From Allomyces arbusculus (lineage: Eukaryota; Blastocladiomycota; Blastocladiomycetes; Blastocladiales; Blastocladiaceae), in contig JADHYV010000027.1 in assembly GCA_027604705.1 (NCBI GenBank), positions 124,001 to 188,000 of the forward strand: DNA of 64,000 nt. Direction: 5' to 3'. The position numbers were made by a program, and so were the translations under genes. Each line of letters begins with the position of its first letter. Within the stretch, counting starts at the first letter, position 1. Shown here piece by piece: positions 1 through 64,000 of this stretch. The notes beneath the pieces were generated by a model that did no database searches, was not told the origin of the DNA, and saw only the letters and a list, made by a program, of their open reading frames with translations.

Positions 1-1264
1 CAACTACCCGTTTGCGACCATCGACCCGACCGAGGGCCGCGTCGCCGTCCCGGACCCACGATTTGATTTCCTATGCGACCTGTACCAGCCCAAGTCCAAG
101 GTGCCGGCCTATTTGACGTGTATCGATATTGCGGGGCTCGTGCGCGGCGCTGCGAGCGGTGCTGGGTTGGGTACGCGAAAATTTTCTCCCCCGCGAAGCC
201 GGCCGGTTAGGCTCACTGACCGCATCCAACAATAGGCAACGCCTTCCTCGCCAACATCAGCGCCGTCGACGGTCTCTTCCACCTGACCCGCTGCTTTGTC
301 GACGATGACATTGTGCACGTCGAGAACAACAAGGTCGATCCGATCCGGGACCTCGGCATCATCCACGACGAGCTGCGGCTCAAGGATGCCGAGAACCTGA
401 CGCGCCGCAAGGCCGATTTGGAAAAGATCACGTTGCGCGCCGGCCAGACGCCCGAGACCAAGGCGAAAAAGGACGAGCTCGAGGTGGTCAAGAAGGTCTA
501 TGACTGGGTCGCCGAGCAGGAAAAGGACGTGCGCGTCGGGCAGTGGGAGAATGCCGAGATCGAAGTGATCAACACCTTGCAGCTGCTCACGGCCAAGCCG
601 GTGATTTACTTGGCGAATGTGAGCGAGGACGAGTACCTCGAAGGGAATAACCGGTTCTTGCGCGACGTGCAGGCATGGGTCGGCGAGAATTACGGTACGT
701 GATTGCCTTCAATTTTGTTTTGCGGATCGGCCCCTTTCTCACCCGGTTGGTTGGTATTTGTAGCGGGCGACACGGTGATCCCGTTCTCGGCCGGGTTCGA
801 GGAAAAGCTCTCAGAGCTCAGCAGCGACGAGCGCGCCGAGTACCTCTCCTTGCTCGGCGAGGACGCCAAGTCGGCATTGCCCGAAATTATCGTCTCGGGC
901 TACCGCAATCTCAGCCTGATCAATTTCTTCACGGCTGGTCCCGGCGAAGGTACGCCGCACCTCGTACTTTCAATTCGCACCCGCAAGAACACGACTGACC
1001 TTGTCTACCCCTTATCCAGTGCGCGCATGGACGATCCGACAGGGCACCAAGGCGCCACAAGCAGCCGGAGTAATTCACACTGATTTCGAGCGCGGATTCA
1101 TCACAGCCGAAATCATGAAGTTGGCAGACTTGCAGGCGCTCAAGTCTGAGGCGGCAGTCAAGGCCGCAGGCAAGTACGCGCAGCGCGGCCGCGATCACGT
1201 CATGGAAGATGGCGACGTGGCTTATTTCAAATTCAATGTAACGCGCGCGGGAGGCAAAAAGTAG
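1..1264 (+). CDS. OLA1: Obg-like ATPase OLA1 (YchF family), 5' end outside window
   Basis: This is the 3' part of a YchF/OLA1 GTPase-fold ATPase, a cytosolic ribosome-associated P-loop NTPase. Exons lie at 1-170, 236-694, 764-949 and 1020-1264, separated by GT-AG introns of 65, 69 and 70 bp with matching phases. The first visible residues NYPFATIDP (G2/switch region) and the following DIAGLVRGA (G3, DxxG region) are typical of YchF; the P-loop itself is upstream. The coiled-coil insertion follows ([13 protein letters not shown] onward), then [13 protein letters not shown], where OLA1 has NxxE in place of the GTPase NKxD motif. The C-terminal TGS domain runs from [12 protein letters not shown] to DVAYFKFNV, after which the protein ends with a short basic tail. 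Nothing looks truncated except at the window edge. Family assignment is very secure. Confidence 0.96.
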
Positions 1265-1907
1265 ATGTGCCATTGATGAATAGATCTGGACCCTCATGGT
1301 ACTCGGGTCTAGCAGGACACGAGAGCCAGCCAAACATGATCCGTCAATTCCGTGCCCGGTGTTCCTGACAGCAGCGAGCAGGGAAAGCGACCTCCGACGG
1401 CCCTGAGCATGCTGGTGCAGCATTTACACACATTGGTTGTCCGACTTTTCGTGCACCTGTCGTGGCCCGTCGTGACCCGTGGTGGCCCCAGTCAGCTGCC
1501 CGAGGCTCCTCTATGCGTTGAACCAGGCATACCTGAAACAAATCGACAGGTAGGACAGGTCGCGCGCGCGTCCAACCCAGCGCATCCAGTATCATTCAAA
1601 AGGGCAGTGCCAGCACGGCTGAAAGCGCGCCACCAGACGCACGAGAACAAGGGAAACTTTCGAGAACGCTTCGCCACCCAAGGCAAGGCGCATGAGATCT
1701 GACAGCCAGCTGTTGCTCCTCGGATTCCCTGGGACGCCGAAGCGCGCGCCCGTACGTTTTGTATTTAGCTTGAGCACGCCCCTGCCCTGCTCCGTTTCAC
1801 ATCGACACGACGCGCGAACCATACCTCCATCCAACATCATTGAACGAACTCTGCATACTTTCTGACGACCCGCAGATACTTCCAAGCCAACCCAACACTT
1901 GTCGACA
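1265..1907. other. Intergenic, 5' flank of LMP copy 1
   Basis: No supported gene. From about 1520 onward the sequence is recognisably similar to 21830-22226, the flank of LMP copy 4, so this is the start of the duplicated block. The two flanks share a near-identical stretch beginning GAGCACGCCCCTG about 130 bp upstream of both start codons. Confidence 0.6.
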
Positions 1908-2867
1908 ATGCCCTCCACTGTCACCGACGTCGAGCGGTCTGCTATGGTCTCCGACAAGGCCACCGCTGACGCTAGCACCGCACGCCAAGTGCACCGCCGC
2001 GTGATGAGGTTCCTTCCCGCGTCACCAACTAAGCGGTACCTGTGCATCAGCACGACCTTCATCGTGGTCGGCTGTCTCATCGCGTTTATGACGCTGTGGT
2101 TCATGGCCCAACCGCTCCGGCTCTCGCCCTCCCTCAAACGGCTCGATTACGTGTGGTCGAGCGCTGGCCGGCCCACCGACTGTTGGAAGAGCAACGGCAC
2201 GGTCGTTGCGGCAGCGTACCCGTGGATCATCCAGCTCAAGGTGACGAACCCCAACTTTTTTCAAATGATTGTCGAGGACATGGACGTGTCCGTCGAGTTT
2301 GCCGGGACCAAGTCCAGCGACCGCGCGTTCCTCGCGCGGGCGGAGCATATGCCATACTTCAACTTGTTGCCCGACAGAAAGCGGACCGACGGCGGGTGGA
2401 CCTACAGCAGGTGGACTGACAGAACCTTCAACCTGAAGGCCTTGGACGCGCTGCAGTGGGACGTGCGTGACCGCGCGCAGGCCAAGGCGCTCGCGGCGAT
2501 CTTGGTTCTGTGCAACGTGCCTGTCGCCGACTTGCCGCCCGTACTGCTCAACGCGACCTCGGCGGCCGACTTGCCCGCTGACCCGGTCGCACGTGATGCT
2601 GGCGTCCTAACATGGATGTTTGCCGCGCGTCAAGTGCGCGGTCTGTTCGGGCTGAGTATGACGCCAGCTCCCGGCGCGTTGACGGGTGATAAGCCCAGGC
2701 CGGGAAGCCATGGGTGGTATAGTCCTGATATTTATATGGGCGTTGGAGAGCGCGTTGCAGACGCGCTGTGCCCTGAGACGCGGTGGAATTCAACTGTGTT
2801 GGACCATATCAAACAGCTCGTGAACGTGACGAACATCGCGGGCCAGGAGGTGGCCAAGTCGGGATAG
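1908..2867 (+). CDS. LMP family copy 1: single-pass membrane protein with LEA-2/WHy-like segment, intact
   Basis: Intronless gene for 319 residues; start chosen at the first ATG (MPSTVTDVERS). Visible parts: a hydrophilic, probably cytosolic tail (1-43); one strong membrane helix at about 44-65 followed by QPLRL; then an external part carrying TNPNFFQMIVEDMDV, which resembles the NPN.f...v.dl core of LEA-2/WHy domains (as in plant NDR1/HIN1-like proteins). Next comes a block shared by all copies around RAQAKALAAILVLCNV and LPPVLLNATSAADLP, then an R/K-V-R/T-G-L-x-G-L motif and a C-terminal helix ending NVTNIAGQEVAKSG. Function is unknown. This is the only intact gene among the four in the two duplicated blocks. 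The LEA-2 relation is an inference from topology and motif and needs a profile search. Confidence 0.75.
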   Translation: MPSTVTDVERSAMVSDKATADASTARQVHRRVMRFLPASPTKRYLCISTTFIVVGCLIAFMTLWFMAQPLRLSPSLKRLDYVWSSAGRPTDCWKSNGTVVAAAYPWIIQLKVTNPNFFQMIVEDMDVSVEFAGTKSSDRAFLARAEHMPYFNLLPDRKRTDGGWTYSRWTDRTFNLKALDALQWDVRDRAQAKALAAILVLCNVPVADLPPVLLNATSAADLPADPVARDAGVLTWMFAARQVRGLFGLSMTPAPGALTGDKPRPGSHGWYSPDIYMGVGERVADALCPETRWNSTVLDHIKQLVNVTNIAGQEVAKSG

Positions 2868-3413
2868 TGCTGCCGAAGAAGTGCGATGATCTGTGAGTGA
2901 TGAAAAAAATGAGCGTCTACGACCGAAAACCGGTCTCTCTCCACCTTTGTTTGCGAGGGGCGAGCCTCCAGATGGACAGATGTGAGCTGCAAGTGTTACT
3001 CGAGCGAACAGGAGCGTCCAGGTGCATACTCGAAAAATTGGGGCAGCCACTTTTCCGAAACCAAGTGTGGCGACGTTGCTTTTGACCTCGAGACCGTGCA
3101 TCCAAAACCAGCGCAGGCCGTGCTCAGGCGGTGCCGCGGGGGCGCACAAAAATGCGTTATGGTCCGAGGAAAGAGCCAGCAACCTGGTTCATCCTCTGCA
3201 TCCGATGCCGTGCTGCACGATGCAGATGCAGGATGATGCGCGCGGGCATCGACAAGAATCAAACACGCGTGTCGCGGGCGCACGCCTTCGGTTCCCGTCG
3301 CCCGCCGCGCACTCCACGCGTCTGCAGCTATGGTTCGGTGTCATCCGTGTCGCCAAAACGCGCCCAAGAGTGCTGCTTCTCCCCGCAAGTCTGCGCTCAT
3401 TCTCAAATGCGCG

Positions 3414-3420
3414 TATAAAA
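3414..3420 (+). promoter_or_regulatory. TATA box of LMP copy 2
   Basis: TATAAAA lies 147 bp before the ATG at 3567, inside the conserved string GCGTATAAAAGCCTGCGG. The same string occurs at the same distance before copy 5 (23756), and a related TATAAGCCTGCG lies before copy 3 on the minus strand. Confidence 0.65.
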
Positions 3421-3566
3421 GCCTGCGGTCTGCTCAGGCCGCAATACTCCACCACCTTCGAACCGATCCAGCGTTTTATCATCCAACCGGCCGCGCTCGC
3501 TTGAACACAGCCATTCCGTCACGCCTGAGTCGACACGACGAGCTGACCCCTCACGACCATCCTATC

Positions 3567-4609
3567 ATGTCTGCCGCTCCTGACGTCGAGCAGCCGCGCA
3601 CCGCACTCGGAACCGACAAGCCCGCCAGTTCCAGTAGCAACGGCGTGCCGCGCCTCACTGATACGTGGCAGCGCAAGAGCTTGGCCGACCGATACTTGCC
3701 CGCCAACCGCGTCGTGCGGTATCTGTGCCTCGGAACGGTGCTCGCCGTGATCGTCTTCCTCATCACGTTCCTGGTGCTCTGGTTCACGGCCAAGCCGCTC
3801 TATTTTGTCTTGAAGATCGTACCCCCCACCACCTGGCGGACAGACGAGCGCCCGATCCATTGGTCGCGCGAAGGCACGATCGTGCAACACGACGACTTCC
3901 GGGTCTTCAGTTCGTGGGGCTTGAAGCTGTATGCCAAGAACGAGAACGCTTTCAACGTGCACATCGAGGTCCTGACCGTGACGGCCAAGTTCACGATGCG
4001 TACCGGCCGTGATGTGCAGTTTAGCACGACCACGTTCAATTATAGTGACTACGCGTTGCTCAACGTACACGCCAAGCAGTCGTTCACGACCAAGAGTAAC
4101 ATACAAGTCAATTGGGACCTGGCTGACCACGACCAGGCGATGGCGCTCGCGTCTTTGCTGGTCCTGTGCGGTGTGAACGCAACCAGCTTGCCCGCGCCGC
4201 TCAACAACCCAGCCGAGCTACCCACCAACGTCACGGCACCCGACGCCGGCTTCGTGCAGTGGTACTTTCCTGAGAACTGTTTGCATTTTGCTGGCTTTAT
4301 TGCTGAGAAACTCTTCGAAGCTCTGGTTGGTTTAGAGAAATTTGTCGATTCACTTCATCTCGTCGATACCTGCGACGAGTGACGGGTCTGTTTGGACTCG
4401 ATATGACACCGCCGCCGGGACGGCTCGCGTACTGGCCGGACGTGCGTGGCAACAGGGCGGCGTGGGGTGGAACGCAGCCGCACGCGGCGTCCGACTCGAT
4501 TATGGAAGTCATGTGTCCCGAGCACTTCATTCCTTATGTACCGTCGCATATTTTCCAGCTCGCGAATGTGACCAGGACTGTGTGCGAGGAGACGGGCAAG
4601 TGTCGCTAG
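3567..4609 (+). pseudogene. LMP family copy 2, disrupted by an internal insertion
   Basis: Starts MSAAPDVEQPRTALG and follows copy 5 closely: membrane helix around YLCLGTVLAVIVFLITFLV, external part with NENAFNVHIEVLTVTAKF, and ASLLVLCGVNATSLPAPLNN. At about 4268-4372 it carries 105 bp where copy 5 has 7 bp, a net gain of 98 bp. This changes frame and ends the reading frame at 4382. The C-terminal family sequence (TGLFGLDMTPPPGR to CEETGKCR) continues in another frame to 4609. I tested GT-AG introns across the insert and found none that restores an open frame, so I call it disrupted; an expressed truncated protein of 271 residues remains possible. The insert is AT-richer than its surroundings. 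Confidence 0.75.
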
Positions 4610-5343
4610 CATTTTCTGCTGGAGAGTTGCTGCAGCGCGAGAGCGTCCCGGCTACGAATGGGCAAGACTGAGAATAATGGGTAGATAAGGTGCCCAGCGT
4701 GTTTGTCAATATTTGTATCAACTTTTTTGATTGGTTGCCTGCGGTAAAAAATTTCGACTGCCTAACGTGCGGTGTCAGTGGCACGTTCAAACAAAATTGT
4801 TCTGCCCACCCCTTCTCATTTGACGAAGTCTCTTTCTCTCTCTGCCTGTGTCACCCACCCACAAAGGGCGCTATAGCAAGCTTGGCCGCTCCCCGGCGTA
4901 CAGGCTGCGGTGTTCGTGACACCCTCATGCCATCTGGGCCGAGACGGGGTTTTTCATGGGCACAACTGTATTGTGGTGATCCGAGCCGTCGGCAACAATC
5001 ACACACAACGTTGAGCATGCGCTGCGACGGGAGGCAAACCATGAGTATGCCGGCTGCGCATCAGAAGCGAAATGTGTGCGGATCAAACTGCTGCTCGAAA
5101 TGCAAAAAAATGGGGATGAGTGCATGGATGCGTGTTTGAGCGAATGTGAAGAAAGCTACGCAAACAATCGAGAAGAAGAAAACAGCGACCTCCGTCATCC
5201 GGCAAAAAAAAAAACGACCAACCACTTGCGTGACCGAGCCATGGCGCATCAGTCATAAAGTGAACCGAGGGCTGCCACATACCGCGCTCAAACATCCATC
5301 GACGCGCGCGCACCCAGCGCCCGAGCGGCATTCTGCGACCACT
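4610..5343. other. Intergenic, 3' end of duplicated block
   Basis: No supported gene. Sequence to about 5260 has a counterpart at 24851-25420; for example GCCGAGACGGGGTTTTTCAT occurs at both 4937 and 25091. After about 5260 the similarity stops and the 3' flank of the ATPase gene begins. Confidence 0.55.
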
Positions 5344-8300
5344 TCAGCGCTCCACGACAATGACACCTGGCACATCGTCACCATCATCATGCACGATGAC
5401 GCTCGCCACGGGCCACCACGCGCGCTTGGCGGCCTTGTAGGCCTCGGCGACTAGCATGAACACGACGAGCGTTGCGGCAATGTACCCCCACTCGTAATCA
5501 AACGGCGCGTGTTGGAAGACCTTGGTGTTGACGATGGGCAGATACGGTAGCGGTGCAATTACAACGAGCCCAACCATCATGGCAATCACCAGCACCTTGG
5601 CGTCGCGCCAGACGGTGTGCGCAACCGACTTGCGCGGCGACCGGCAGTTGAGTCCGTGCACGAGCAGGAGCAGCGAGAGCGTGACAAACGCGACGGCGCG
5701 CGCGCGGAACACGGCCTCGCACTCGGTCGTGAAGACTTTGTTGCACGAGGCCGTTGGCACGACCGAGTGGAGCGGGTCCACAGCGTGCAAATAGGCGACG
5801 GCCACAAACTGCACGAGCGTGAGCGCGCCCATGATCGCGCCATTGACGAGCGTGTCGGCCATGAGCTCGCGGGTGAAGACGCCGTGGCGACGCGGCGACA
5901 CGCGCATCACGTCGTCGTCGGCGGGCTCCACGGCCAGGGCGAGCGCAATTGGCGAGCTCGTGACGAGGTTGATCCACAGGATTTGGATTGGCGACATGGG
6001 GAAGATGGGCGACCCGTTGCCGTCGGAGAAGGCGAGGCCAATGATCAGCGCCACGACTTCAGAGACGTTGCCCGACAGCAGGTGCAGCGTAAATTTCTGA
6101 ATGTTGGCAAAGATACGACGGCCCTGCGCGATGGCCTGCACGATCGTCGCAAAGCAGTCGTCGGTCAGCGTCAAGTCCGACGCTTGCTTGGTCACGTCGG
6201 CACCGCCGAGGCCCATGGCAATGCCCACGTCAGCATACTAGGAACAGGTATGAAGAAAAGGCGTGAGGTGGAGAGCAATACGAACGGTACTGAGGAACTG
6301 CAACGAGAAAATGGCGGACCGAAATCGCGGGTGCATCGTTTACGCCATCGCCGGTCATGGCAACAATCTGTCCACGGCGATGCAGCGCCTGGATCATCTT
6401 GACCTTGGTCTCGGGCGAGCACCGCGCGAGCACGAGCGGCAACTCATCCATCGCATCCACCTGCTCATCCGACAGCGCGTCCCACTGCGGCGCGACCATG
6501 ACGCGCGCCGGATTTCCCACATCCGCGTCAGACAGCAGCCCAATCTGCCTGGCAATCGCCGCCGCCGTGACAGGATGGTCGCCCGTGATCATATGCACGC
6601 GGATCCCTGCAGACTGACACGCGGCCACGGCGCCCGCGGTTTCGGCGCGCGGCGGGTCCATGATCCCGACGAGACCGAGAAACACAAGGTCACGCTCGTA
6701 CTCGCTGCGCAGCGTCGGCTCCTGCAGCTTGAGCTCGTTGGTGTCCGTGATCGCCAAGTGCCGGTGCGCCAGTGCAAGCACGCGCAGACCCTGTGCGGCC
6801 ATGGATTCGGCGCGCGCCATGATCTCGGTCACGTACTCGGGCGTGAGCACGTGCACGGTTGCGCCGATTTGGTTGGCGTGGCCCGCAGCGGCATGCGCGA
6901 GGGCCGGGTCCGCGACCTGGTACGCGGCCGACCGTGCAACAATGGCCTCGACGGCGCCCTTGGCCAAGATCACAAACTGGTTGGCATCGAGGTCGCGGTA
7001 GACGACCGACATGCACTTGAGCGTTGCGTCAAACGGGTACTCGGCGACAAACTCGACGCTTTCGACCGAATCTTTGGTCACGCCCTGCCTGTGTGCGGTC
7101 ACGGCCAGCGCGATCTCGGTCGTATCGCCCGCACCCGAGTACATCTTGATGGTTGCATCGAGCGTGATCGAGCACGTGTGGCACAGGCCCATGACGCGCA
7201 GCACGGGCTCAAGCGCGGCGGGGGCCAGACCCTCGATCCCGCCCGCCGCATGGAACGCTCCCGTGATCGTGATTTCCGCGCCGAGCACCCACCCGGAAAC
7301 AGCGGCCATGGTCCCCTCGGTCAGTGTGCCCGTCTTATCAGAGCAAATATGCGTGACCTGGCCGAGCTCCTCGAGAGACGCTAGCCGGCGCACAATTGCG
7401 CGCTGCTTGGCCATGGTCGAGACGCCAAACGCCATGATGACCGTGAGCACGGCTGGTAGACTTTCAGGCAAGATGGAAACGGCCGTGGCAATCGCGTAAA
7501 GCAGCACTTGCGTGTCGGTGAGCTCCCACTTGTTGACGGCGAACACGATCACGCCCAGAACGAGCGCAACGCCTAAACACACCATCATCATGCGCATCAT
7601 CGACCGCTCGAGCGGCGTCTTAGCCTCGGCGCGCGCCTTGGCGCCCGCGGCCACCTGCGCGGCCATGGTCCCAATCGCCGTCTGCATGCCCGTGGCTGTG
7701 ACGATACCCTTTCCGCGGCCGTATGCGATTGCCGTCGACTTGAAGGCCATGCAGACTTGGTCGCCGAGCGGCAGGATTGCGTTGGCGGGTATATCCGCAC
7801 GCGGCACAATCGGGTCAATCGACTTGCGAACGGCAATGGGCTCGCCCGTGAGCAACGCCTCGGTCGCGGCCAAATTGACCGCGTCAATCACGCGCAGATC
7901 GGCGGGCACTTGGTCGCCCTCGGTCAGCAGAACCAAATCCCCAGGCACGAGCAGCGGCGCGGCAATCAAGGTCGGCGCCATCCCGCCGCGAATCACCATG
8001 GCCGTCGGCGACGCGAGCTTGCGCAACGCCTCCATGGTCTTTTCCGACTTGTACTCTTGCCGGAACCCGAGCAGCGTGTTAGTCAAGATCACGACGACGA
8101 GGACGGCGCCCTCGACCCAGTCGCGCGCGATCAGGGCAATTGTGAGCGCGACGGCGAGAATCCCGTTCATGGGGTTGGCGAGGTTGCTGATGAGCACGCG
8201 CCAGGCCGACGGGCCATTGTCGCCGCCGAGATCGTTGGGGCCGTACTTGGCGAGCCGGCGCGCGGCTTCATCGGGCGCAAGACCCACGACCAGGTCCGTG

Positions 8301-8527
8301 TCGAGCATGCGCGCGACTGTTGCGAGATCATGCTCGTACCAGCGCGGGCCATGGCCGGTCGTGGCCTCGTTATCGTCAACGTGCACGACGAGCCGGTCCT
8401 TTTCATACGAAGTGTCGCGCGACAGGGTCGCGTCCGTATCGACGCGCTCTAGCGCGATGGACGGCTCGAGAATTCTCACCGTCACGTCTTCGGCATCCTC
8501 CTGACGGGCGCGCTGGTGCGAGGTCAT
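5344..8527 (-). CDS. P-type cation ATPase, ENA/type IID-like (possible Na+/K+ efflux pump)
   Basis: Two exons, 8527-6320 and 6237-5344, with an 82-bp intron; 1033 residues. The intron joins GDGVNDAPAIS to YADVGIAMG, restoring the hinge motif. The start is the first ATG (MTSHQRARQ); there is no ATG upstream in frame. Visible motifs: N-terminal cation ATPase segment (ARRLAKYGPNDL), LLTGEP in the actuator domain (TGE kept), PESLPAVLT in M4, ICSDKTGTLTEG with phospho-acceptor Asp397, a KGA motif (LAKGAVEAIV), MITGDHP and GDGVNDAP, and C-terminal membrane helices M5-M10. NTLLGFRQEYKSEKTMEAL and YPFDATLKCMSVVY resemble fungal ENA pumps more than SERCA or PMR1, so a plasma-membrane Na+/K+ efflux role is plausible but inferred. 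It has no operon-like neighbour. Confidence 0.93.
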
Positions 8528-8648
8528 GGTGGTCGGTGCCGTGTCGATTTGGTGGGTCGAGGACGTGTCGCGAAGAGGGTGCCGATGCACGTCGAGAGCG
8601 AAGGCAGGGGGCACTGACGCGAAGGGAGGGAGGGTGCTTACGCACGCA

Positions 8649-8655
8649 ATTTATA
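8649..8655 (-). promoter_or_regulatory. TATA box of the P-type ATPase gene
   Basis: TATAAAT on the minus strand, about 122 bp upstream of the chosen ATG at 8527. The position fits a core promoter and supports the ATG at 8527. Confidence 0.45.
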
Positions 8656-11032
8656 GGGGGGTGTGTGAACTGAGCGCCGATCGTCCCTGTCGTGGACGCG
8701 TTGCTCGCGCGCTGCTGGCGCGCCAAACGCGGGCGGTGGGCGGTCGATCGACGTGACGTTGCCCTGCTCCAAGCGATCCGCGCAGCCAGGCGGAGCCGGG
8801 GAACAAGGGGAACAAGGAGAACCGATCGCGCAGGACGTTCTCGACGCGTTCGAGAACGATCTTGGTGGCGTGCCAAGCCGCGAACATGGACAAGGACAAC
8901 GGACGCGAACGGGACGTGACTCGACGTGGCCGCCGGCTGCAGGACATGACCGACGCGACCGGGACGCGACCGGTGCGAGCAGGAGGCCGCGATGCGCATG
9001 CAATTCGCACAACGGCTGGCGGATCATGCACTCCTGCTTGCTGCGGCCATGATGGCCGACAGACACGAAACAATTTGCCAGCCCCACGATGGGTCCTGAG
9101 CGACAACTAGATCAAGACGACCCACACCTGTAACCTGCCAGCACGCGACATGACACATGTGCTCTCGGTGGACAAAACGTGCTGGCTACGAATGAGCGCA
9201 GGAACGCTCTCATTGATGGAATAAGGCAGACAAATGCGGCAACGCGAATCCTCGACCACTCGGCGCGCGAGTCGCGTCAGTGGCAGGCCTGTTGGCCGCG
9301 ACAAGCATTCCCCAGTGCGGGCAACTCGCGCAGCACACGCAATCCGCGCTTTACTGTCTAACAGTTTAGATGTAGTTGCAGGGCGAGCACGGTGAGCAAA
9401 ATCGGATGTCCGCGCCGCGGCGCGTTGAGATTTCGCTCGGGTCGTCATGAGAGCTGGCGCCGCAGCTGGGGCGATTGCCACCGCGGACACAAATTCAGCA
9501 AGCGACGAGCAATAATATCCCCCGATTTCACCCTCGCACCTCACGTCCCAGCCACGGCAGGAGTCGGTCGCGTGCTTTGGTTTGGCACAGTCAGCAGGTA
9601 CATAGGATATTGCACACGGCAAGTTCAGCCAGAATCACTCGCCGGCCAGTATTTAATGAACGGGTGGAGGAGAGGCCTCAAACATAAACAAATACGTCCA
9701 TTCTATTTGTGGTTCCTTTGATCGTCGCTGACAGGAAAGCACAACAATGTCGGGGGTGCTCACTTCATTCGACGCGCATGTCACGCCCACGCTCCCAATA
9801 CACATCACTGGTCACTACATTTCACGGCGCATCTATCCCAATGTGACGGGCGGCATTCTTTTGAGCGTTGCTTTTGCAAGCATGGCGCGTTCCGTTTCCC
9901 GCGCACCAAGCACCAACCCGCACGAATGCTTTTGCCAGCATTACACTGACCGAAGTCAGCCCAAATCAATCGCAAGCACCGGAATTACAGATGGAAATTG
10001 GGCCAGGGGCCGTTGCGAACGTGCATTGGGACTGCGTGATCCCTGAAGCTAATAATTTCTGGTAAAAGATCAGGCAATTCATCATTCGAGCAAGACGGCG
10101 TTCACTCGTTCCCTCGGCGGGCCTGGAATGGAGCCGCCCTGGCCCGTCTCAGTCTCCAGCAACGGAGCGCTTCTCGCGCATTTGGGGGGGGGGGGGGGGC
10201 GATTGCGGGATGTGTCCGTCAGTCGAAACGACAACAGGTTGGCGTTGGGAGAGCGGCCCAGTTCTGACAGCACTCACGCCTCGTCGCACATGCAATGCCT
10301 ATGCCTTGCATGCAAAGCCGCACGCGGTCTGCCGGTCTGCCATTTGCCTTGGGTGAAGCTCATCAGGGCTGGATCAGATACCTAGGTTGGTACGCCGTCG
10401 GCTTTCAGCATGCGTTTCTTGCCTTGAAGCCAGTCTTGCCATGGATTCAAGACATCTCCTGCGCGCTGCATGGACGGTTGCAACACGGTCGGACGGATGT
10501 GACAAACGTCCATCATTGTTCTGAAGTCACTTGGGGCAAGAATGGACCGAAATCGCTTCCGCGAGACTCGAGAAGAAAGCGCATGGTTTTTGGGCGCAGC
10601 TGTGCTTGAGCTGCTGCGGCTGAACTCATTCTCCAGCACACTTTTCTCCGAGCCCAGAGTGGTTCTGGCGGGCCGTGGATGGGCCGAGGATAGACACTGA
10701 GCATGCTTGCTCCATTACTTTCTGTGTTTCCTCGCCGAACGGTGATCAATACTCTTCTTCAATGATCCCAACTGGTCGCTCGACCAAGCCCTGGCTGCTC
10801 CAGTTTGCCTCAGGCATCAGCAGCAGTTGTACCACCAACGCCCAACGATCCTGATCAAGATAACCATCAATTCAGGCAGGCTTCTCATCCTGGTCCTCTG
10901 ACAGCAATATATACTCGTCTGATGCCATGAAGTTCGGAGAATGATCCCTCAGCGCCCTGGTCACGACGTGCACCTCAAAAAGTCCCGCCTGCCGCTCCAC
11001 TCCATCAACCACCAACCAACCCACCGTGCACC
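8656..11032. other. 2.4-kb region without a recognisable gene
   Basis: Divergent spacer between the ATPase (minus) and the ZIP gene (plus). Frames open for 80-170 codons exist on both strands but show no family motif, no membrane pattern and no splice structure. It contains a 16-G run at 10184-10199 and a TATA-like AATATATAC at 10906-10914, about 120 bp before the ZIP start. Confidence 0.55.
10184..10199. repeat. Homopolymer run of 16 G
   Basis: Sixteen consecutive G in intergenic DNA, one of five such G/C runs of 13-17 in the window. Confidence 0.9.
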
Positions 11033-12007
11033 ATGACCGGCACCCACGAAACGACGACCGAACCCAACTACGGCCTCGCGTTTGCCGTCGCCATTGGCGC
11101 GGGCCTATCGACTGCGTTCGGGGCCGCGTCCGTCAAATTTGGCTCGCTGCAATCGCCTCGCTTCCTCGCCACGGGCATGGCACTCGCTGGCGGCGTCATG
11201 CTTTACGTCTCCCTACTTGATATCTGGGTCGAATCCAAAATCTCGTTCGAAGAAGCCTGGCCGGGCGAGTCGGGCACCAAGCGCGCCTACATTGCCGCGA
11301 CGGGCATGTTTTTCGCGGGCGCACTCCTCGCTGTCGGGATGGAGGCCGGCGTCAATTGGCTCGAGACGCGGCTGTTGCGGCGCGGGAGCGCGTCGCACCG
11401 GCCGCCCGCATCGCCGAGTGTAGAGGATCCCGAGGCGGCGGCGACGACGGCAGTCAAGGACAAGCCGCGTAGTAGCGACGCGGGCGACGCGGCGCAGACG
11501 GCCGTGCAAGTCATGTCGGCTGAGGACCGCGCGAGCCTGATGCGCACGGCCATGGTCACAGGAATTGCGCTCACGATCCACAACATCCCTGAGGGTCTGG
11601 CCACGTTCATTTCCATGTGCTCCAGCGTCGCGTCGGGTTTACCGCTCGCAGTAGCGATCGCCGTGCACAATATCCCCGAGGGGATTTGCGTTGCCGTTCC
11701 GATTCTGTACGCGACGGGGTCCAAGTGGAAGGCGTTCTGGTGGGGCACGATCACGGGCGTCTCGGAACCTGTTGGCGCCCTGCTCGGATTTGCGATTTTG
11801 AAGTCAACCGACGCGGCCAACTTGGCGACCGTCTACGGCGTCCTGTTTGGCCTTATTTCGGGAATTATGACTTATATCGCCATCGCCGAGTTGATTCCGA
11901 CGGCATTGGCGCACCACAAGAACCCGCGCGATGTGGCTGTCATGGTGTTTGCCGGGATGGCGATCATGGCTGCGAGTCTCGTCTTGTTCGAGGTCGCGGG
12001 CGCATAA
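11033..12007 (+). CDS. ZIP-family metal (zinc) transporter
   Basis: Single-exon gene for 324 residues starting MTGTHETTTEPNYG. ZIP transporters carry Zn2+ or related divalent metals into the cytosol, across the plasma membrane or out of organelles. Eight membrane segments are visible. The two metal-site helices carry the signature twice, ALTIHNIPEGLATF and AIAVHNIPEGICVA, as expected for TM4 and TM5 of the ZupT/ZRT3/ZIP8-like branch. A hydrophilic loop of about 75 residues (roughly 105-180) separates TM3 and TM4; it is Ala/Asp/Arg-rich rather than the usual His-rich loop. TM6-TM8 follow (GTITGVSEPVGALLG, GIMTYIAIAELIP, AGMAIMAASLVLFEVAG). Family is secure; the compartment is not shown by the sequence. 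A vacuolar or Golgi exporter like ZRT3 is the nearest idea. Confidence 0.93.
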   Translation: MTGTHETTTEPNYGLAFAVAIGAGLSTAFGAASVKFGSLQSPRFLATGMALAGGVMLYVSLLDIWVESKISFEEAWPGESGTKRAYIAATGMFFAGALLAVGMEAGVNWLETRLLRRGSASHRPPASPSVEDPEAAATTAVKDKPRSSDAGDAAQTAVQVMSAEDRASLMRTAMVTGIALTIHNIPEGLATFISMCSSVASGLPLAVAIAVHNIPEGICVAVPILYATGSKWKAFWWGTITGVSEPVGALLGFAILKSTDAANLATVYGVLFGLISGIMTYIAIAELIPTALAHHKNPRDVAVMVFAGMAIMAASLVLFEVAGA

Positions 12008-12702
12008 TTCGGCGTTTGGTTCATGAATTGTTACCGTAGATGTATAATTCTCAGCGAGGGAGAAAATGAATATGACGTTTCGATTTGGTGCTAATTGTGA
12101 TGGCCGCTCAAGCTGAATGTTGATGATTCGTGCCTGGTGAATGCTGGCACAGAAAGAAAGGGAGACGAACGCGGGTGGAGAGCAAAATCCAAGCAACAAT
12201 CATTCACAGGAGCGGCATCGCGAGGATGCAGTGCACTCCGGGCAATGACAGGGCACTGGAAAGAGAAGGGAGAGGGTGAATACGTCGCGTACGCTTGAAA
12301 ATGGGCTGGTCGATGTACTGCCGTCGATGTAATCCATGCCTGCGCGCATATTGATGTGTGAGGTTGCGTCGCTGCCCAAAGGTCCCCGAGAAGAACGCTG
12401 CAAAGAGAACCGTAAGTCAAGTGCGTCGGATGTTCTGGGCGAGTTCTGGAAGTGCCACAACTGGCCCGTCAAACCGTGAACAACCGGCAACGATCATGTT
12501 TGTGCGCGGCATTTTTTGTTGCATGGTGCGCGCTCATGTTCTGGCAGCATCCGACGACGAGACACCATCCAGACCAATCGCAGAACACTACTACTAGATT
12601 ATACCCGCTCGGCTATCCCTTCGGCATAAATGTACACGGCCCAGGACATCTACCTGTAGGCACTACCCTCCCGCGCACCCCGCGGCGCGACCGCATCCAT
12701 CA
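12008..12702. other. Intergenic between convergent ZIP and Kv genes
   Basis: Both flanking genes end here. I see no gene, RNA or repeat; probable 3' UTRs and terminators. Confidence 0.5.
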
Positions 12703-15700
12703 TCATTGGAGCAACCCGTGCTGCGACGCCGACGACGAACACCGCGACCCGGCGCGATTTCTCGCACCTTCAGCAGGTGGCGCCTCCTCCTCATCCCCTG
12801 CCGGGCCTCTTGCCAACGCAACATCGCTCTCAGCCCGGCGCACGTTCCCGCGCAGTCGCAACCCGGGCGACGTTGGTACCGGCGGAAGATCATCGCTGCG
12901 CAATGCCGGCGATGCGGGCCCGCCGCTCGTCACGGATGCCGCGGGGGATGCCGTGACCGGGTGCGCGAACAGCATCGCGAGTGATGCAGCGCCAACGGAC
13001 CGCATATCGCCGTGCGGGGGGTGCACCGACTCGCCCTCCTCCTCCTCCTCGTCGTCGTCGTGGCGGTCGTCGGTTGGGGACTCGAGCGGGTGCGCGACAC
13101 CGACGCGGCGAATCACGTTCTTGTCAATTGTCAGTCCAGTCCTGGACCCCGCCGCGGGCGGCGGCGGCGGCGGCGGGTGCGCGCTTGTCCCGAGCGTGCT
13201 CGGTCGGCGGGTGAATATCGCTGCAAGTCGCGACCGCGACGACATGGATGAGAGCGTGCGCGACCTCAGGCGCAATTTCGGCACGAAGCGCGACGCCGTC
13301 GACGGTCCCGCGTGCCACGGCACATCCTCGTCGTCGTGATCATGGTGGTGGTCGTGGTCGGTGGTCGGGTGGTCGTTGGCCCACGTGAGCGCCGGCTCGT
13401 GCTCGTTTCTTGGCGTCGGCAGCGTCTGCGACCGCGCGCCCATCCCCAGCACGTGTGCCCATCTCCCCGCGCCACCACCTCCACCACCCGTTGTCGCCGT
13501 GGCACCCGCGCCGCCCATGCTCGCGACTGCTGCCGCTGCCGCAGCCATCGCCGCAGCCCCCTTCCCGGACCGCGCGCTATCGACGGTGCCCGTCCCGACC
13601 ATTTCATCGACGTGCCGGTTAATCTCCGTGCGGTAGGTCGGGAACCGTTTCGCGAGCCGTTTCCACTTTTCGACCTCGGCCTGCAGTTCGCGCACCTGCG
13701 CCTGCGCCAGCTGGTACTTGCGCTTCATTTTCTTGTACCGGATGTAGGAGTCGGTCGGGTTCACGTCGTTGAGCAGGTCCTGCGCCTGCGAGACGAGTTG
13801 GAGGATCGCGTCGTTTTGGTTGATCAGGAACTTGATTTGCGCGGCTTTCGTGCGTTTCGTCGCGAGCCCGACGGCGGCGCCGTGGTGGATCTTGGTTTTC
13901 AGCAGCAGGCGCTGGTATTCCATCCATTCGGCTATGGGCGGTGGGTGGAGAGGAAGGGGGTCAGAGGGCGGTTCGATCGGTGTCGGGAAATTGAGGAAAG
14001 GCGGGGTGGGCGTACACATGAAGTGCGATCCGAGAATTGACACGGGCAGCGCCAAGATCGAGACACCAATCAGCATCGTGAACCCGGCAACAAACTTGCC
14101 GAAATCCGTCTTGGGCGTGATATCTCTAGCAGGGCGGTCAGGCGAGACCCATCAGTCGGACGCGCCACGCATGCGGACGTCGTGGAGTCACCGCGTACCC
14201 GTAACCCGTCGTCGAGAGCGTCGTGATCGCCCAATAGAACCCTTCGGGAATCGACTGGAACGGCGACGGCGCGCCGTTCAGCACCCACATGTCCTGCTGC
14301 GGGTCGTAGGCGCCGCGCTCGGCATAGTAAATCGCCGCGGCCGTGAGCAAGATCGAGAGCCCGGAATACAACAGCACAAGTAAAAACGCTTCCTTGGACC
14401 GCGACAGCGACCGCAGCGTGATGTTGATGAGCGTCGAGTTTTGCATGTGCTTGAAGACCTGCAGAATCCGGAGAATTCGCAGCGTGCGCAGCGCGACCAA
14501 GGCCTGCACGTCGGGCGTCGTGTAGAGCAGGTCGATCCAGTACGGGACGACCGAGAGAATGTCGAGGATCGTGAGCGTGCGCATCAGGTACCGGAACCGC
14601 CGCGGTGCCACGCAAATGCGCGTGATCACGTCGCCCGTGAAGAAGAAGCAGAAAAAGACGTCGAGGGGCCACCTGGACGTTCATGGGCGTAGTTGGTGAG
14701 ATCGGTGCGGAAGACGTGGTGACGTTGCGCGCGCGCAAGGAAACACGGTACCATGGCGGGTGCTTCATGTAGTACTGCGTCGACGACTCGATGAGCGTGA
14801 GGATCACGGCGACAAGCACCATGAGGATATAGAAAAACGAGTAGAGCCGCGCCTACCGAGAATGACAAGTGATTAGCCCCGCTGCGCTTCGCCCTCCCCC
14901 ACGCGCACGAGCGCACCGCACTCCGGTTTGGGACTTACCCAAAGACTATCCGGTGCCTCCAAGAAAATGAAAATGCGCTTGCGCATCCCGCCGAGCATTT
15001 TCAGTTCCTGGTGCCGGCGGTACTGGTGTCGGAAAATCGCGTTTTCCATGAGCGACGGGTCCGGCGGGGCGTCCAAGTCGATTTCGAGCGGATCGCGGAT
15101 ATCGTCCGAGTCATTGTCGTCATCGTCATCATCGTTGCCGCCGCCGTCATCGTCGTTGGTGGCGTGCACCGCGCCGCCCGGTCCCACCGCGTGGTCGCTG
15201 CTGCCACTACTCGCGACGCGTGTCTCTTGCGAGTCCTCGCCCACGACCACGACGGGTGGCGCGCCGGCGAGCGACGACGTGGACGAGGACGCGGCGCGCA
15301 TCCCGGCGTGCAGCGGCGATCGCGACCGCGCGCGCATGCGCGTGCCCGGCGGGACATCGGCGAGCGGGATGTCAACGGCTGTGTGCGACCCGATGGCGGA
15401 CCGGCGTGCTGGAGTTACGGTCGCGGGCGACGTGGCCGCATGCAGCAGCGGGAGCGGGGCGCGGAACGGGGTCGTTGCAGCGGGAGCATCAGCCTTGTCG
15501 GGTGCTGACGACGGCAGTCTCTGGTACGACGGCGGTGGTGGCGGCGACGTTGCGGGTGCCGCTCCACCGCGTGCAGGTGCGGTAGAGGAAGACTTTTCGT
15601 CGTTGCGCGCTCGAAGTTGGGGCGTGTCGGCAAACGTCAGGGTGCGTGCGGGCGTCGCGCTGCTGGAAGCAGGGCCCGCGGGCGTGGGGGCCCCGGACAC

Positions 15701-15745
15701 GCGGCGCGCGGCACCTGCTGGTGCTGGTGGTGGCGCGGGGTCCAT
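12703..15745 (-). CDS. Shaker-type voltage-gated potassium channel
   Basis: Five exons (15745-14939, 14852-14752, 14672-14199, 14125-14016, 13931-12703) give 906 residues. Start is MDPAPPPAPAG, the first ATG in frame. A 230-residue disordered N-terminus contains an Asp-rich run. S1 follows DSLWARLYSFFYI; S2 is DVFFCFFFTGDVITRI; S3 is LTILDILSVVPYWIDLL; S4 is ALRTLRILRILQVFKH with a charge every third residue; S5 follows SKEAFLLVLLYS. The pore helix and filter read ITTLSTTGYGDITP; the intron splits the second glycine codon of the filter. S6 has GVSILALPVSILGSHF, a shortened version of the PxP hinge. The last intron (84 bp, a multiple of three) could be retained without a frame change. The C-terminus has a coiled-coil segment (KMKRKYQLAQAQVRELQAE) and a long disordered tail. 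No T1 or cyclic-nucleotide domain is seen. Plasma-membrane K+ selectivity is secure. Confidence 0.92.
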
Positions 15746-16745
15746 GGCGGGCAGTGCAGGCAGTCGGGGTGTGCTGGCGGAGGTCCAGGGCGGCGGGGGG
15801 TGGTCGTCGAAAATAATGAGCGGAGCTGGCGTCGTTGTCTGGTGCACCAGCACGCGAAGCAAGGGCGAGCCAGCGAGCGGTGACAGCGGTGGCGCGCCGA
15901 GAAGAAGGAAACGTCGTTTGCAAGTCTAGAACACGCCCACATCGATCATGCGGACATGCATGCATGGCGTGGGCCATCGCCAGCGCGAGCAGAGGAAACC
16001 GCCTGCCGCGCGGTCCTGGCTTGTCGGCGCCCGCCGAAAACAAGTGGGCCCTCCCGCGTCTTCCGTGGTCGTTGCCGACGTTATCCACTTGGTGGACTCG
16101 CTTCCGGCTCTGGAGGAGGTGTGGGTCGGTATGTGGCCTGGGAAAGGTGCGGAGCGCGCCATGATTGCACAAACGATGCAAGAACGGATGAGCGCTGCGT
16201 TGGGGTGGCTGCGCGAAGCAGGGCGTGAAAGGTGGTGATCCGAACATGCTTGTTTGATTCGATGGCGTTGTCCACGGAAATAGAACGTGCACATTTTGGT
16301 ATTGGACAGCTTTGGCTTCAGGAATTCGCATCGTCTCAATAGCCGTGAGTGAAGGCTTCTGGTACCTTCTCCACCTCATTGTCTGCTTCTAGCGATACGC
16401 GCACCTCGCCCGCCGCGACCCCCAAAATGGGAACGATCGTGTCCCGTCCGCCTGTACGGCATGGTCACGCTTGGCCCCATGCCGACGCGGCAACCTCGGC
16501 GGTACACTGTCCACCCGTTACTTAAACCCATTGTTCGTCATGGTGTCACCGAACGTAACCTGGCATGCTAGCGACCTGCGTTCATCCGTCCTGCTCTTTC
16601 AACTCGACTTCACTCCGCGTCAGGCCTTTGATCAAGGGCGACATTGGATTCTTATTCGCCTACGTCCTACTCATGTCCCCCCAACAATTTCACGAGCTCG
16701 TTGTCGTCCACCCAAACTCACGACGCCGGCTTATTGTGCAACTTC
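15746..16745. other. Upstream region of the Kv gene
   Basis: One kilobase between the 3' end of the 7-TM gene and the start of the channel, both on the minus strand. The frame of the channel stays open upstream to about 15862 but has no ATG there. No other gene or RNA supported. Confidence 0.5.
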
Positions 16746-18043
16746 TCATGAATCGCCTTCTCGTGCAGCGGTGCGCTGGCTCTCCTTGGCGTCCCCGCCC
16801 AACCGCGGCGCCGACCCCATCGTCACTTTCACTGCCGGCAAGCTCACGCGGCGCGTATCCCCCGTCTTGGCGACCAAAGCCGTCATTGACCCGGCCACGA
16901 CCGTGCCCGACGCGCGCCGGCCCACCCCGCTGACCGTACTTCCGCCAGCCGTCGCCGTGCCCGCCGCACCGGACACAGACCCGGACCCGCCGCCAGAGGC
17001 CGTGTCGGACGTGGACGAGGCGGCGCGGACCGAGTAGGTGGCGTTGAGCGAGATGAACGACAGTAGGAGTTGTTCGGTGAAACTTGCGGCCTAGTGACGC
17101 GCCGTTCGTGGGAGTCAGTGCGCGTTCCATCAACGGCTGGCTGCAGGGGGGGGGGGGGGGGGTTGAAAGGACCGGACCAAGATCCCTCCGTGGACCATAT
17201 CCATGATCAGCGTGACGATCGTGATGGTCAGCAGCGCCAGCTCGTACGCACAGTACATGCGCGCATTGTAGTACTGTTGGATCGACTTGAACCGCTTGAG
17301 CATGATCGCATTCGCGCCGGCGCCGACCGCGAATTGCAGGTCCGTGAAGACGGCCGGAATCGCGTACCAAAGCACGCACATGGTGTTGGTGATGCGGTAG
17401 CTACACGACCGACGGTCAGATCGAGCCGCCGAGACCGGCGGCGGGCCGTGGGGGCAAAGCACATACCCGTATTGGAAAAGCGGCAGCCCAAACACGCGCC
17501 ACGACCCGAACCCGCCAATCGCCTGCGCGGCCAACAGGCACCCAATCGAGATCGTGCCCATGAGCATGTAGACGGCCGTGTAGTACGACTAGGTCGGACC
17601 GGTGACCGCGTAGTGGCCCGTCCCGGTCAGTTTTTCGCCGCCTTGGCAGCGGCGACCTCGCCGGCACGCACCCGCGCGTCACGAGTACGTACCGCGTACC
17701 CTCGAATCGCTGCTCCCTTGGCCCCCAACATCGCTGTCGTGCGCAAATACGTCAAGTGCGCTGTAACCATCGAATGCGCGCGCTTTAAGATCGCAAGCGC
17801 CAAGGCCCACTCCGACGCTGGGCTGCCCATGCCCAAGGAAATACCAAATCCGAGCATAAACGCGTCGCACAAGAGCGAGACGACGGCTGCGGCCACAATC
17901 GCACGCTGGATGGGCCGCGCGCGGTAGCTGTTAACTACACAGTTCAAAGTGTTGGTCCCGATCAAGAACGAGACCGGCGCGCAGATCGACGGGCACAGCT
18001 GGTTGAGCGAGAAGAGCGCGTCGATGCCGGGTGCAGTGGCCAT
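16746..18043 (-). CDS. Orphan seven-transmembrane protein
   Basis: Four exons (18043-17693, 17588-17467, 17400-17178, 17090-16746) give 346 residues; all three intron phases agree. Start is MATAPGIDALFSLNQ; an in-frame ATG at 18451 would add about 136 Pro/Ser-rich residues but has no support. Seven hydrophobic segments are visible: CAPVSFLIGTNTLNCVV, AIVAAAVVSLLCDAFMLG, EWALALAIL to YLRTTAML, YTAVYMLMGTISIGCLLAA, VLWYAIPAVFTDLQFAVGAG, YELALLTITIVTLIMDMV and FTEQLLLSFISLNATYSV. A Ser/Gly/Ala-rich tail follows, presumably cytosolic. The layout is GPCR-like in count only; I see no DRY, NPxxY or rhodopsin lysine motif and do not recognise the family. The third intron contains a run of 17 G on the plus strand and uses a GTCCGG donor. 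Confidence 0.7.
17146..17162. repeat. Homopolymer run of 17 G inside an intron
   Basis: Runs as C17 in the transcribed strand of the third intron of the 7-TM gene, close to the donor site. Confidence 0.9.
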
Positions 18044-18535
18044 CGTGGGTGGATGATGAGGTAGTCGAGGAAGGAACGTTGGTAGCAGAGGGGAAGCGGC
18101 GTCGGCGGGGCGCGCCGGATCGGATGACGGTGAGATGAAGTGGTGCGCGTGGCCGGGTGGGCGTGCTGGCGCGTGGAGAGGGTGCGGCGATGAGCGGCAA
18201 GGGAGGGCGCCACGGAGAGGGGCGATGGCTGCGGAGCAGTGATGCACGATTGAGAGAAGACGGTGGGACGTCCGAAGGCAACGGGGCTCGTTGCACCTGA
18301 CGCACCGTGCACTGGCCGTGTTGCTGGCATGGGCGCCGGCGAATTCCGCGCAGCCTGACTCTTGCTGACGCGGCTCGTTGATGCTGGTGCGCGGTGAGCT
18401 GTAGGGTCTGGACGCCTTGGTGGGAGACGTGCTTGACAGGGTGAGGGACATGCCTCGCTCCCACAACCGTGTTAAATTTTCGGTGCCGAGGGCTCCGATG
18501 CGCGGATCAGACTTGTGAGCTGTGCAGCAATCGCA

Positions 18536-18931
18536 TCAATGGGCGTCTAGTTGGTATAGGCAACGCGCAGCTGGCCGGGTTCCACGCGTCAGCAGTGTGC
18601 CCGGCGTATCGACTGTCAGCAGCGGGAACGAGTTGGTGGTTGGGTTGCGCTGCTTGGTCGTCGTGGCTAAGGTCAGCACAATGAGGATGGCGAGTATGCA
18701 GCACGGCACGAGCCATGACATGACCCATGGCACTGGATCGCGCCAGCGCAGTTTTATCGACTTGGTGCACAGCGCAATGAGCTGCCACCAACGTGACGGG
18801 CGCGTCGCGATTTGGTAGACGACGTGCGCCGTCCGGCGTGAGCTGCCAGAGGCATGCTGCCCAGGTGGACTTGCGGGTGGAATCGCGGGTGCCAGGGTCA
18901 GCGATGGTGATGGTTCCGCGGCGGCAGTCAT
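18536..18931 (-). pseudogene. ABCA-like transporter N-terminal fragment
   Basis: An ATG-started frame of 131 residues (MTAAAEPSPSLTLAP). After a disordered stretch comes QLIALCTKSIKLRWRDP followed at once by a strong hydrophobic helix (PVPWVMSWLVPCCILAIL). That pattern, a basic amphipathic lead into TM1, is how ABCA-subfamily transporters begin, followed by the start of the extracellular loop. Nothing matching the rest of an ABC transporter (second membrane half, Walker A/B, signature) lies downstream before the 7-TM gene, so I read it as a truncated remnant or a short standalone membrane protein. A TATATAG element sits 137 bp upstream, so transcription is possible. The ABCA link is tentative. 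Confidence 0.45.
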
Positions 18932-19067
18932 TGGGGCTGGGTGCGAGGAAGACGTGAGGGTCACCAAGAGCGGTGATGAATCGGTCAGGTCGGGGTTGGT
19001 GCCAGCGTCGGTGGAGCGGCCGAAGGAAGTGCCAGGCTGCCGACGCGAAAATGGGGGAGCGCTGGCG

Positions 19068-19074
19068 CTATATA
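19068..19074 (-). promoter_or_regulatory. TATA-like element before the ABCA-like fragment
   Basis: TATATAG on the minus strand, 137 bp upstream of the ATG at 18931, a spacing like that of the other TATA boxes in this window. Confidence 0.4.
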
Positions 19075-20133
19075 GTACGCGCGGGTCCCAAAGTTGCGCT
19101 TGCTCGGTGCGCGCACGTCGTCGTCTCACCCATCAGTACCGTGAAGCTGCAGCGTCGTATCACAGAAGTCAGGCATTCAAGTCGTTGAGCCGACCGGCCA
19201 CAGGCGGCTTGGCGCCAGGCCGACCGGCGCAGGCAGGCGGAACAAATTGGCGGTCCTGGCGAGTGTCCATCACGCGTTACCCTCGGTCTATCATTTTCTG
19301 ACGGGAGGAAGTCCTTCGTTTGTCTCGCTACCACCCTGACGGCTCTTGGTCCAATTGCCCTCAACTGGCTTTGATCATTTCATTTCCCCCGCGAGACGCT
19401 CAAACTCGCCTATGTTCTTCTTCCTCAAGTTTCTTCCGTGGGAATGGATTTTCCTATAAATTATGAGGATGCGCACACGATGCTTGACGTTCTTCAAGGG
19501 CTTGATGGTATTCACACTTCCATTACACGACTCGAGGCTACTCTTGAGTTTGACGATTGACGGCTTCAATGTGCTCAACCGCTTTGTTGCGACCTTGGCC
19601 ATGACCAATATTCGATGACTTCGCTTTAACGTGTACGCGCACATCAAGGATAAAGAAACTCGCGTTCTCTCTACGATTGACCAGCTGCTTGTCGCATATC
19701 TTCCGCCATGGGTGGTCTCTCTTGAACTCTGTAGTCTTGTCGACTCCGTGCAATCAAACCTGCACTCCAATCGATGAAGTATTCACGTTGAACGTGTGCA
19801 GTTGATAACCCATGGTTGCGCGTTCTTGGCCTAATCTCCTTGTCGCGCTTTCTTTCGGCCATGTTCTTTGAGTGGTGGCATCTTTTGGTTGATTTTTTCA
19901 ATATTACGTGAGTTCTGTTTCTGACGCACTCCATGGCCAGGTTTCAGCGCAGGAGCTGGGCGGCGCAAAAGTTAAGGCATGAGCAAACGTGAGCTTCGAA
20001 GAGAGCGTCGGGTGATTCCCAACTTGATTCGTGTCCAGCTCTCGCAACAAAGCGGCAAACCATGAGAATATTATCCAACAATACTTGCCGACACTTTGGC
20101 CCACTTCTCCACCCATTTTTCTGCCCGCTCACA
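19075..20133. other. Unassigned, AT-richer stretch
   Basis: Between about 19370 and 20060 the base composition is clearly less GC-rich than the flanks. Minus-strand frames rich in Lys/Arg/His (for example around 19375-19770 and 19671-19934) suggest decayed coding DNA, perhaps of a mobile element, but I see no diagnostic motif or terminal repeats. Confidence 0.35.
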
Positions 20134-21093
20134 CTACTGGCACTTGCCAGTCTCCTCGCACACGGCCCTGGTCAAGTTTGCAAGCTCGAGAATGTGCTTA
20201 TGCACGAAATCGCGGGGTGTAGACAAATTTCTGTGGCACACGACATCCATAATCGAGGGGGACACACCCGACCCGCCCCACGCCACCTTGCCCATGTTCG
20301 GCCGCCAGTACTCAATCCGGCCAGGCGGCGGCAGCGTCATGTCGAGCCCAAGCCAGCCACTGACACGACGCGCTTCCAGGTACCACCGCACGATCCCGGC
20401 GTCGGGCGCCGACGCGTTGACCGGTAGCTCGGCCGGGTTGTTGAGCGGCGCGGGAAGGCTGGTCGAGTTCACGCCGCATAGGACGAGCAACGATGCGACG
20501 GCGTTTGCCTGCTCGTGATCGGCCAGGTCCCAGCCGATTGGAAGAGAATACGTGTAAATGTTCTTGGTCGAGGATCCGGGTTGCATGGACAGCGCCGCGG
20601 GAGTGGGAGAAAGGGGCACGTTGGGATTGGCGGGGTTCCAGTTGGACCTGGTCGTGCCAAACTGCACGTCATGGCCGGCGCGTGCCGTGAACTTGGCCGT
20701 GATGACGAGGTCCTCGATGTTCACGGGGAACGCGTTGTCGTTGACCGCAAACAGCACACAATCCCAGAGAGAAATGGCACGCACAGCTGTGCCGTTTCGA
20801 TACCACTGAACCGCGCGCTCGTCCCACTGCAAGTTGGTCGGGGGCACGATCGCGTTGATGAGATAAAGTGGCTTGGTCGTAAACCAGAACACCAGAGACG
20901 TGACGAGAAAGACGATCACGGAGAGCACTGCGGCAAGGCAGAGATACCGCGCAACGCGGTTGGTGGGCACGAATCGGCTTGCCGTTCTCTTCAGCTGCTG
21001 CATGCTTGCAAAATGCGCGTTATCGTCAGCATTAGTGGTTTTGTTGGTTTCGAGGGCGGTGCGCTGCTGCTCAACGTCGGGCGCGGCAGGCAT
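20134..21093 (-). CDS. LMP family copy 3, intact, inverted
   Basis: Intronless gene for 319 residues beginning MPAAPDVEQQRTALE. It keeps the full family plan: hydrophilic tail, RYLCLAAVLSVIVFLV membrane helix, KPLYL juncture, external DNAFPVNIEDLVITAKF block, then a copy-specific Asn/Pro/Ser loop, WDLADHEQANAVASLLVLCG, LPAPLNNPAELPVN, a W-Y-L-E-A-R-R-V-S-G segment, DMTLPPPGRIEYW and the C-terminal helix ending CEETGKCQ. It is closest to copies 2 and 5 but lies on the opposite strand, just before the second duplicated block. Two Cys in the C-terminal CEETGKC motif could form a disulfide if external; this is inference. Function unknown. Confidence 0.75.
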   Translation of the reverse strand: MPAAPDVEQQRTALETNKTTNADDNAHFASMQQLKRTASRFVPTNRVARYLCLAAVLSVIVFLVTSLVFWFTTKPLYLINAIVPPTNLQWDERAVQWYRNGTAVRAISLWDCVLFAVNDNAFPVNIEDLVITAKFTARAGHDVQFGTTRSNWNPANPNVPLSPTPAALSMQPGSSTKNIYTYSLPIGWDLADHEQANAVASLLVLCGVNSTSLPAPLNNPAELPVNASAPDAGIVRWYLEARRVSGWLGLDMTLPPPGRIEYWRPNMGKVAWGGSGVSPSIMDVVCHRNLSTPRDFVHKHILELANLTRAVCEETGKCQ

Positions 21094-21260
21094 GATGGGA
21101 TGAGGTGGGCGCGTTGTGTTGATCTCGTCGTGTCGCTCGAGGTTCGAGCGAGGTTCAGGAGCTGGCAGGCCAAAGAGAGCACACGTGGGCCGTTGGATCT
21201 ATGAAGCGGAATCGGTTCAAGAGCAGTGAACTGTTGCGGCTGGTACCGCGGGATCGCAGG

Positions 21261-21266
21261 CTTATA
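21261..21266 (-). promoter_or_regulatory. TATA-like element of LMP copy 3
   Basis: On the minus strand the string reads CATATAAGCCTGCG, matching the TATAAAAGCCTGCGG core before copies 2 and 5. It is about 170 bp upstream of the ATG. Confidence 0.5.
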
Positions 21267-22226
21267 TGTATGAGCCGTTGAGCGGTGGTAAAGCACAACA
21301 CAGCACTGCAGCTTGGGCGACCGGGGGCGCGCGTTTTTGATGCATGGCGACGTCTTTAGCATTCTCCCTGCACGGTGCTTGCAGCAAAAACAACAGGACG
21401 AGGTTTTGGCAGTTTTCTCGAAACGAACGCACACGCACGCTGTGCGCGTGCTGAATGCTTCCGCAAAAATATGTCGTCGCCACACCTGGTTTAAGAGTGT
21501 GGTGGCTGCACTTGTCATATTCCAGCTTTCCCCTGGTCGCTCCCGCGCTCGTAAGGGCTCGGAGTGCAAGGACGTGCAGAGCGTGATGCGTGTCCTGGGT
21601 AAATGCTAGAGCGCTGCGATTGGTTGAGTGAGCGAAAAGAGGCGTGAAGAGTAGTGATTACATTGTGCATTCTGATGTTGTGAACCGTGCGTGAATGAAG
21701 CGCACAACTCAACGTGATCATCAACGTGCAACTTTTTAGGAACGGTTCTGGCGCTATTGCCCCTGCCCCGTCCCACATCCAGTTGCGCGCTGCTAGTCAG
21801 GTGTGCAGGGGCACGACACTTTGAACGATCAAACCTGAAACAATTTGAGTCACGTGCGTATCCCATCCAGAGCGCATCAAGCATCATTTCAAAAGGCAAC
21901 GCACGTGAGAGCGCACGCATCAAGCTGAAACTGCCGAAAGCCGCGCCATCGGGCGCCCGAGAACAACAATGGAACCATTCGGGAACGGTTCGCCACCCAA
22001 CTGCAAGGCGCATGCGATCTAACACCCAGCCGTTGCTCCTCGGTTTCCCGGGACGCCGACGCGCGTCGCCCGTACAATTTGTATCTAGTTTGAGCACGCC
22101 CCTGTCCTGCTCCGCTCACATCGACACGACGCGCGAGCCAGTCCTCCATCCAACACAATTGAACGATCACCGCACACTTTCTGACGACCCGCCGATACTT
22201 CCAAGCCAACCCAACTCTTGTCGACA

Positions 22227-23147
22227 ATGCCCTCCTCTGTCACCGACGTCGAACGGTCTGCTATGGTCTCCGACAAGGCTACCGCTGACGCGAGCACCGC
22301 ACACCAATAGCAACGCCGCGCGAACCGGTTCCTCCCCGCATACCGACCCAAGCGGTACCTGTGCGTTGGCACGGCCCTCGTCGTGGTCAGCTGTCTCATC
22401 GCGCTCCTAACGCTTTGGTTCAAGGTCGAGCCTCTAAAGTTTTGGCCCACCCTCAAGCGGCTTGATCACTTGTGGCCGCTCAATCATGGGCCTACGGACT
22501 GGTGGACGAGTCGCGGCACGATCGTCAAGGCGGCGCACCCGTGGGTGATCCAGCTCATCGTGAGGAATGACAACACCTTTGAAATGATTGTCCAGGACCT
22601 GGACGTGTCGGCCGAGTTTGCCGCGACCAAGACCAACGAACACGCATTCTTCGCGCGGGCCGAGCACATGCCGCGGTTCAACGTGCCGTCCGACGGCGGG
22701 TGGCACTTTAATTTGAACGCCTCGGGCGCGCTGCAGTGGGACGTGCGCGACCGCGCGCAAGCCAAGGCGCTCGCAGCGATCTTGGTCCTGTGCAACGTGC
22801 CTGTCACCGACTTGCCGCCCGTGCTGCTCAACGCGACGTCGACGGCTGACCTGCCCACCAACCCGGCCGCGCGTGACGCCGGCGCCCTGACGTGGACGAT
22901 TGCCGCGAGGAAAGTGCGCGGTCTGGTCGGGCTGGGGATGACGCCGGCGCCTGGCACGCTGACGGGCAACTGGCCGAGTCCTGGAAGCCATGTTTGGTAT
23001 AGTCCCGACATTCACGAGGGCGTTGGCGAGCGCATTGCGGACGTGCTGTGCCCGGAGACGCGGCGCACTTCAAATGTGTTGGACCACATCAAGCAGCTCG
23101 TCAACGTGACGAACATTGCGGGCCAGGAGGTGGTCAAGGCAGGTTAG
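22227..23147 (+). pseudogene. LMP family copy 4, one premature stop
   Basis: Duplicate of copy 1, beginning MPSSVTDVERSAMVSDK. It is colinear with copy 1 to the end (VTNIAGQEVVKAG) apart from a few short indels, such as a shortened loop after FNVPSDGGW. A TAG at 22308-22310 interrupts it after about 27 codons, before the membrane helix; copy 1 has a sense codon there. The rest of the frame is open and well conserved, so the loss is recent or the stop is tolerated. Re-initiation at a downstream ATG would drop the membrane anchor. The stop sits as CAA TAG CAA, which resembles a known leaky context. Confidence 0.75.
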
Positions 23148-23755
23148 TGCTGTCGATAGAGTACGATGATTTGTGAATGATGAAATAGATGAGCGCCTGT
23201 GGCCGAAAGGCGGTCTGTCCACTTTTGCTTGCGATGGGCGAGCCATCAGATGGACAGAAGCCAGCACACGCATGCGTGCTCCCGCTCAGCACATGCCATT
23301 CAGACTGTGAGCCGATCCTGGTCTGAAGGCGGACATAATAGTTTTTTTTGCGACCTGCTACTCTAGCAAACAGGGGCGAACAGGTGCATGCTCGGAAAAT
23401 CTGAGCAGCCACTCTTCTAAAACCGGTTGTGGCGACGTTGCTTTGACCAAAACGCCCATCCAAAGCGAGCGCACTACCTGCTCGGCCGGGGCGTGGGGGG
23501 CGCACAATAAATATGTTATGGTTCGAGAAAACGGCCAGCACTCTGGTTCATCCTCTGCATCCGATGCCGTGCTGCACGATGCATTTGCAGGATGATGCGC
23601 GCGGGCATCAATAATCAAACACGCGTATCGCGGGCGCACGCCTTCGGTTCGCACTCCACGCGCCTGCAACCATGGTTTGGTGCCATCCGTATCGCCAAAA
23701 CGCGCCCAAGAGTGCTGCTTCTCCCCGCAAGTCTGCGCTCAGTCTCAAATGCGCG

Positions 23756-23762
23756 TATAAAA
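23756..23762 (+). promoter_or_regulatory. TATA box of LMP copy 5
   Basis: TATAAAA at 147 bp before the ATG at 23909, within the same 18-bp string as before copy 2. Confidence 0.65.
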
Positions 23763-23908
23763 GCCTGCGGTCTGCTCAGGCCGCAATACTCCACCACCTT
23801 CGAACCGATCCAGCGCTTTATCATCCAACCGGCCGCGCTCGCTTGAACACAGCCATTCCGTCACGCCTGAGTCGACACGACGAGCTGACCCCTCACGACC
23901 ATCCTATC

Positions 23909-24850
23909 ATGTCTGCCGCTCCTGACGTCGAGCAGCCGCGCACCGCACTCGGAACCGACAAGCCCGCCGGTTCCAGTAGCAACGACGCGCCGCACCTCAG
24001 TGATACGTGGTACCGCCCGAGCCTGGCCGACCGATACTTGCCCGCGAACCGCGTCGTGCAGTATCTGTGCCTCGGCACGGTGCTCGCCGTGATCGTCTTC
24101 CTCATCACGTTCCTGGTGCTCTGGTTTACGGCCAAGCCGCTCTATATTCGCTTGAATATTGAGCAACCCACCACCTAGCGGTCGGACGAGCGCCCGATCC
24201 AGTGGTCGCGCGAAGGCACGATCGTGCAACCTGACGACTTGCGGGTCCCCCAAGCGTGGGTTTTGAAGCTGTATGCCTATAACAAGAATGCGTTCAAAGT
24301 CCACATCGAGGACCTGGCCGTGACGGCCAAGTTCACGGCGCGTCCCGGCCATGATGTGCAGTTTGGCACGACCAAGAATATGTACCCCCCATTGCTTACC
24401 GTACCCGCCAAGCAGTTGTTCACGAACACGGGTCGTATGCAAGTCAGTTGGGATCTGGCTGATCACGACCAGGCAATGGCGCTCGCGTCTTTGCTGGTTC
24501 TGTGCGGTCTGAACGCGACCAGTCTTCCCGCACCGCTCAACAACGCGGCCGAGTTACCCACCAATGTCACGGCGGACGATGCCGGTTTCGTGCAGTGGTA
24601 CTTGGAAGCTCGCCGAGTGACCGGTCTGTTTGGGCTCGATATGACGCCTCCGCCAGGGCGGATTACATACTGGCCTGATGTGGGTGGCAACAGGGCGGCG
24701 TGGGGTGGATCGCAACCGCACACGACGTCCGACTCGATTATGGCGGTCGTTTGTCCCGGAAAACACGCGCTGGATTATGTGCCGTCGCATATTTACCAGC
24801 TCGCGAACCTGACCCGGACCGTGTGCGAGGAGACGGGCAAGTGTCGCTAG
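23909..24850 (+). pseudogene. LMP family copy 5, one premature stop
   Basis: Duplicate of copy 2, starting MSAAPDVEQPRTALG. A TAG at 24176-24178 replaces a Trp codon (TGG in copy 2) shortly after the membrane helix. Beyond it the frame is open to the family C-terminus CEETGKCR. Unlike copy 2 it has no insertion at the ARRVTGLFGLDMTPPPG region, so it shows the ancestral arrangement there. As annotated, translation would yield about 89 residues: the tail plus the membrane anchor. Confidence 0.75.
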
Positions 24851-25401
24851 CACTAGTGCTGGAGAGTTGCTGCAGCGTGAGCGCCGCCCCGGCCAAGGAT
24901 GAGCAAGACGGAGAATAATGGGTGGAGAAGGTGCCCAACTTGTTTGTGAAATTGTTCCGCCCACCCCATCTCTGTTGACGAGCTCCCTTTATCTCTCGCC
25001 CGTGAGTCACTCTCACAGGGAACTAAAGCGTGCCTGGCTGCTCGCCGGCGTACAGGCTACGGTGTTCGTGACGCTCTCTTGCCATCTGGGCCGAGACGGG
25101 GTTTTTCATGGGCACAGTTGTATTGTGGTGATCAGACGCGTCGACAACAATCACAAACGAAGATGAGCATGCGCTGCGACGGGAGGCAAACCATGAGTAT
25201 GCCGGCCGCGCATCAGAAACGATATGACAGGCGGATGAAGTGCAAAAAATGGGGATGCGTGGGTGGATGTCAGTGTGAACAAATGTGAGAGATTAGAGCG
25301 CAAACAAGTGACACAACCAAGTGACAAGTAGCGGACGCGTACCAGCGACCTCCGTATTCTGGTACGAAAAAATACAGCCACCGGAGCGACCGAGCCATGC
25401 A

Positions 25402-26486
25402 TCAGTCATGACATAAAGCTGTTGACCTGACGCGGGGTACCATGAACCGGTCCAGCTCAGCGACCATGTGCCACGGAATAGTGCTCAGCGAGGCGCCAGT
25501 ATCCACCATCGCCTTGACCTCCAAAGGCCGCTGACGGCCATGCTCCTTGTGCGCGACCAAAGTCGGATACACGTTCTTGCAGGGCACTGCGCGATTACCC
25601 CGTTGTCCACTGGCGACAAATCCCGGCGGGAATCGCGGTCCTCGTGGGCTGACAAAGTCGCGCGACGCTTATTCCTGGACCAGCGTGCCTTGCGGCCGCG
25701 CTTCTTGGCCGGGTGCATGGGCGCGGGTTCATGAGCGGCGATTGCCTCCTTCTCAGTGGGTGCAAACGCTTGATGCCAATGAGCGCGCACAATATCGCGG
25801 GCAGGGACCATCAGATCATAGCACTTTTCCACGGCGCGTGCACTATCACACCCGCTGACTTCGACCATGCAACGCACGATTTGGAGTTTGAGACTCGTTT
25901 CGTGCTCAACCGCCAGGACGGGTCAGGGAAATACATTGTCCTCTTCCACCATAGTCGATGGGCGAGAGTTGGCCAGACCGGCCACCTGGCGGATTTGGAA
26001 CAACCGGCAGCACACGTTTTCCCATGAGGTACGGTTGGATGTAGAAATAGTCCGTCAAACGGTCCAAGTAACTCTCATCATGATATGGGGTCACGGCATC
26101 CATGAAGGGACGATACGTTTTATCATCTGGCTCCCCGGGAGAGAGAAGGCGCTCAATATGGAACCCATCAATGCAGATGTTGGACACGATGCCTGGAGGA
26201 GCATGGTCGCCAAGGTTGTGCCTGTTGGCCAATTGCCCTTGAAATGCAAGATAGAATCGTGCGTATCTAAGATGCTGCGTTGCTCTTCCTCGGGCGACAA
26301 TCAAATGGAGATGTTGATGGCCAAGGCGAGCCAGTGGGTCCGCATCAAGGCAATATGCCAAGGACGGCCATGTTCGTCCACTTCTACGACCAGTTCTTTG
26401 GGCTTGGTTAGTCCCGTGAGCAGGGCATGCACCTTGGTAAGGGCGAGCTCAAGCTTCATAGTCCGTTGGATGTCCTTTGGATCCAT
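25402..26486 (-). mobile_element. Fossil LTR-retrotransposon fragment (Ty3/gypsy-like gag and protease parts)
   Basis: On the minus strand, reading from about 26486 down to 25402, are gag-like coding remnants followed by a retropepsin-like stretch with the aspartic-protease signature VDTGAS. The order gag then protease fits a Ty3-type element. No reverse transcriptase, integrase or LTRs are visible, so this is an internal piece, broken in several places and probably old. It directly abuts the end of the second duplicated block. Confidence 0.6.
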
Positions 26487-26703
26487 TTTCTAGGCATCAG
26501 GGGTATCAACGTAACCCTTCGTGTCTTCTTCGAGCCGCTCAGTGCACATGCAACTTGGGCTCCTTGAGCGCGACACGCCGGCATCGCCCCCGCACCTCCG
26601 TTCCGTGCAAAGCACACATCCACGTCCCTGCAGGTCACATTTTTTCATACAATCATGACCAACCACATCTCATCCGTCATTCTCCGCCTCCCTCCTCACC
26701 TAC

Positions 26704-28927
26704 TTACGGTGCACTCGCCATCCGCTTCCCCTCCCTGCCCTCCTCCCCATCCACCCGCTCATCCTCGACCTCAGCCACCGCCGCCAACCCGGCCGCCATC
26801 TCCGCCAACTCCTCTGGCCCGTACCGTAGCAAAGTCGACATGCGCCAATTCGTCGGTTCCATAGCCACGGGCAACAAAGGCATCGGACTCGACAAATTAA
26901 TTCGCGGCAAACTCCAATTCGAATTCGCTGGAGCGGCCGCCGTGGGGTTATCCAGGAAAATACGCGAGTCGCGCGCGGGCGCCGTCCCGTACCCGCGCGG
27001 CTGCCGCGGCGGAACCACTGCGGTGGTGGTGGTGGGCCGCGGGCGGACGCGGCGCTCCGGGATCGCGGTCATGGGCGCGGGGGCGGTCGTCGCGGGCCGC
27101 GGGCGGTCGCGGCGCGAGTTCGCGGGCACGGGCGTCGGCGCGACCGAGCGCGGCGGGACCGGCTCGCTGGGATTCCGCGCAGGCGGCGGGCGGTCGCGCC
27201 GCGGCGGAATCGCCGTTGGCGGCAGTGCCGATCGCAAAACCGGCTCGCTCGCCGCGTGCGTGATGGGCGGGTGCGAGATCGGCGTCGGCAGAGCGCGCGG
27301 GACGGTGCCCGCCGCCGACGCCGACGCCGCCGCCGGCCGGGGCGGGGTGCGGCGGTCGCGGTTCGGGATCGGGGTCGTGTCCGCGTCCGCCGCGGGAATC
27401 GCGCGCGGGGTCACGTCGCTGCGCGGGAACGACAGCCCGGGCGGTGGCGCGCGTGGCGTCACGACGTAGTGCGTGGCGCGCGGAGTTGTGATCGTCGGCG
27501 AGTCGTCCGGGTCGTCTTGGCTGCTGTCAAGGTCGTCGTCGTCGTCGAACGCGAGCAAGTACTGGCCCTCGGCCATATCCACGGCGTCCTGCAACTCGGC
27601 GACGGTGATGGGATCAGATTCGTCGACGCGGATCAGCCGGTAACTCAGTTTGGGCTCCTCGGCCGAGTTCGGTGCGGTGAACGACTGGAGTGGCGTGTCC
27701 ATGTCCATGGCGCGCGCCATCGGGTCGTACGCGAATGCCGCTTCCACCGCCGCAATCCAGTCGACGAGCGCGACGGGGCCCAGGTACGATGCCGCTGCGA
27801 ACCAGGCGACGGCGGTCCCGATGAGAAAGCCGAAGAGCACGTCGAGCCAGGACGAACGATTGTCGACGATCCGGGTCACGGCCATGGCGGCCGCGAGTGT
27901 CGCGGGGATCGAGGTCGCGACGAGACGCAGGCCGCGACCTTCGATGTGCCCTGGGGCCAGGGCGTCGAGTTGCCGCGCGAGAAAGTGCGACGTGTAGACG
28001 AGCGCGGTCGCGGAGACTATGGAACTGCGAAGTTAGGAACGGGAACAACAGCAAACCAAAGCGGATCAAGCGGAGGCCGCACGTGTCGCAATCCCGGACG
28101 GAAACGAGCGCCGGCCGTCGCGTACGAGAGCGGCGTCGCCCGTGCACACCAGACTTGTCGGCGACGACGGGTCCGCCGTGGAGTCGGTCGCAAGGACGGC
28201 CGGCTGGCACCGCGCGAGGAAATCAGGCCGTAACTGGCCCGATGCGTTTTTCAAGGCGCCCGAGAGGGTCGTGGCGACGCCCGTGGCGAGCAAGAGGCCC
28301 ATGACGGGCCAGAACGCGCGCGTGCGTACGGCCGCGACCATGTAGACGGACGAGGCGAGCAGGGAAATAAGCTGGATGAATAGAGCAGGGCGCAGTGCGT
28401 CGGTCAGTCAAGCAGGCAAACTCGCACCAGTTGTGGCGAGCAAGCAGCGATGATACGTACAATAACGAGCCATTCCGGCATGGTTTCGGGTCGCAGCGGG
28501 TTCTGAATGTCAATGTCGTTGATGTTGAAGGACCTAACATTGATCAACGCACCGAGGAGCCGGGTGAGCGACTTGACCCACAAGCCAAACCAGATCAATT
28601 TGGCTGCAAGGTCCGTTATCCATACCTCTGCGCTGGCGGGAGCGCGTTGACGACAATCGCAGCAATCCAAACACCCGCGATCGCAGCCATGTCGCGGATT
28701 GGGTGCGGGTAGTCGTTCCAGACCTTGCGTGCCCATTGCGCTGCCGGGTGCTTGCTCTCGTCAACGGCGCGAGCTGCCGCGTCGGGGATCGACGACCAGG
28801 ACCGGGATCGTGCGCGAGCGTGGGGCGGCGGCGTCGGTTCGGGTGAGATGAGCCTTGACCAGCGCAAGACTGAGCGCGAGGCCGGTGCCGTGGCGAGGTT
28901 TGAGTAGACGGGTCGTGGCGGGGACAT
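26704..28927 (-). CDS. PAP2/LPP-like membrane protein lacking both catalytic histidines
   Basis: Four exons (28927-28626, 28533-28461, 28371-28083, 28016-26704) give 658 residues, start MSPPRPVYSNL. It has the LPP/DPP1 plan: helix 1 (DMAAIAGVWIAAIVVNAL), SFNINDIDIQNPLRPETMP before helix 2, helix 3, motif C1 KNASGQLRPDFLARC (166-180), motif C2 RRSFPSGIAT, helices 4-6 and motif C3 TRIVDNRSSWLD (269-280). LPP enzymes need PSGH in C2 and SRx5Hx3D in C3; here the His positions are Ile219 and Ser276, and Ser of C3 is Thr. The 66-bp intron next to C2 is the only one I found that keeps frame and aligns without a gap. A 370-residue disordered Pro/Arg/Thr-rich tail follows. Likely a pseudophosphatase, like vertebrate LPPR/PRG proteins. 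Confidence 0.85.
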
Positions 28928-29986
28928 GGTGTTGGCGGTCGCTGCTGCTGCAGAACGCGTTGAAGTTGCAGCCAGGTGCAGCGGGGAGACGAAAGTCCAG
29001 CAGCTGCAGCTCACGAGCGACCTTGGTGAGCCACGACACGTCCAGATTTATTGAACGCTGCGCCGCGCTGCGATCTGGTACTGGTAATTTATGTGATGGC
29101 TGACCATGACGACGGGCGGGGCGTGGTGGTCGCCGTGAAGGGACGCGCGCGAAAGCTTGTTGGCTTCGGCCCCAGGGGGCCCGACGGGGCGAAGTGGCCC
29201 ACCAACGCGACGCAGGACGTCGATGCGGGCGGTGGCGAATAGGGAAGCCCGTCGTCGGTCGTCGACAGCGCCTCTTCTTGCCTGAACGGGACGGGCAGGC
29301 CCACTGGCGTGGACGCGTGCCGACCGGGGGCGGGAGACACACGCATGACTAACGCGTGCCCTTGCTGTGATCGCAGCGTGTCTCGCACCCAACAGAACCC
29401 GCACCCAGCAGAACCCGCACTTCCACGGCTCCCGCTTCGTCATGGCCGCCGGCCGACCGACGCGCCGAAGCTTGTCGCAGCCGTTCGGAAGGCACGCGCA
29501 CGCACCGGAACAGGGCGTCGCTGGTGATCGCGGGATGCTCGACGGCGCGACGGTCCCCTGCCCCCCACCCGGACCCGCATGCGCATCAACCCGCAGACGA
29601 CCCGCACCGCATCGCGTCTCTCGATCGACCGCGGCGGCCGCCGCACTCGTCGGCACCGACCGGCAGCCAGACACGCCAACCGCCTGCACGTCGCCGCGTG
29701 CCGACTCTGCGAACCACTCGCGTCGTGTCCTCCAGCCTCTCGCACACCAACCGCGCGCGCCCTCGCGTCCGATCGGGCAGCCACGGCCCCACTGTTGTCG
29801 TCCCTGCAAGCGCCGTGCCGGTCCCTGATCCTCGGTGCCATCCTGTCCCCGTGGACGCGGCCGAGTCCGCACCGCGTGCGCGCCGCATTCTCAAGGCAAT
29901 CGACTTCGTCACCACCCCCCCCCCCCCCCCAACACCACCACCACCACAACCATCACCAGGCCGCGGCCCGTTTTCGACCCTCCGCA
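28928..29986. other. Divergent promoter region
   Basis: Spacer between the LPP-like gene (minus) and the LRR-membrane gene (plus). The plus frame of the latter is open from 29579, where there is an in-frame ATG, but the stretch encodes Arg/Thr/Ala-rich and then poly-Pro/His sequence. I treat it as 5' UTR with low certainty. Confidence 0.45.
29915..29930. repeat. Homopolymer run of 16 C
   Basis: Lies about 60 bp before the chosen ATG of the LRR-membrane gene, followed by an ACCACC-rich stretch. Confidence 0.9.
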
Positions 29987-32900
29987 ATGCCGCACACCGC
30001 CGATGCGGCCGCGCGTCGCGCCTCGGCCAATGCGCAGCCCACGCACTTGTCGTCGCTGCTGCACCCCGACTCGTCGAGTGTACGCGCGACAAGCGTACAC
30101 AACTCCACCTCGTCGTCGGGCCTTGCGCCCACAAGTATGAGGTCACGGTCGTCCTCGGCATGCACCTCTGCTGCGACTTTTCCCGAGTCGCCCGCAGCCG
30201 CACCGCCACCGTTACCGTCCGTTGGCAGCGGCGACCCGCCGCGCCGCGCATCGGTTCTCTCGGCCACAGCCCGGACCGGGAACACGTCACTCGAACGCAA
30301 TGGCGCAGGGCGCACGTCGACGCTCGAACGGCGCGCCCTGCGTGCTGGCCCACCGCCGTTACAGGGCACGCTCGAGCGCGCGCAACGCACCGTGCGCACG
30401 TCGACACTGGAGCGCGCGCCGCCACGACGGCAAAATAGTGCGGGTGCCGCGAGTGACGAAGAACCGCCGTCACCGTCCTTGAAAGTCAAGCGTGACTTCC
30501 TGTTGGCAGGCGGTGCGTCGCAGGGCACGCTCGGCACGATCATGAGCTGGCTTAGTCTATCGGGAAGCGTCGCGTCGGGTGCTGCCGCGGCGGGCGCGTC
30601 GCCGAGGCATAAGGCAAGAAGACGAGTGCAAAGTGCGGCCAATCGGTCGAGTACGAGCGCAATGACGGGTTACACTGCACGGACAACGCCCATGGCCGCG
30701 TTGCGGACAATGTACGATACGGGCGGGATCTACAGCTTGTACCGCGCGCTCATGGCGTTGCAGGCGCACTTGTACCTGATTTGCACGTTGCTCTTGTTGA
30801 ACGTTTCGCTGTCGCTTGATTGTGTTCAGCTGATCACTGCTTCCCCATCCGCAGGCGCCCCCTTCCTCCTGAACCTGCCCATCTACTCGTCGTACGAACT
30901 GCGATCGCTCGTCACGTTTGTCTACTTTGACTTGACCTTGAGCGAAGAGGCCTACGTGATTCTCTACGCGATTACGGCCACGTTCCTCGCGATCGGCTCG
31001 ATCATGCACTTCATCCCGGACCACGCCGTGCTCGTCACGTTCGGGTCCTGGTTTGCGCGTACCGGCACGGAAATCTTTACCATGACCCGGACCGTGCTCA
31101 TGATTCCGGCAATTCGGTTCCTCGCATCGATCTGGCACTGCAGGTTGGACGAGCATGGGTCGGGCGTCGTCTTGGTCCGCGGCCGGTTCACCGACTTGCC
31201 GTGCTACACGCCGATCCATTACGCGATTGCAATTTCCGGGTCGCTGATCTTAAGTCTGTTCACGCTGGCGGTCCTGCATGGGATCCACTGCCGGCTCTCG
31301 CCCGAGGAAAAGGCGAAGGCGCGGTTCCGCACCGTGTTTGACGAAGACTCACGGTACGCCCCTCTCTCCCTCCGCCTTGGAGATCCCGGCGCACCGGTCG
31401 ACCAACTCACTCGCCCATCCGTAACCCAAGAGTCTACCACCAATTTTCGACGATCCACAGCATCACCACCTCGCTGCTCTTACTCAACACGACCACGCCG
31501 CACCCGAGCGTCACGGCCACCTTACTCGCCATGACCCTCTTGTCCACGCTCGCGTCCCTGCTCTTCCCGCCCTTCTACGACGAACGCATGCGCATGGCGG
31601 CCCTCGGCGGCGTCTTTTGCGCCGTCTATACCAATTTACTCGGCCTGCTGTCGTGGGCCTACCCGTACTCGCCGACCCTCATGGGCCTCTTTGCACTGGC
31701 GCCACTCGCGGCCACCGCCGGCGCCTACCTCGCGCGTGCCAACCGGCAACTCCAAATCCGCCGCGTCCTCAACCGCGTCGTCGTCTTGTCGAAAACAGCG
31801 AGCATCCCGGCCGGGTCCACAACGACCCCCGGCTCGTCCGCGGCGCCGTCCCGAATGCAGCTCGACGACGCAGCGGCGGTCGCGGCCGCGGCCGTCCAGA
31901 AACAACTGCGCGCGCTCGGCCAATTCCCGCACGCGTTCCGCGGGGCCCCGGCGCTGCTGCACGGCACGTTTATCCCGCGCCTGATGCAGAGTCCGGGGAT
32001 GCACCTGGTCGTGCTCAACCTCGCGCACAACTGGCTCACCGCCGCGGACGCGGTCGCGGTCCTGCGCGCGGTCACGCCTATGCGCGCGGTCCGGGAACTC
32101 GACCTCGCGCAGAACCGCATCGGCTGGACGTGGACGCACCACGGGGACGCGCTGGTCGCGTTTTTCCGCAGCTCGAAAGTCGCGGCGCTGCGGTTGAACA
32201 AGAACCCGTTGGGGGACGTCGGGGTCGCGGCGGTCGCGCGCGCGATCGTGGGCGCCGAGAATCGATGTCTACGGAGTTTGGCCGTCGTCGAGTGCGGGGT
32301 CACGGCACGGGCGGCAAGGGCGTTGGCCGCGCTGGTCGCGCCGCAGGCGGTGCCGTTCCCGGTCGATGACGAATACGAGTCGGATCGGAGTTCGGGGTCG
32401 GAGACGCCTGCGTCGTCGGCGCCGAGTACCGGCCGCCCGGGCAACGCGATCGTGCACCCGTCGCCACTCACGCGGCTCAACCTCGCGGGCAACCGGTTGG
32501 GACCCGACGGGATGGCCATCTTGGCGCCGGCGCTCGCGCGGAGCTCGGTCTTACGGCGTCTGAATCTCGCTTGGAATCACCTCGGCGCGGCCGGGTTTGC
32601 GGTTTTGTGGGCATCGGTGCAGGATAACTCGAGCTTGGTCGAGATTAACTTGGGGTCGAACGGGATCAGCGTCGAGCAGCGGAAAATGATCGACTCGCAC
32701 TTGAAGCGCAATGCCGGGTTCACGCACGTGCGCGTCAAGTTGAGCAAGAAGGAACTGTTGGCGCAGTTGGGTGGGGAAGATGGGCTGCAGCGGATCGTGC
32801 ATGCGTTTTATATTCGGTTGTTGCAGGACGAGTGCGTGTCTTTCGTTTTTCTACCAACAGTATGTTTGTGTCGTTTTGCTCACGGTGTTCGTTCTAGGCA

Positions 32901-34487
32901 GCTTAAGCACCGGTTTGCCGGGGTCACGATGCACCGCATGCGACACTTGCAATTCCACTTTCTCCTGTTTTTATTCGGTGGGGGCGAGAACCGGTACCGC
33001 GGCCGGTCGATGCGCGAGGGCCATGCGCACCTGCATATCGTGCGGACTCCACCCACCCCGCTCTCCCCCCTTCCCCCTCCATTCCGCGCAAACCAACTGA
33101 CTTCCTCCCGCTTTAGACCAACGACGAATTCGACGCCGTGACCGACCACCTGCTGCGCACGATCAAGGACCACCGCGCAACGATCGCCGTCGAGGCGTTG
33201 CTTATCGTGCAACGGCTGATTGAGAACTTGCGCGAACACATCGTGCAACAGCCCGTGACGCACAGCGCCGCCGACGATGGGAGTCTCGCTGCGACCGACC
33301 CGGCGTCGCGCGGGCGGTCCAGCTCCGTCCTTGGGTCCCGGCTCTCGTCGGTGTTCCTGCGCGGCACGCTCGGGAGACGCGGGTCGACAAATGCCGGCGC
33401 GCCGGCCGAGGCGGTGGTGGGAGCGGTGCCGGGCACGCCTGCGTCGGTGCGCGCGATGAGAGCGGCGGCGGCGACGACGACGACGGGGGCAGGGGGGACC
33501 GTGGGTCCGGCGATCGTCATGCCCGACTCCTCTCCGGACCACCCTCGCGGAAACGGATCCGCGCCCGCGTCCGCGTCCGACTCGAGCGGGGCCGCGGGGG
33601 TCCGACTCGAGCCATTTCTCGGCACCGCCGCCGGCGACGCCGCGCCGTCGACGTCCTCGTCCGCGGCCGCAGCGCGCAGCCGGTCGCCCAGCTCCACCGG
33701 GCGGCGGTCGCCGCACTCGACCCCACGCAAGCAGCGGCGCGCGACGATGCACGGCACGCGCCCCACCTCGTCCGCCCCCTCACCCGACACCCTCGCGCCA
33801 CCACCGCCGAGTTTACCGCACGCGCGGTCCGTCGCGGGCAATCATAACGGCCTGTTGCGCTTGGCCGAATTCGGCGGCGACCTCCCGCACTCGGTCTCGT
33901 GCCCGGACTTGGGCCGCCGCGCACGTGGCGGGCCGGGGGTTTCCGCGCGCGTCGTCGCGGGCGCGCCGTCCGCACAGAGTCTGTACCAGTCGGACGCGTT
34001 CAAGGCGAGACGGCGCACGTCGCATGCGGTCGAGGCAGCCGTTGAGGCCGCGCGCGCGGTGGCCGAAACGTCGCGGCGGACGTCGGCCGCGGCAGGGGTC
34101 GGGTTGGGGAGGGGGGATGCGGGGGTGCTGGTATCGGCAGCGGCGGTTGGGGACGGTGGTGGTGGCGAGGAGGATGGGGAGGGGAGTGAGGAGGAGAGCG
34201 AGCACGAGGATGGCGTGGATGGCGTGGACGGGCTGGCGGGGAGTGATGTGGGGGTGGAGGAGGACGTGTACGTGAGCGGGTTCTTTGATGCGGCGGCGGT
34301 CGCGCGCGGGCGTGCGGGCGCCGCCGGTGGTGCGGGTGCAGATGGCGGGTACGGTGGAGGTGGAGCGGGTCGAGGGCCCGAGGGTGGGGTGCGGAGTGCG
34401 CCGTCGTGGGGGAGACATGATGAGGGTGATGGCGGCGGGGTAGCGCACCATCATTATGGGGGCGGTAGAGCGGGTGCGGGTCGGTAG
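29987..34487 (+). CDS. Multi-pass membrane protein with cytosolic leucine-rich repeats
   Basis: Three exons (29987-31353, 31461-32835, 33117-34487) give 1370 residues; start MPHTADAAARR, with an alternative in-frame ATG at 29579. Order: Ser/Arg-rich disordered N-terminus (1-225) with repeated TSTLER-like motifs; a membrane domain of about eight helices (about 245-600), including YRALMALQAHLYLICTLL, AYVILYAITATFLAIGS, YAIAISGSLILSLFTL and LGGVFCAVYTNLLGLLSW; then ribonuclease-inhibitor-type LRRs (about 635-870): VVLNLAHNWLTAADAVAVL, ELDLAQNRIG, LNLAGNRLGPDGMAIL, LNLAWNHLGAAGFAVLW and LVEINLGSNGIS. Next comes a short helical region (TDHLLRTIKDHRATIAVEAL) and a 430-residue disordered Ser/Gly/Glu tail. 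I know no characterised protein with this order. The LRRs are probably cytosolic; a scaffold or receptor role is a guess. The 281-bp second intron is long for this window. Confidence 0.75.
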
Positions 34488-35129
34488 CGGGCACTGCGGG
34501 GCTGCGGATGGGGGACGGGATCGGGATCATACATCGGACATCTGCGCAGGCGCGCGTCTCTCAGAATCGACGGCGCCGTCTCGCGGGCGACACGCGGCCC
34601 CCACGTGTGGTCGGCGCCCACGCCCGCCACGCCCGCCGCCACGGCAGCGCGGGCAACGTCACGGCCGCGCCCGGCCGCGTGAAAGGCAAAAAGAAGGCGA
34701 TAGGCAAACGGACGCCTGCTCACATGCGCGGAAGGGCGCGGCGTGACCGCGATGCGGCGCGGATAGACATGTTGCCTGCTGCCTGCTGCCTCGCGATTTT
34801 GATTTCCCGCGGCAGCGTGGCCCGTGCGACCACACCGCGGCCGCCGCCCCTGCCAAGCGCCCGACCCGCCATCGCGCGCACGATCTGCCCGGCCGCAGCG
34901 GCGGTCCCGGATTCAAAGCAAGTCAAGCGGACTCAATTCAAAGACGGGGGCCGGCCGGATTCCGCAGCAACCGCCAATAAATACCAGGCGCGGCCCACGA
35001 CCCGCCGCGCCGCGCGTTATGTCTGTCCTGTTGTCCTCAACGGCGTCGACTTGACTTGCGCCGACACGCTCCTCGCCGCCGACTCCGAGCTGCTCAGCCG
35101 CCAGCCAACCAGCCTGCCAGCCGCCGATC
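34488..35129. other. Intergenic / 5' flank of the kinase gene
   Basis: No supported gene. The plus frames that stay open here are Arg/Pro-rich and match no family. Contains the probable promoter of the kinase gene. Confidence 0.45.
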
Positions 35130-36642
35130 ATGTTCCAGCGCCCCCGCCGCGACTCGGGCAACCGGTCGCGCGAGGCCTCCTCCTCCTCGTCGTCAACCGG
35201 CGCACCAACCGACGCCTCGGCATCCCCGTCACTCCCACCGGCCCTACCCCCGGCGCTCCCGCTCGCGCGCGTCGCGACGACGCACTCGACCACCGACTCG
35301 GCGTCGACGCGCGCCAAGCGCACGGGCCTCCTCGCGCGTTTCTCGTGGCGCAAGCTCAAGGCCGGGATCACGGGCGGGCAGCACACGGTCGCGAAAGAAT
35401 CGTCCTCCGCGCGCGTCATCGTCTCGGCGCCGCTCACGGCGGCACCGATCCATGAAACCAGTCACGCGGGCCTGTCGCCCGTGCGCGAAGTGAGCACGCC
35501 GCCGATCCCGATTCCCGGATCAAGCAGCGATGCAGATTTCAACTCGACGGTGGTCGCGAGTACGCCGCCGGTCGGTGGTGGCGCGCTCGTCTACAAGACG
35601 CTGTTCAAGGGCGCACCGGGGGACGACTCGGCGTCGGTCTCGACGGCCACATTGACGGCAACAACCGCCGACCAGTCCTCGTCGTCGAAACCCGTTGCGC
35701 ACGGGGAAGTCGCGCTCCTCGCCATGATCGCGGCGGCCAAGGACGCGAACACGGACCCGTCGCGCGCGGCCGACTGGACGCACGTCGTCTCCCCACGCGA
35801 CGTGCTCGTCGACGACGTGGGCCGAGACGTGGTCGTATTTGACGCCTACACGCACCTGAATCTTTCGGACGTGCCGCTACGCGCTGCCGCCGACCTCGTC
35901 CGCCAGCTGCTCTCTGCGCTCGACGCGATCCACGCGCTCGGGATCGTGCACCTCGACGTGAACCCGGCCAACCTGATGCAGGACGCCGCCGGCAGGCTGG
36001 TCTTGATAGATTTTGGGCTCGCGCGGGTATGTGATGGCACGCCGCACCCACCGGGGCGTGGGACGCGCGGTTATATCGCGCCGGAACTGTTCCCGCCGAA
36101 AATGTGCACGTCCACGTACCCGGACCTGTATTCGGCGGGCATCGTGTTTGGGCAGTTGCTGGAACCGTATCTGGCGCACTGTAATTTGCGGATCTTGGGC
36201 GGGTCGGCGTCGTACCCGGTGCACGTCGAGGAAGTGTGGCAAGACGTGCGCGAGTTTGTGGAGATTGAGTACGTGTTGCCTTCTATCACTTCGCGCTCTC
36301 ACTCATTTCACACGCATTTGCGACTGACCGTGCTCCACCACTAGCGCACTCTGCCACGACGACCTCTTCCCGCCTATCCTACAGCTCGCCGCGGACCTCC
36401 TCCTGCGGCTCATCACGTCCTCGACCCCGTCCACACCGGCCCCGGGACACCTCTACGTGCGGCTCTCGGCGCCCAACGCGCGACGGCACCCGTTCCTGGC
36501 CATTCTCGACGACCCGCCCCTCGCGGACGCGTCGTTCCGGTACATGGCGCCCAACGAGTGGCGGCAGCGGCGTGCGGGCGACCAGTTGCGCGACCGGAAG
36601 CGGCGGAGGGGGACCGAGTATTCGCGTTTGATTGGCGCGTGA
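35130..36642 (+). CDS. Divergent CDC7-like protein kinase
   Basis: Two exons (35130-36268, 36345-36642) give 478 residues, start MFQRPRRDSGN. A disordered Ser-rich N-terminus of about 150 residues precedes the kinase fold. Candidate ATP-binding Lys lies in ALVYKTLFKG and the alphaC Glu in HGEVALLAMI; no clear glycine-rich loop is visible. The catalytic loop reads GIVHLDVNPANLM: Asp and Asn are kept, but HRD is HLD and the usual Lys is Asn. IDFGLAR (DFG) is intact, then RGTRGYIAPELF and DLYSAGIVFGQLL. The GIVHxDVxPxN, RGTxGxxAPE and late HPFL features resemble CDC7/DDK kinases. The C-lobe end (LAADLLLRLI to RRHPFLAILDD) is in exon 2. Whether it is active is open. If CDC7-like, it would act on MCM helicase with a Dbf4 partner; that is inference. 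Confidence 0.75.
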
Positions 36643-36724
36643 GGATAGGGAGGAGAGGGGAGGAATGAGGTGGAATTTGGATACCCCGTAGTGTAGGATT
36701 CTAGTGCGTGTGCATGCGTGTGGA

Positions 36725-36737
36725 GGGGGGGGGGGGG
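36725..36737. repeat. Homopolymer run of 13 G
   Basis: Thirteen consecutive G about 80 bp past the kinase stop codon. Confidence 0.9.
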
Positions 36738-36949
36738 ATTGGAGACGGGCAGGTTGCAGTTTCGGACCGCTCAGGTCAGGTGGAGCGAACGGACACGTCG
36801 AGTGCGAGCAGCAATGATCAAACAGACGCAGAGCGGGGGTGCGCCTGCGCGGCCGAAACAGGCGTGACCGCGACGGGTGCCGTGGGCCGGACATACCTTT
36901 CTCGCTCGCTCTGAAACGCTCGTGTTCACGCACGCGGAGACACAGGTAC

Positions 36950-37400
36950 TTGCGAGGCCTAAAGAGTGCCGCGCATGGAAAATTACGCACGCCCATCCCC
37001 GGAACACGGTCGTGGGCGTCGCCACCCATCGCCCACGCATTTCTTTTGCTAACGGAGAGAACAATGTGCTGTTGGGTGAAACGTGCCGCGCGTATGCACT
37101 CTGTTTTCCGTTCCAGAACAGAGAACCTTTCTGGCGCACGACGGCGCACGGCGCTGCGAGACACATGATGAAGGCGCAAAGTGCGTCGGCAAACACGGCC
37201 AGGCGCGATGCTCGACACGGATCCAGATGCATGCGCCAGGTTCGATCAGGCGCGTTGCTCGACATGGCCCGGCACATGTTCGATCAGGTCCACGCATGCT
37301 TTACCTGCATTCGCGTCGCAGCCGCGGTCGATAAATACGCGCTCGCCAGCGCGGTCCCAGCACTGTCCACCCAGTTCAGATCAGCACAAACGCAGGTTTT
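36950..37400 (+). repeat. Upstream module of LMP copy 6 (unit 1 of 3)
   Basis: Non-coding DNA shared with 38640-39060 and 40490-40860. Landmarks in order: ACGCACGCCCATCCCCG, a GAGAGAACAA string, CAGAACAGAG followed by a GGCGCAC string, an AT-rich core (ATAAATA at 37331-37337), then CCCAGCACTGTCCACCC and TTCAGATCAG just before the coding region. The AT-rich core is the probable TATA element, about 117 bp before the ATG. Confidence 0.7.
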
Positions 37401-37453
37401 CCTCACCAAGGCCGACCCGACCATCAACGCATCACTCCCACCAACTCACGCCC

Positions 37454-38314
37454 ATGACCGACGTCGAGCAGCAGCAAAAGCATGACGGCGCTGAAAACGA
37501 CAAGCCCACGCTTTCCGACGGTGCCACTCCGCTGCGCACAAGTTGGGCGCGCAGACTGGTCCCCACGAACCGTTACGCGCGGTATCTGTGTTTCGGCATG
37601 ATCTTTGCCGTGGTCGTCTTCGTCGTGGTGTTTCTCGCGTTGTGGTTCACGACAGAACCCATTGCGATCGCTCTGACCCTGACACGGCCCGAAGCGTACC
37701 AGGTCGACGCGGTCCCCGTGCAGTGGATGCTCAAGGGCGACACCGAGATTATGCCGGGGCAGGGGCCGTGGGGCATCAAGGTCTGGACGCGCAACGACAA
37801 CGTGTTTGACGTGACCTTCGAGGGCGTCGACATGACAGCCATGCTTTACGACAACGACGGCCGCAACGTGGTGCTCGGCAAAACCATGAGCCCGCAACCA
37901 GAGGTATGGGCCCCCGCCAAGCGCAAACTCGAGGTCCAGGCAATGTCGTCGCTCCCGCTGGTGTGGGACCTGTCGATTGCCAAGCAGGCCCAGTCGCTCG
38001 CGTGGCTTCTCGTGCTGTGTGGCGTCAATGCCACGAGTTTGCCGGCGCCGCTCACGTCGCGGTGGGATTTGCCGGACCCGCGTTACAATGCACCGGCCAT
38101 GGTGAAGTGGCAGGTTCGTGCTCGCCGCGTGCGAGGCCTGATGGGGCTCCCAATGCCGTCCACGGTCGACGCGCCGCAGGGGCTTTCGGTCAACTCGCCG
38201 CAATCTCTCAATTGGGTATTTTGCGATATGAATCGCGGGAAGGTTGCGGAACACATTCAGCAACTCGTGAACCTAACGGTGCGTGTGTGCGAGTCGGGGA
38301 TGTGCGAATATTGA
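37454..38314 (+). CDS. LMP family copy 6, intact
   Basis: Intronless gene for 286 residues beginning MTDVEQQQKHDGAEN. Hydrophilic tail, basic juncture (ARRLVPTNRYARYL), membrane helix around FGMIFAVVVFVVVFLALWF, external part with RNDNVFDVTFEGVDMTAML, the ASLLVLCG-equivalent SLAWLLVLCGVNATSLPAP, VRARRVRGLMGLPMP, and a C-terminus ending VCESGMCEY. It is more diverged than copies 1-5 and shorter in the loop before the last helix. Its 5' flank belongs to the module shared with copies 7 and 8, suggesting common control. Confidence 0.72.
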   Translation: MTDVEQQQKHDGAENDKPTLSDGATPLRTSWARRLVPTNRYARYLCFGMIFAVVVFVVVFLALWFTTEPIAIALTLTRPEAYQVDAVPVQWMLKGDTEIMPGQGPWGIKVWTRNDNVFDVTFEGVDMTAMLYDNDGRNVVLGKTMSPQPEVWAPAKRKLEVQAMSSLPLVWDLSIAKQAQSLAWLLVLCGVNATSLPAPLTSRWDLPDPRYNAPAMVKWQVRARRVRGLMGLPMPSTVDAPQGLSVNSPQSLNWVFCDMNRGKVAEHIQQLVNLTVRVCESGMCEY

Positions 38315-38639
38315 ACAAGCATAGAGGTGCAGCGTCGACGGCACAACAGTTGGTTGAGAATTGGCAGAAGATTGATTTTTTTCAGTATGAGATAAACACA
38401 ACTCGTGGTCCCTGAGCGCCTTGCTTGTGACATTTCAGTTCTCAGGGTGCATCAGCTTGACCAAACTGTTGACAGTGCCTCGACGTCAAGTGGCAACGCG
38501 ACGCACTTCATGCCCACATAACGTGCTGGCGTGCACGATCGCTCGGAAGGGGACTCTATGCGCGCGCGTCTCGCGAACGGCCTGCGCGCCACCACGTACC
38601 CACCCGAGGGCGGAGGGAATGCAGAGATTGCACCGAAGC

Positions 38640-39060
38640 TGCTTGCGCGTCGTGCAGGTGAAAGTAACGCACGCCCATCCCCGAATCACGATCAACTGTC
38701 AGTTGGCGTCGCCACAGTGACAGTACGCACCCATTTTTTTTTCGCCAACCGAGAGAACAACGCGCTGTTGGGCGAAAACCTATCGTGCGCGCACTCTGCT
38801 TCCGTTCCAGAACAGAGGCCCTTCCCGGCGACGCGACGACGCACGACGCTGCAACGCGCAGGATAAAGGCAAAACGTGTCGGCGAACACGACTACTAGGC
38901 AGGGTTGCTCGACACGCATGGATGTACCATGCCTGACCAGTTTCTTGCATGTAGCACATGCTGCCACGTCGCCACAGAGGTCGATACATAGAAAATACGC
39001 GCGCGCCAGCGCGGTCCCAGCACTGTCCACCCGTTCAGATCAGTCAGAACCAAGTATTCT
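38640..39060 (+). repeat. Upstream module of LMP copy 7 (unit 2 of 3)
   Basis: Same ordered landmarks as at 36950-37400, including AACGCACGCCCATCCCCG, CCAGAACAGAG, and GCGGTCCCAGCACTGTCCAC close to the gene. The TATA-like core is less clear here (ATAGAAAATACG). Confidence 0.7.
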
Positions 39061-39095
39061 CCTCAATACGCATCAGTTCGACCAACTCCACTCCC

Positions 39096-40007
39096 ATGAC
39101 CGACGTCGAGCAGCAGCGCGACGCGCTCACCGCCAAGCCTAGCACCGACCATGACCCTACCGCCCCGTCTCCACGAACACGCGTCGCTCGCGTATTCGCA
39201 GATCGCCGCGTCAAGTACCCGCTCGTGGCCATTCTTGTCGCCCTCATCATTACCGCCGCGACCCTCCTCACGCTCTGGTTCACCAAGCAACCTCTTTTTC
39301 TCGTCCCGACCATTGCCCGCCCTGACATCGGGGGCCAAGACCCGATGCAATGGACCGCCAACGGCACTGTCATCACGCCCGTGCACCTGTGGGGCATGGA
39401 ACTGATTTTCTACAACCCGAACCCGTACCAGATGATCGTGTCGGACCTCGAGATGACCGTGACCTTTGCGGGCCCAAAGGGGTACCACGTGCCATTTGGT
39501 ACCGCGCACCCGCCCACGGGCAAGGGCGCGAACCCGTCGATCACAATCCCCGCGCGCCTTTCTGCGCCATACGGCGCCGGCCTGTTCGTCCGGTGGGACC
39601 TGGCCGATGATGCGCAGGCGCGCGCGCTCGGCGCGCTCTTGGTCGTGTGCGGTGTGAGGACGGCAGACTTGCCGAGCGGTCTTCATCCGTTGACGCATCC
39701 GCCGGCGCTCGATGCGTCGGGCACAACGTACTTTAGTATTCGTGCCATGACGTCGTGGCGCGCGCGCGTCGGGAAAGTGACGGGGATGTTAGGGATCGAT
39801 GTGGCGACCAAGGAACAGCGGGTGCCATGGCCAGATGAGAATAAGTACCAGTCGCTGGGGTCGTGGTGCGTGGGGACGAGTCAGATGCGGAGTTCGACGA
39901 TCACGGCGGTCGTGTGTCCGGACGAGGGGGTGGTTGCGGAGCATGTGGCGAAACTGGCGAATGTCACGATCAAGGCGTGCGAGGCAACGGGGAAGTGTCG
40001 CGGGTAG
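39096..40007 (+). CDS. LMP family copy 7, intact
   Basis: Intronless gene for 303 residues beginning MTDVEQQRDALTAKP. Membrane helix is LVAILVALIITAATLLTLWF, followed by KQPLFLVPTI. The external part holds YNPNPYQMIVSDLEMTVTF, the clearest NPN-type LEA-2/WHy-like signature in the array, then WDLADDAQARALGALLVVCG, a segment with GKVTGMLGIDV, and a C-terminal helix ending CEATGKCRG. Closest relative is copy 8. Function unknown. Confidence 0.74.
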   Translation: MTDVEQQRDALTAKPSTDHDPTAPSPRTRVARVFADRRVKYPLVAILVALIITAATLLTLWFTKQPLFLVPTIARPDIGGQDPMQWTANGTVITPVHLWGMELIFYNPNPYQMIVSDLEMTVTFAGPKGYHVPFGTAHPPTGKGANPSITIPARLSAPYGAGLFVRWDLADDAQARALGALLVVCGVRTADLPSGLHPLTHPPALDASGTTYFSIRAMTSWRARVGKVTGMLGIDVATKEQRVPWPDENKYQSLGSWCVGTSQMRSSTITAVVCPDEGVVAEHVAKLANVTIKACEATGKCRG

Positions 40008-40089
40008 AGAACGTGGAGGGCGGTGGAGTGTGGATTTGTTTGTGGATGATCAGGAAGTCGCGCGGATTGTATTGATGCTAACCAACAAA

Positions 40090-40113
40090 CAATGCAGCTC
40101 GATAGCTGCATTG
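40090..40113. other. Perfect 10-bp inverted repeat with CGAT loop
   Basis: CAATGCAGCT at 40090-40099 and its exact reverse complement at 40104-40113, separated by CGAT. It lies 83 bp after the stop of LMP copy 7. It could be an RNA hairpin in the 3' UTR or a protein-binding palindrome. Confidence 0.7.
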
Positions 40114-40489
40114 CTGTTCATATTGGATCCTCGGTTATGCTTGCTCTCGTTGCGCTCACATTCGCCCCGCTCAACCTCGGCGACTCAACCCCATCATACC
40201 TGAAGCCGATGGTATCGCGCTCTCCTCCACAATGTGAGTGAGAGGGAAGGACAATCCGATTGCGATTCAGGGCTGCCCAGGCGGAGCAAATGATGAGGCA
40301 TCCGCGTTTGGATCGTGCTGCTTCGACAGCGCCATTCTGCTCTCGGACACAGACCCGCGTGGGAGGGCGTCAGCGTGAGCCAGATCTGGCTTTTCGCGCT
40401 GATCTCTGCGCGTGATGTTGGCCGTGCGCTTCCACCCCGTGGTGGCGCTCGCATTCACGCGTGCAAGATGTTCAAGCGATCTCGACGCT

Positions 40490-40860
40490 GCTCGCGTCGT
40501 TCAGGCGAAGGTAACCCAGTCAGTGGGCGCCGCCACTTCAGCGCCCACCGATTTCTGGCCAATGGAGAGACCAACGGGCTGCGTGCACCTGCTTCCTTTC
40601 CAGAACAGAGAACTTTTTTGGCGCACAGCAATGCACGACGCTGCGACGCGACGCGCAGGATAAAGGCAAAAATGTGTCAGTGAACATGGCCAGGTGCAAT
40701 GCTCACACGGATGTGCATGCGCTGGATTTGACCAGGTCAGTGCAAGTTCCTGCAGTCGCTCACCGCCGAAGTCAATAAATAGGTGCACGCCGGGGCAGCC
40801 GTGGCCCTGTCCACCTGTTCAGATCAGCCAGAACCAACATTTCTCCTCGACGACGCTATC
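40490..40860 (+). repeat. Upstream module of LMP copy 8 (unit 3 of 3)
   Basis: Most diverged of the three modules but still shows CCAGAACAGAG, the GGCGCACAGC string, a TATA-like AATAAATA at 40774-40781, and CCTGTCCACCTGTTCAGATC before the former start codon. Confidence 0.65.
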
Positions 40861-40888
40861 AACGCATCTCCACAACGAACCCACTCCC

Positions 40889-41706
40889 ACGACCGACGTC
40901 GAGCACCAGCGTGATGCGCTCACCGCCAAACCCAGCACACCCAACGCAGACCATGACCCCGTCTGCACGCCGTCCTCACGCACGTGCATCGCCCGCGCTT
41001 TCTCAGACTGTTGCGTCAAGTACCCCCTCGCAGCCATTCTCGTCGCCCTCACCATCACCACCGTGACCCTCCTCAGCTCGGTTTTGCGACGCAACCAATC
41101 CTCCTTGTCCCGACGATCCTGCGCCCCGCGACCCCAAAAAACCTCCAACCCATCAAATGGACCGCGTCCGGAACCACCATCACGCCCGTCTACCCCTGGG
41201 GGGTGAACGTGGCCATCTACAACCCGAACCCGTTCCCCATGACTCTGCACGACCTCGACATGACCGCCATGTTCTCCGGACCCCACGGGTTCCCCGTCCA
41301 TTTCACCACTGCGCACGTCGTCACCAGAGACCACTACATTGACCGGTCCATCCGCGTCCCTGCGTCAAGTTTGCCGGCGGCACTGAATGTGCCGGAAGAG
41401 TTGCCCGACTTTACGGGATACGATTTGCGCGGGCCCGGGTTAATGAAATGGGGAATGGACGCGCGCAAGGTGACCGGGTTCCTTGGGCAAATGACGCCGC
41501 CGCCGGGCGAGTTGGTGGAGGTGGACCAGTTGCACGGAGCGGCGTCTGGGTGGGGTGGTGGGTCGCCAAATGCTCAAGTGGACTGGATCATGGTTGCCGT
41601 TTGCCCTTGGTCGCGTTGAAACCGCACGGTCGCGCCGTCAGAGCATATTGTGCACCTGGCAAATTTGACGATGCAGGCGTGCAAGGAGATGGGGATGTGT
41701 CGTTAG
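40889..41706 (+). pseudogene. LMP family copy 8, decayed
   Basis: Clearly related to copy 7 at the 5' part and copy 9 at the 3' part. The expected ATG is ACG at 40889. A small deletion at about 41075-41085 shifts frame at the end of the membrane helix. The external part then reads on (YNPNPFPMTLHDLDMTAMF) but about 35 codons, including the conserved VLCG block, are missing before LPAALNVPEELPDF. A stop at 41617-41619 precedes the last helix, whose sequence (SEHIVHLANLTMQACKEMG) is still legible to 41706. At least four lesions make it a pseudogene. Confidence 0.85.
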
Positions 41707-42554
41707 AGAAATGGGTTTGTGGTCGTGTGGGTAGTTTGTGGAGCGGCATAAGGTGCGCGAAGCATCGGCGGGTGCACACATGTAACTGCGGTCCAGTCAC
41801 GGTGGGATTGTTGTGGATGATCGTGAAGGCGCGTGCATCATGTTGGTGTAAAACAGGTTTGATTGCATCCAATGCATCAGCGGCGCGACAGAACCTTTGT
41901 GACAGGCAATGTGATGATTGAACATATGCATTGCAATTTCTTGTCTGCAGTTTCGCTCATGACTGACCCGTTTAAACTGGTCTCATCACACACTCGGCGG
42001 TATTGTACTCTCCGCTTTGCCAAGGCGTCGTATCACGCTGAGACAGAAAATATCAGCAATAACGGTGCCGGATTGTTAGTTTTATCAATCGACCAGACAC
42101 TACCAAACACTCTCAAATAGCCAGCAGCTCAGGCAGTCACCCGCTTTGGACATGGCGCCACATTTTTCCGAACATACTTTTCTGTTCGAGAACATGCCCA
42201 GGGACCCCGATCGCCCGCTGCAAGACACAGGACTGGGCGCGCGCACACGAGTGCTCATCACAAACCTACGCCCACATAACGATGATTGGTGGACGCCACG
42301 GGTGCCGCACTGCCAACGCTCATCCCGGTGTCGGACGCGCGGCGTTTCGAAGCACAGTGCTCTCCGTGTAAAGGCGACGAGAACAGGCCCGTGTCCGTTC
42401 TCTCGTTCCTATTGTTCTCCCCCACGGCGACCCTGCTCTTCATCCAGCTTTCCTGCGCTCACGATCCATGTACGCGCGCAGCAGCATTTCTTCGCGACGT
42501 TTTGCTTTTCTAACGTGATTATCGACGCGCGCGCGTAATAGTATTCGCCGGGCC
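41707..42554. other. Intergenic, 5' flank of LMP copy 9
   Basis: No supported gene. I do not see the upstream module of copies 6-8 here. The first 400 bp are AT-richer than average. Confidence 0.45.
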
Positions 42555-43466
42555 ATGCCTACCGCTTCAGACGTCGAGTGTCAACTGCACAACGCTGTCC
42601 CCGACAAGCCCGCATCTGGCGATGCGGATGCGCAACCGCGCAAGAACCTCGTCCACCGAGTGATCCCCGCCAGCCGCGGTGCGCGGTTCCTGTGCATCGG
42701 CACCGTTCTCGTCGTGCTCGTCCTGCTCATCACGTTCCTAGCGTTCTGGTTCTCGGCCGACGCGCTCTTCATCGTGCCGGTGCTGCGCACGGCGATTCCG
42801 GGCAAGAATGTCGACCCCGCACAGTGGACGCGCGACGGCACTGTGATTCGCAGCGTGCCCCACTGGGTTATTGACATGTCAGTCGAGAACCGCAACAAGT
42901 TTGCCATGACCATCGAGGACCTGGCCGTCACGGCCAAGTTTGCGACGCGGGAGAACCGCAACGTCTTGTTTGGCAAGCCCACTGCCCAGCAGTCACGCGT
43001 GACCGTTCATGTCCCGGCCAAGGAGGAAATCGACGTGAAAATCGAGCTCGACGTGCACTGGGACTTGGCCGATCACGAGCAAGCCAACGCGCTCGCGTCG
43101 CTGCTCGTCCTGTGTGGCATCAGCGCATCGAGTTTGCCGGCGCCGCTGAATGTGTCGGACGAGTTGCCCGACTTTGACAGACCCGAGCCCGCGATTGTGA
43201 AGTGGGACTTGGACGCGCGGAAAGTGACTGGGTTCCTTGGGCTTGAGATGACGCCGCCACCAGGCGAGATCGTGGTCGGGGACCAGGTGCATCGCGCGGC
43301 GTCTGGGTGGGCCGGTCGGGCGCGAGTCTTCCCGGAGGATTGGATCGCGTTTGCTGTTTGCCCTTATTCGATCGCGAATGCCCGCACGGCTGCGCCGTCA
43401 GAGCATATTGTGCGCCTGGCAAATTTGACGATGCAGGCGTGCGAGGAGACGGGGAAGTGTCGTTAG
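42555..43466 (+). CDS. LMP family copy 9, intact
   Basis: Intronless gene for 303 residues beginning MPTASDVECQLHNAV. Basic juncture then membrane helix FLCIGTVLVVLVLLITFLAF, external block NKFAMTIEDLAVTAKF, WDLADHEQANALASLLVLCG, LPAPLNVSDELPDF, KWDLDARKVTGFLGLEMTP and C-terminus CEETGKCR. The C-terminal half is nearly the same as copy 8, the N-terminal half closer to copies 2 and 5, which suggests exchange between paralogs. It is the last member of the array in this window. Confidence 0.75.
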   Translation: MPTASDVECQLHNAVPDKPASGDADAQPRKNLVHRVIPASRGARFLCIGTVLVVLVLLITFLAFWFSADALFIVPVLRTAIPGKNVDPAQWTRDGTVIRSVPHWVIDMSVENRNKFAMTIEDLAVTAKFATRENRNVLFGKPTAQQSRVTVHVPAKEEIDVKIELDVHWDLADHEQANALASLLVLCGISASSLPAPLNVSDELPDFDRPEPAIVKWDLDARKVTGFLGLEMTPPPGEIVVGDQVHRAASGWAGRARVFPEDWIAFAVCPYSIANARTAAPSEHIVRLANLTMQACEETGKCR

Positions 43467-44060
43467 AGAGATGGGTTTGTGGTCCCTTTGTGAAGTGGCA
43501 AAGTGTTCGCATAAGCATTGGCGGATGTGCACAAGAAGCCGCATTCCGGACAGTTTGTTGTCGTGATCGAGAGAAAGTGGGAAGCGAAGCTTGCGCTGTG
43601 TTTGTGAAGAAATCAATGAAAAACTTGAAATTTGCGTGATTGTGGAGGCTCGAACCACCCGCGCCGTCGGAATAGTCGTTTGGTTCATCCTGTATTGTAA
43701 CTTGCACAGTTGCCCAGGTTTCTTCGGATCAGTTTCGTAGCCCACGTTGCTTCAGTCAGAGTAGAGCGGAATCAGATGGTGATGGTGAAACAAGAAGCGT
43801 GGGCGCCTGAGACCTGCCGAAAGCTTGACGCAAAGAGCAAGAGCGACAGCAAGACGGATTTGTATCAGGGTGGTTTTGCAAGAAACATACGCACGCCACA
43901 CAACGGCTCAACAATCTATGCCCACAAATGAACGGAAAAAAAGAGGGAGAGCGTCAATCGAGGGAGAAGGGAGCGAGAAAGAGGGGCGCGCAGCGATCAA
44001 TCGAAGCAGCGACAGAGCGCACGGGCACACGACCATCACACGCCGACGCACGGCCCGCCG
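43467..44060. other. Intergenic
   Basis: 3' flanks of LMP copy 9 and of the convergent gene at 44061. The segment just after the copy 9 stop resembles the DNA after copy 8 (both read AGAAATGGGTTTGTGG or close to it). Otherwise featureless. Confidence 0.45.
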
Positions 44061-45107
44061 TCAGATTGCCGCCACGGCTGGACCAGCCGGCTCGCCACCA
44101 TTGTCCACCACGGTCGTCACAACCCACACCGGCTTGTCATAGTACTCGGCCGTGACACGCGGGATCTTGATGCTGAACGAGGATCGCATCTTGTCGAGCG
44201 CGGTCACGACCTTGTCAAGCGCCCTCTTGTCGCCGCGAAGCTCAAGCTTGAGCGTCGTCACATTGTCGGTCAAACGCAGGACGAGCGGTTGCGCCCCGCC
44301 GAGGTGCGCCGTTGCAACGGTCACTTTGAGCACCTTCATCGTACTCTTGAGGAGGTCCAGGAGCCCCTCGTTGTAGACGTGCCCCGCGAACCCGCACGCC
44401 TTGGGGATCAGGACGAGAAGCGACACGACAGTTGGCAGCAGCGGCACTTTCGGCTTGCTCGTGGCGGAGACACAGAGCTGATCGTGCACCAGGTGCAGTT
44501 CGGCCTTGACCGCGTTGATTTCCTGGAGCGACTGCGGCTGGCGGACCCACTTGTCCTTGACCAATTGCAGCGCGTGAGCAGCACTTGTCGTGAATTTGAC
44601 GGGCACAAACCGTGACGGAACCGCAAACAGCACGGATAGACCCCGTCCTTCCCCTGCTCATACTCAGCCTTGCGCATGGCCGTGATTGATTCCGGCAGGT
44701 CGAGAACGTGCAGCACTGGGATTTGGCTCGTCTGTTCGCACGTCGGGGCCGAGCTCACGAAGAGCAAGCCGCGCCCATGGTTGTCAAAGTGCTGGAGAAC
44801 AAAACAGTCGAGCGCCCGAGCCGCATACAGCGTGCGACAGCACTTTGAGGCGATAGGGCAGCTTGCTGGACACGGCCGGCCAGCTCGGGAACGCAATCAC
44901 CGAGTCGGTGCCAGCAGCGAGTGTGAACACCTGCCGCCGCTCAAACTTGAGCAAGTACTTGACGAGCGCGGCCGCATGCGCCGGGTCCGCGGCATACCGC
45001 GTCAGATAGAGGGTTGCGGTCGTATTGTACTCGTTGATTGTGTCCGATTCGCGCAGGTGGGCGATCCGCTGCTTGTTGACGATCGCGGGCACGACGAACT
45101 TGTAGAC
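44061..45107 (-). CDS. Unrecognised gene, 5' end unresolved
   Basis: Three open segments on the minus strand, about 45107-44829, 44791-44634 and 44583-44061, have coding character and can be joined by very short introns of 37 and 50 bp with GT and AG borders. The reading includes KFVVPAIVNKQRIAHLRES, FERRQVFTLAAGTDSVIAF, GLLFVSSAPTCEQTSQIP, LHVLDLPESITAMRKAE and, at the end, HLGGAQPLVLRLTDNVTTL and YYDKPVWVVTTVVDNGG. No family is recognised; the protein appears soluble. No ATG is available in the first segment and a stop precedes it, so an upstream exon joined at an acceptor near 45098 is likely. The tiny introns might instead be frameshifts, making this a decaying gene. Confidence 0.45.
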
Positions 45108-45829
45108 CACCGGTCATTGCTGCTGCACGAGCGCCGCGGCGTTGCCGCCAGGATCGCCGCAACAAGCTGAAGTCTGGTCGCACTCGCGACATTTGGGTGG
45201 AACGGTACGTGACATCTTTGAGAGTCACGTTGCCGATATTAATGAGTTGGTCCTCGGCTTTGATCGTCTGTGCACTTCTTCATCATCTTGTCGGCGGAAA
45301 TGGCAGGTCGCGTCGGGCGGGGCAGCGGGCGGCGCGCAAGAGAAGAGCATAGGTTCGGCTGAAGTCGCGGTCGGTGGTAGTGGCCGTGGTTGAGGGAATT
45401 GCGGCTTGTCGCCGTCGATGCGTGGAGAAAAGTAGGTCGACGCAGCGGAGAAGAAAGGCTTTGGGTTCAGGTCGGGTCAAGTCGGCACGGGTACCAGAAC
45501 GCGTCAGAGAGCAGTGCGGCGAGTCGAAGGCCGTGATCAGGTAGTGGCAGTCGGTGCGGGATCGTTGTCGTTGACGCTTGTGGCCGGGAGTGTGGCCGGG
45601 TGCTGCCATCATCGCCAGAACATGATTGACCATTGAAAAGATCACGTCCGCGTCGCGGTCACGCCGATCTGACGAGGCGCCACATCATTCTTCACCACCG
45701 CAGCTCGTTTGCAGCTCACATGTCGCTTCCAGCCCGCTCCCAGCGAGCTGCAAAGCTGCAGCACGGTGTCGCTCAACAAGCTGCAGCACGGTGTTGCACA
45801 ACAAGCGAAACCATACCAACTGCAACACC

Positions 45830-45873
45830 CGCAAGAGCTGCAAGAGCTGCAAGAGCTGCAAGGGCTGCAAGAC
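45830..45873 (+). repeat. Short tandem repeat of GAGCTGCAA units
   Basis: Four nine-base units (three GAGCTGCAA and one GGGCTGCAA) immediately before the start codon of SDR gene 1. Just upstream, AAGCTGCAGCACGGTGT occurs twice (about 45752 and 45778). The strip is open in the SDR frame (a Lys-Ser-Cys repeat) but has no ATG. Confidence 0.75.
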
Positions 45874-45874
45874 T

Positions 45875-47118
45875 ATGGCGCATTCGACGACAACGCTCTA
45901 CCCAAGCTACCTGATCACCGGCGCGTCGTCAGGGATCGGTTATGCGCTCGCACTCGAGCTCGCCAAGCGGGCGCGCGCTGCCGACGTGCCGCTTGCGCTC
46001 GCGCTCACAGCACGCTGCGAGCAGCCGCTGGAGGAGCTGCGCGTTGCGATTCTCAATATCCACCCGTGCCTCGTCGTGGTACGGCCAAGCTCCTTCGCCA
46101 GGCCGCATATTTTCACGACCCTGACCAGTCTGTGGCTGGGTGTAGGTCAAGAAACTCGACGTGACGGCCGGGATCGATGCGATTCGCACGTGCATCGACG
46201 AGTGCCATGCAGCCATTGGCCCCATACATTGCTTTGTGGTGAACGCGGGCGTGGCCGGTGCGTATTCATATGGCCAAATACCTGATGGTGCCCGTGAGCT
46301 GCTTCCTCACTGCATCATTCGCTCGGATAGCCCTGATGCGCGAGATTGGCCGCGACGACGACTTTGCGGCCGACGCAATGGTCATTCAAACCAACCGTGC
46401 GTCGTTCATGGCCATCCTTACCCTCTTGCGACGAGCCGAGTCTCATGCCAGCTCGTGTTGTTAGTTCTCGGCGCCATGGGCACTGTCGACGCGGCCGTGC
46501 GCTACATCAAGCGCAACTACGTCAACAAGCTCGGACCGGGCGCGCACATTGTCGGCATCTCGTCGCTCGCCGGGTCAATGCTACTGCCGAGGTTCAGCTC
46601 TTACAGCGTGTCGAAAGGTACCTACGTACTCTACGGCAGAGGGAATGCAATTTTCGTGCAAGATTGACTTGCTCACGCTCATTACGATGCCCAGCCGCGC
46701 TCAACACGTACCTGCGCATCCTCGCTCTCGAAACGCGCAGCGACAATATTGCCGTCTCGATCCTCAAGCCTGTGCGTTTAAAGTCCGGTCGCCATTCGCA
46801 TTCTTTTCCACCCACTCACGTCCCTCTCCACCTACGCACTTGTCGTCGTCGCGTGTGTAGGGCTACATCGACACGCCCATCAACCAGCACATGCCCACGC
46901 GCCCATTTATGATCACGGTCGCGCGTGGCGCCGAGCTGATCGCGTCGCACATTGCCGACAAGACGGCCGAGGCCTATGTGCCCGGGTGGCCGTGGACGCT
47001 GGTCGCGTGGATCGTCGCGTGGCTGCCCGGGTGGGTGATTCTCTTCCTGGCCTCGAGCGCAGCCGTCGAGGGGGATAATATCGGGTCAGCCATTGGCAGC
47101 AAGAAGAAGGAGCAATAA
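45875..47118 (+). CDS. Classical short-chain dehydrogenase/reductase, membrane-anchored (SDR gene 1)
   Basis: Six exons (45875-46078, 46146-46257, 46331-46396, 46465-46617, 46695-46771, 46861-47118) give 289 residues; five introns of 67-89 bp with consistent phases. Start MAHSTTTLYPSYL. Cofactor site LITGASSGIGYALALE (TGxxxGxG) is at about 12-27; CFVVNAGV is the NAG motif; the catalytic Ser lies in VGISSLAGS and Tyr/Lys in SSYSVSKAALNTYLR. After ILKPGYIDTP, where classical SDRs place the PG motif, the C-terminus has a hydrophobic helix (LVAWIVAWLPGWVILFL) that could anchor it in the ER or another membrane, then a Lys-rich end (KKKEQ) like an ER-retention signal. Substrate unknown; lipid, steroid or ketosphinganine reductases are candidates. 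Confidence 0.9.
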
Positions 47119-47386
47119 ATGGACGATGGATCGGCGGAGGATGATTTGTCTTGTGTCCACTTTTTTTCTGGAACTCCCTGCGGGCTTCAAACGCGTTCGT
47201 GCGTGGTGCCAGATATCGCCTGCGATATGGTGTTTGTTTCGGCAGCTATTGTGGGCAGATGAGATCGGTTTTTCCGGACGCCACCTGCCTCATCTTGTGT
47301 TCTGTTTTGGCCTGCACCGAGGCCAACCAGTCAGAAAAAGTCATTTCCGGCGATCCCTGAGACTGATCGTCCATTCTCTCACCGAC

Positions 47387-47729
47387 ATGACACGCACCAA
47401 ACTGTATGCAGATGTCCCGCTCGCGCTGGCCATCACTGCCCGACGCGAGCAGGCTCTCAATGAACTGCGCGAGGCCATTCGACACGCCCATCAGCCAGCG
47501 CATTGCGACGCGCCCGTTTGTGATCACGGCCGAGCGCGGTGCTGAGCTAATGGCGTCGCATATTGCCCGCAAGACCTCCGAGACATTTGTTCCCGACTGG
47601 CCGTGGGCACTGTTTACGTGGTTCATGACGTGGGCGCCATAGTGGTTGGTCGTGCGGGTCGCGATGATGACCGCGGTTGAGGGGGAGAATTTTGGGTCCG
47701 TCACCGGCGGGCGGCGGAAAGCAGAATGA
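47387..47729 (+). pseudogene. Internally deleted SDR copy (SDR pseudogene)
   Basis: Begins MTRTKLY like the other two SDR genes, then jumps to DVPLALAITARREQALNEL, then directly to the last exon (IDTPISQRIATRPFVITAERG to the end near 47729). The cofactor motif, the catalytic exons and the introns are missing, and the last part is in a different frame with a TAG in the membrane segment. The exon parts are closer to SDR gene 2 than to gene 1. Clearly a remnant. Confidence 0.85.
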
Positions 47730-48142
47730 GAAGAAACGGTAAATAGAAGAGCGGCGCTGGTTCAATGAAAATGGGACTATTCTCTGCCGGCAGGCGGACA
47801 TGCCTGGACATCGGAAGGCTGAATGAACTTCAGCCTCTTTCAATAGCTGTCGCGGCCCCGCGAACTGACATCTGTCACGTCCTTGCATTTGTGTGCAGTG
47901 TCCAACACGACACTTGACACACTCACGAAGTCAAGATGTTGACGTTTTTTGCGACGCACGCTCACCACCGTCTTTGCTCTGTGTGCGACTGCGGCCACGT
48001 CAAGAACGAACTTGGTGTCAAATCTTTGCACCCACTTTCACACATTTATCCTCGCGCCATCCCTCTTGTAGCAAACCCAACAGTCCGTGATCGTTTCTTC
48101 TCCCAAAGGCTTGCCCTTTCCAGAACCTGCGCCCCACGAACC

Positions 48143-49598
48143 ATGGCAAGCACCAAGCTGTACCCGAGCTACCTGATCACGGGCGCGTCGTCGGGAATTG
48201 GCTACTCTCTCGCAATCGAGTTTGCCAAGCGCGCGCACGAAGCTGACGCGCCACTCGCGCTGGCCATCACGGCTCGACGCGAGGAGGTGCTGAATAATTT
48301 GCGGGCGGCTATTCTTGATGTGCACCCGAAGTGTATCGTTGTCGTACGAACGACCATCCTCGCAATCCGCCGTGGGAGATATTCAAGCTGATCGACCGCA
48401 TCGCTGTGAAGGTCAAGCGTCTCGACGTGACGGCTGGAATCGACGCAATTCGCGCGTGCATCAACGAGTGTCATGCGGCCATGGGCCCAATCCACTGCTT
48501 TGTCGTCAATGCGGGCGTCACTGGTACCGTTTCCACGCGGTCGGCGCAATACCACAAGGGCACACTGATCCACCACCGTCAATATTCTAGCACGGATGCG
48601 CGAAATTGGCCGTGACGAAGACTTTGCCAACGAGGCCATGGTCATTCAGACCAACCGTGTGTCTCCGCTGCAAAGTTCTGCCCGCCAATTCGACCCGTTC
48701 TCACGCGTCGCTCATGTGCCTTAGTGCTTGGCTCCATGGCGACTGTTGATGCGGCCGTGCGCTATATCAAGCAGCGCGGCATCAACCAACGCGACCCAGG
48801 CGCACACATTGTCGGCATGTCGTCTGTGAACGGGTCGCTTCTGTCCCTCCGCGGCAGCTCGTACTGTGTGTCGAAAAGTGCGTTCCGCCTCCTTCTCTTC
48901 GCACGCTCGAGTCTTTTTTCTCTAAGCTGACGCGCCGGGGATCCAGCGGCGCTCAACACGTACCTGCGCATTCTTGCGCTCGAAACGCGCGACGATAACA
49001 TTGCCGTGACGATTCTCAAGCCGGTGCGTTTGGCGATTTTGGTCGTCAATGGTGTATTGTCTGCCGTGTTGCATCCTTCTCCACCACCGCTCTCCTGCTC
49101 CCGCGCGCAGATTCACCTGCGTGCATCTAATTTGCTCATGTGTCACCCGCTCGCGTCTCCTTTCGGCCCTCTCCTCTCCACTTTCTCTCATCTCCGCCTG
49201 CTCGCTTTTCCATCCGCGCGCTTCTCCACCTCCTCGCTTCGACTCGCTGTCCTCTCCACCCACCCGCCCACTTCTTCACCCGCCCTTTTCTGTCCCCACT
49301 GCTCACCCCCCCCCCCCCCCCTCTCGCCGCCGTACCGTAGGGCTTCATCGACACGCCCATTAGCCAACACATTGCGCAGCGCCCCTTCATGATCACGCCC
49401 GAGCGCGGTGCCGAGCTGATGGTGAACCACATTGCCTGTAAATCGGCCGAAGCGTTCATCCCGGGCTGGCCGTGGGCGGTGCTTGCGCGGATCCTCTCGT
49501 GGGCGCCCGGGTGGCTGATTATCTGGATGGCCAAGCGCAACCGCATGGAGAATGAGAATTATGGGTCGGTGATTGGTGGCAAGAACAAGGTCGAGTAG
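48143..49598 (+). CDS. Classical short-chain dehydrogenase/reductase, membrane-anchored (SDR gene 2)
   Basis: Six exons (48143-48343, 48412-48523, 48591-48656, 48725-48877, 48947-49023, 49341-49598) give 288 residues. Intron positions and phases are the same as in SDR gene 1, so the two are tandem duplicates. Start MASTKLYPSYL. It keeps LITGASSGIGYSLAIE, CFVVNAGV, VGMSSVNGS and the active-site SSYCVSKTALNTYLR, then ILKPGFIDTP and the C-terminal helix (WAVLARILSWAPGWLIIWM) with a Lys/Arg tail. Its last intron has grown to 317 bp and is pyrimidine-rich with a 16-C run. Both genes seem functional; the pair may differ in regulation or substrate. Confidence 0.9.
49306..49321. repeat. Homopolymer run of 16 C in an intron
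   Basis: Lies 19 bp before the acceptor of the last intron of SDR gene 2, in the polypyrimidine region. Confidence 0.9.
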
Positions 49599-49892
49599 AT
49601 AATGGAGAGACAGCGAGTAATGAGCTAAATTACGTTAATTATTGTTTCTCGACCATGACCATACGAAAGACTATGTTACACGTTCCGGGAAAGGGGACTC
49701 GAAACCGAAATAGCAGCCTTGATTCCGGCGCGGGACATCAAGGCGAGGAGTGAGGGGAGAGAGGGGGTGGGAGGCGACGTTGCGCGCCCGTGAAGAGTTC
49801 CACTTTCAAAAACAATCAAAATCAAAAAGCGCCGGCACGCAGTCTAACTCGAAAGTCCGGACGCCACTGCGTTGCGTCGCGTCGCGACGGCG

Positions 49893-51518
49893 TTAGACGC
49901 GCCACGCCTTGAGGTTGTACCGCTCAAACGCAATGCGCTCGAGCTCTTCGCGGTGCATCGGGTGCGCAATATCGATCAGCGCCTTGGCGCGCTGGTGCAG
50001 GTTCTTGCCGAACAGGTAGGCGACACCGAACTCGGTCACGATGTGGTGGACGTGGTAGCTATGGTCCGAATCAATAGTCAGTCTCCGCGTCGTGGTCAAA
50101 CGAGACGAAGAGCGAGAGGAGGAAACGCACCGCGTCGTCACGACACCCGCACCGGGCTTGAGCGTGTTGACGATCTTCGACGACCCGTCCTTGTTCGTCG
50201 ACGGCAAGCAAATAATCGGCACCCCACCCTGCGAAATCGCCGCGCCACGCTCAAAATCAATTTGCCCACCGACACCCGAAATCATCCTCGTCCCGACCGA
50301 ATCCGCACAGACTTGGCCCGTCAAGTCGACCTCAATCGCCGAATTGATCGCGGTCACATTCGGGTTCGACCCAATCACGACCGGGTCGTTCGTGATCGCC
50401 GCGTCCTGGAAGAGCACCATCGCGTTATCGTTGACAAAGTCGTACAACTTTTGCGTGCCGACACAGAACGAGGTCACGATGCGGCCCGGCATGTACTTTT
50501 TCCGCGAGTTGTCGACAATGCCCTGTTCCACGAGCGGGATCACGCCGTCGGAAAACATTTCCGTGTGGATGCCGAGATGCTTGTGGTGCGTGAGTGCCGC
50601 GAGCACCGCGTTGGGAATAGCCCCAATGCCCATTTGCAAGGTCGCGCCGTCAGGCACGAGCGTCGCGATGTGGTGGCCAATCAGTTTTTCGGTTTCGGTG
50701 AGCGCGGCACCACCGATGGACGGCAGCGGCTCGTCGACGTTGGGGACGACGTAGTCGAACGCCGACAGCGGGAGGAAGGTCATGCCGCGCGTCTTGGGCA
50801 TGCTCGGGTTGATTTGCGCGATCAGGATCTCGGCGGTTTCGGCGGCGGCAAGCGCAGCAGCGACCTACATCGACCATGGTACGTGAGCGAACCGGTATTC
50901 GGCCCGCACCGGTACAACAACGACACAACAACACACGCACCTCAGTCCCAAGAGTCACGTTCCCGTGGCGGTCGGGCGGCGAGACGTTGAGCAGAGCGAC
51001 CTTGGGCGTGACGAGCCCAGACCGCATCAGCTTGCCGATTTCCGACAAGAACACGGGAATGTACGACCCTTGCCCGCGAGCAACGTTGGGCCGCTCGTGC
51101 GCGCCAATGAAAAAGTTGTTCGTGTAGAAACGGTCCTCATGCTGCGAGCACGGGTTGACGCCCTCCTACATATTGTTTGTGACGCAAGGTCAGCGCCTTC
51201 TGTTTGCTATCCGCGACCGCAGCGGCACTGGCGAGCGCAGCGATTACGCACCAAGTGCAAATGGCACATCTCCATGTCGGTCACGTCCCGCCGCTCCGCG
51301 AGCGCCGCGAGAAGCGTGTGCGGCGTGCATGCGGCACTGTGCACGTAGACGCGGGAACCGTCCGGGATAACGGCGACGGCCTCGGCAGCGGTCACCTCCT
51401 TGGGCATCGTTGCGCGCGCAGCGAGGAACGTGCGCGATGCCGCACGCGTCGTCGTCGGGGTCGTCGTGGTCGTGGCACGGGCCGCAGCGCGGGCAAGGGC
51501 GCGGGATACTGGCAGCAT
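49893..51518 (-). CDS. ACH1: Acetyl-CoA hydrolase / acetate:succinate CoA-transferase, mitochondrial
   Basis: Four exons (51518-51252, 51165-50941, 50864-50131, 50058-49893) give 463 residues. The family moves CoA between succinyl-CoA/acetyl-CoA and short acids. The N-terminus MLPVSRALARAAARATTTTT, rich in Ala/Arg/Thr with no acid, looks like a mitochondrial presequence; the start is the first ATG. Next: EGVNPCSQHEDRFYTNNFF and IGAHERPNVARGQGSYIPV, SPPDRHGNVTLGTE, then DGATLQMGIGAIPNAVLA and FSDGVIPLVEQGIVD, which characterise the Ach1/Cat1 class. The C-terminus holds HHIVTEFGVAYLFGKNL. It is a little shorter than yeast Ach1 (526 residues), partly at the ends. Divergently arranged with CSN2. 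Confidence 0.94.
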
Positions 51519-52322
51519 CGTTGTCGTAGTTGCTGATGGTCGGAAGTGCGAGAGAAGGGACTTGCTCGGCGTCGCCGTCGTAATGCCGCGGATGTCGACC
51601 TTGTTGAAGACTGATCGTGCAAAAATGGGTCCTCGTTGACGGGTCCACTGGCTGCGGGTCGTGCAATGCAGGGGGGCGTTGGTGATGGGATGGCGGGTCG
51701 CGCCGAATATTTATATGTTGCGCGGGGGGAGAGCAGAGAGAATTAAATGGAGGAGCAAGGACACGGTGGCCACGATCACAAAAACTAAAATGCAAATGGG
51801 TTCGTTGTGGGTGGAGCGGCGCGGTCACGGCTGTGTGCAAGTTCCGAAAGATGACGGCGAAAGTAGCGAACGAGCGAGCGAAAGTCGAAACCTCAGGGAT
51901 CATGACGCGGGATGACACCTGGCAGGGAAACGACCGGAATGGCAGGTGTCTGCTGCGCCACGCTGCGCCACTCCACGTCGGAGGGTGTCGGACGCAGTCG
52001 GCCGCAACCGGTTAGGGCTGTTTGCGTTTTCGCACGGAGCTGCGCCACGGAGAGCCTGTCAGGAACATCACCAGCAGATGTCCACTCCAACGTGCCGCGT
52101 TCGAGTCAGAGGCGCGTCGCGACTGGCAAACCACGTTGGTCAAGTCGCGAATCTGTCCAGCGCGAGCAGTTCGCCGTCGGCCGATCACATCAAGACGCTA
52201 CAACGTGGTGCAGCGAGCACCACGACGATCACGACCACCCGCAGCGACAGCAACGTGCACCCGCGCGTACCCCGGCCAGCCTCGACCCACCTGTAAATTC
52301 CAACCCACCCGCGTCCGGCACC
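51519..52322. other. Divergent promoter between ACH1 and CSN2
   Basis: About 800 bp. An AT-rich AATATTTATATG lies at about 51704, roughly 190 bp before the ACH1 start. No other gene supported. Confidence 0.45.
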
Positions 52323-54131
52323 ATGTCCGACTTTGGCGACGATTACATGGATGGTCGGTGCCTGATGCTTTCAAGTACACGCCATGTTTGTTGCTGACCA
52401 CGACCGCTCGACGTAATTTCAGATGAGGAAATCGACTTCGAGTACGAAGAAGACGACGATGTCGACGACAACGCGTCGGGCGGCGCCGATCTCGAAAACA
52501 CGTATTACATGGCCAAGAGTGCGTTTTGTTGCGTCGAATACTGCAAGGAGAGCGCAATCTGACGTGTTCTTTTCCGGCAGGTATCATCGACGACGACCTT
52601 GACGGCGCGCTCGCCAAGTTCCAGACGGTGGTCGATGGCGAGGAGGAGAAGGGCGAGTGGTACTTTGACGTCACTCTATCCAGTTTATCCATTGAGAGCG
52701 CGATCCTGACGCGAATCATTGAAATAGGGGCTTCAAGGCGCGAAAGCAAATGTTCAAGGCCGCGTTCCGCGCAGGCCGGTACGACGATGTGCGTCTCGCC
52801 TGCTCACTGGTCGACTTCCCCGCATTTGCACCCGCTGAGCATTGATTTCCGGCCCCTCCTGCAGGCGCTCAAGCACTACCTCGAGGTGCTCACCTACGTC
52901 CCGTCGGCCGTGACGCGCAACCACTCGGAGAAATCCATCAACAACCTGCTCGACCTCGTGGCCACGGCCAAGGACCTGGCCTTTCTCGAGCGCGTCTACG
53001 ACGCGACCATTTCCTCGCTCGCCGCCATCAACAACGACCGGCTCTTACTGAAATGCCACCTGAAACAGGCCAAGCTCTACCTCGACCGGCGCGAGTACGC
53101 GCGGCTGGCCCGCGTCTTGAAGCACTTGCACGCTGCGTGCGAAGACGGCGACGAGCAACGCAAGGGCACGCAGTTGATGGAAGTGTATGCGCTCGAGATT
53201 CAAATGTACTCGGAGACCAAGAACACCAAGAAACTCAAGGCGCTCTACCAGCAGTGTTTGTCGATCAAGTCGGCGATCCCGTCGCCGCGAATCATGGGCG
53301 TGATTCGCGAGTGTGGTGGGAAGATGCACATGGCCGAGGGTACGTTTCGGGCGCGTGCTGGTCGCGACCAGGCACGAGAGCGGTCCTGACCACGCTCACC
53401 CTTACGAATTTAGGTAACTGGACCGAGGCGCAGACCACCTTCTTCGAGTCGTTCAAGAACTACGACGATGCCGGGTCGCCGCAGCGCATTCACGTGCTCA
53501 AGTACCTGGTCTTGGCCAACATGCTCGCCGAGTCGGAGATCAACCCGTTCGACTCGCAAGAAACCAAGCCCTACAAAAACGATGCCGAGATTGTCGCCAT
53601 GACCAACCTCGTTGGCGCCTACCAACGACGCGACATTGTCGAGTTTGAAAAGATTCTCAAGAGTACGTTCCTCGTCCGCGTCGATCCGAACTCTGACTGA
53701 CGCATTGGACAATAGACAACCGCCGCTCGATCATGGACGACCCTTTCATCCGCGAATACCTCGACGACGTGCTGCGCACGATCCGGTCGCAAGTCCTCAT
53801 CAAGCTGATTCGGCCCTACACGCGCATTCGGCTCCAATACGTCGCCGACCACCTCAACATTTCCGTCGCCGACGTGACCGACCTGTTGGTCACGCTCTTG
53901 CTCGACAAGAAGATTGTTGGCAAGATCGACCAGGTGAATGCGCGGCTCGATCTGGAACCGGCCGCAAATGCCGCCATGGGCGGGGTCGGCGGCGGGTTGC
54001 TGGCTCAGGCGGCCGCGTCGTCCGGGGTGCTTGCGGCCGAGAACGAGACTATGTACCCGGCGTTGAGTAAGTGGAGTGGCGCAGTAGCGGCGTTGAATGA
54101 GGCCGTGCTCGTGAAGCTGAACCGTGCGTAA
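52323..54131 (+). CDS. CSN2: COP9 signalosome subunit 2 (PCI protein)
   Basis: Seven exons (52323-52353, 52423-52518, 52581-52659, 52728-52788, 52865-53339, 53414-53662, 53716-54131) give 468 residues, close to the usual 440-490. CSN2 is a scaffold of the COP9 signalosome, which removes Nedd8 from cullins. The acidic N-terminus ([12 protein letters not shown]) and [19 protein letters not shown] match CSN2, as do the TPR-like helices with [19 protein letters not shown], the [17 protein letters not shown] block, the segment starting [18 protein letters not shown] and the C-terminal PCI winged helix ([37 protein letters not shown]). Intron lengths are 53-76 bp. An extra Ala/Gly-rich insert lies near the end, after ARLDLEP. 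Presence of CSN2 implies a COP9 complex in this organism. Confidence 0.96.
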
Positions 54132-54552
54132 AGCGGCCGAGTGTAGGTAGGAGGGGGGAAAGAGGAGGTGGAGGGCCGCATTTGATACAGATTGTCGTCT
54201 TTGGTGCGGATGCGATGCAGCGAGGAGCGCGATGCCGACGGGTTTGTCGATCCTCTGTCCTTTTCGTGGGAAGGCGCGCGCGCGACTGACCGTTGGATCG
54301 TGGGCGAGGTCGTTGAGGGTTGCGAACCATCAAAGCAAGGTGCAACTCGCGTGCAAATTCTTACCGTTCCGAAAGACGACGACAACGACGACCAGACTGG
54401 TCGCGTAAAACAAACCCAAAGCTCCTCAATCAAACGCGTGCTATATCGAACAAGGAAAAAAAGAGAACGACAGCTGAGGCCGAACCGCGAGGGCGCCCGG
54501 CGAGAGCGCGCCGTATCGCACACGGGTCGGTCGCACGCCTCGACGAGCGAGC

Positions 54553-54906
54553 TTACTCGTCCTTCTTGGGCGCCTTGGCGTTGTCCTTGGCCGCAGCCTG
54601 GCCCTCCTTCGGGTGGTACTTGGCGTCGAGCTCCTCGTTCAGATGCTCGAGCTTCTCGGCCTCCTACATGATCGGTCCACCGCCGGTTTTGCCGTGGTCA
54701 GCGCGACGGCGTCATCGCGTGCGGGCGGTCGGGCGTCGCGGGCGGGTACGTACGCGCTTGCGCATGTACATTTCCTCCTGCGCAGCCTCCTTCTTGGCAA
54801 ACGAGCCGCCGGCCGAGCGCACGGCGCCCGACGACTCGGTCGAGTAGAGGGCGGCGCGCGCGGGGAACATGCGGAGGGCGGTGCGGCGGGCAGTGGCGGC
54901 GAACAT
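54553..54906 (-). CDS. INH1: Mitochondrial F1-ATPase inhibitor (IF1/IATP)
   Basis: Two exons (54906-54754, 54663-54553) with a 90-bp intron give 87 residues. IF1 binds mitochondrial F1 and stops ATP hydrolysis when the proton gradient fails. The N-terminus MFAATARRTALRMFPARAAL is a typical presequence. The mature part has GAVRSAGGSFAKKEAAQEEM followed by MRKREAEKLEHLNEELDA, the inhibitory helix and coiled-coil pattern of the family, and a Lys-rich end. Convergent with CSN2. Confidence 0.9.
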
Positions 54907-55203
54907 GGTCGTGGGGATAAGTTGGGATCGAGTGTCCTTGGAGAAGCGAGTCGCGTCGGTGTCCAGATGGTTGTGTTGGGTCGGCAAGGAAAACGACAAA
55001 GTCTGGCAGGGCGCGCTGGTGATGGCCGTGGCAGGTGCGTTCGCATGGTTTTGGATCACATGAATTTCTGAGGTGGGCGGTTTTACATGGATTGGGAGGA
55101 GCGCGTCACACGACACGGACTTTGATCGCTCTGAACAAATGTTTCGACTCCGACTGAACACCTCCATCTTGACCAACGATTTACCAGGGAATGCGCTGCC
55201 GCT

Positions 55204-58200
55204 ATGGACGACGACTTGCTGCAGTTGCCGCTCAATGAGCGCCTAAACAACAAGGTAAGCGCGGCGTTCCGCCTGCGCTGCCACTCCGAGCTCAACCGCG
55301 TTCCTCGGTGCCATGATCGCAACGAAATGATCAAATTATCGGCCATGTCAACGCGGAATCCGAGTCTTCGCAGGATCGTGAGGGTGATTCCAGCTATGTC
55401 CACCCGCTCTGACTGGGACCACCCTCCCCCGTCTATTCCGCCAGAACTGGAAAGCGCGGCAATCCGGATTCGATGAGCTCGCGCAGCGCTGCAGCTCGTC
55501 GTTTCCCGACGACCCGATCTACGCGCAGTACGCGCGCGACCTCCCCGGCGCGATTCTCGACGCGAATATGATCGCTCAAGAGGCCGCGATGGGTGCCGTG
55601 GTCGCGTTTCTCGAGCACGCGCCGCAACACATTTCGGGCGCGGTCGCCGCCGACATGTTACGACCGACCATTGAAAAGGCAATTGCGGCCACGCGCGCGG
55701 GCACGCGGCAAAAGGCGAACGAGGTTGTGTTGCTCGTGGTCGAAGTGCTGGAGCGCGGGGACGAAGTGTTGGTACGCTTGGTCGCTTTGGTGTGGATACA
55801 AGGAGCGTATTTGACGTGCCGCCCGATGCCCACCAGGAAGCCCTCATCGCCGCTTATACGCACAAGCTACCGAAACTTGTGGCCGCGGCCGTCGCGGCGA
55901 CGCGCGACGTCGTGCACCAATATGGCGTGCACGTCGTCAACTGCAACCCGCTCGCGGGCGTGCTCGCGAACCTGTTTGGTCACGCCGACAAGAACGTGCG
56001 TGCCGAGGCGACCAACCTCACTGTGACACTCTACTCGTACCTCGGCGACGCCGTCAAGCCGTTTCTCGAGTCGCTGAAGCCAGTGCAGCAGAAGGATCTC
56101 GAGGCCGAGTTTGCGAACGTGGCGAACGGTGGACAACTGAGGCCGACGCGCGCAGTCCGGTCGCAAAAGGCGGCCATGGCCGCAGCCGGTGCCGCCGGTG
56201 GCATGGACACAGTTATGGGCATGGACCACCAGCAGCAACCTCCCGTCGCCGAAATGGCCCTGCCGGACCCGTTCGATTTCGCGGAACCCGTCGACGTGTT
56301 GTCGCGTCTACCGCCGGGGATCGCGGACGCCCTCGATAACCCGTCGTGGAAAGTGCGCAAGGAGGCGATCGATGCTCTGCTCGTGGCCGTCTCGGTCCCG
56401 CGAATTGCGGATGGTCGGTACGCTGAACTCGTGCGCGCGGTCGTGGCGCGGATCGGCGATACGAACATTGTTGTCGCGACGGTCGCCGTGCAGGTGCTCG
56501 ATAAGCTTGCGCGTGGATTGCGCGGCGCGTTTGGACCATATACGACGTCAGTGATTGGCCCGTTGCTCGATAAAACAAGGGAGAAGCGCTCAAGTTTGCT
56601 CGAGGCTGTGCGGAGTGCGTTGGACGCGACGTGCGATGCGGTACGGTTGCTCTGACGTCGAACGCTGAGGAAGATCGCTTGGTGCTGACGTTCGGGATTT
56701 ACACTAGGGCTCGCTCGACGCGATCCAACCCGAAGTCCTCGCCGCGACCGCGCACAAGATCCCGCAAATTCGCACCGAATCGATCAGATTCCTCACGCGG
56801 TGTTTTACTTCTCTCCCTGCCCCACCGTCGTCGCCCGACGTCAAGGCCTATTGCGAGGCCCTCGTCAAGGCCATGGACGATAGCACGACCGACGTGCGCG
56901 ACGCTGCGGCGCAGGCGCTCGGTACGCTCGCGAAAGTGGTTGGTGACCGGCTTGTCGCGCCGTACGTCAAGAAGCTCGATCCTATCCGATTGGCCAAAGT
57001 GCAGGAGTACGCGCAGGCGGCGGTGGTCAAGGGGGTCGCGGCACCGCTGCCACCGGCTGCGGCACCGGCACGGGCACCTGGGATTGGGCGTGCGATGCCG
57101 CCAGTATTGACGCCGCCACCACCGATGGCGGGCAGCAGCGGCGGTGCTGTGCTCAACGCCATGGAGCCACCAAGGGCAAAACCGCCGTCCCGACTCGCCG
57201 CGCGGCTCGGTCGAGTCGGTGCCTCGAGTTCCCGAATCCGACCTCCCGCACCCGCACCAGTACCGGCGGTCGCTAACGCCATGGACGCGGACGTCGACAT
57301 GTCCGTTGACAGTCCTCCGCGCGTACAGGCGTGGGCAACAACTCCTCCGGTTCGTGCCGGTATTCCACCACGACCGCGATTCCCTGGCGGTGGTGCGGCG
57401 CGACCGATGTCAAGCCTCCAGCAGGCTTCGCACTTTGATTCGCCCATGGCGTCGGACGTGGAAATGGACTCGGCCCCCGCGACGCCGACAGTCGCGTCCG
57501 GTTTGCCGCGGCCCGGGTTCGCGCGTGCCGCACCGGGGCCCGCGGCCATGTTTGGCGCGGCAAGCGAGAACCTAGGACTGCTGCCCGCATCCGCCGATTT
57601 GCGGCCTCGCCGCGCGGCCGAGAACGCGGGCTCTCGCGCGTGGGTTGCCGACTCGACACGTCCCGACCTGATGCACGTCTTGCACGAGCAAGCGATGCAG
57701 TGTTTCACGCCGGCGCTCGTGCAGTTGATGTTTTCCAAGTCAAGGGACAAGGGCAAGGACTACCTGAGAGCGCTCGACGCGATCAGCGCCGCGGTCCTGA
57801 CCAAATCGCACGACGCCATCTTCTACGCCGACGTGATTTTCAAGTACCTGACGGTGCGGCTGCTCGATCCGTCCCCGACGACGCAGTTGCGATGCTTTGA
57901 GATTGCGGAAAATCTGTTGGGGCTCATGCGCGAGTCGATGTGCCACTTGTCCGACTATGAGGCCATGGTGCTCGTCCCGACTGTGCTCGCGAAACTCGGC
58001 GACCTCAAGAACCTCGTGCGCTCGCGCGCGCTCAGCCTGCTGACGACGATTGAGCAGATCTACCCGACGGGATCTCTGTTCACGCTGCTCCTGCAGCACG
58101 GCATCCACCACCGCAATTCGCGCGTGCGCGTGGAAGTGATCAACGTGCTCACGCACCTGATTGCGACCGCCGGCGCCGAATGCTGTCCGGTCCGTGCCGT

Positions 58201-59980
58201 GCCGGATCTCGCCAAACTCGTCGGCGAGCGCGACCCGAATATCAAGAAGGCGGCGCTCGAACTCGTCGAGCAAATGGCGCGGTCGGCGGGGGAGGCCCCG
58301 TTCTTCCAGGCCATGGGCAATTCGGTGCCTGACGCGACCGTCGCACTGATTCGGCAGCGGTTGCGCAAGATGCATAACGGGCCCGCAATTTCGACTCATT
58401 TACCGCCCGCGCCGCCGTCCATGTCGATGGGGATGGGGATAGGGATGCAGTTTGACGATCCGGTACCAGTGCCGCCGCCGATGCCGCACGCCGCACCGGC
58501 GACGCCCGCGCGCGAGGCCATGGATATCGATATGCGTGCGGTACGGGACACGCCCGTCGGGTACGCGGCGGCGGCGGCGGCGGAGCGGCGTAGGATGATC
58601 GAGTCGGACGCAAACTTTCCTGGAATGCCAGTAGAACCGGCGTTCCCCAAACCGGCCGGGTACCAGGCACCAACCACGTTCCAACCGCCGTCAGTACCGC
58701 AACCCGCATTCCAGCCGCCGCCCGCACCAGCGGCGTTCCAGCCGCCCGCGGCACCGCAACCCGCATTCCAACCACCGGCACCGCCGCGGTTCGTGGCCCC
58801 CGTTGAAGTGCCTGCGCGACAACCGTCGTACCCGCAAGACTCCGCCGGCGGACTGGACGCCATGTTCCCGCCGGTCGGCAGCACCGCCGCCGTCGCCGCC
58901 GCGCGCGCGACATCGGCTGAATTCGCCGTCCCCGCCGCACCAGCGCCACACCCACCCCGCTCCGCGTCCTGGCAACCGCCGTCCCCCTCGTCTGACACCT
59001 CCATCGACCTGATCCTCGCGCGGATCGGGTCCGGCAACGTGAATGAGGCCCTCGTCGCGGCGCGTCAAATCGAGCGCCTACTTCTCACGCAGCCGCAGGT
59101 CCTGCACCCGCATGCGGACGGTCTCGTCGTCTCGCTGGCCCTGCAGACGCGGTTGGCGTTCCAGGCCCTAAATCAGCCCGGCGCTGCGGCCGATGTCTTC
59201 ACGCTGTGCCGGAAACTGCTTGCCGCGCAGTATCAGCTCTTCGCGACGCCCGCGCTGGTCGCGCAGGTGAAGGAAGAGACACTCGAGCATGTCCTGGCGG
59301 AACTGCTCGCGCGCGTCGCCGACCCGAACCTCGTGCACTTGACCGCGCCGACCGACGCCGCGGCCGCGGCTGCACCCGGCGCGAGCGCGGGCACGGCGGC
59401 AGCCGCACCGGCAGCGACCGCCGGCGCGAACCTAGCGCGATCCATCAACCTCGCTGTCGTGCGTCTCGTCGACCACGTCCCGCCCAACACCGCGTATCGC
59501 GTGATCCTGCGCCTCCTCGCCCGCGCTTTGCGGTCCCCCGACTCCCGCGCGCTGGCCGACCTGGCCGTGAAAACCTGGTGGCGCGCGCTGCGCAACTACC
59601 CAGCGCAGGTGCGGACGGGCCAGGTCGAGTACGCGCCGCTGTTGGCGGACTTGCACGCGTACTGTGCGGCGATCGACGCGCAGCATTGGAAACAGCGCCC
59701 CGAGCCGTTGCGGTTCGGGGACGCGCCGGTGCGCACGGTCAAGGCGATGATCAAGGAGCTGGTCGGGGTGACGGGGGAACAGGTCTTGCAGTGGATCGAG
59801 TTGGCGCAGGTGCCGGAAGGGTCGTATGTCGTGCAGGCAACGCTGACGTTGTTGGCGAATACTACGCCGCTGTTGTCGGCGGTAGCGGGAGGGGCGGGGC
59901 TGGGGGAGAACGGGTCGGGTAGTGCGGCGCCCCCGCCCCCGCCAGGACCAGGACCGGCGGGGTGGGGGTTCCCGTCCTGA
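55204..59980 (+). CDS. XMAP215/Dis1/Stu2-family microtubule polymerase (TOG domains)
   Basis: Four exons (55204-55254, 55445-55771, 55837-56640, 56708-59980) give 1484 residues. The family binds tubulin through TOG domains and speeds microtubule growth at plus ends and spindle poles. TOG1 begins NWKARQSGFDELAQRC (18 on); TOG2 begins NPSWKVRKEAIDALLVAV; a third, TOG5-like array (about 725-960) holds YADVIFKYLTVRLLDPSP, CHLSDYEAMVLVPTVLAKL and HHRNSRVRVEVINVLTHL. Pro/Ala-rich linkers separate them, one with a repeated AFQPP motif (58690-58790). The C-terminal part (DLILARIGSGNVNEALVA to the end) matches the helical C-terminal domain of ch-TOG/MOR1. Three TOGs plus the C-terminal domain is more than in yeast Stu2 (two) and fewer than in ch-TOG (five). 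Confidence 0.93.
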
Positions 59981-60306
59981 TTTGATGCCGAATGTGGGAA
60001 ACGAAGTCAATGAACACAGGAACCTACTGCAACATATCACGTTGAGTCTGTCGTGCCTTACCCTTGGAGGACTCGGGTTGAGGTGGAGAGGAGAGGGAGC
60101 AGACTGGCAAATTCACTTCACTCGCGGAACTTTTGCCAAGACCATCTTACTGCGGGCACAGCAACGGCGAGATGTCGCAACGGGCGTCGTGGTCTTTGAC
60201 TGCGTTCGGAGCCAAAAACAAAGTTACGTTCACTCACGGCTTTGTCATGCACGTTTCCAAACACTTCAGCCTAGTTCAGCTCAGAGAAATGTCGAACAAA
60301 AGACGC

Positions 60307-60327
60307 AAAATGTGATCGGATCACATT
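60307..60327 (-). terminator. Hairpin plus T-run after the tRNA gene
   Basis: On the minus strand, about 17 nt past the tRNA 3' end, an inverted repeat (AATGTGAT and ATCACATT around a 3-nt loop, 60309-60327) runs straight into TTTT (60310-60307). TTTT is the Pol III stop signal; the hairpin is an extra feature. Confidence 0.6.
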
Positions 60328-60343
60328 ATGTGAGATACTTAAT

Positions 60344-60425
60344 CGACGACGGCAGGGTTCGAACCTGCGCTCCAGAAGGAATCCGATTAGTAGTCGGACG
60401 CGTTAGACCACTCCGCCACGTCGTC
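60344..60425 (-). tRNA. tRNA-Ser, anticodon ACT
   Basis: 82 nt, no intron. Acceptor stem GACGACG pairs with CGTCGTC, discriminator G as in serine tRNAs. D-arm contains GCGGAGTGGTCTAACGC; anticodon stem TCCGA/TCGGA closes the loop CTACTAA, giving anticodon ACT. The long variable arm (TCC TTCT GGA stem-loop) marks a class II tRNA, and the T-arm is GCAGG TTCGAAC CCTGC. A and B boxes are intact. AGY serine codons are normally read by GCT; A34 is unusual. Confidence 0.9.
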
Positions 60426-62081
60426 TGTATGTATAGTGGAAGTTTCCTTATTTAATCGGTTCTCCACAGGACGCGCCGGCGCGGCCGACGGCAGCTGCAC
60501 TCCTTCGTTTGCCCGCGCCACGCAATCGAGCGCGCCCACGTCCTCGATTGTCTTCGCGCCGACGTCATTCCTTTGGAAGTGACAAAACAGTGCATCCAGT
60601 GATGGTCGCTCATGGGTACCCAAACAGGTCTGCAAGTGGCAAAAATTTCCATTTCAGAGAACGGAAGCATGAACATGCCGACAAAAAGTGCTCAGTTGCC
60701 CCACAGCTGATAGATTTAAAACGGATGTAGTTTGAAAGACACCCACCCATCTGTTCCTAGGTAATCACCATGGCACCTGTAACATCACACTTTGTGTTCA
60801 ATGGCCTGTTTGTGCCATGCATTGATGAGTGATGCCAAAATTCCCTCTCCACACTTTTGCGACTCCTGATGGTATTTTGCTCGTGGTTTGTTTGGCGAAT
60901 TTGAAGCGACTGGAGCGAATTGTGATGGCTTGTAGGGATTGGAGGGTCATGGCTTACAGGGATTGGAGGGTCATACTTGAGTTGGCTTGAGGAAACTGTA
61001 AGGTCATGGGGCGACTTGACTAGTCGACAACTCAGGAGCTGATTTGTGGCGTCACTTGACATATCGATCGTTCAGATATGGTGGGGACCATTTCGCTTAG
61101 GGATTTTGAGGGCACGCTTTGTTTTAATCATCGTGGTGATGCATTACTTGAGACGTTGGTGGATACTGTTGACTTCATGGCACAGGTTCGTTCATGCGTT
61201 CATTTGTTTGGTGGGGGCCACAGCGGTTTCGTTTGGTGTTAACAAGTTCTTTTGACGATCCTGCTTCCACCAGCTGCTGGTTCAGGTAGGCAATCACTGA
61301 TGCTGTGGTCCATGCCCATCCTCAGCCAGCGTGGTGTCAGGTTCCTCATCAGCAAGCAGGGGCTTCCTTGCCATCAGTAACGCAAGCCGCCTGCTGATGT
61401 GGCTCTCTCGTGGACATGGTTTGGGTGGGCGTCGACAGATTCTGCTTCTTAAAGTCTCCACTTCACACTTGTCAATTCAGGGGGCCACATTGATGCAGAC
61501 CTGAAGGTGATCATGGTCCAAGCTTCACACATCCGAGTCAGCGACAGTGACCCCCGAATTTGATGAGTTATCATGAGCGTCCCCACTTTAGCGGCGGAGG
61601 GGTGCGGCAGAGTGTACCAGACTCTGCCTCATCAGCCTTCACCACCAGGACCAATCCTGTCCATTACCTTGCACAGGTACAGGTGCAAGTAAGTTGTGTC
61701 TGTTGCGTCCACCGACTCACGCCGTCTCGTCTTTGTTTTTTTCTAGTACTCATCAGCCAGCAATATATTGAAGTCGTCGTGAGACGAGCGGGGGATGTGG
61801 GAAGAAAGTATGTTTTGTGTGCTGGTGATTTTGATTGAGGTTCAAGTACATTTTGCCTCACTTCATCAACACGCGAAGCTGTAGTCGAGCTGGTGATGCC
61901 TCAAATCATTTCTTGCGCTGACTTGCCCTTGCTTGAGACACTTTTGGTGGCATCTCTTGGCGCTCCCACTTTTCCGAATCCAACTTCGCGTCCTCTGTTT
62001 TCGGCCCCAAATTGCTGTCCCCGTCTATGCATTCGTAACCAGGACGGCAGAGAGATAGCAACAATGAATTGTATATGCAGC
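60426..62081. other. 1.65-kb AT-richer region without a recognised gene
   Basis: Lower GC than neighbours. Contains two copies of a 24-bp unit (60925-60972). An open segment near 61560-61690 followed by a GTAAGT and a TTTTTTTCTAG at 61737-61747 looks like an exon-intron border, but no product is recognisable. Possibly remnants of decayed mobile DNA. Confidence 0.4.
60925..60972 (+). repeat. Two tandem 24-bp units
   Basis: ATGGCTTGTAGGGATTGGAG... at 60925-60948 and the same unit with two changes at 60949-60972. Confidence 0.8.
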
Positions 62082-63008
62082 TCACTCCGACCCAAGATCG
62101 CCTTCTGCTGTACCCACATCATCCTCATACTCGACCAACCGCGATTGCAGCACGCGCCCATGCACGCGCGCATTCCCGGCACCTCCAGTATAGACGTCGA
62201 GCACTGTATCCCACCCCATCTTCTCGTCGACGACCGGCTTTTTGTGCGGGCTCAAAATCACAAGATACTTCGCACGACGCGCTAGACTCGTGAGTACACC
62301 ATACAGTTTGGACGGCGGGTCCATGAGATGCAATGCAAACGAGCACACGACGACATCGTAAACGGGCAAATCCTCGAGACACCCATCGGCAATGTCCTCA
62401 AACGACCACGGTCGGCACTCGTCGCGGCCAACGCGGTCAGCATACGCGGGCGCCGTGTACGGATCGCACGCGTCGACGCTCGGTGCACCAGCTCGCGCGA
62501 GAATTGGGGTGACGGCAGCAGCTGTTGCGTTACGTCGCGCGACAGCCGCGTTGCTGTTCGCCGGCGGGGCACGCGATCGTGCACTGACCCATGCTTCCAA
62601 TGCAATCGTCGCCTCACCCGACCCGGCTGCGAGATCGAGGACGCGCCATGCGCGCGCGCGTAGTGGAACCGGTTCTGGGGCAGAATCGGAAGGCCATCGG
62701 CTGTCGTCGTTGGAGTGGCCAGCAACCAGGGCAATTTGGTCGAGAAGGCCCGCAAGGCAATGCTGGATCGCGGCAAAGTGCGGGTTGCGGTACGTGCGAG
62801 CGACGTGCCTGTAGTAACCCTCGACGCCCATAGTCCCGTAGTTTTCGCGCATCGAGGAAGATGGGCCGAGGCCAAGCGTGGGCTGCGCGGCGGATCCACG
62901 ATTCGGAACGGGCCCACGAGCGTGAATAGGGCCTGCTGACCGGGTCATGGCTGGGCGAGCCGCGGTGCCGGCGCCGTAGCGTGCTGGTGGTGTACTACTC
63001 GAGGACAT
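62082..63008 (-). CDS. Class I SAM-dependent methyltransferase
   Basis: Intronless gene for 308 residues; start MSSSSTPPARYG is the first ATG. The Rossmann methyltransferase core is readable: motif I VLDLAAGSGEATIALEAW binds SAM; acidic motif II is in VDACDPYTAPAYADRVG; CRPWSFEDIADG carries the adenine-contact acid; motif IV is YDVVVCSFALHLMD; then a helix and strand (LYGVLTSLARRAKYLVIL) followed by SPHKKPVV. The N-terminal 50 residues are disordered, and NYGTMGVEGYYRHVARTYRNPH is a probable cap or substrate segment. An Ala/Arg-rich insert separates motifs I and II. Substrate is not shown; the shape resembles uncharacterised fungal small-molecule methyltransferases. Confidence 0.83.
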   Translation of the reverse strand: MSSSSTPPARYGAGTAARPAMTRSAGPIHARGPVPNRGSAAQPTLGLGPSSSMRENYGTMGVEGYYRHVARTYRNPHFAAIQHCLAGLLDQIALVAGHSNDDSRWPSDSAPEPVPLRARAWRVLDLAAGSGEATIALEAWVSARSRAPPANSNAAVARRNATAAAVTPILARAGAPSVDACDPYTAPAYADRVGRDECRPWSFEDIADGCLEDLPVYDVVVCSFALHLMDPPSKLYGVLTSLARRAKYLVILSPHKKPVVDEKMGWDTVLDVYTGGAGNARVHGRVLQSRLVEYEDDVGTAEGDLGSE

Positions 63009-63431
63009 GTTGCGTGAACTTGTACTGGCGGTCGCGCTGTAGAAGCAACACGATATTGATTGACATCGCAGTCAATCGAAGGAAGTTTTTCGGTGGTGCA
63101 AAAGTGCGGGATGAGCATGTGCGGTCACGCATACCGTTGTGGAGTGGCTCACGTCACTGGCAGCACACGTTTGAGTCAGGTTTTCCGACTTGCAGCTTTT
63201 CCTTTTCCTGATCACTTCGCTGCGAACTCGCCCGCGGCCCCGCGCGCTCAACCGATTTACCAAACAGCCCATGTCGAGGGCTATCGAACTTAGCGCAAGA
63301 ATATCCTGCCAGCAGCTTGAATCAAGAACTTCCAATTCCAGCTCCAATTCCATTTTCTCATGTGATCGCGCGGTGTGGGCATCAAAAGTTGCGATCCCTG
63401 CAGGCCTCAACCACAACAATCCCGAGCAACG
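63009..63431. other. Divergent promoter of methyltransferase and last gene
   Basis: About 420 bp, no gene supported; presumed to hold both core promoters. Confidence 0.4.
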
Positions 63432-64000
63432 ATGAGCGACTTCACGGCGTTTATCGGCAACGTTATTGATCTCGACCTCGCCGTCTTTGATGACTGGCTC
63501 GCCGGCGTGCGCGGTAAGTCGCCACAAGTCTCGATTCTTTCCGAATTCCAGAATACAGCAAGTAACCAGTTTCCTGCCAGTCCAGGACGCTGTTCTCGCC
63601 CGCCTTCATGTCCTACACTCGCTTGAGCGCCAGGCATCGCTTGCGCGATCGGCACCACCCGCTGCGGGCGCCTCCATGAGCCCCGACGACGGCTCCACCT
63701 CGCTGCCCGACGAGAACGCGGCCGTCAACGCATCTGCGGCGCTCAGTACCGTCCCGAGCCTGATTGCTGAGACCAGTTCCCCTCCACCCTCGCGGAAACG
63801 CGCCCTGACCACTCTCTCCCGCGCATCATCGCAATTACGCGGCATTGTCACGCGCGCCACGGCCAACGCTCACGGCGCGAGCAGCGGCATGACGGCAAGC
63901 ACCTCGGCCTCTTCCCTCTCGTCCACAGCGGCAGACGACGCACCACGACGGTTTCGTGGCGCCAACGGCCTTCGTGGATCCAAGTTGCTCACCGAATTCC
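63432..64000 (+). CDS. Unidentified gene, 5' part only (continues beyond window)
   Basis: Start MSDFTAFIGNVIDLDLAVFD, first ATG after a 420-bp divergent spacer. Exon 1 is 63432-63513; a 67-bp intron with GTAAGT donor and CCTGCCAG acceptor leads to exon 2 at 63581, open to the window end. Exon 2 begins VQDAVLARLHVLHSLERQ, probably helical, then becomes Ser/Thr/Ala-rich and disordered with basic patches (SRKRALTTLSRASSQLRG). No domain is recognisable in the visible 160 or so residues. Confidence 0.65.

Follow-up and report, generated by a model that had tools for sequence, protein, structure and literature searches.

The LEA_2 fold is a beta-sandwich with roughly seven strands, the last of which follow a helix. 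Human TMEM106B is a single-pass protein of type II topology, and in this it resembles the predicted topology of the family described below. In two papers, the luminal region of TMEM106B is placed in the LEA-2 superfamily and ascribed a long lipid-binding groove (PMC12297828), and the protein is predicted to be a LEA-2 lipid transfer protein (PMC10340176); both papers cite Levine (Proteins 2022). The same papers report predicted LEA-2 domains in yeast Vac7 (one) and Tag1 (three), which are tied to PI(3,5)P2 and to the termination of autophagy (PMC12297828, PMC10340176) and are located at the vacuole (PMC12297828).

In this study, a tandem gene family was analysed in a window of Allomyces arbusculus DNA (the whole stretch of 64,000 nucleotides, to which all positions refer). 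No description of the family was found by title or abstract start among open-licence papers.

Nine loci, their duplication and decay

A tblastn search of the window with the five intact proteins recovered all nine homologous loci of the initial annotation, the weakest inter-copy match listed being that of copy 1 with copy 8 (5.4e-12). A family-profile search of all six frames of the window returned exactly these nine and no tenth. The reported extent of 42 kb is correct, but the family is not continuous over it: the loci are grouped as two, three and four copies, with other genes in between. The first sub-cluster consists of copy 1 (1908–2867, forward strand, 319 aa) and copy 2 (3567–4609, forward). 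In the second, copy 3 (20134–21093, reverse strand, 319 aa) lies head to head with copy 4 (22227–23147, forward), followed by copy 5 (23909–24850, forward). The third holds copy 6 (37454–38314, 286 aa), copy 7 (39096–40007, 303 aa), copy 8 (40889–41706) and copy 9 (42555–43466, 303 aa), all on the forward strand. The division into intact (1, 3, 6, 7, and 9) and broken copies (2, 4, 5, and 8) held, as did the absence of introns from the intact copies, each a single open frame of 286–319 aa. These are 33–41% identical to copy 9.

The earlier view that expansion goes together with decay was supported by a duplicated module, a chimeric copy and the four broken copies among the nine. Copies 1 and 2 on one side and copies 4 and 5 on the other are a duplicated two-gene module, which is a new finding: with their flanks, 1615–5256 and 21930–25409 (both forward strand) share 75–87% DNA identity in four aligned pieces. 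Copies 4 and 5, the sisters of copies 1 and 2, respectively, each carry one in-frame stop and are otherwise open. The frame of copy 2 is lost through a net insertion of 98 A+T-rich bases (105 bases at 4268–4372 vs. 7 in copy 5), further copies of which are absent from the window. Reading this insertion as an intron is possible but was not accepted: five GT-AG pairs would keep the frame open, their splice sites were judged unconvincing, and none of them restores the sequence seen in copy 5. Copy 8 is a pseudogene and, as a second new finding, a chimera of copies 7 and 9 with a deletion at the joint. Its 5′ part and upstream DNA resemble copy 7 and its 3′ part resembles copy 9; the joint lies between about 41303 and 41362, where a central block is missing. 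An ATG is absent at the expected place, the frame changes near 41077, and one stop is present.

The suggestion that the family is fast-evolving was not borne out, with dN lower than dS in all ten pairs computed (NG86; 36 pairs possible). The two youngest pairs gave dN/dS of 0.40 (one member broken) and 0.56 (both members broken). Four pairs of intact copies at dS 1.08–1.37 retain open frames of about 300 codons; copy 1 was compared with copy 4 only.

Predicted membrane topology and conserved motifs

A membrane helix near the N-terminus, as annotated initially, is supported in all five intact proteins, in which the strongest hydrophobic stretch begins at residue 43–51. Ahead of it lies a putative cytosolic tail, about 40 residues long, in which a DVE close to the start is conserved. 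The N-terminal flank of the stretch holds four to five K/R in the intact proteins, compared with one to four in the 25 residues after it; the bias is slight in copy 1 (5 vs. 4). A second, weaker window exceeds the hydropathy threshold in two of the five (copies 1 and 9, from residue 198 or 180). The copies are most likely type II membrane proteins carrying a luminal or external LEA_2 domain that would handle lipid.

The signature motifs proposed earlier are looser than quoted. N-x-N is found in all nine rows and NPN solely in copies 1, 7, and 8. Only copies 2 and 5 carry RRVTGLxGLDM in its exact form. The CEETGKC end is unchanged in four copies (2, 3, 5, and 9) and modified in three (6, 7, and 8); copies 1 and 4 lack it. 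Seven of nine copies have the C-terminal cysteine pair, whereas copies 1 and 4 have lost both residues. Every copy also retains a glycosylation sequon, N-[LV]-T, close to the C-terminus, which the initial annotation did not mention.

Similarity to the LEA_2 domain

The LEA_2 relation inferred in the initial annotation was recovered at the profile-profile level, whereas the Pfam LEA_2 model itself (PF03168, curated cut-off 25.4 bits) stays under its cut-off because the relation is too distant. Copy 9 reached 13.5 bits (E 0.11) against this model and the best family member an E value of 0.044, also under the cut-off, with two of nine members listed; the family consensus matched no Pfam family. 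For comparison between profiles, the LEA_2 profile was built from 23 of 25 fetched bacterial domains (two under the cut-off were omitted). The family profile scored 33.9 against it (E 5.7e-5 for one comparison, probability 66%), and single members scored 13.6 to 30.2. None of 300 column shuffles reached the family score (shuffle maximum 17.6, reversed 16.0), which lies about 11 standard deviations above the shuffles. Three control beta-sandwich families sit at shuffle level: ApaG (11.2; 21 of 22 rows), PCuAC (12.9; 16 of 17 rows), and CARDB (10.3; 16 of 20 fetched, three partial sequences and one with stops omitted). The confident part of the match covers just 39 columns (copy 9 residues 104–147). 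An extended low-stringency alignment (copy 9 residues 93–242, 42831–43280, forward strand) is collinear: it passes from the N-x-N strands to the helix and on to the last strands and the terminal G-E.

Copy 9, modelled in full, gave a mean pLDDT of 65 and a pTM of 0.60, with a helix at 41–66, eight strands in 72–170, a helix at 174–186, and strands at 214–225. This order would fit the LEA_2 fold. The best PDB match by Foldseek was the TMEM106B luminal domain (8b7d; probability 1.00, E 3.8e-3, TM over query 0.25). ApaG and others also matched at probability 0.8–0.9, glycosidase and integrin domains were among the matches, and LEA14 (1yyc) ranked 35th (probability 0.14). The copy 3 model was poorer (mean pLDDT 57) and unspecific, with TMEM106B eighth (probability 0.47) after ASF1 and others. 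No Foldseek match of either model reached E 1e-3. The external segment of the proteins resembles a highly divergent version of the LEA_2 (TMEM106B-type) domain.

Other candidate relatives were set aside. Pfam matches to CoxIIa (E 0.3 and 1.4), which fall on the membrane helix, to Dit-like_CBM2 (0.064) and to HPAT (0.11) were taken as chance or membrane-helix matches, as were the NCBIfam matches to SepX/GlpR (0.024) and a Trp-rich protein (0.062). VirB3 (NCBIfam, E 0.0052, two of nine members) was taken as chance-level, though its E value is lower than that of LEA_2 in Pfam. The Pfam library includes families for TMEM106 and Vac7; the nine members brought up four Pfam families at E ≤ 10, neither of these two among them, a range in which HMMER filters lose most matches above 0.1. 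The family profile found no PDB chain at E ≤ 10, and the sole PDB sequence match of copy 9 was cytochrome oxidase IIa, through the membrane helix (E 1.1). From viral contigs, 45 pattern matches yielded no confirmed relative. One match to copy 9, the sole query against genome contigs, came from a gammaproteobacterial bin; it contains internal stops and was judged chance.

Interpretation and comparison with known systems

We propose, with a probability of roughly 0.6, that the locus holds tandemly arranged genes for type II membrane proteins, whose LEA_2 beta-sandwich is strongly diverged and binds or senses lipid, and that the copies turn over by duplication and exchange. Each protein would consist of a cytosolic tail, one membrane helix, a luminal or external LEA_2 beta-sandwich and then a family-specific C-terminal helix with the sequon; in the seven copies that have it, the cysteine pair is probably disulfide-bonded. 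TMEM106B, Vac7, and Tag1 serve as the analogy for function: most likely the domain binds or senses a lipid, either on the vacuole's inner face or on the outer side of the plasma membrane, while the tail may report the lipid state or fix the place of the protein. Copy number would shift through segmental duplication, unequal exchange and decay.

An unlikely alternative is that the outer part is a general immunoglobulin-like beta-sandwich unrelated to LEA_2, that works in adhesion or recognition at the surface, with the likeness arising from convergence on short motifs. The copy 3 model does match several unrelated beta-sandwich proteins about equally, the copy 9 model draws ApaG, glycosidase, and integrin domains, and both the unreached Pfam cut-off and the short confident profile match favour this view. 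It is opposed by the controls, since ApaG, PCuAC, and CARDB remain at shuffle level, far below LEA_2, in a comparison of three families. Less probable still is a diversifying set of surface or allorecognition receptors whose new variants come from recombination among the copies. The low identity of the intact copies to copy 9, the chimeric origin of copy 8 and the loss of the cysteine pair from copies 1 and 4 would suit such a repertoire; the excess of dS over dN in every computed pair would not, with the reservation that whole-gene ratios can miss selection at single sites, and the sole chimera seen is broken. We give the least weight to a cluster on its way out, made of family relics with little remaining function. 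The four broken copies and the dN/dS values of the two youngest pairs point toward it, and the long frames kept open at dS above 1, together with the retained topology signals and sequon, point away from it.

Within the preferred reading of a diverged LEA_2 family, it is conceivable, albeit improbable, that the locus represents an undescribed tandem fungal branch of luminal lipid sensors of the TMEM106B type. Unequal exchange would there keep yielding chimeric external domains on a constant anchor and thereby a repertoire for lipids or partners. If the preferred reading is true, a membrane domain familiar chiefly from plants and from human lysosomal TMEM106B, LEA-2, has here a strongly diverged and multiplied form that escapes Pfam's LEA_2 model. 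The locus would then offer a natural paralog series for asking what the LEA-2 domain binds, and a clear case, contained in 42 kb, of how membrane protein genes arise, fuse, and die.

Among known systems, Vac7 and Tag1 differ from the family in size and tail. A single helix behind a short tail, as predicted for the family, is also the layout of NDR1/HIN1-like proteins. In the extended alignment, Pfam LEA_2, with plant LEA14 and the NDR1/HIN1-like proteins, shares with the family the N-x-N strand pair, the strand-helix-strand order, and the final G-E; the family differs in the long segment that separates the helix from the last strands and in having additional sequence at the C-terminus. The luminal beta-sandwich predicted for the family has its counterpart in human TMEM106B, which the copy 9 model matched best in Foldseek. 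The PDB and Pfam searches above gave no sequence match between the two, and the family is set apart by its own C-terminal helix, its sequon, its cysteine pair, and its many tandem copies.

Copies of the gene family and neighboring genes

Nine homologous membrane protein genes, five intact and four decayed, had been proposed in the initial annotation, and both counts stand. The same nine loci were detected by tblastn with the five intact proteins as queries and by a family profile run over all six frames of the window, which gave no tenth locus. They form three groups: copies 1 and 2 (1908-4609), copies 3-5 (20134-24850; minus strand for copy 3), and copies 6-9 (37454-43466). The frames of copies 1, 3, 6, 7, and 9 are open and encode 286-319 aa, and the first four show 33-41% identity to copy 9. 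Copies 2, 4, 5, and 8 are broken. Copy 2 carries 105 bases (4268-4372) vs 7 at the corresponding place in copy 5; copies 4 and 5 contain one in-frame stop each; copy 8 is without ATG at the expected place and without the central WDLAD-VLCG block, changes frame near 41077, and contains a stop. The copy 2 insert (4267-4372) is A+T-rich (42% GC vs 60% in the preceding 700 bases); no further copy of it was found within the window, and no clear terminal repeats were found on it. No credible relative turned up in scans of viral and prokaryote sequences, and no description of such a family was found in searches of open-licence papers.

Several other genes were observed. Two adjoining open frames on the minus strand (5344-8527) carry the N-terminal and C-terminal Pfam parts of a P-type cation ATPase and are probably one gene with an intron. 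A ZIP zinc transporter is encoded by a single open frame (11033-12007). Another repeated gene group (45895-49590) has stretches 69-78% identical in DNA, two of them with the TGASSGIG motif typical for short-chain dehydrogenases, and its unit near 47479-47638 seems to be partial; no Pfam family was found in one of its frames (47936-48388). The tRNA-Ser gene (60344-60425, minus strand), detected by ARAGORN and Rfam, is the sole Rfam match in the window at the gathering threshold.

Duplication, probable unequal exchange, and dN/dS

The module of copies 1 and 2 plus flanks (1615-5256) duplicates that of copies 4 and 5 (21930-25409), with DNA identity of 75-87% across four pieces. The DNA 3′ of copies 2 and 5 (4794-5256, 24949-25409) is in common at 75%; therefore, the duplicated module extends past its two genes. 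The family tree joins copy 1 with 4 (100/99), copy 2 with 5 (96/94) and then copy 3 (95/99), and copy 8, represented by its C-terminal part, with 9 (91/98); copy 7 is on a long branch, and two of the six inner branches are open. When the upstream 500 bases of the copies were compared with each other, they were common within groups 1/4, 2/5, and 6/7/8, and no match was found for copies 3 and 9. By NG86, dN was lower than dS in all 10 computed pairs of 36 possible (for example, dN/dS values 0.164/0.410 for pair 1/4 and 0.128/0.229 for pair 2/5). The ratios are rough, since dS approaches saturation in old pairs.

Copy 8 is a chimera of copy 7-like and copy 9-like parts. Its stretch 40580-41303 shows a 68% match to the copy 7 region, and its stretch 41362-41778 a 77% match to the copy 9 region. 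Sliding windows across the gene put copy 7 closer up to about 41300 (equal around 41103-41179); from about 41364 onward copy 9 is closer. The switch coincides with the place of the missing central block; past about 41760, 3′ of copy 8, both similarities are low and copy 7 is nominally higher. The simplest account would be unequal exchange within the array.

Probable relation to LEA_2 domains

Kinship to LEA_2 (PF03168) had been suggested earlier. The Pfam signal is weak: LEA_2 is listed for two of the nine members (best E 0.044; 0.11 for copy 9), and the family consensus has no Pfam match. The family was therefore compared by hhalign with a profile of LEA_2 domains from bacterial genomes (23 used of 25, found in 19 of 56 genomes). 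In single comparisons the full-length family profile scored 34.0 (E 8.7e-5, probability 60%) and the external part, behind the N-terminal membrane helix, 33.9 (E 5.7e-5, probability 66%). The 300 column-shuffled profiles all stayed below the LEA_2 score, with a maximum of 17.6 (mean 10.7, s.d. 2.0); the reversed family profile scored 16.0, three other beta-sandwich families in identical preparation 10.3 to 12.9 against the family profile, and single members 13.6-30.2 against LEA_2. The confident alignment is 39 columns around N-x-N; at low stringency residues 93-242 align in LEA_2 order, the second half weakly. The suggested relation is thus supported by profile-profile comparison (33.9 vs shuffle maximum 17.6) but not by the family consensus in Pfam.

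A model of copy 9 was built from the nine window sequences (mean pLDDT 65, pTM 0.60). It has a helix (41-66), eight strands up to residue 170, a helix (174-186), strands 214-220 and 223-225, and a C-terminal helix (283-299). Its top Foldseek match in PDB was the TMEM106B luminal domain (probability 1.00, E 3.8e-3; TM 0.48 over target, 0.25 over query), and no PDB match reached E 1e-3; ApaG and other sandwiches followed (probabilities 0.8-0.9), with LEA14 (1yyc) at rank 35. The external part of copy 3 gave a poor model (mean pLDDT 57), for which ASF1 came first and TMEM106B eighth (probability 0.47). Such models by themselves would not decide domain identity.

Predicted topology and comparison with LEA-2 proteins

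Each of the five intact proteins begins with a tail of about 40 residues, which carries an invariant DVE close to its start and is followed by a hydrophobic helix terminating in an invariant W-F. The N-flank of the helix contains 4-5 K/R vs 1-4 in the 25 residues after it, a slight bias in copy 1 (5 vs 4), and in copies 1 and 9 an additional stretch in a later helix also exceeds the hydropathy threshold. An N-[LV]-T sequon in the C-terminal helix is conserved in all nine copies. The final two cysteines are found in seven of nine, spaced one residue shorter in copy 6; both are gone from copies 1 and 4. These features would fit a type II topology with the C-terminal part luminal or outside.

Passages of two papers (PMC10340176, PMC12297828) present TMEM106B and yeast Vac7 and Tag1 as predicted LEA-2 domain lipid transfer proteins and link Vac7 and Tag1 to PI(3,5)P2 and autophagy; a lipid-binding groove and the vacuole are added in PMC12297828. 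By analogy with these three proteins we propose a lipid role, in which the single helix would anchor the LEA_2 domain in the membrane and the external or luminal domain would sense or transfer lipid.
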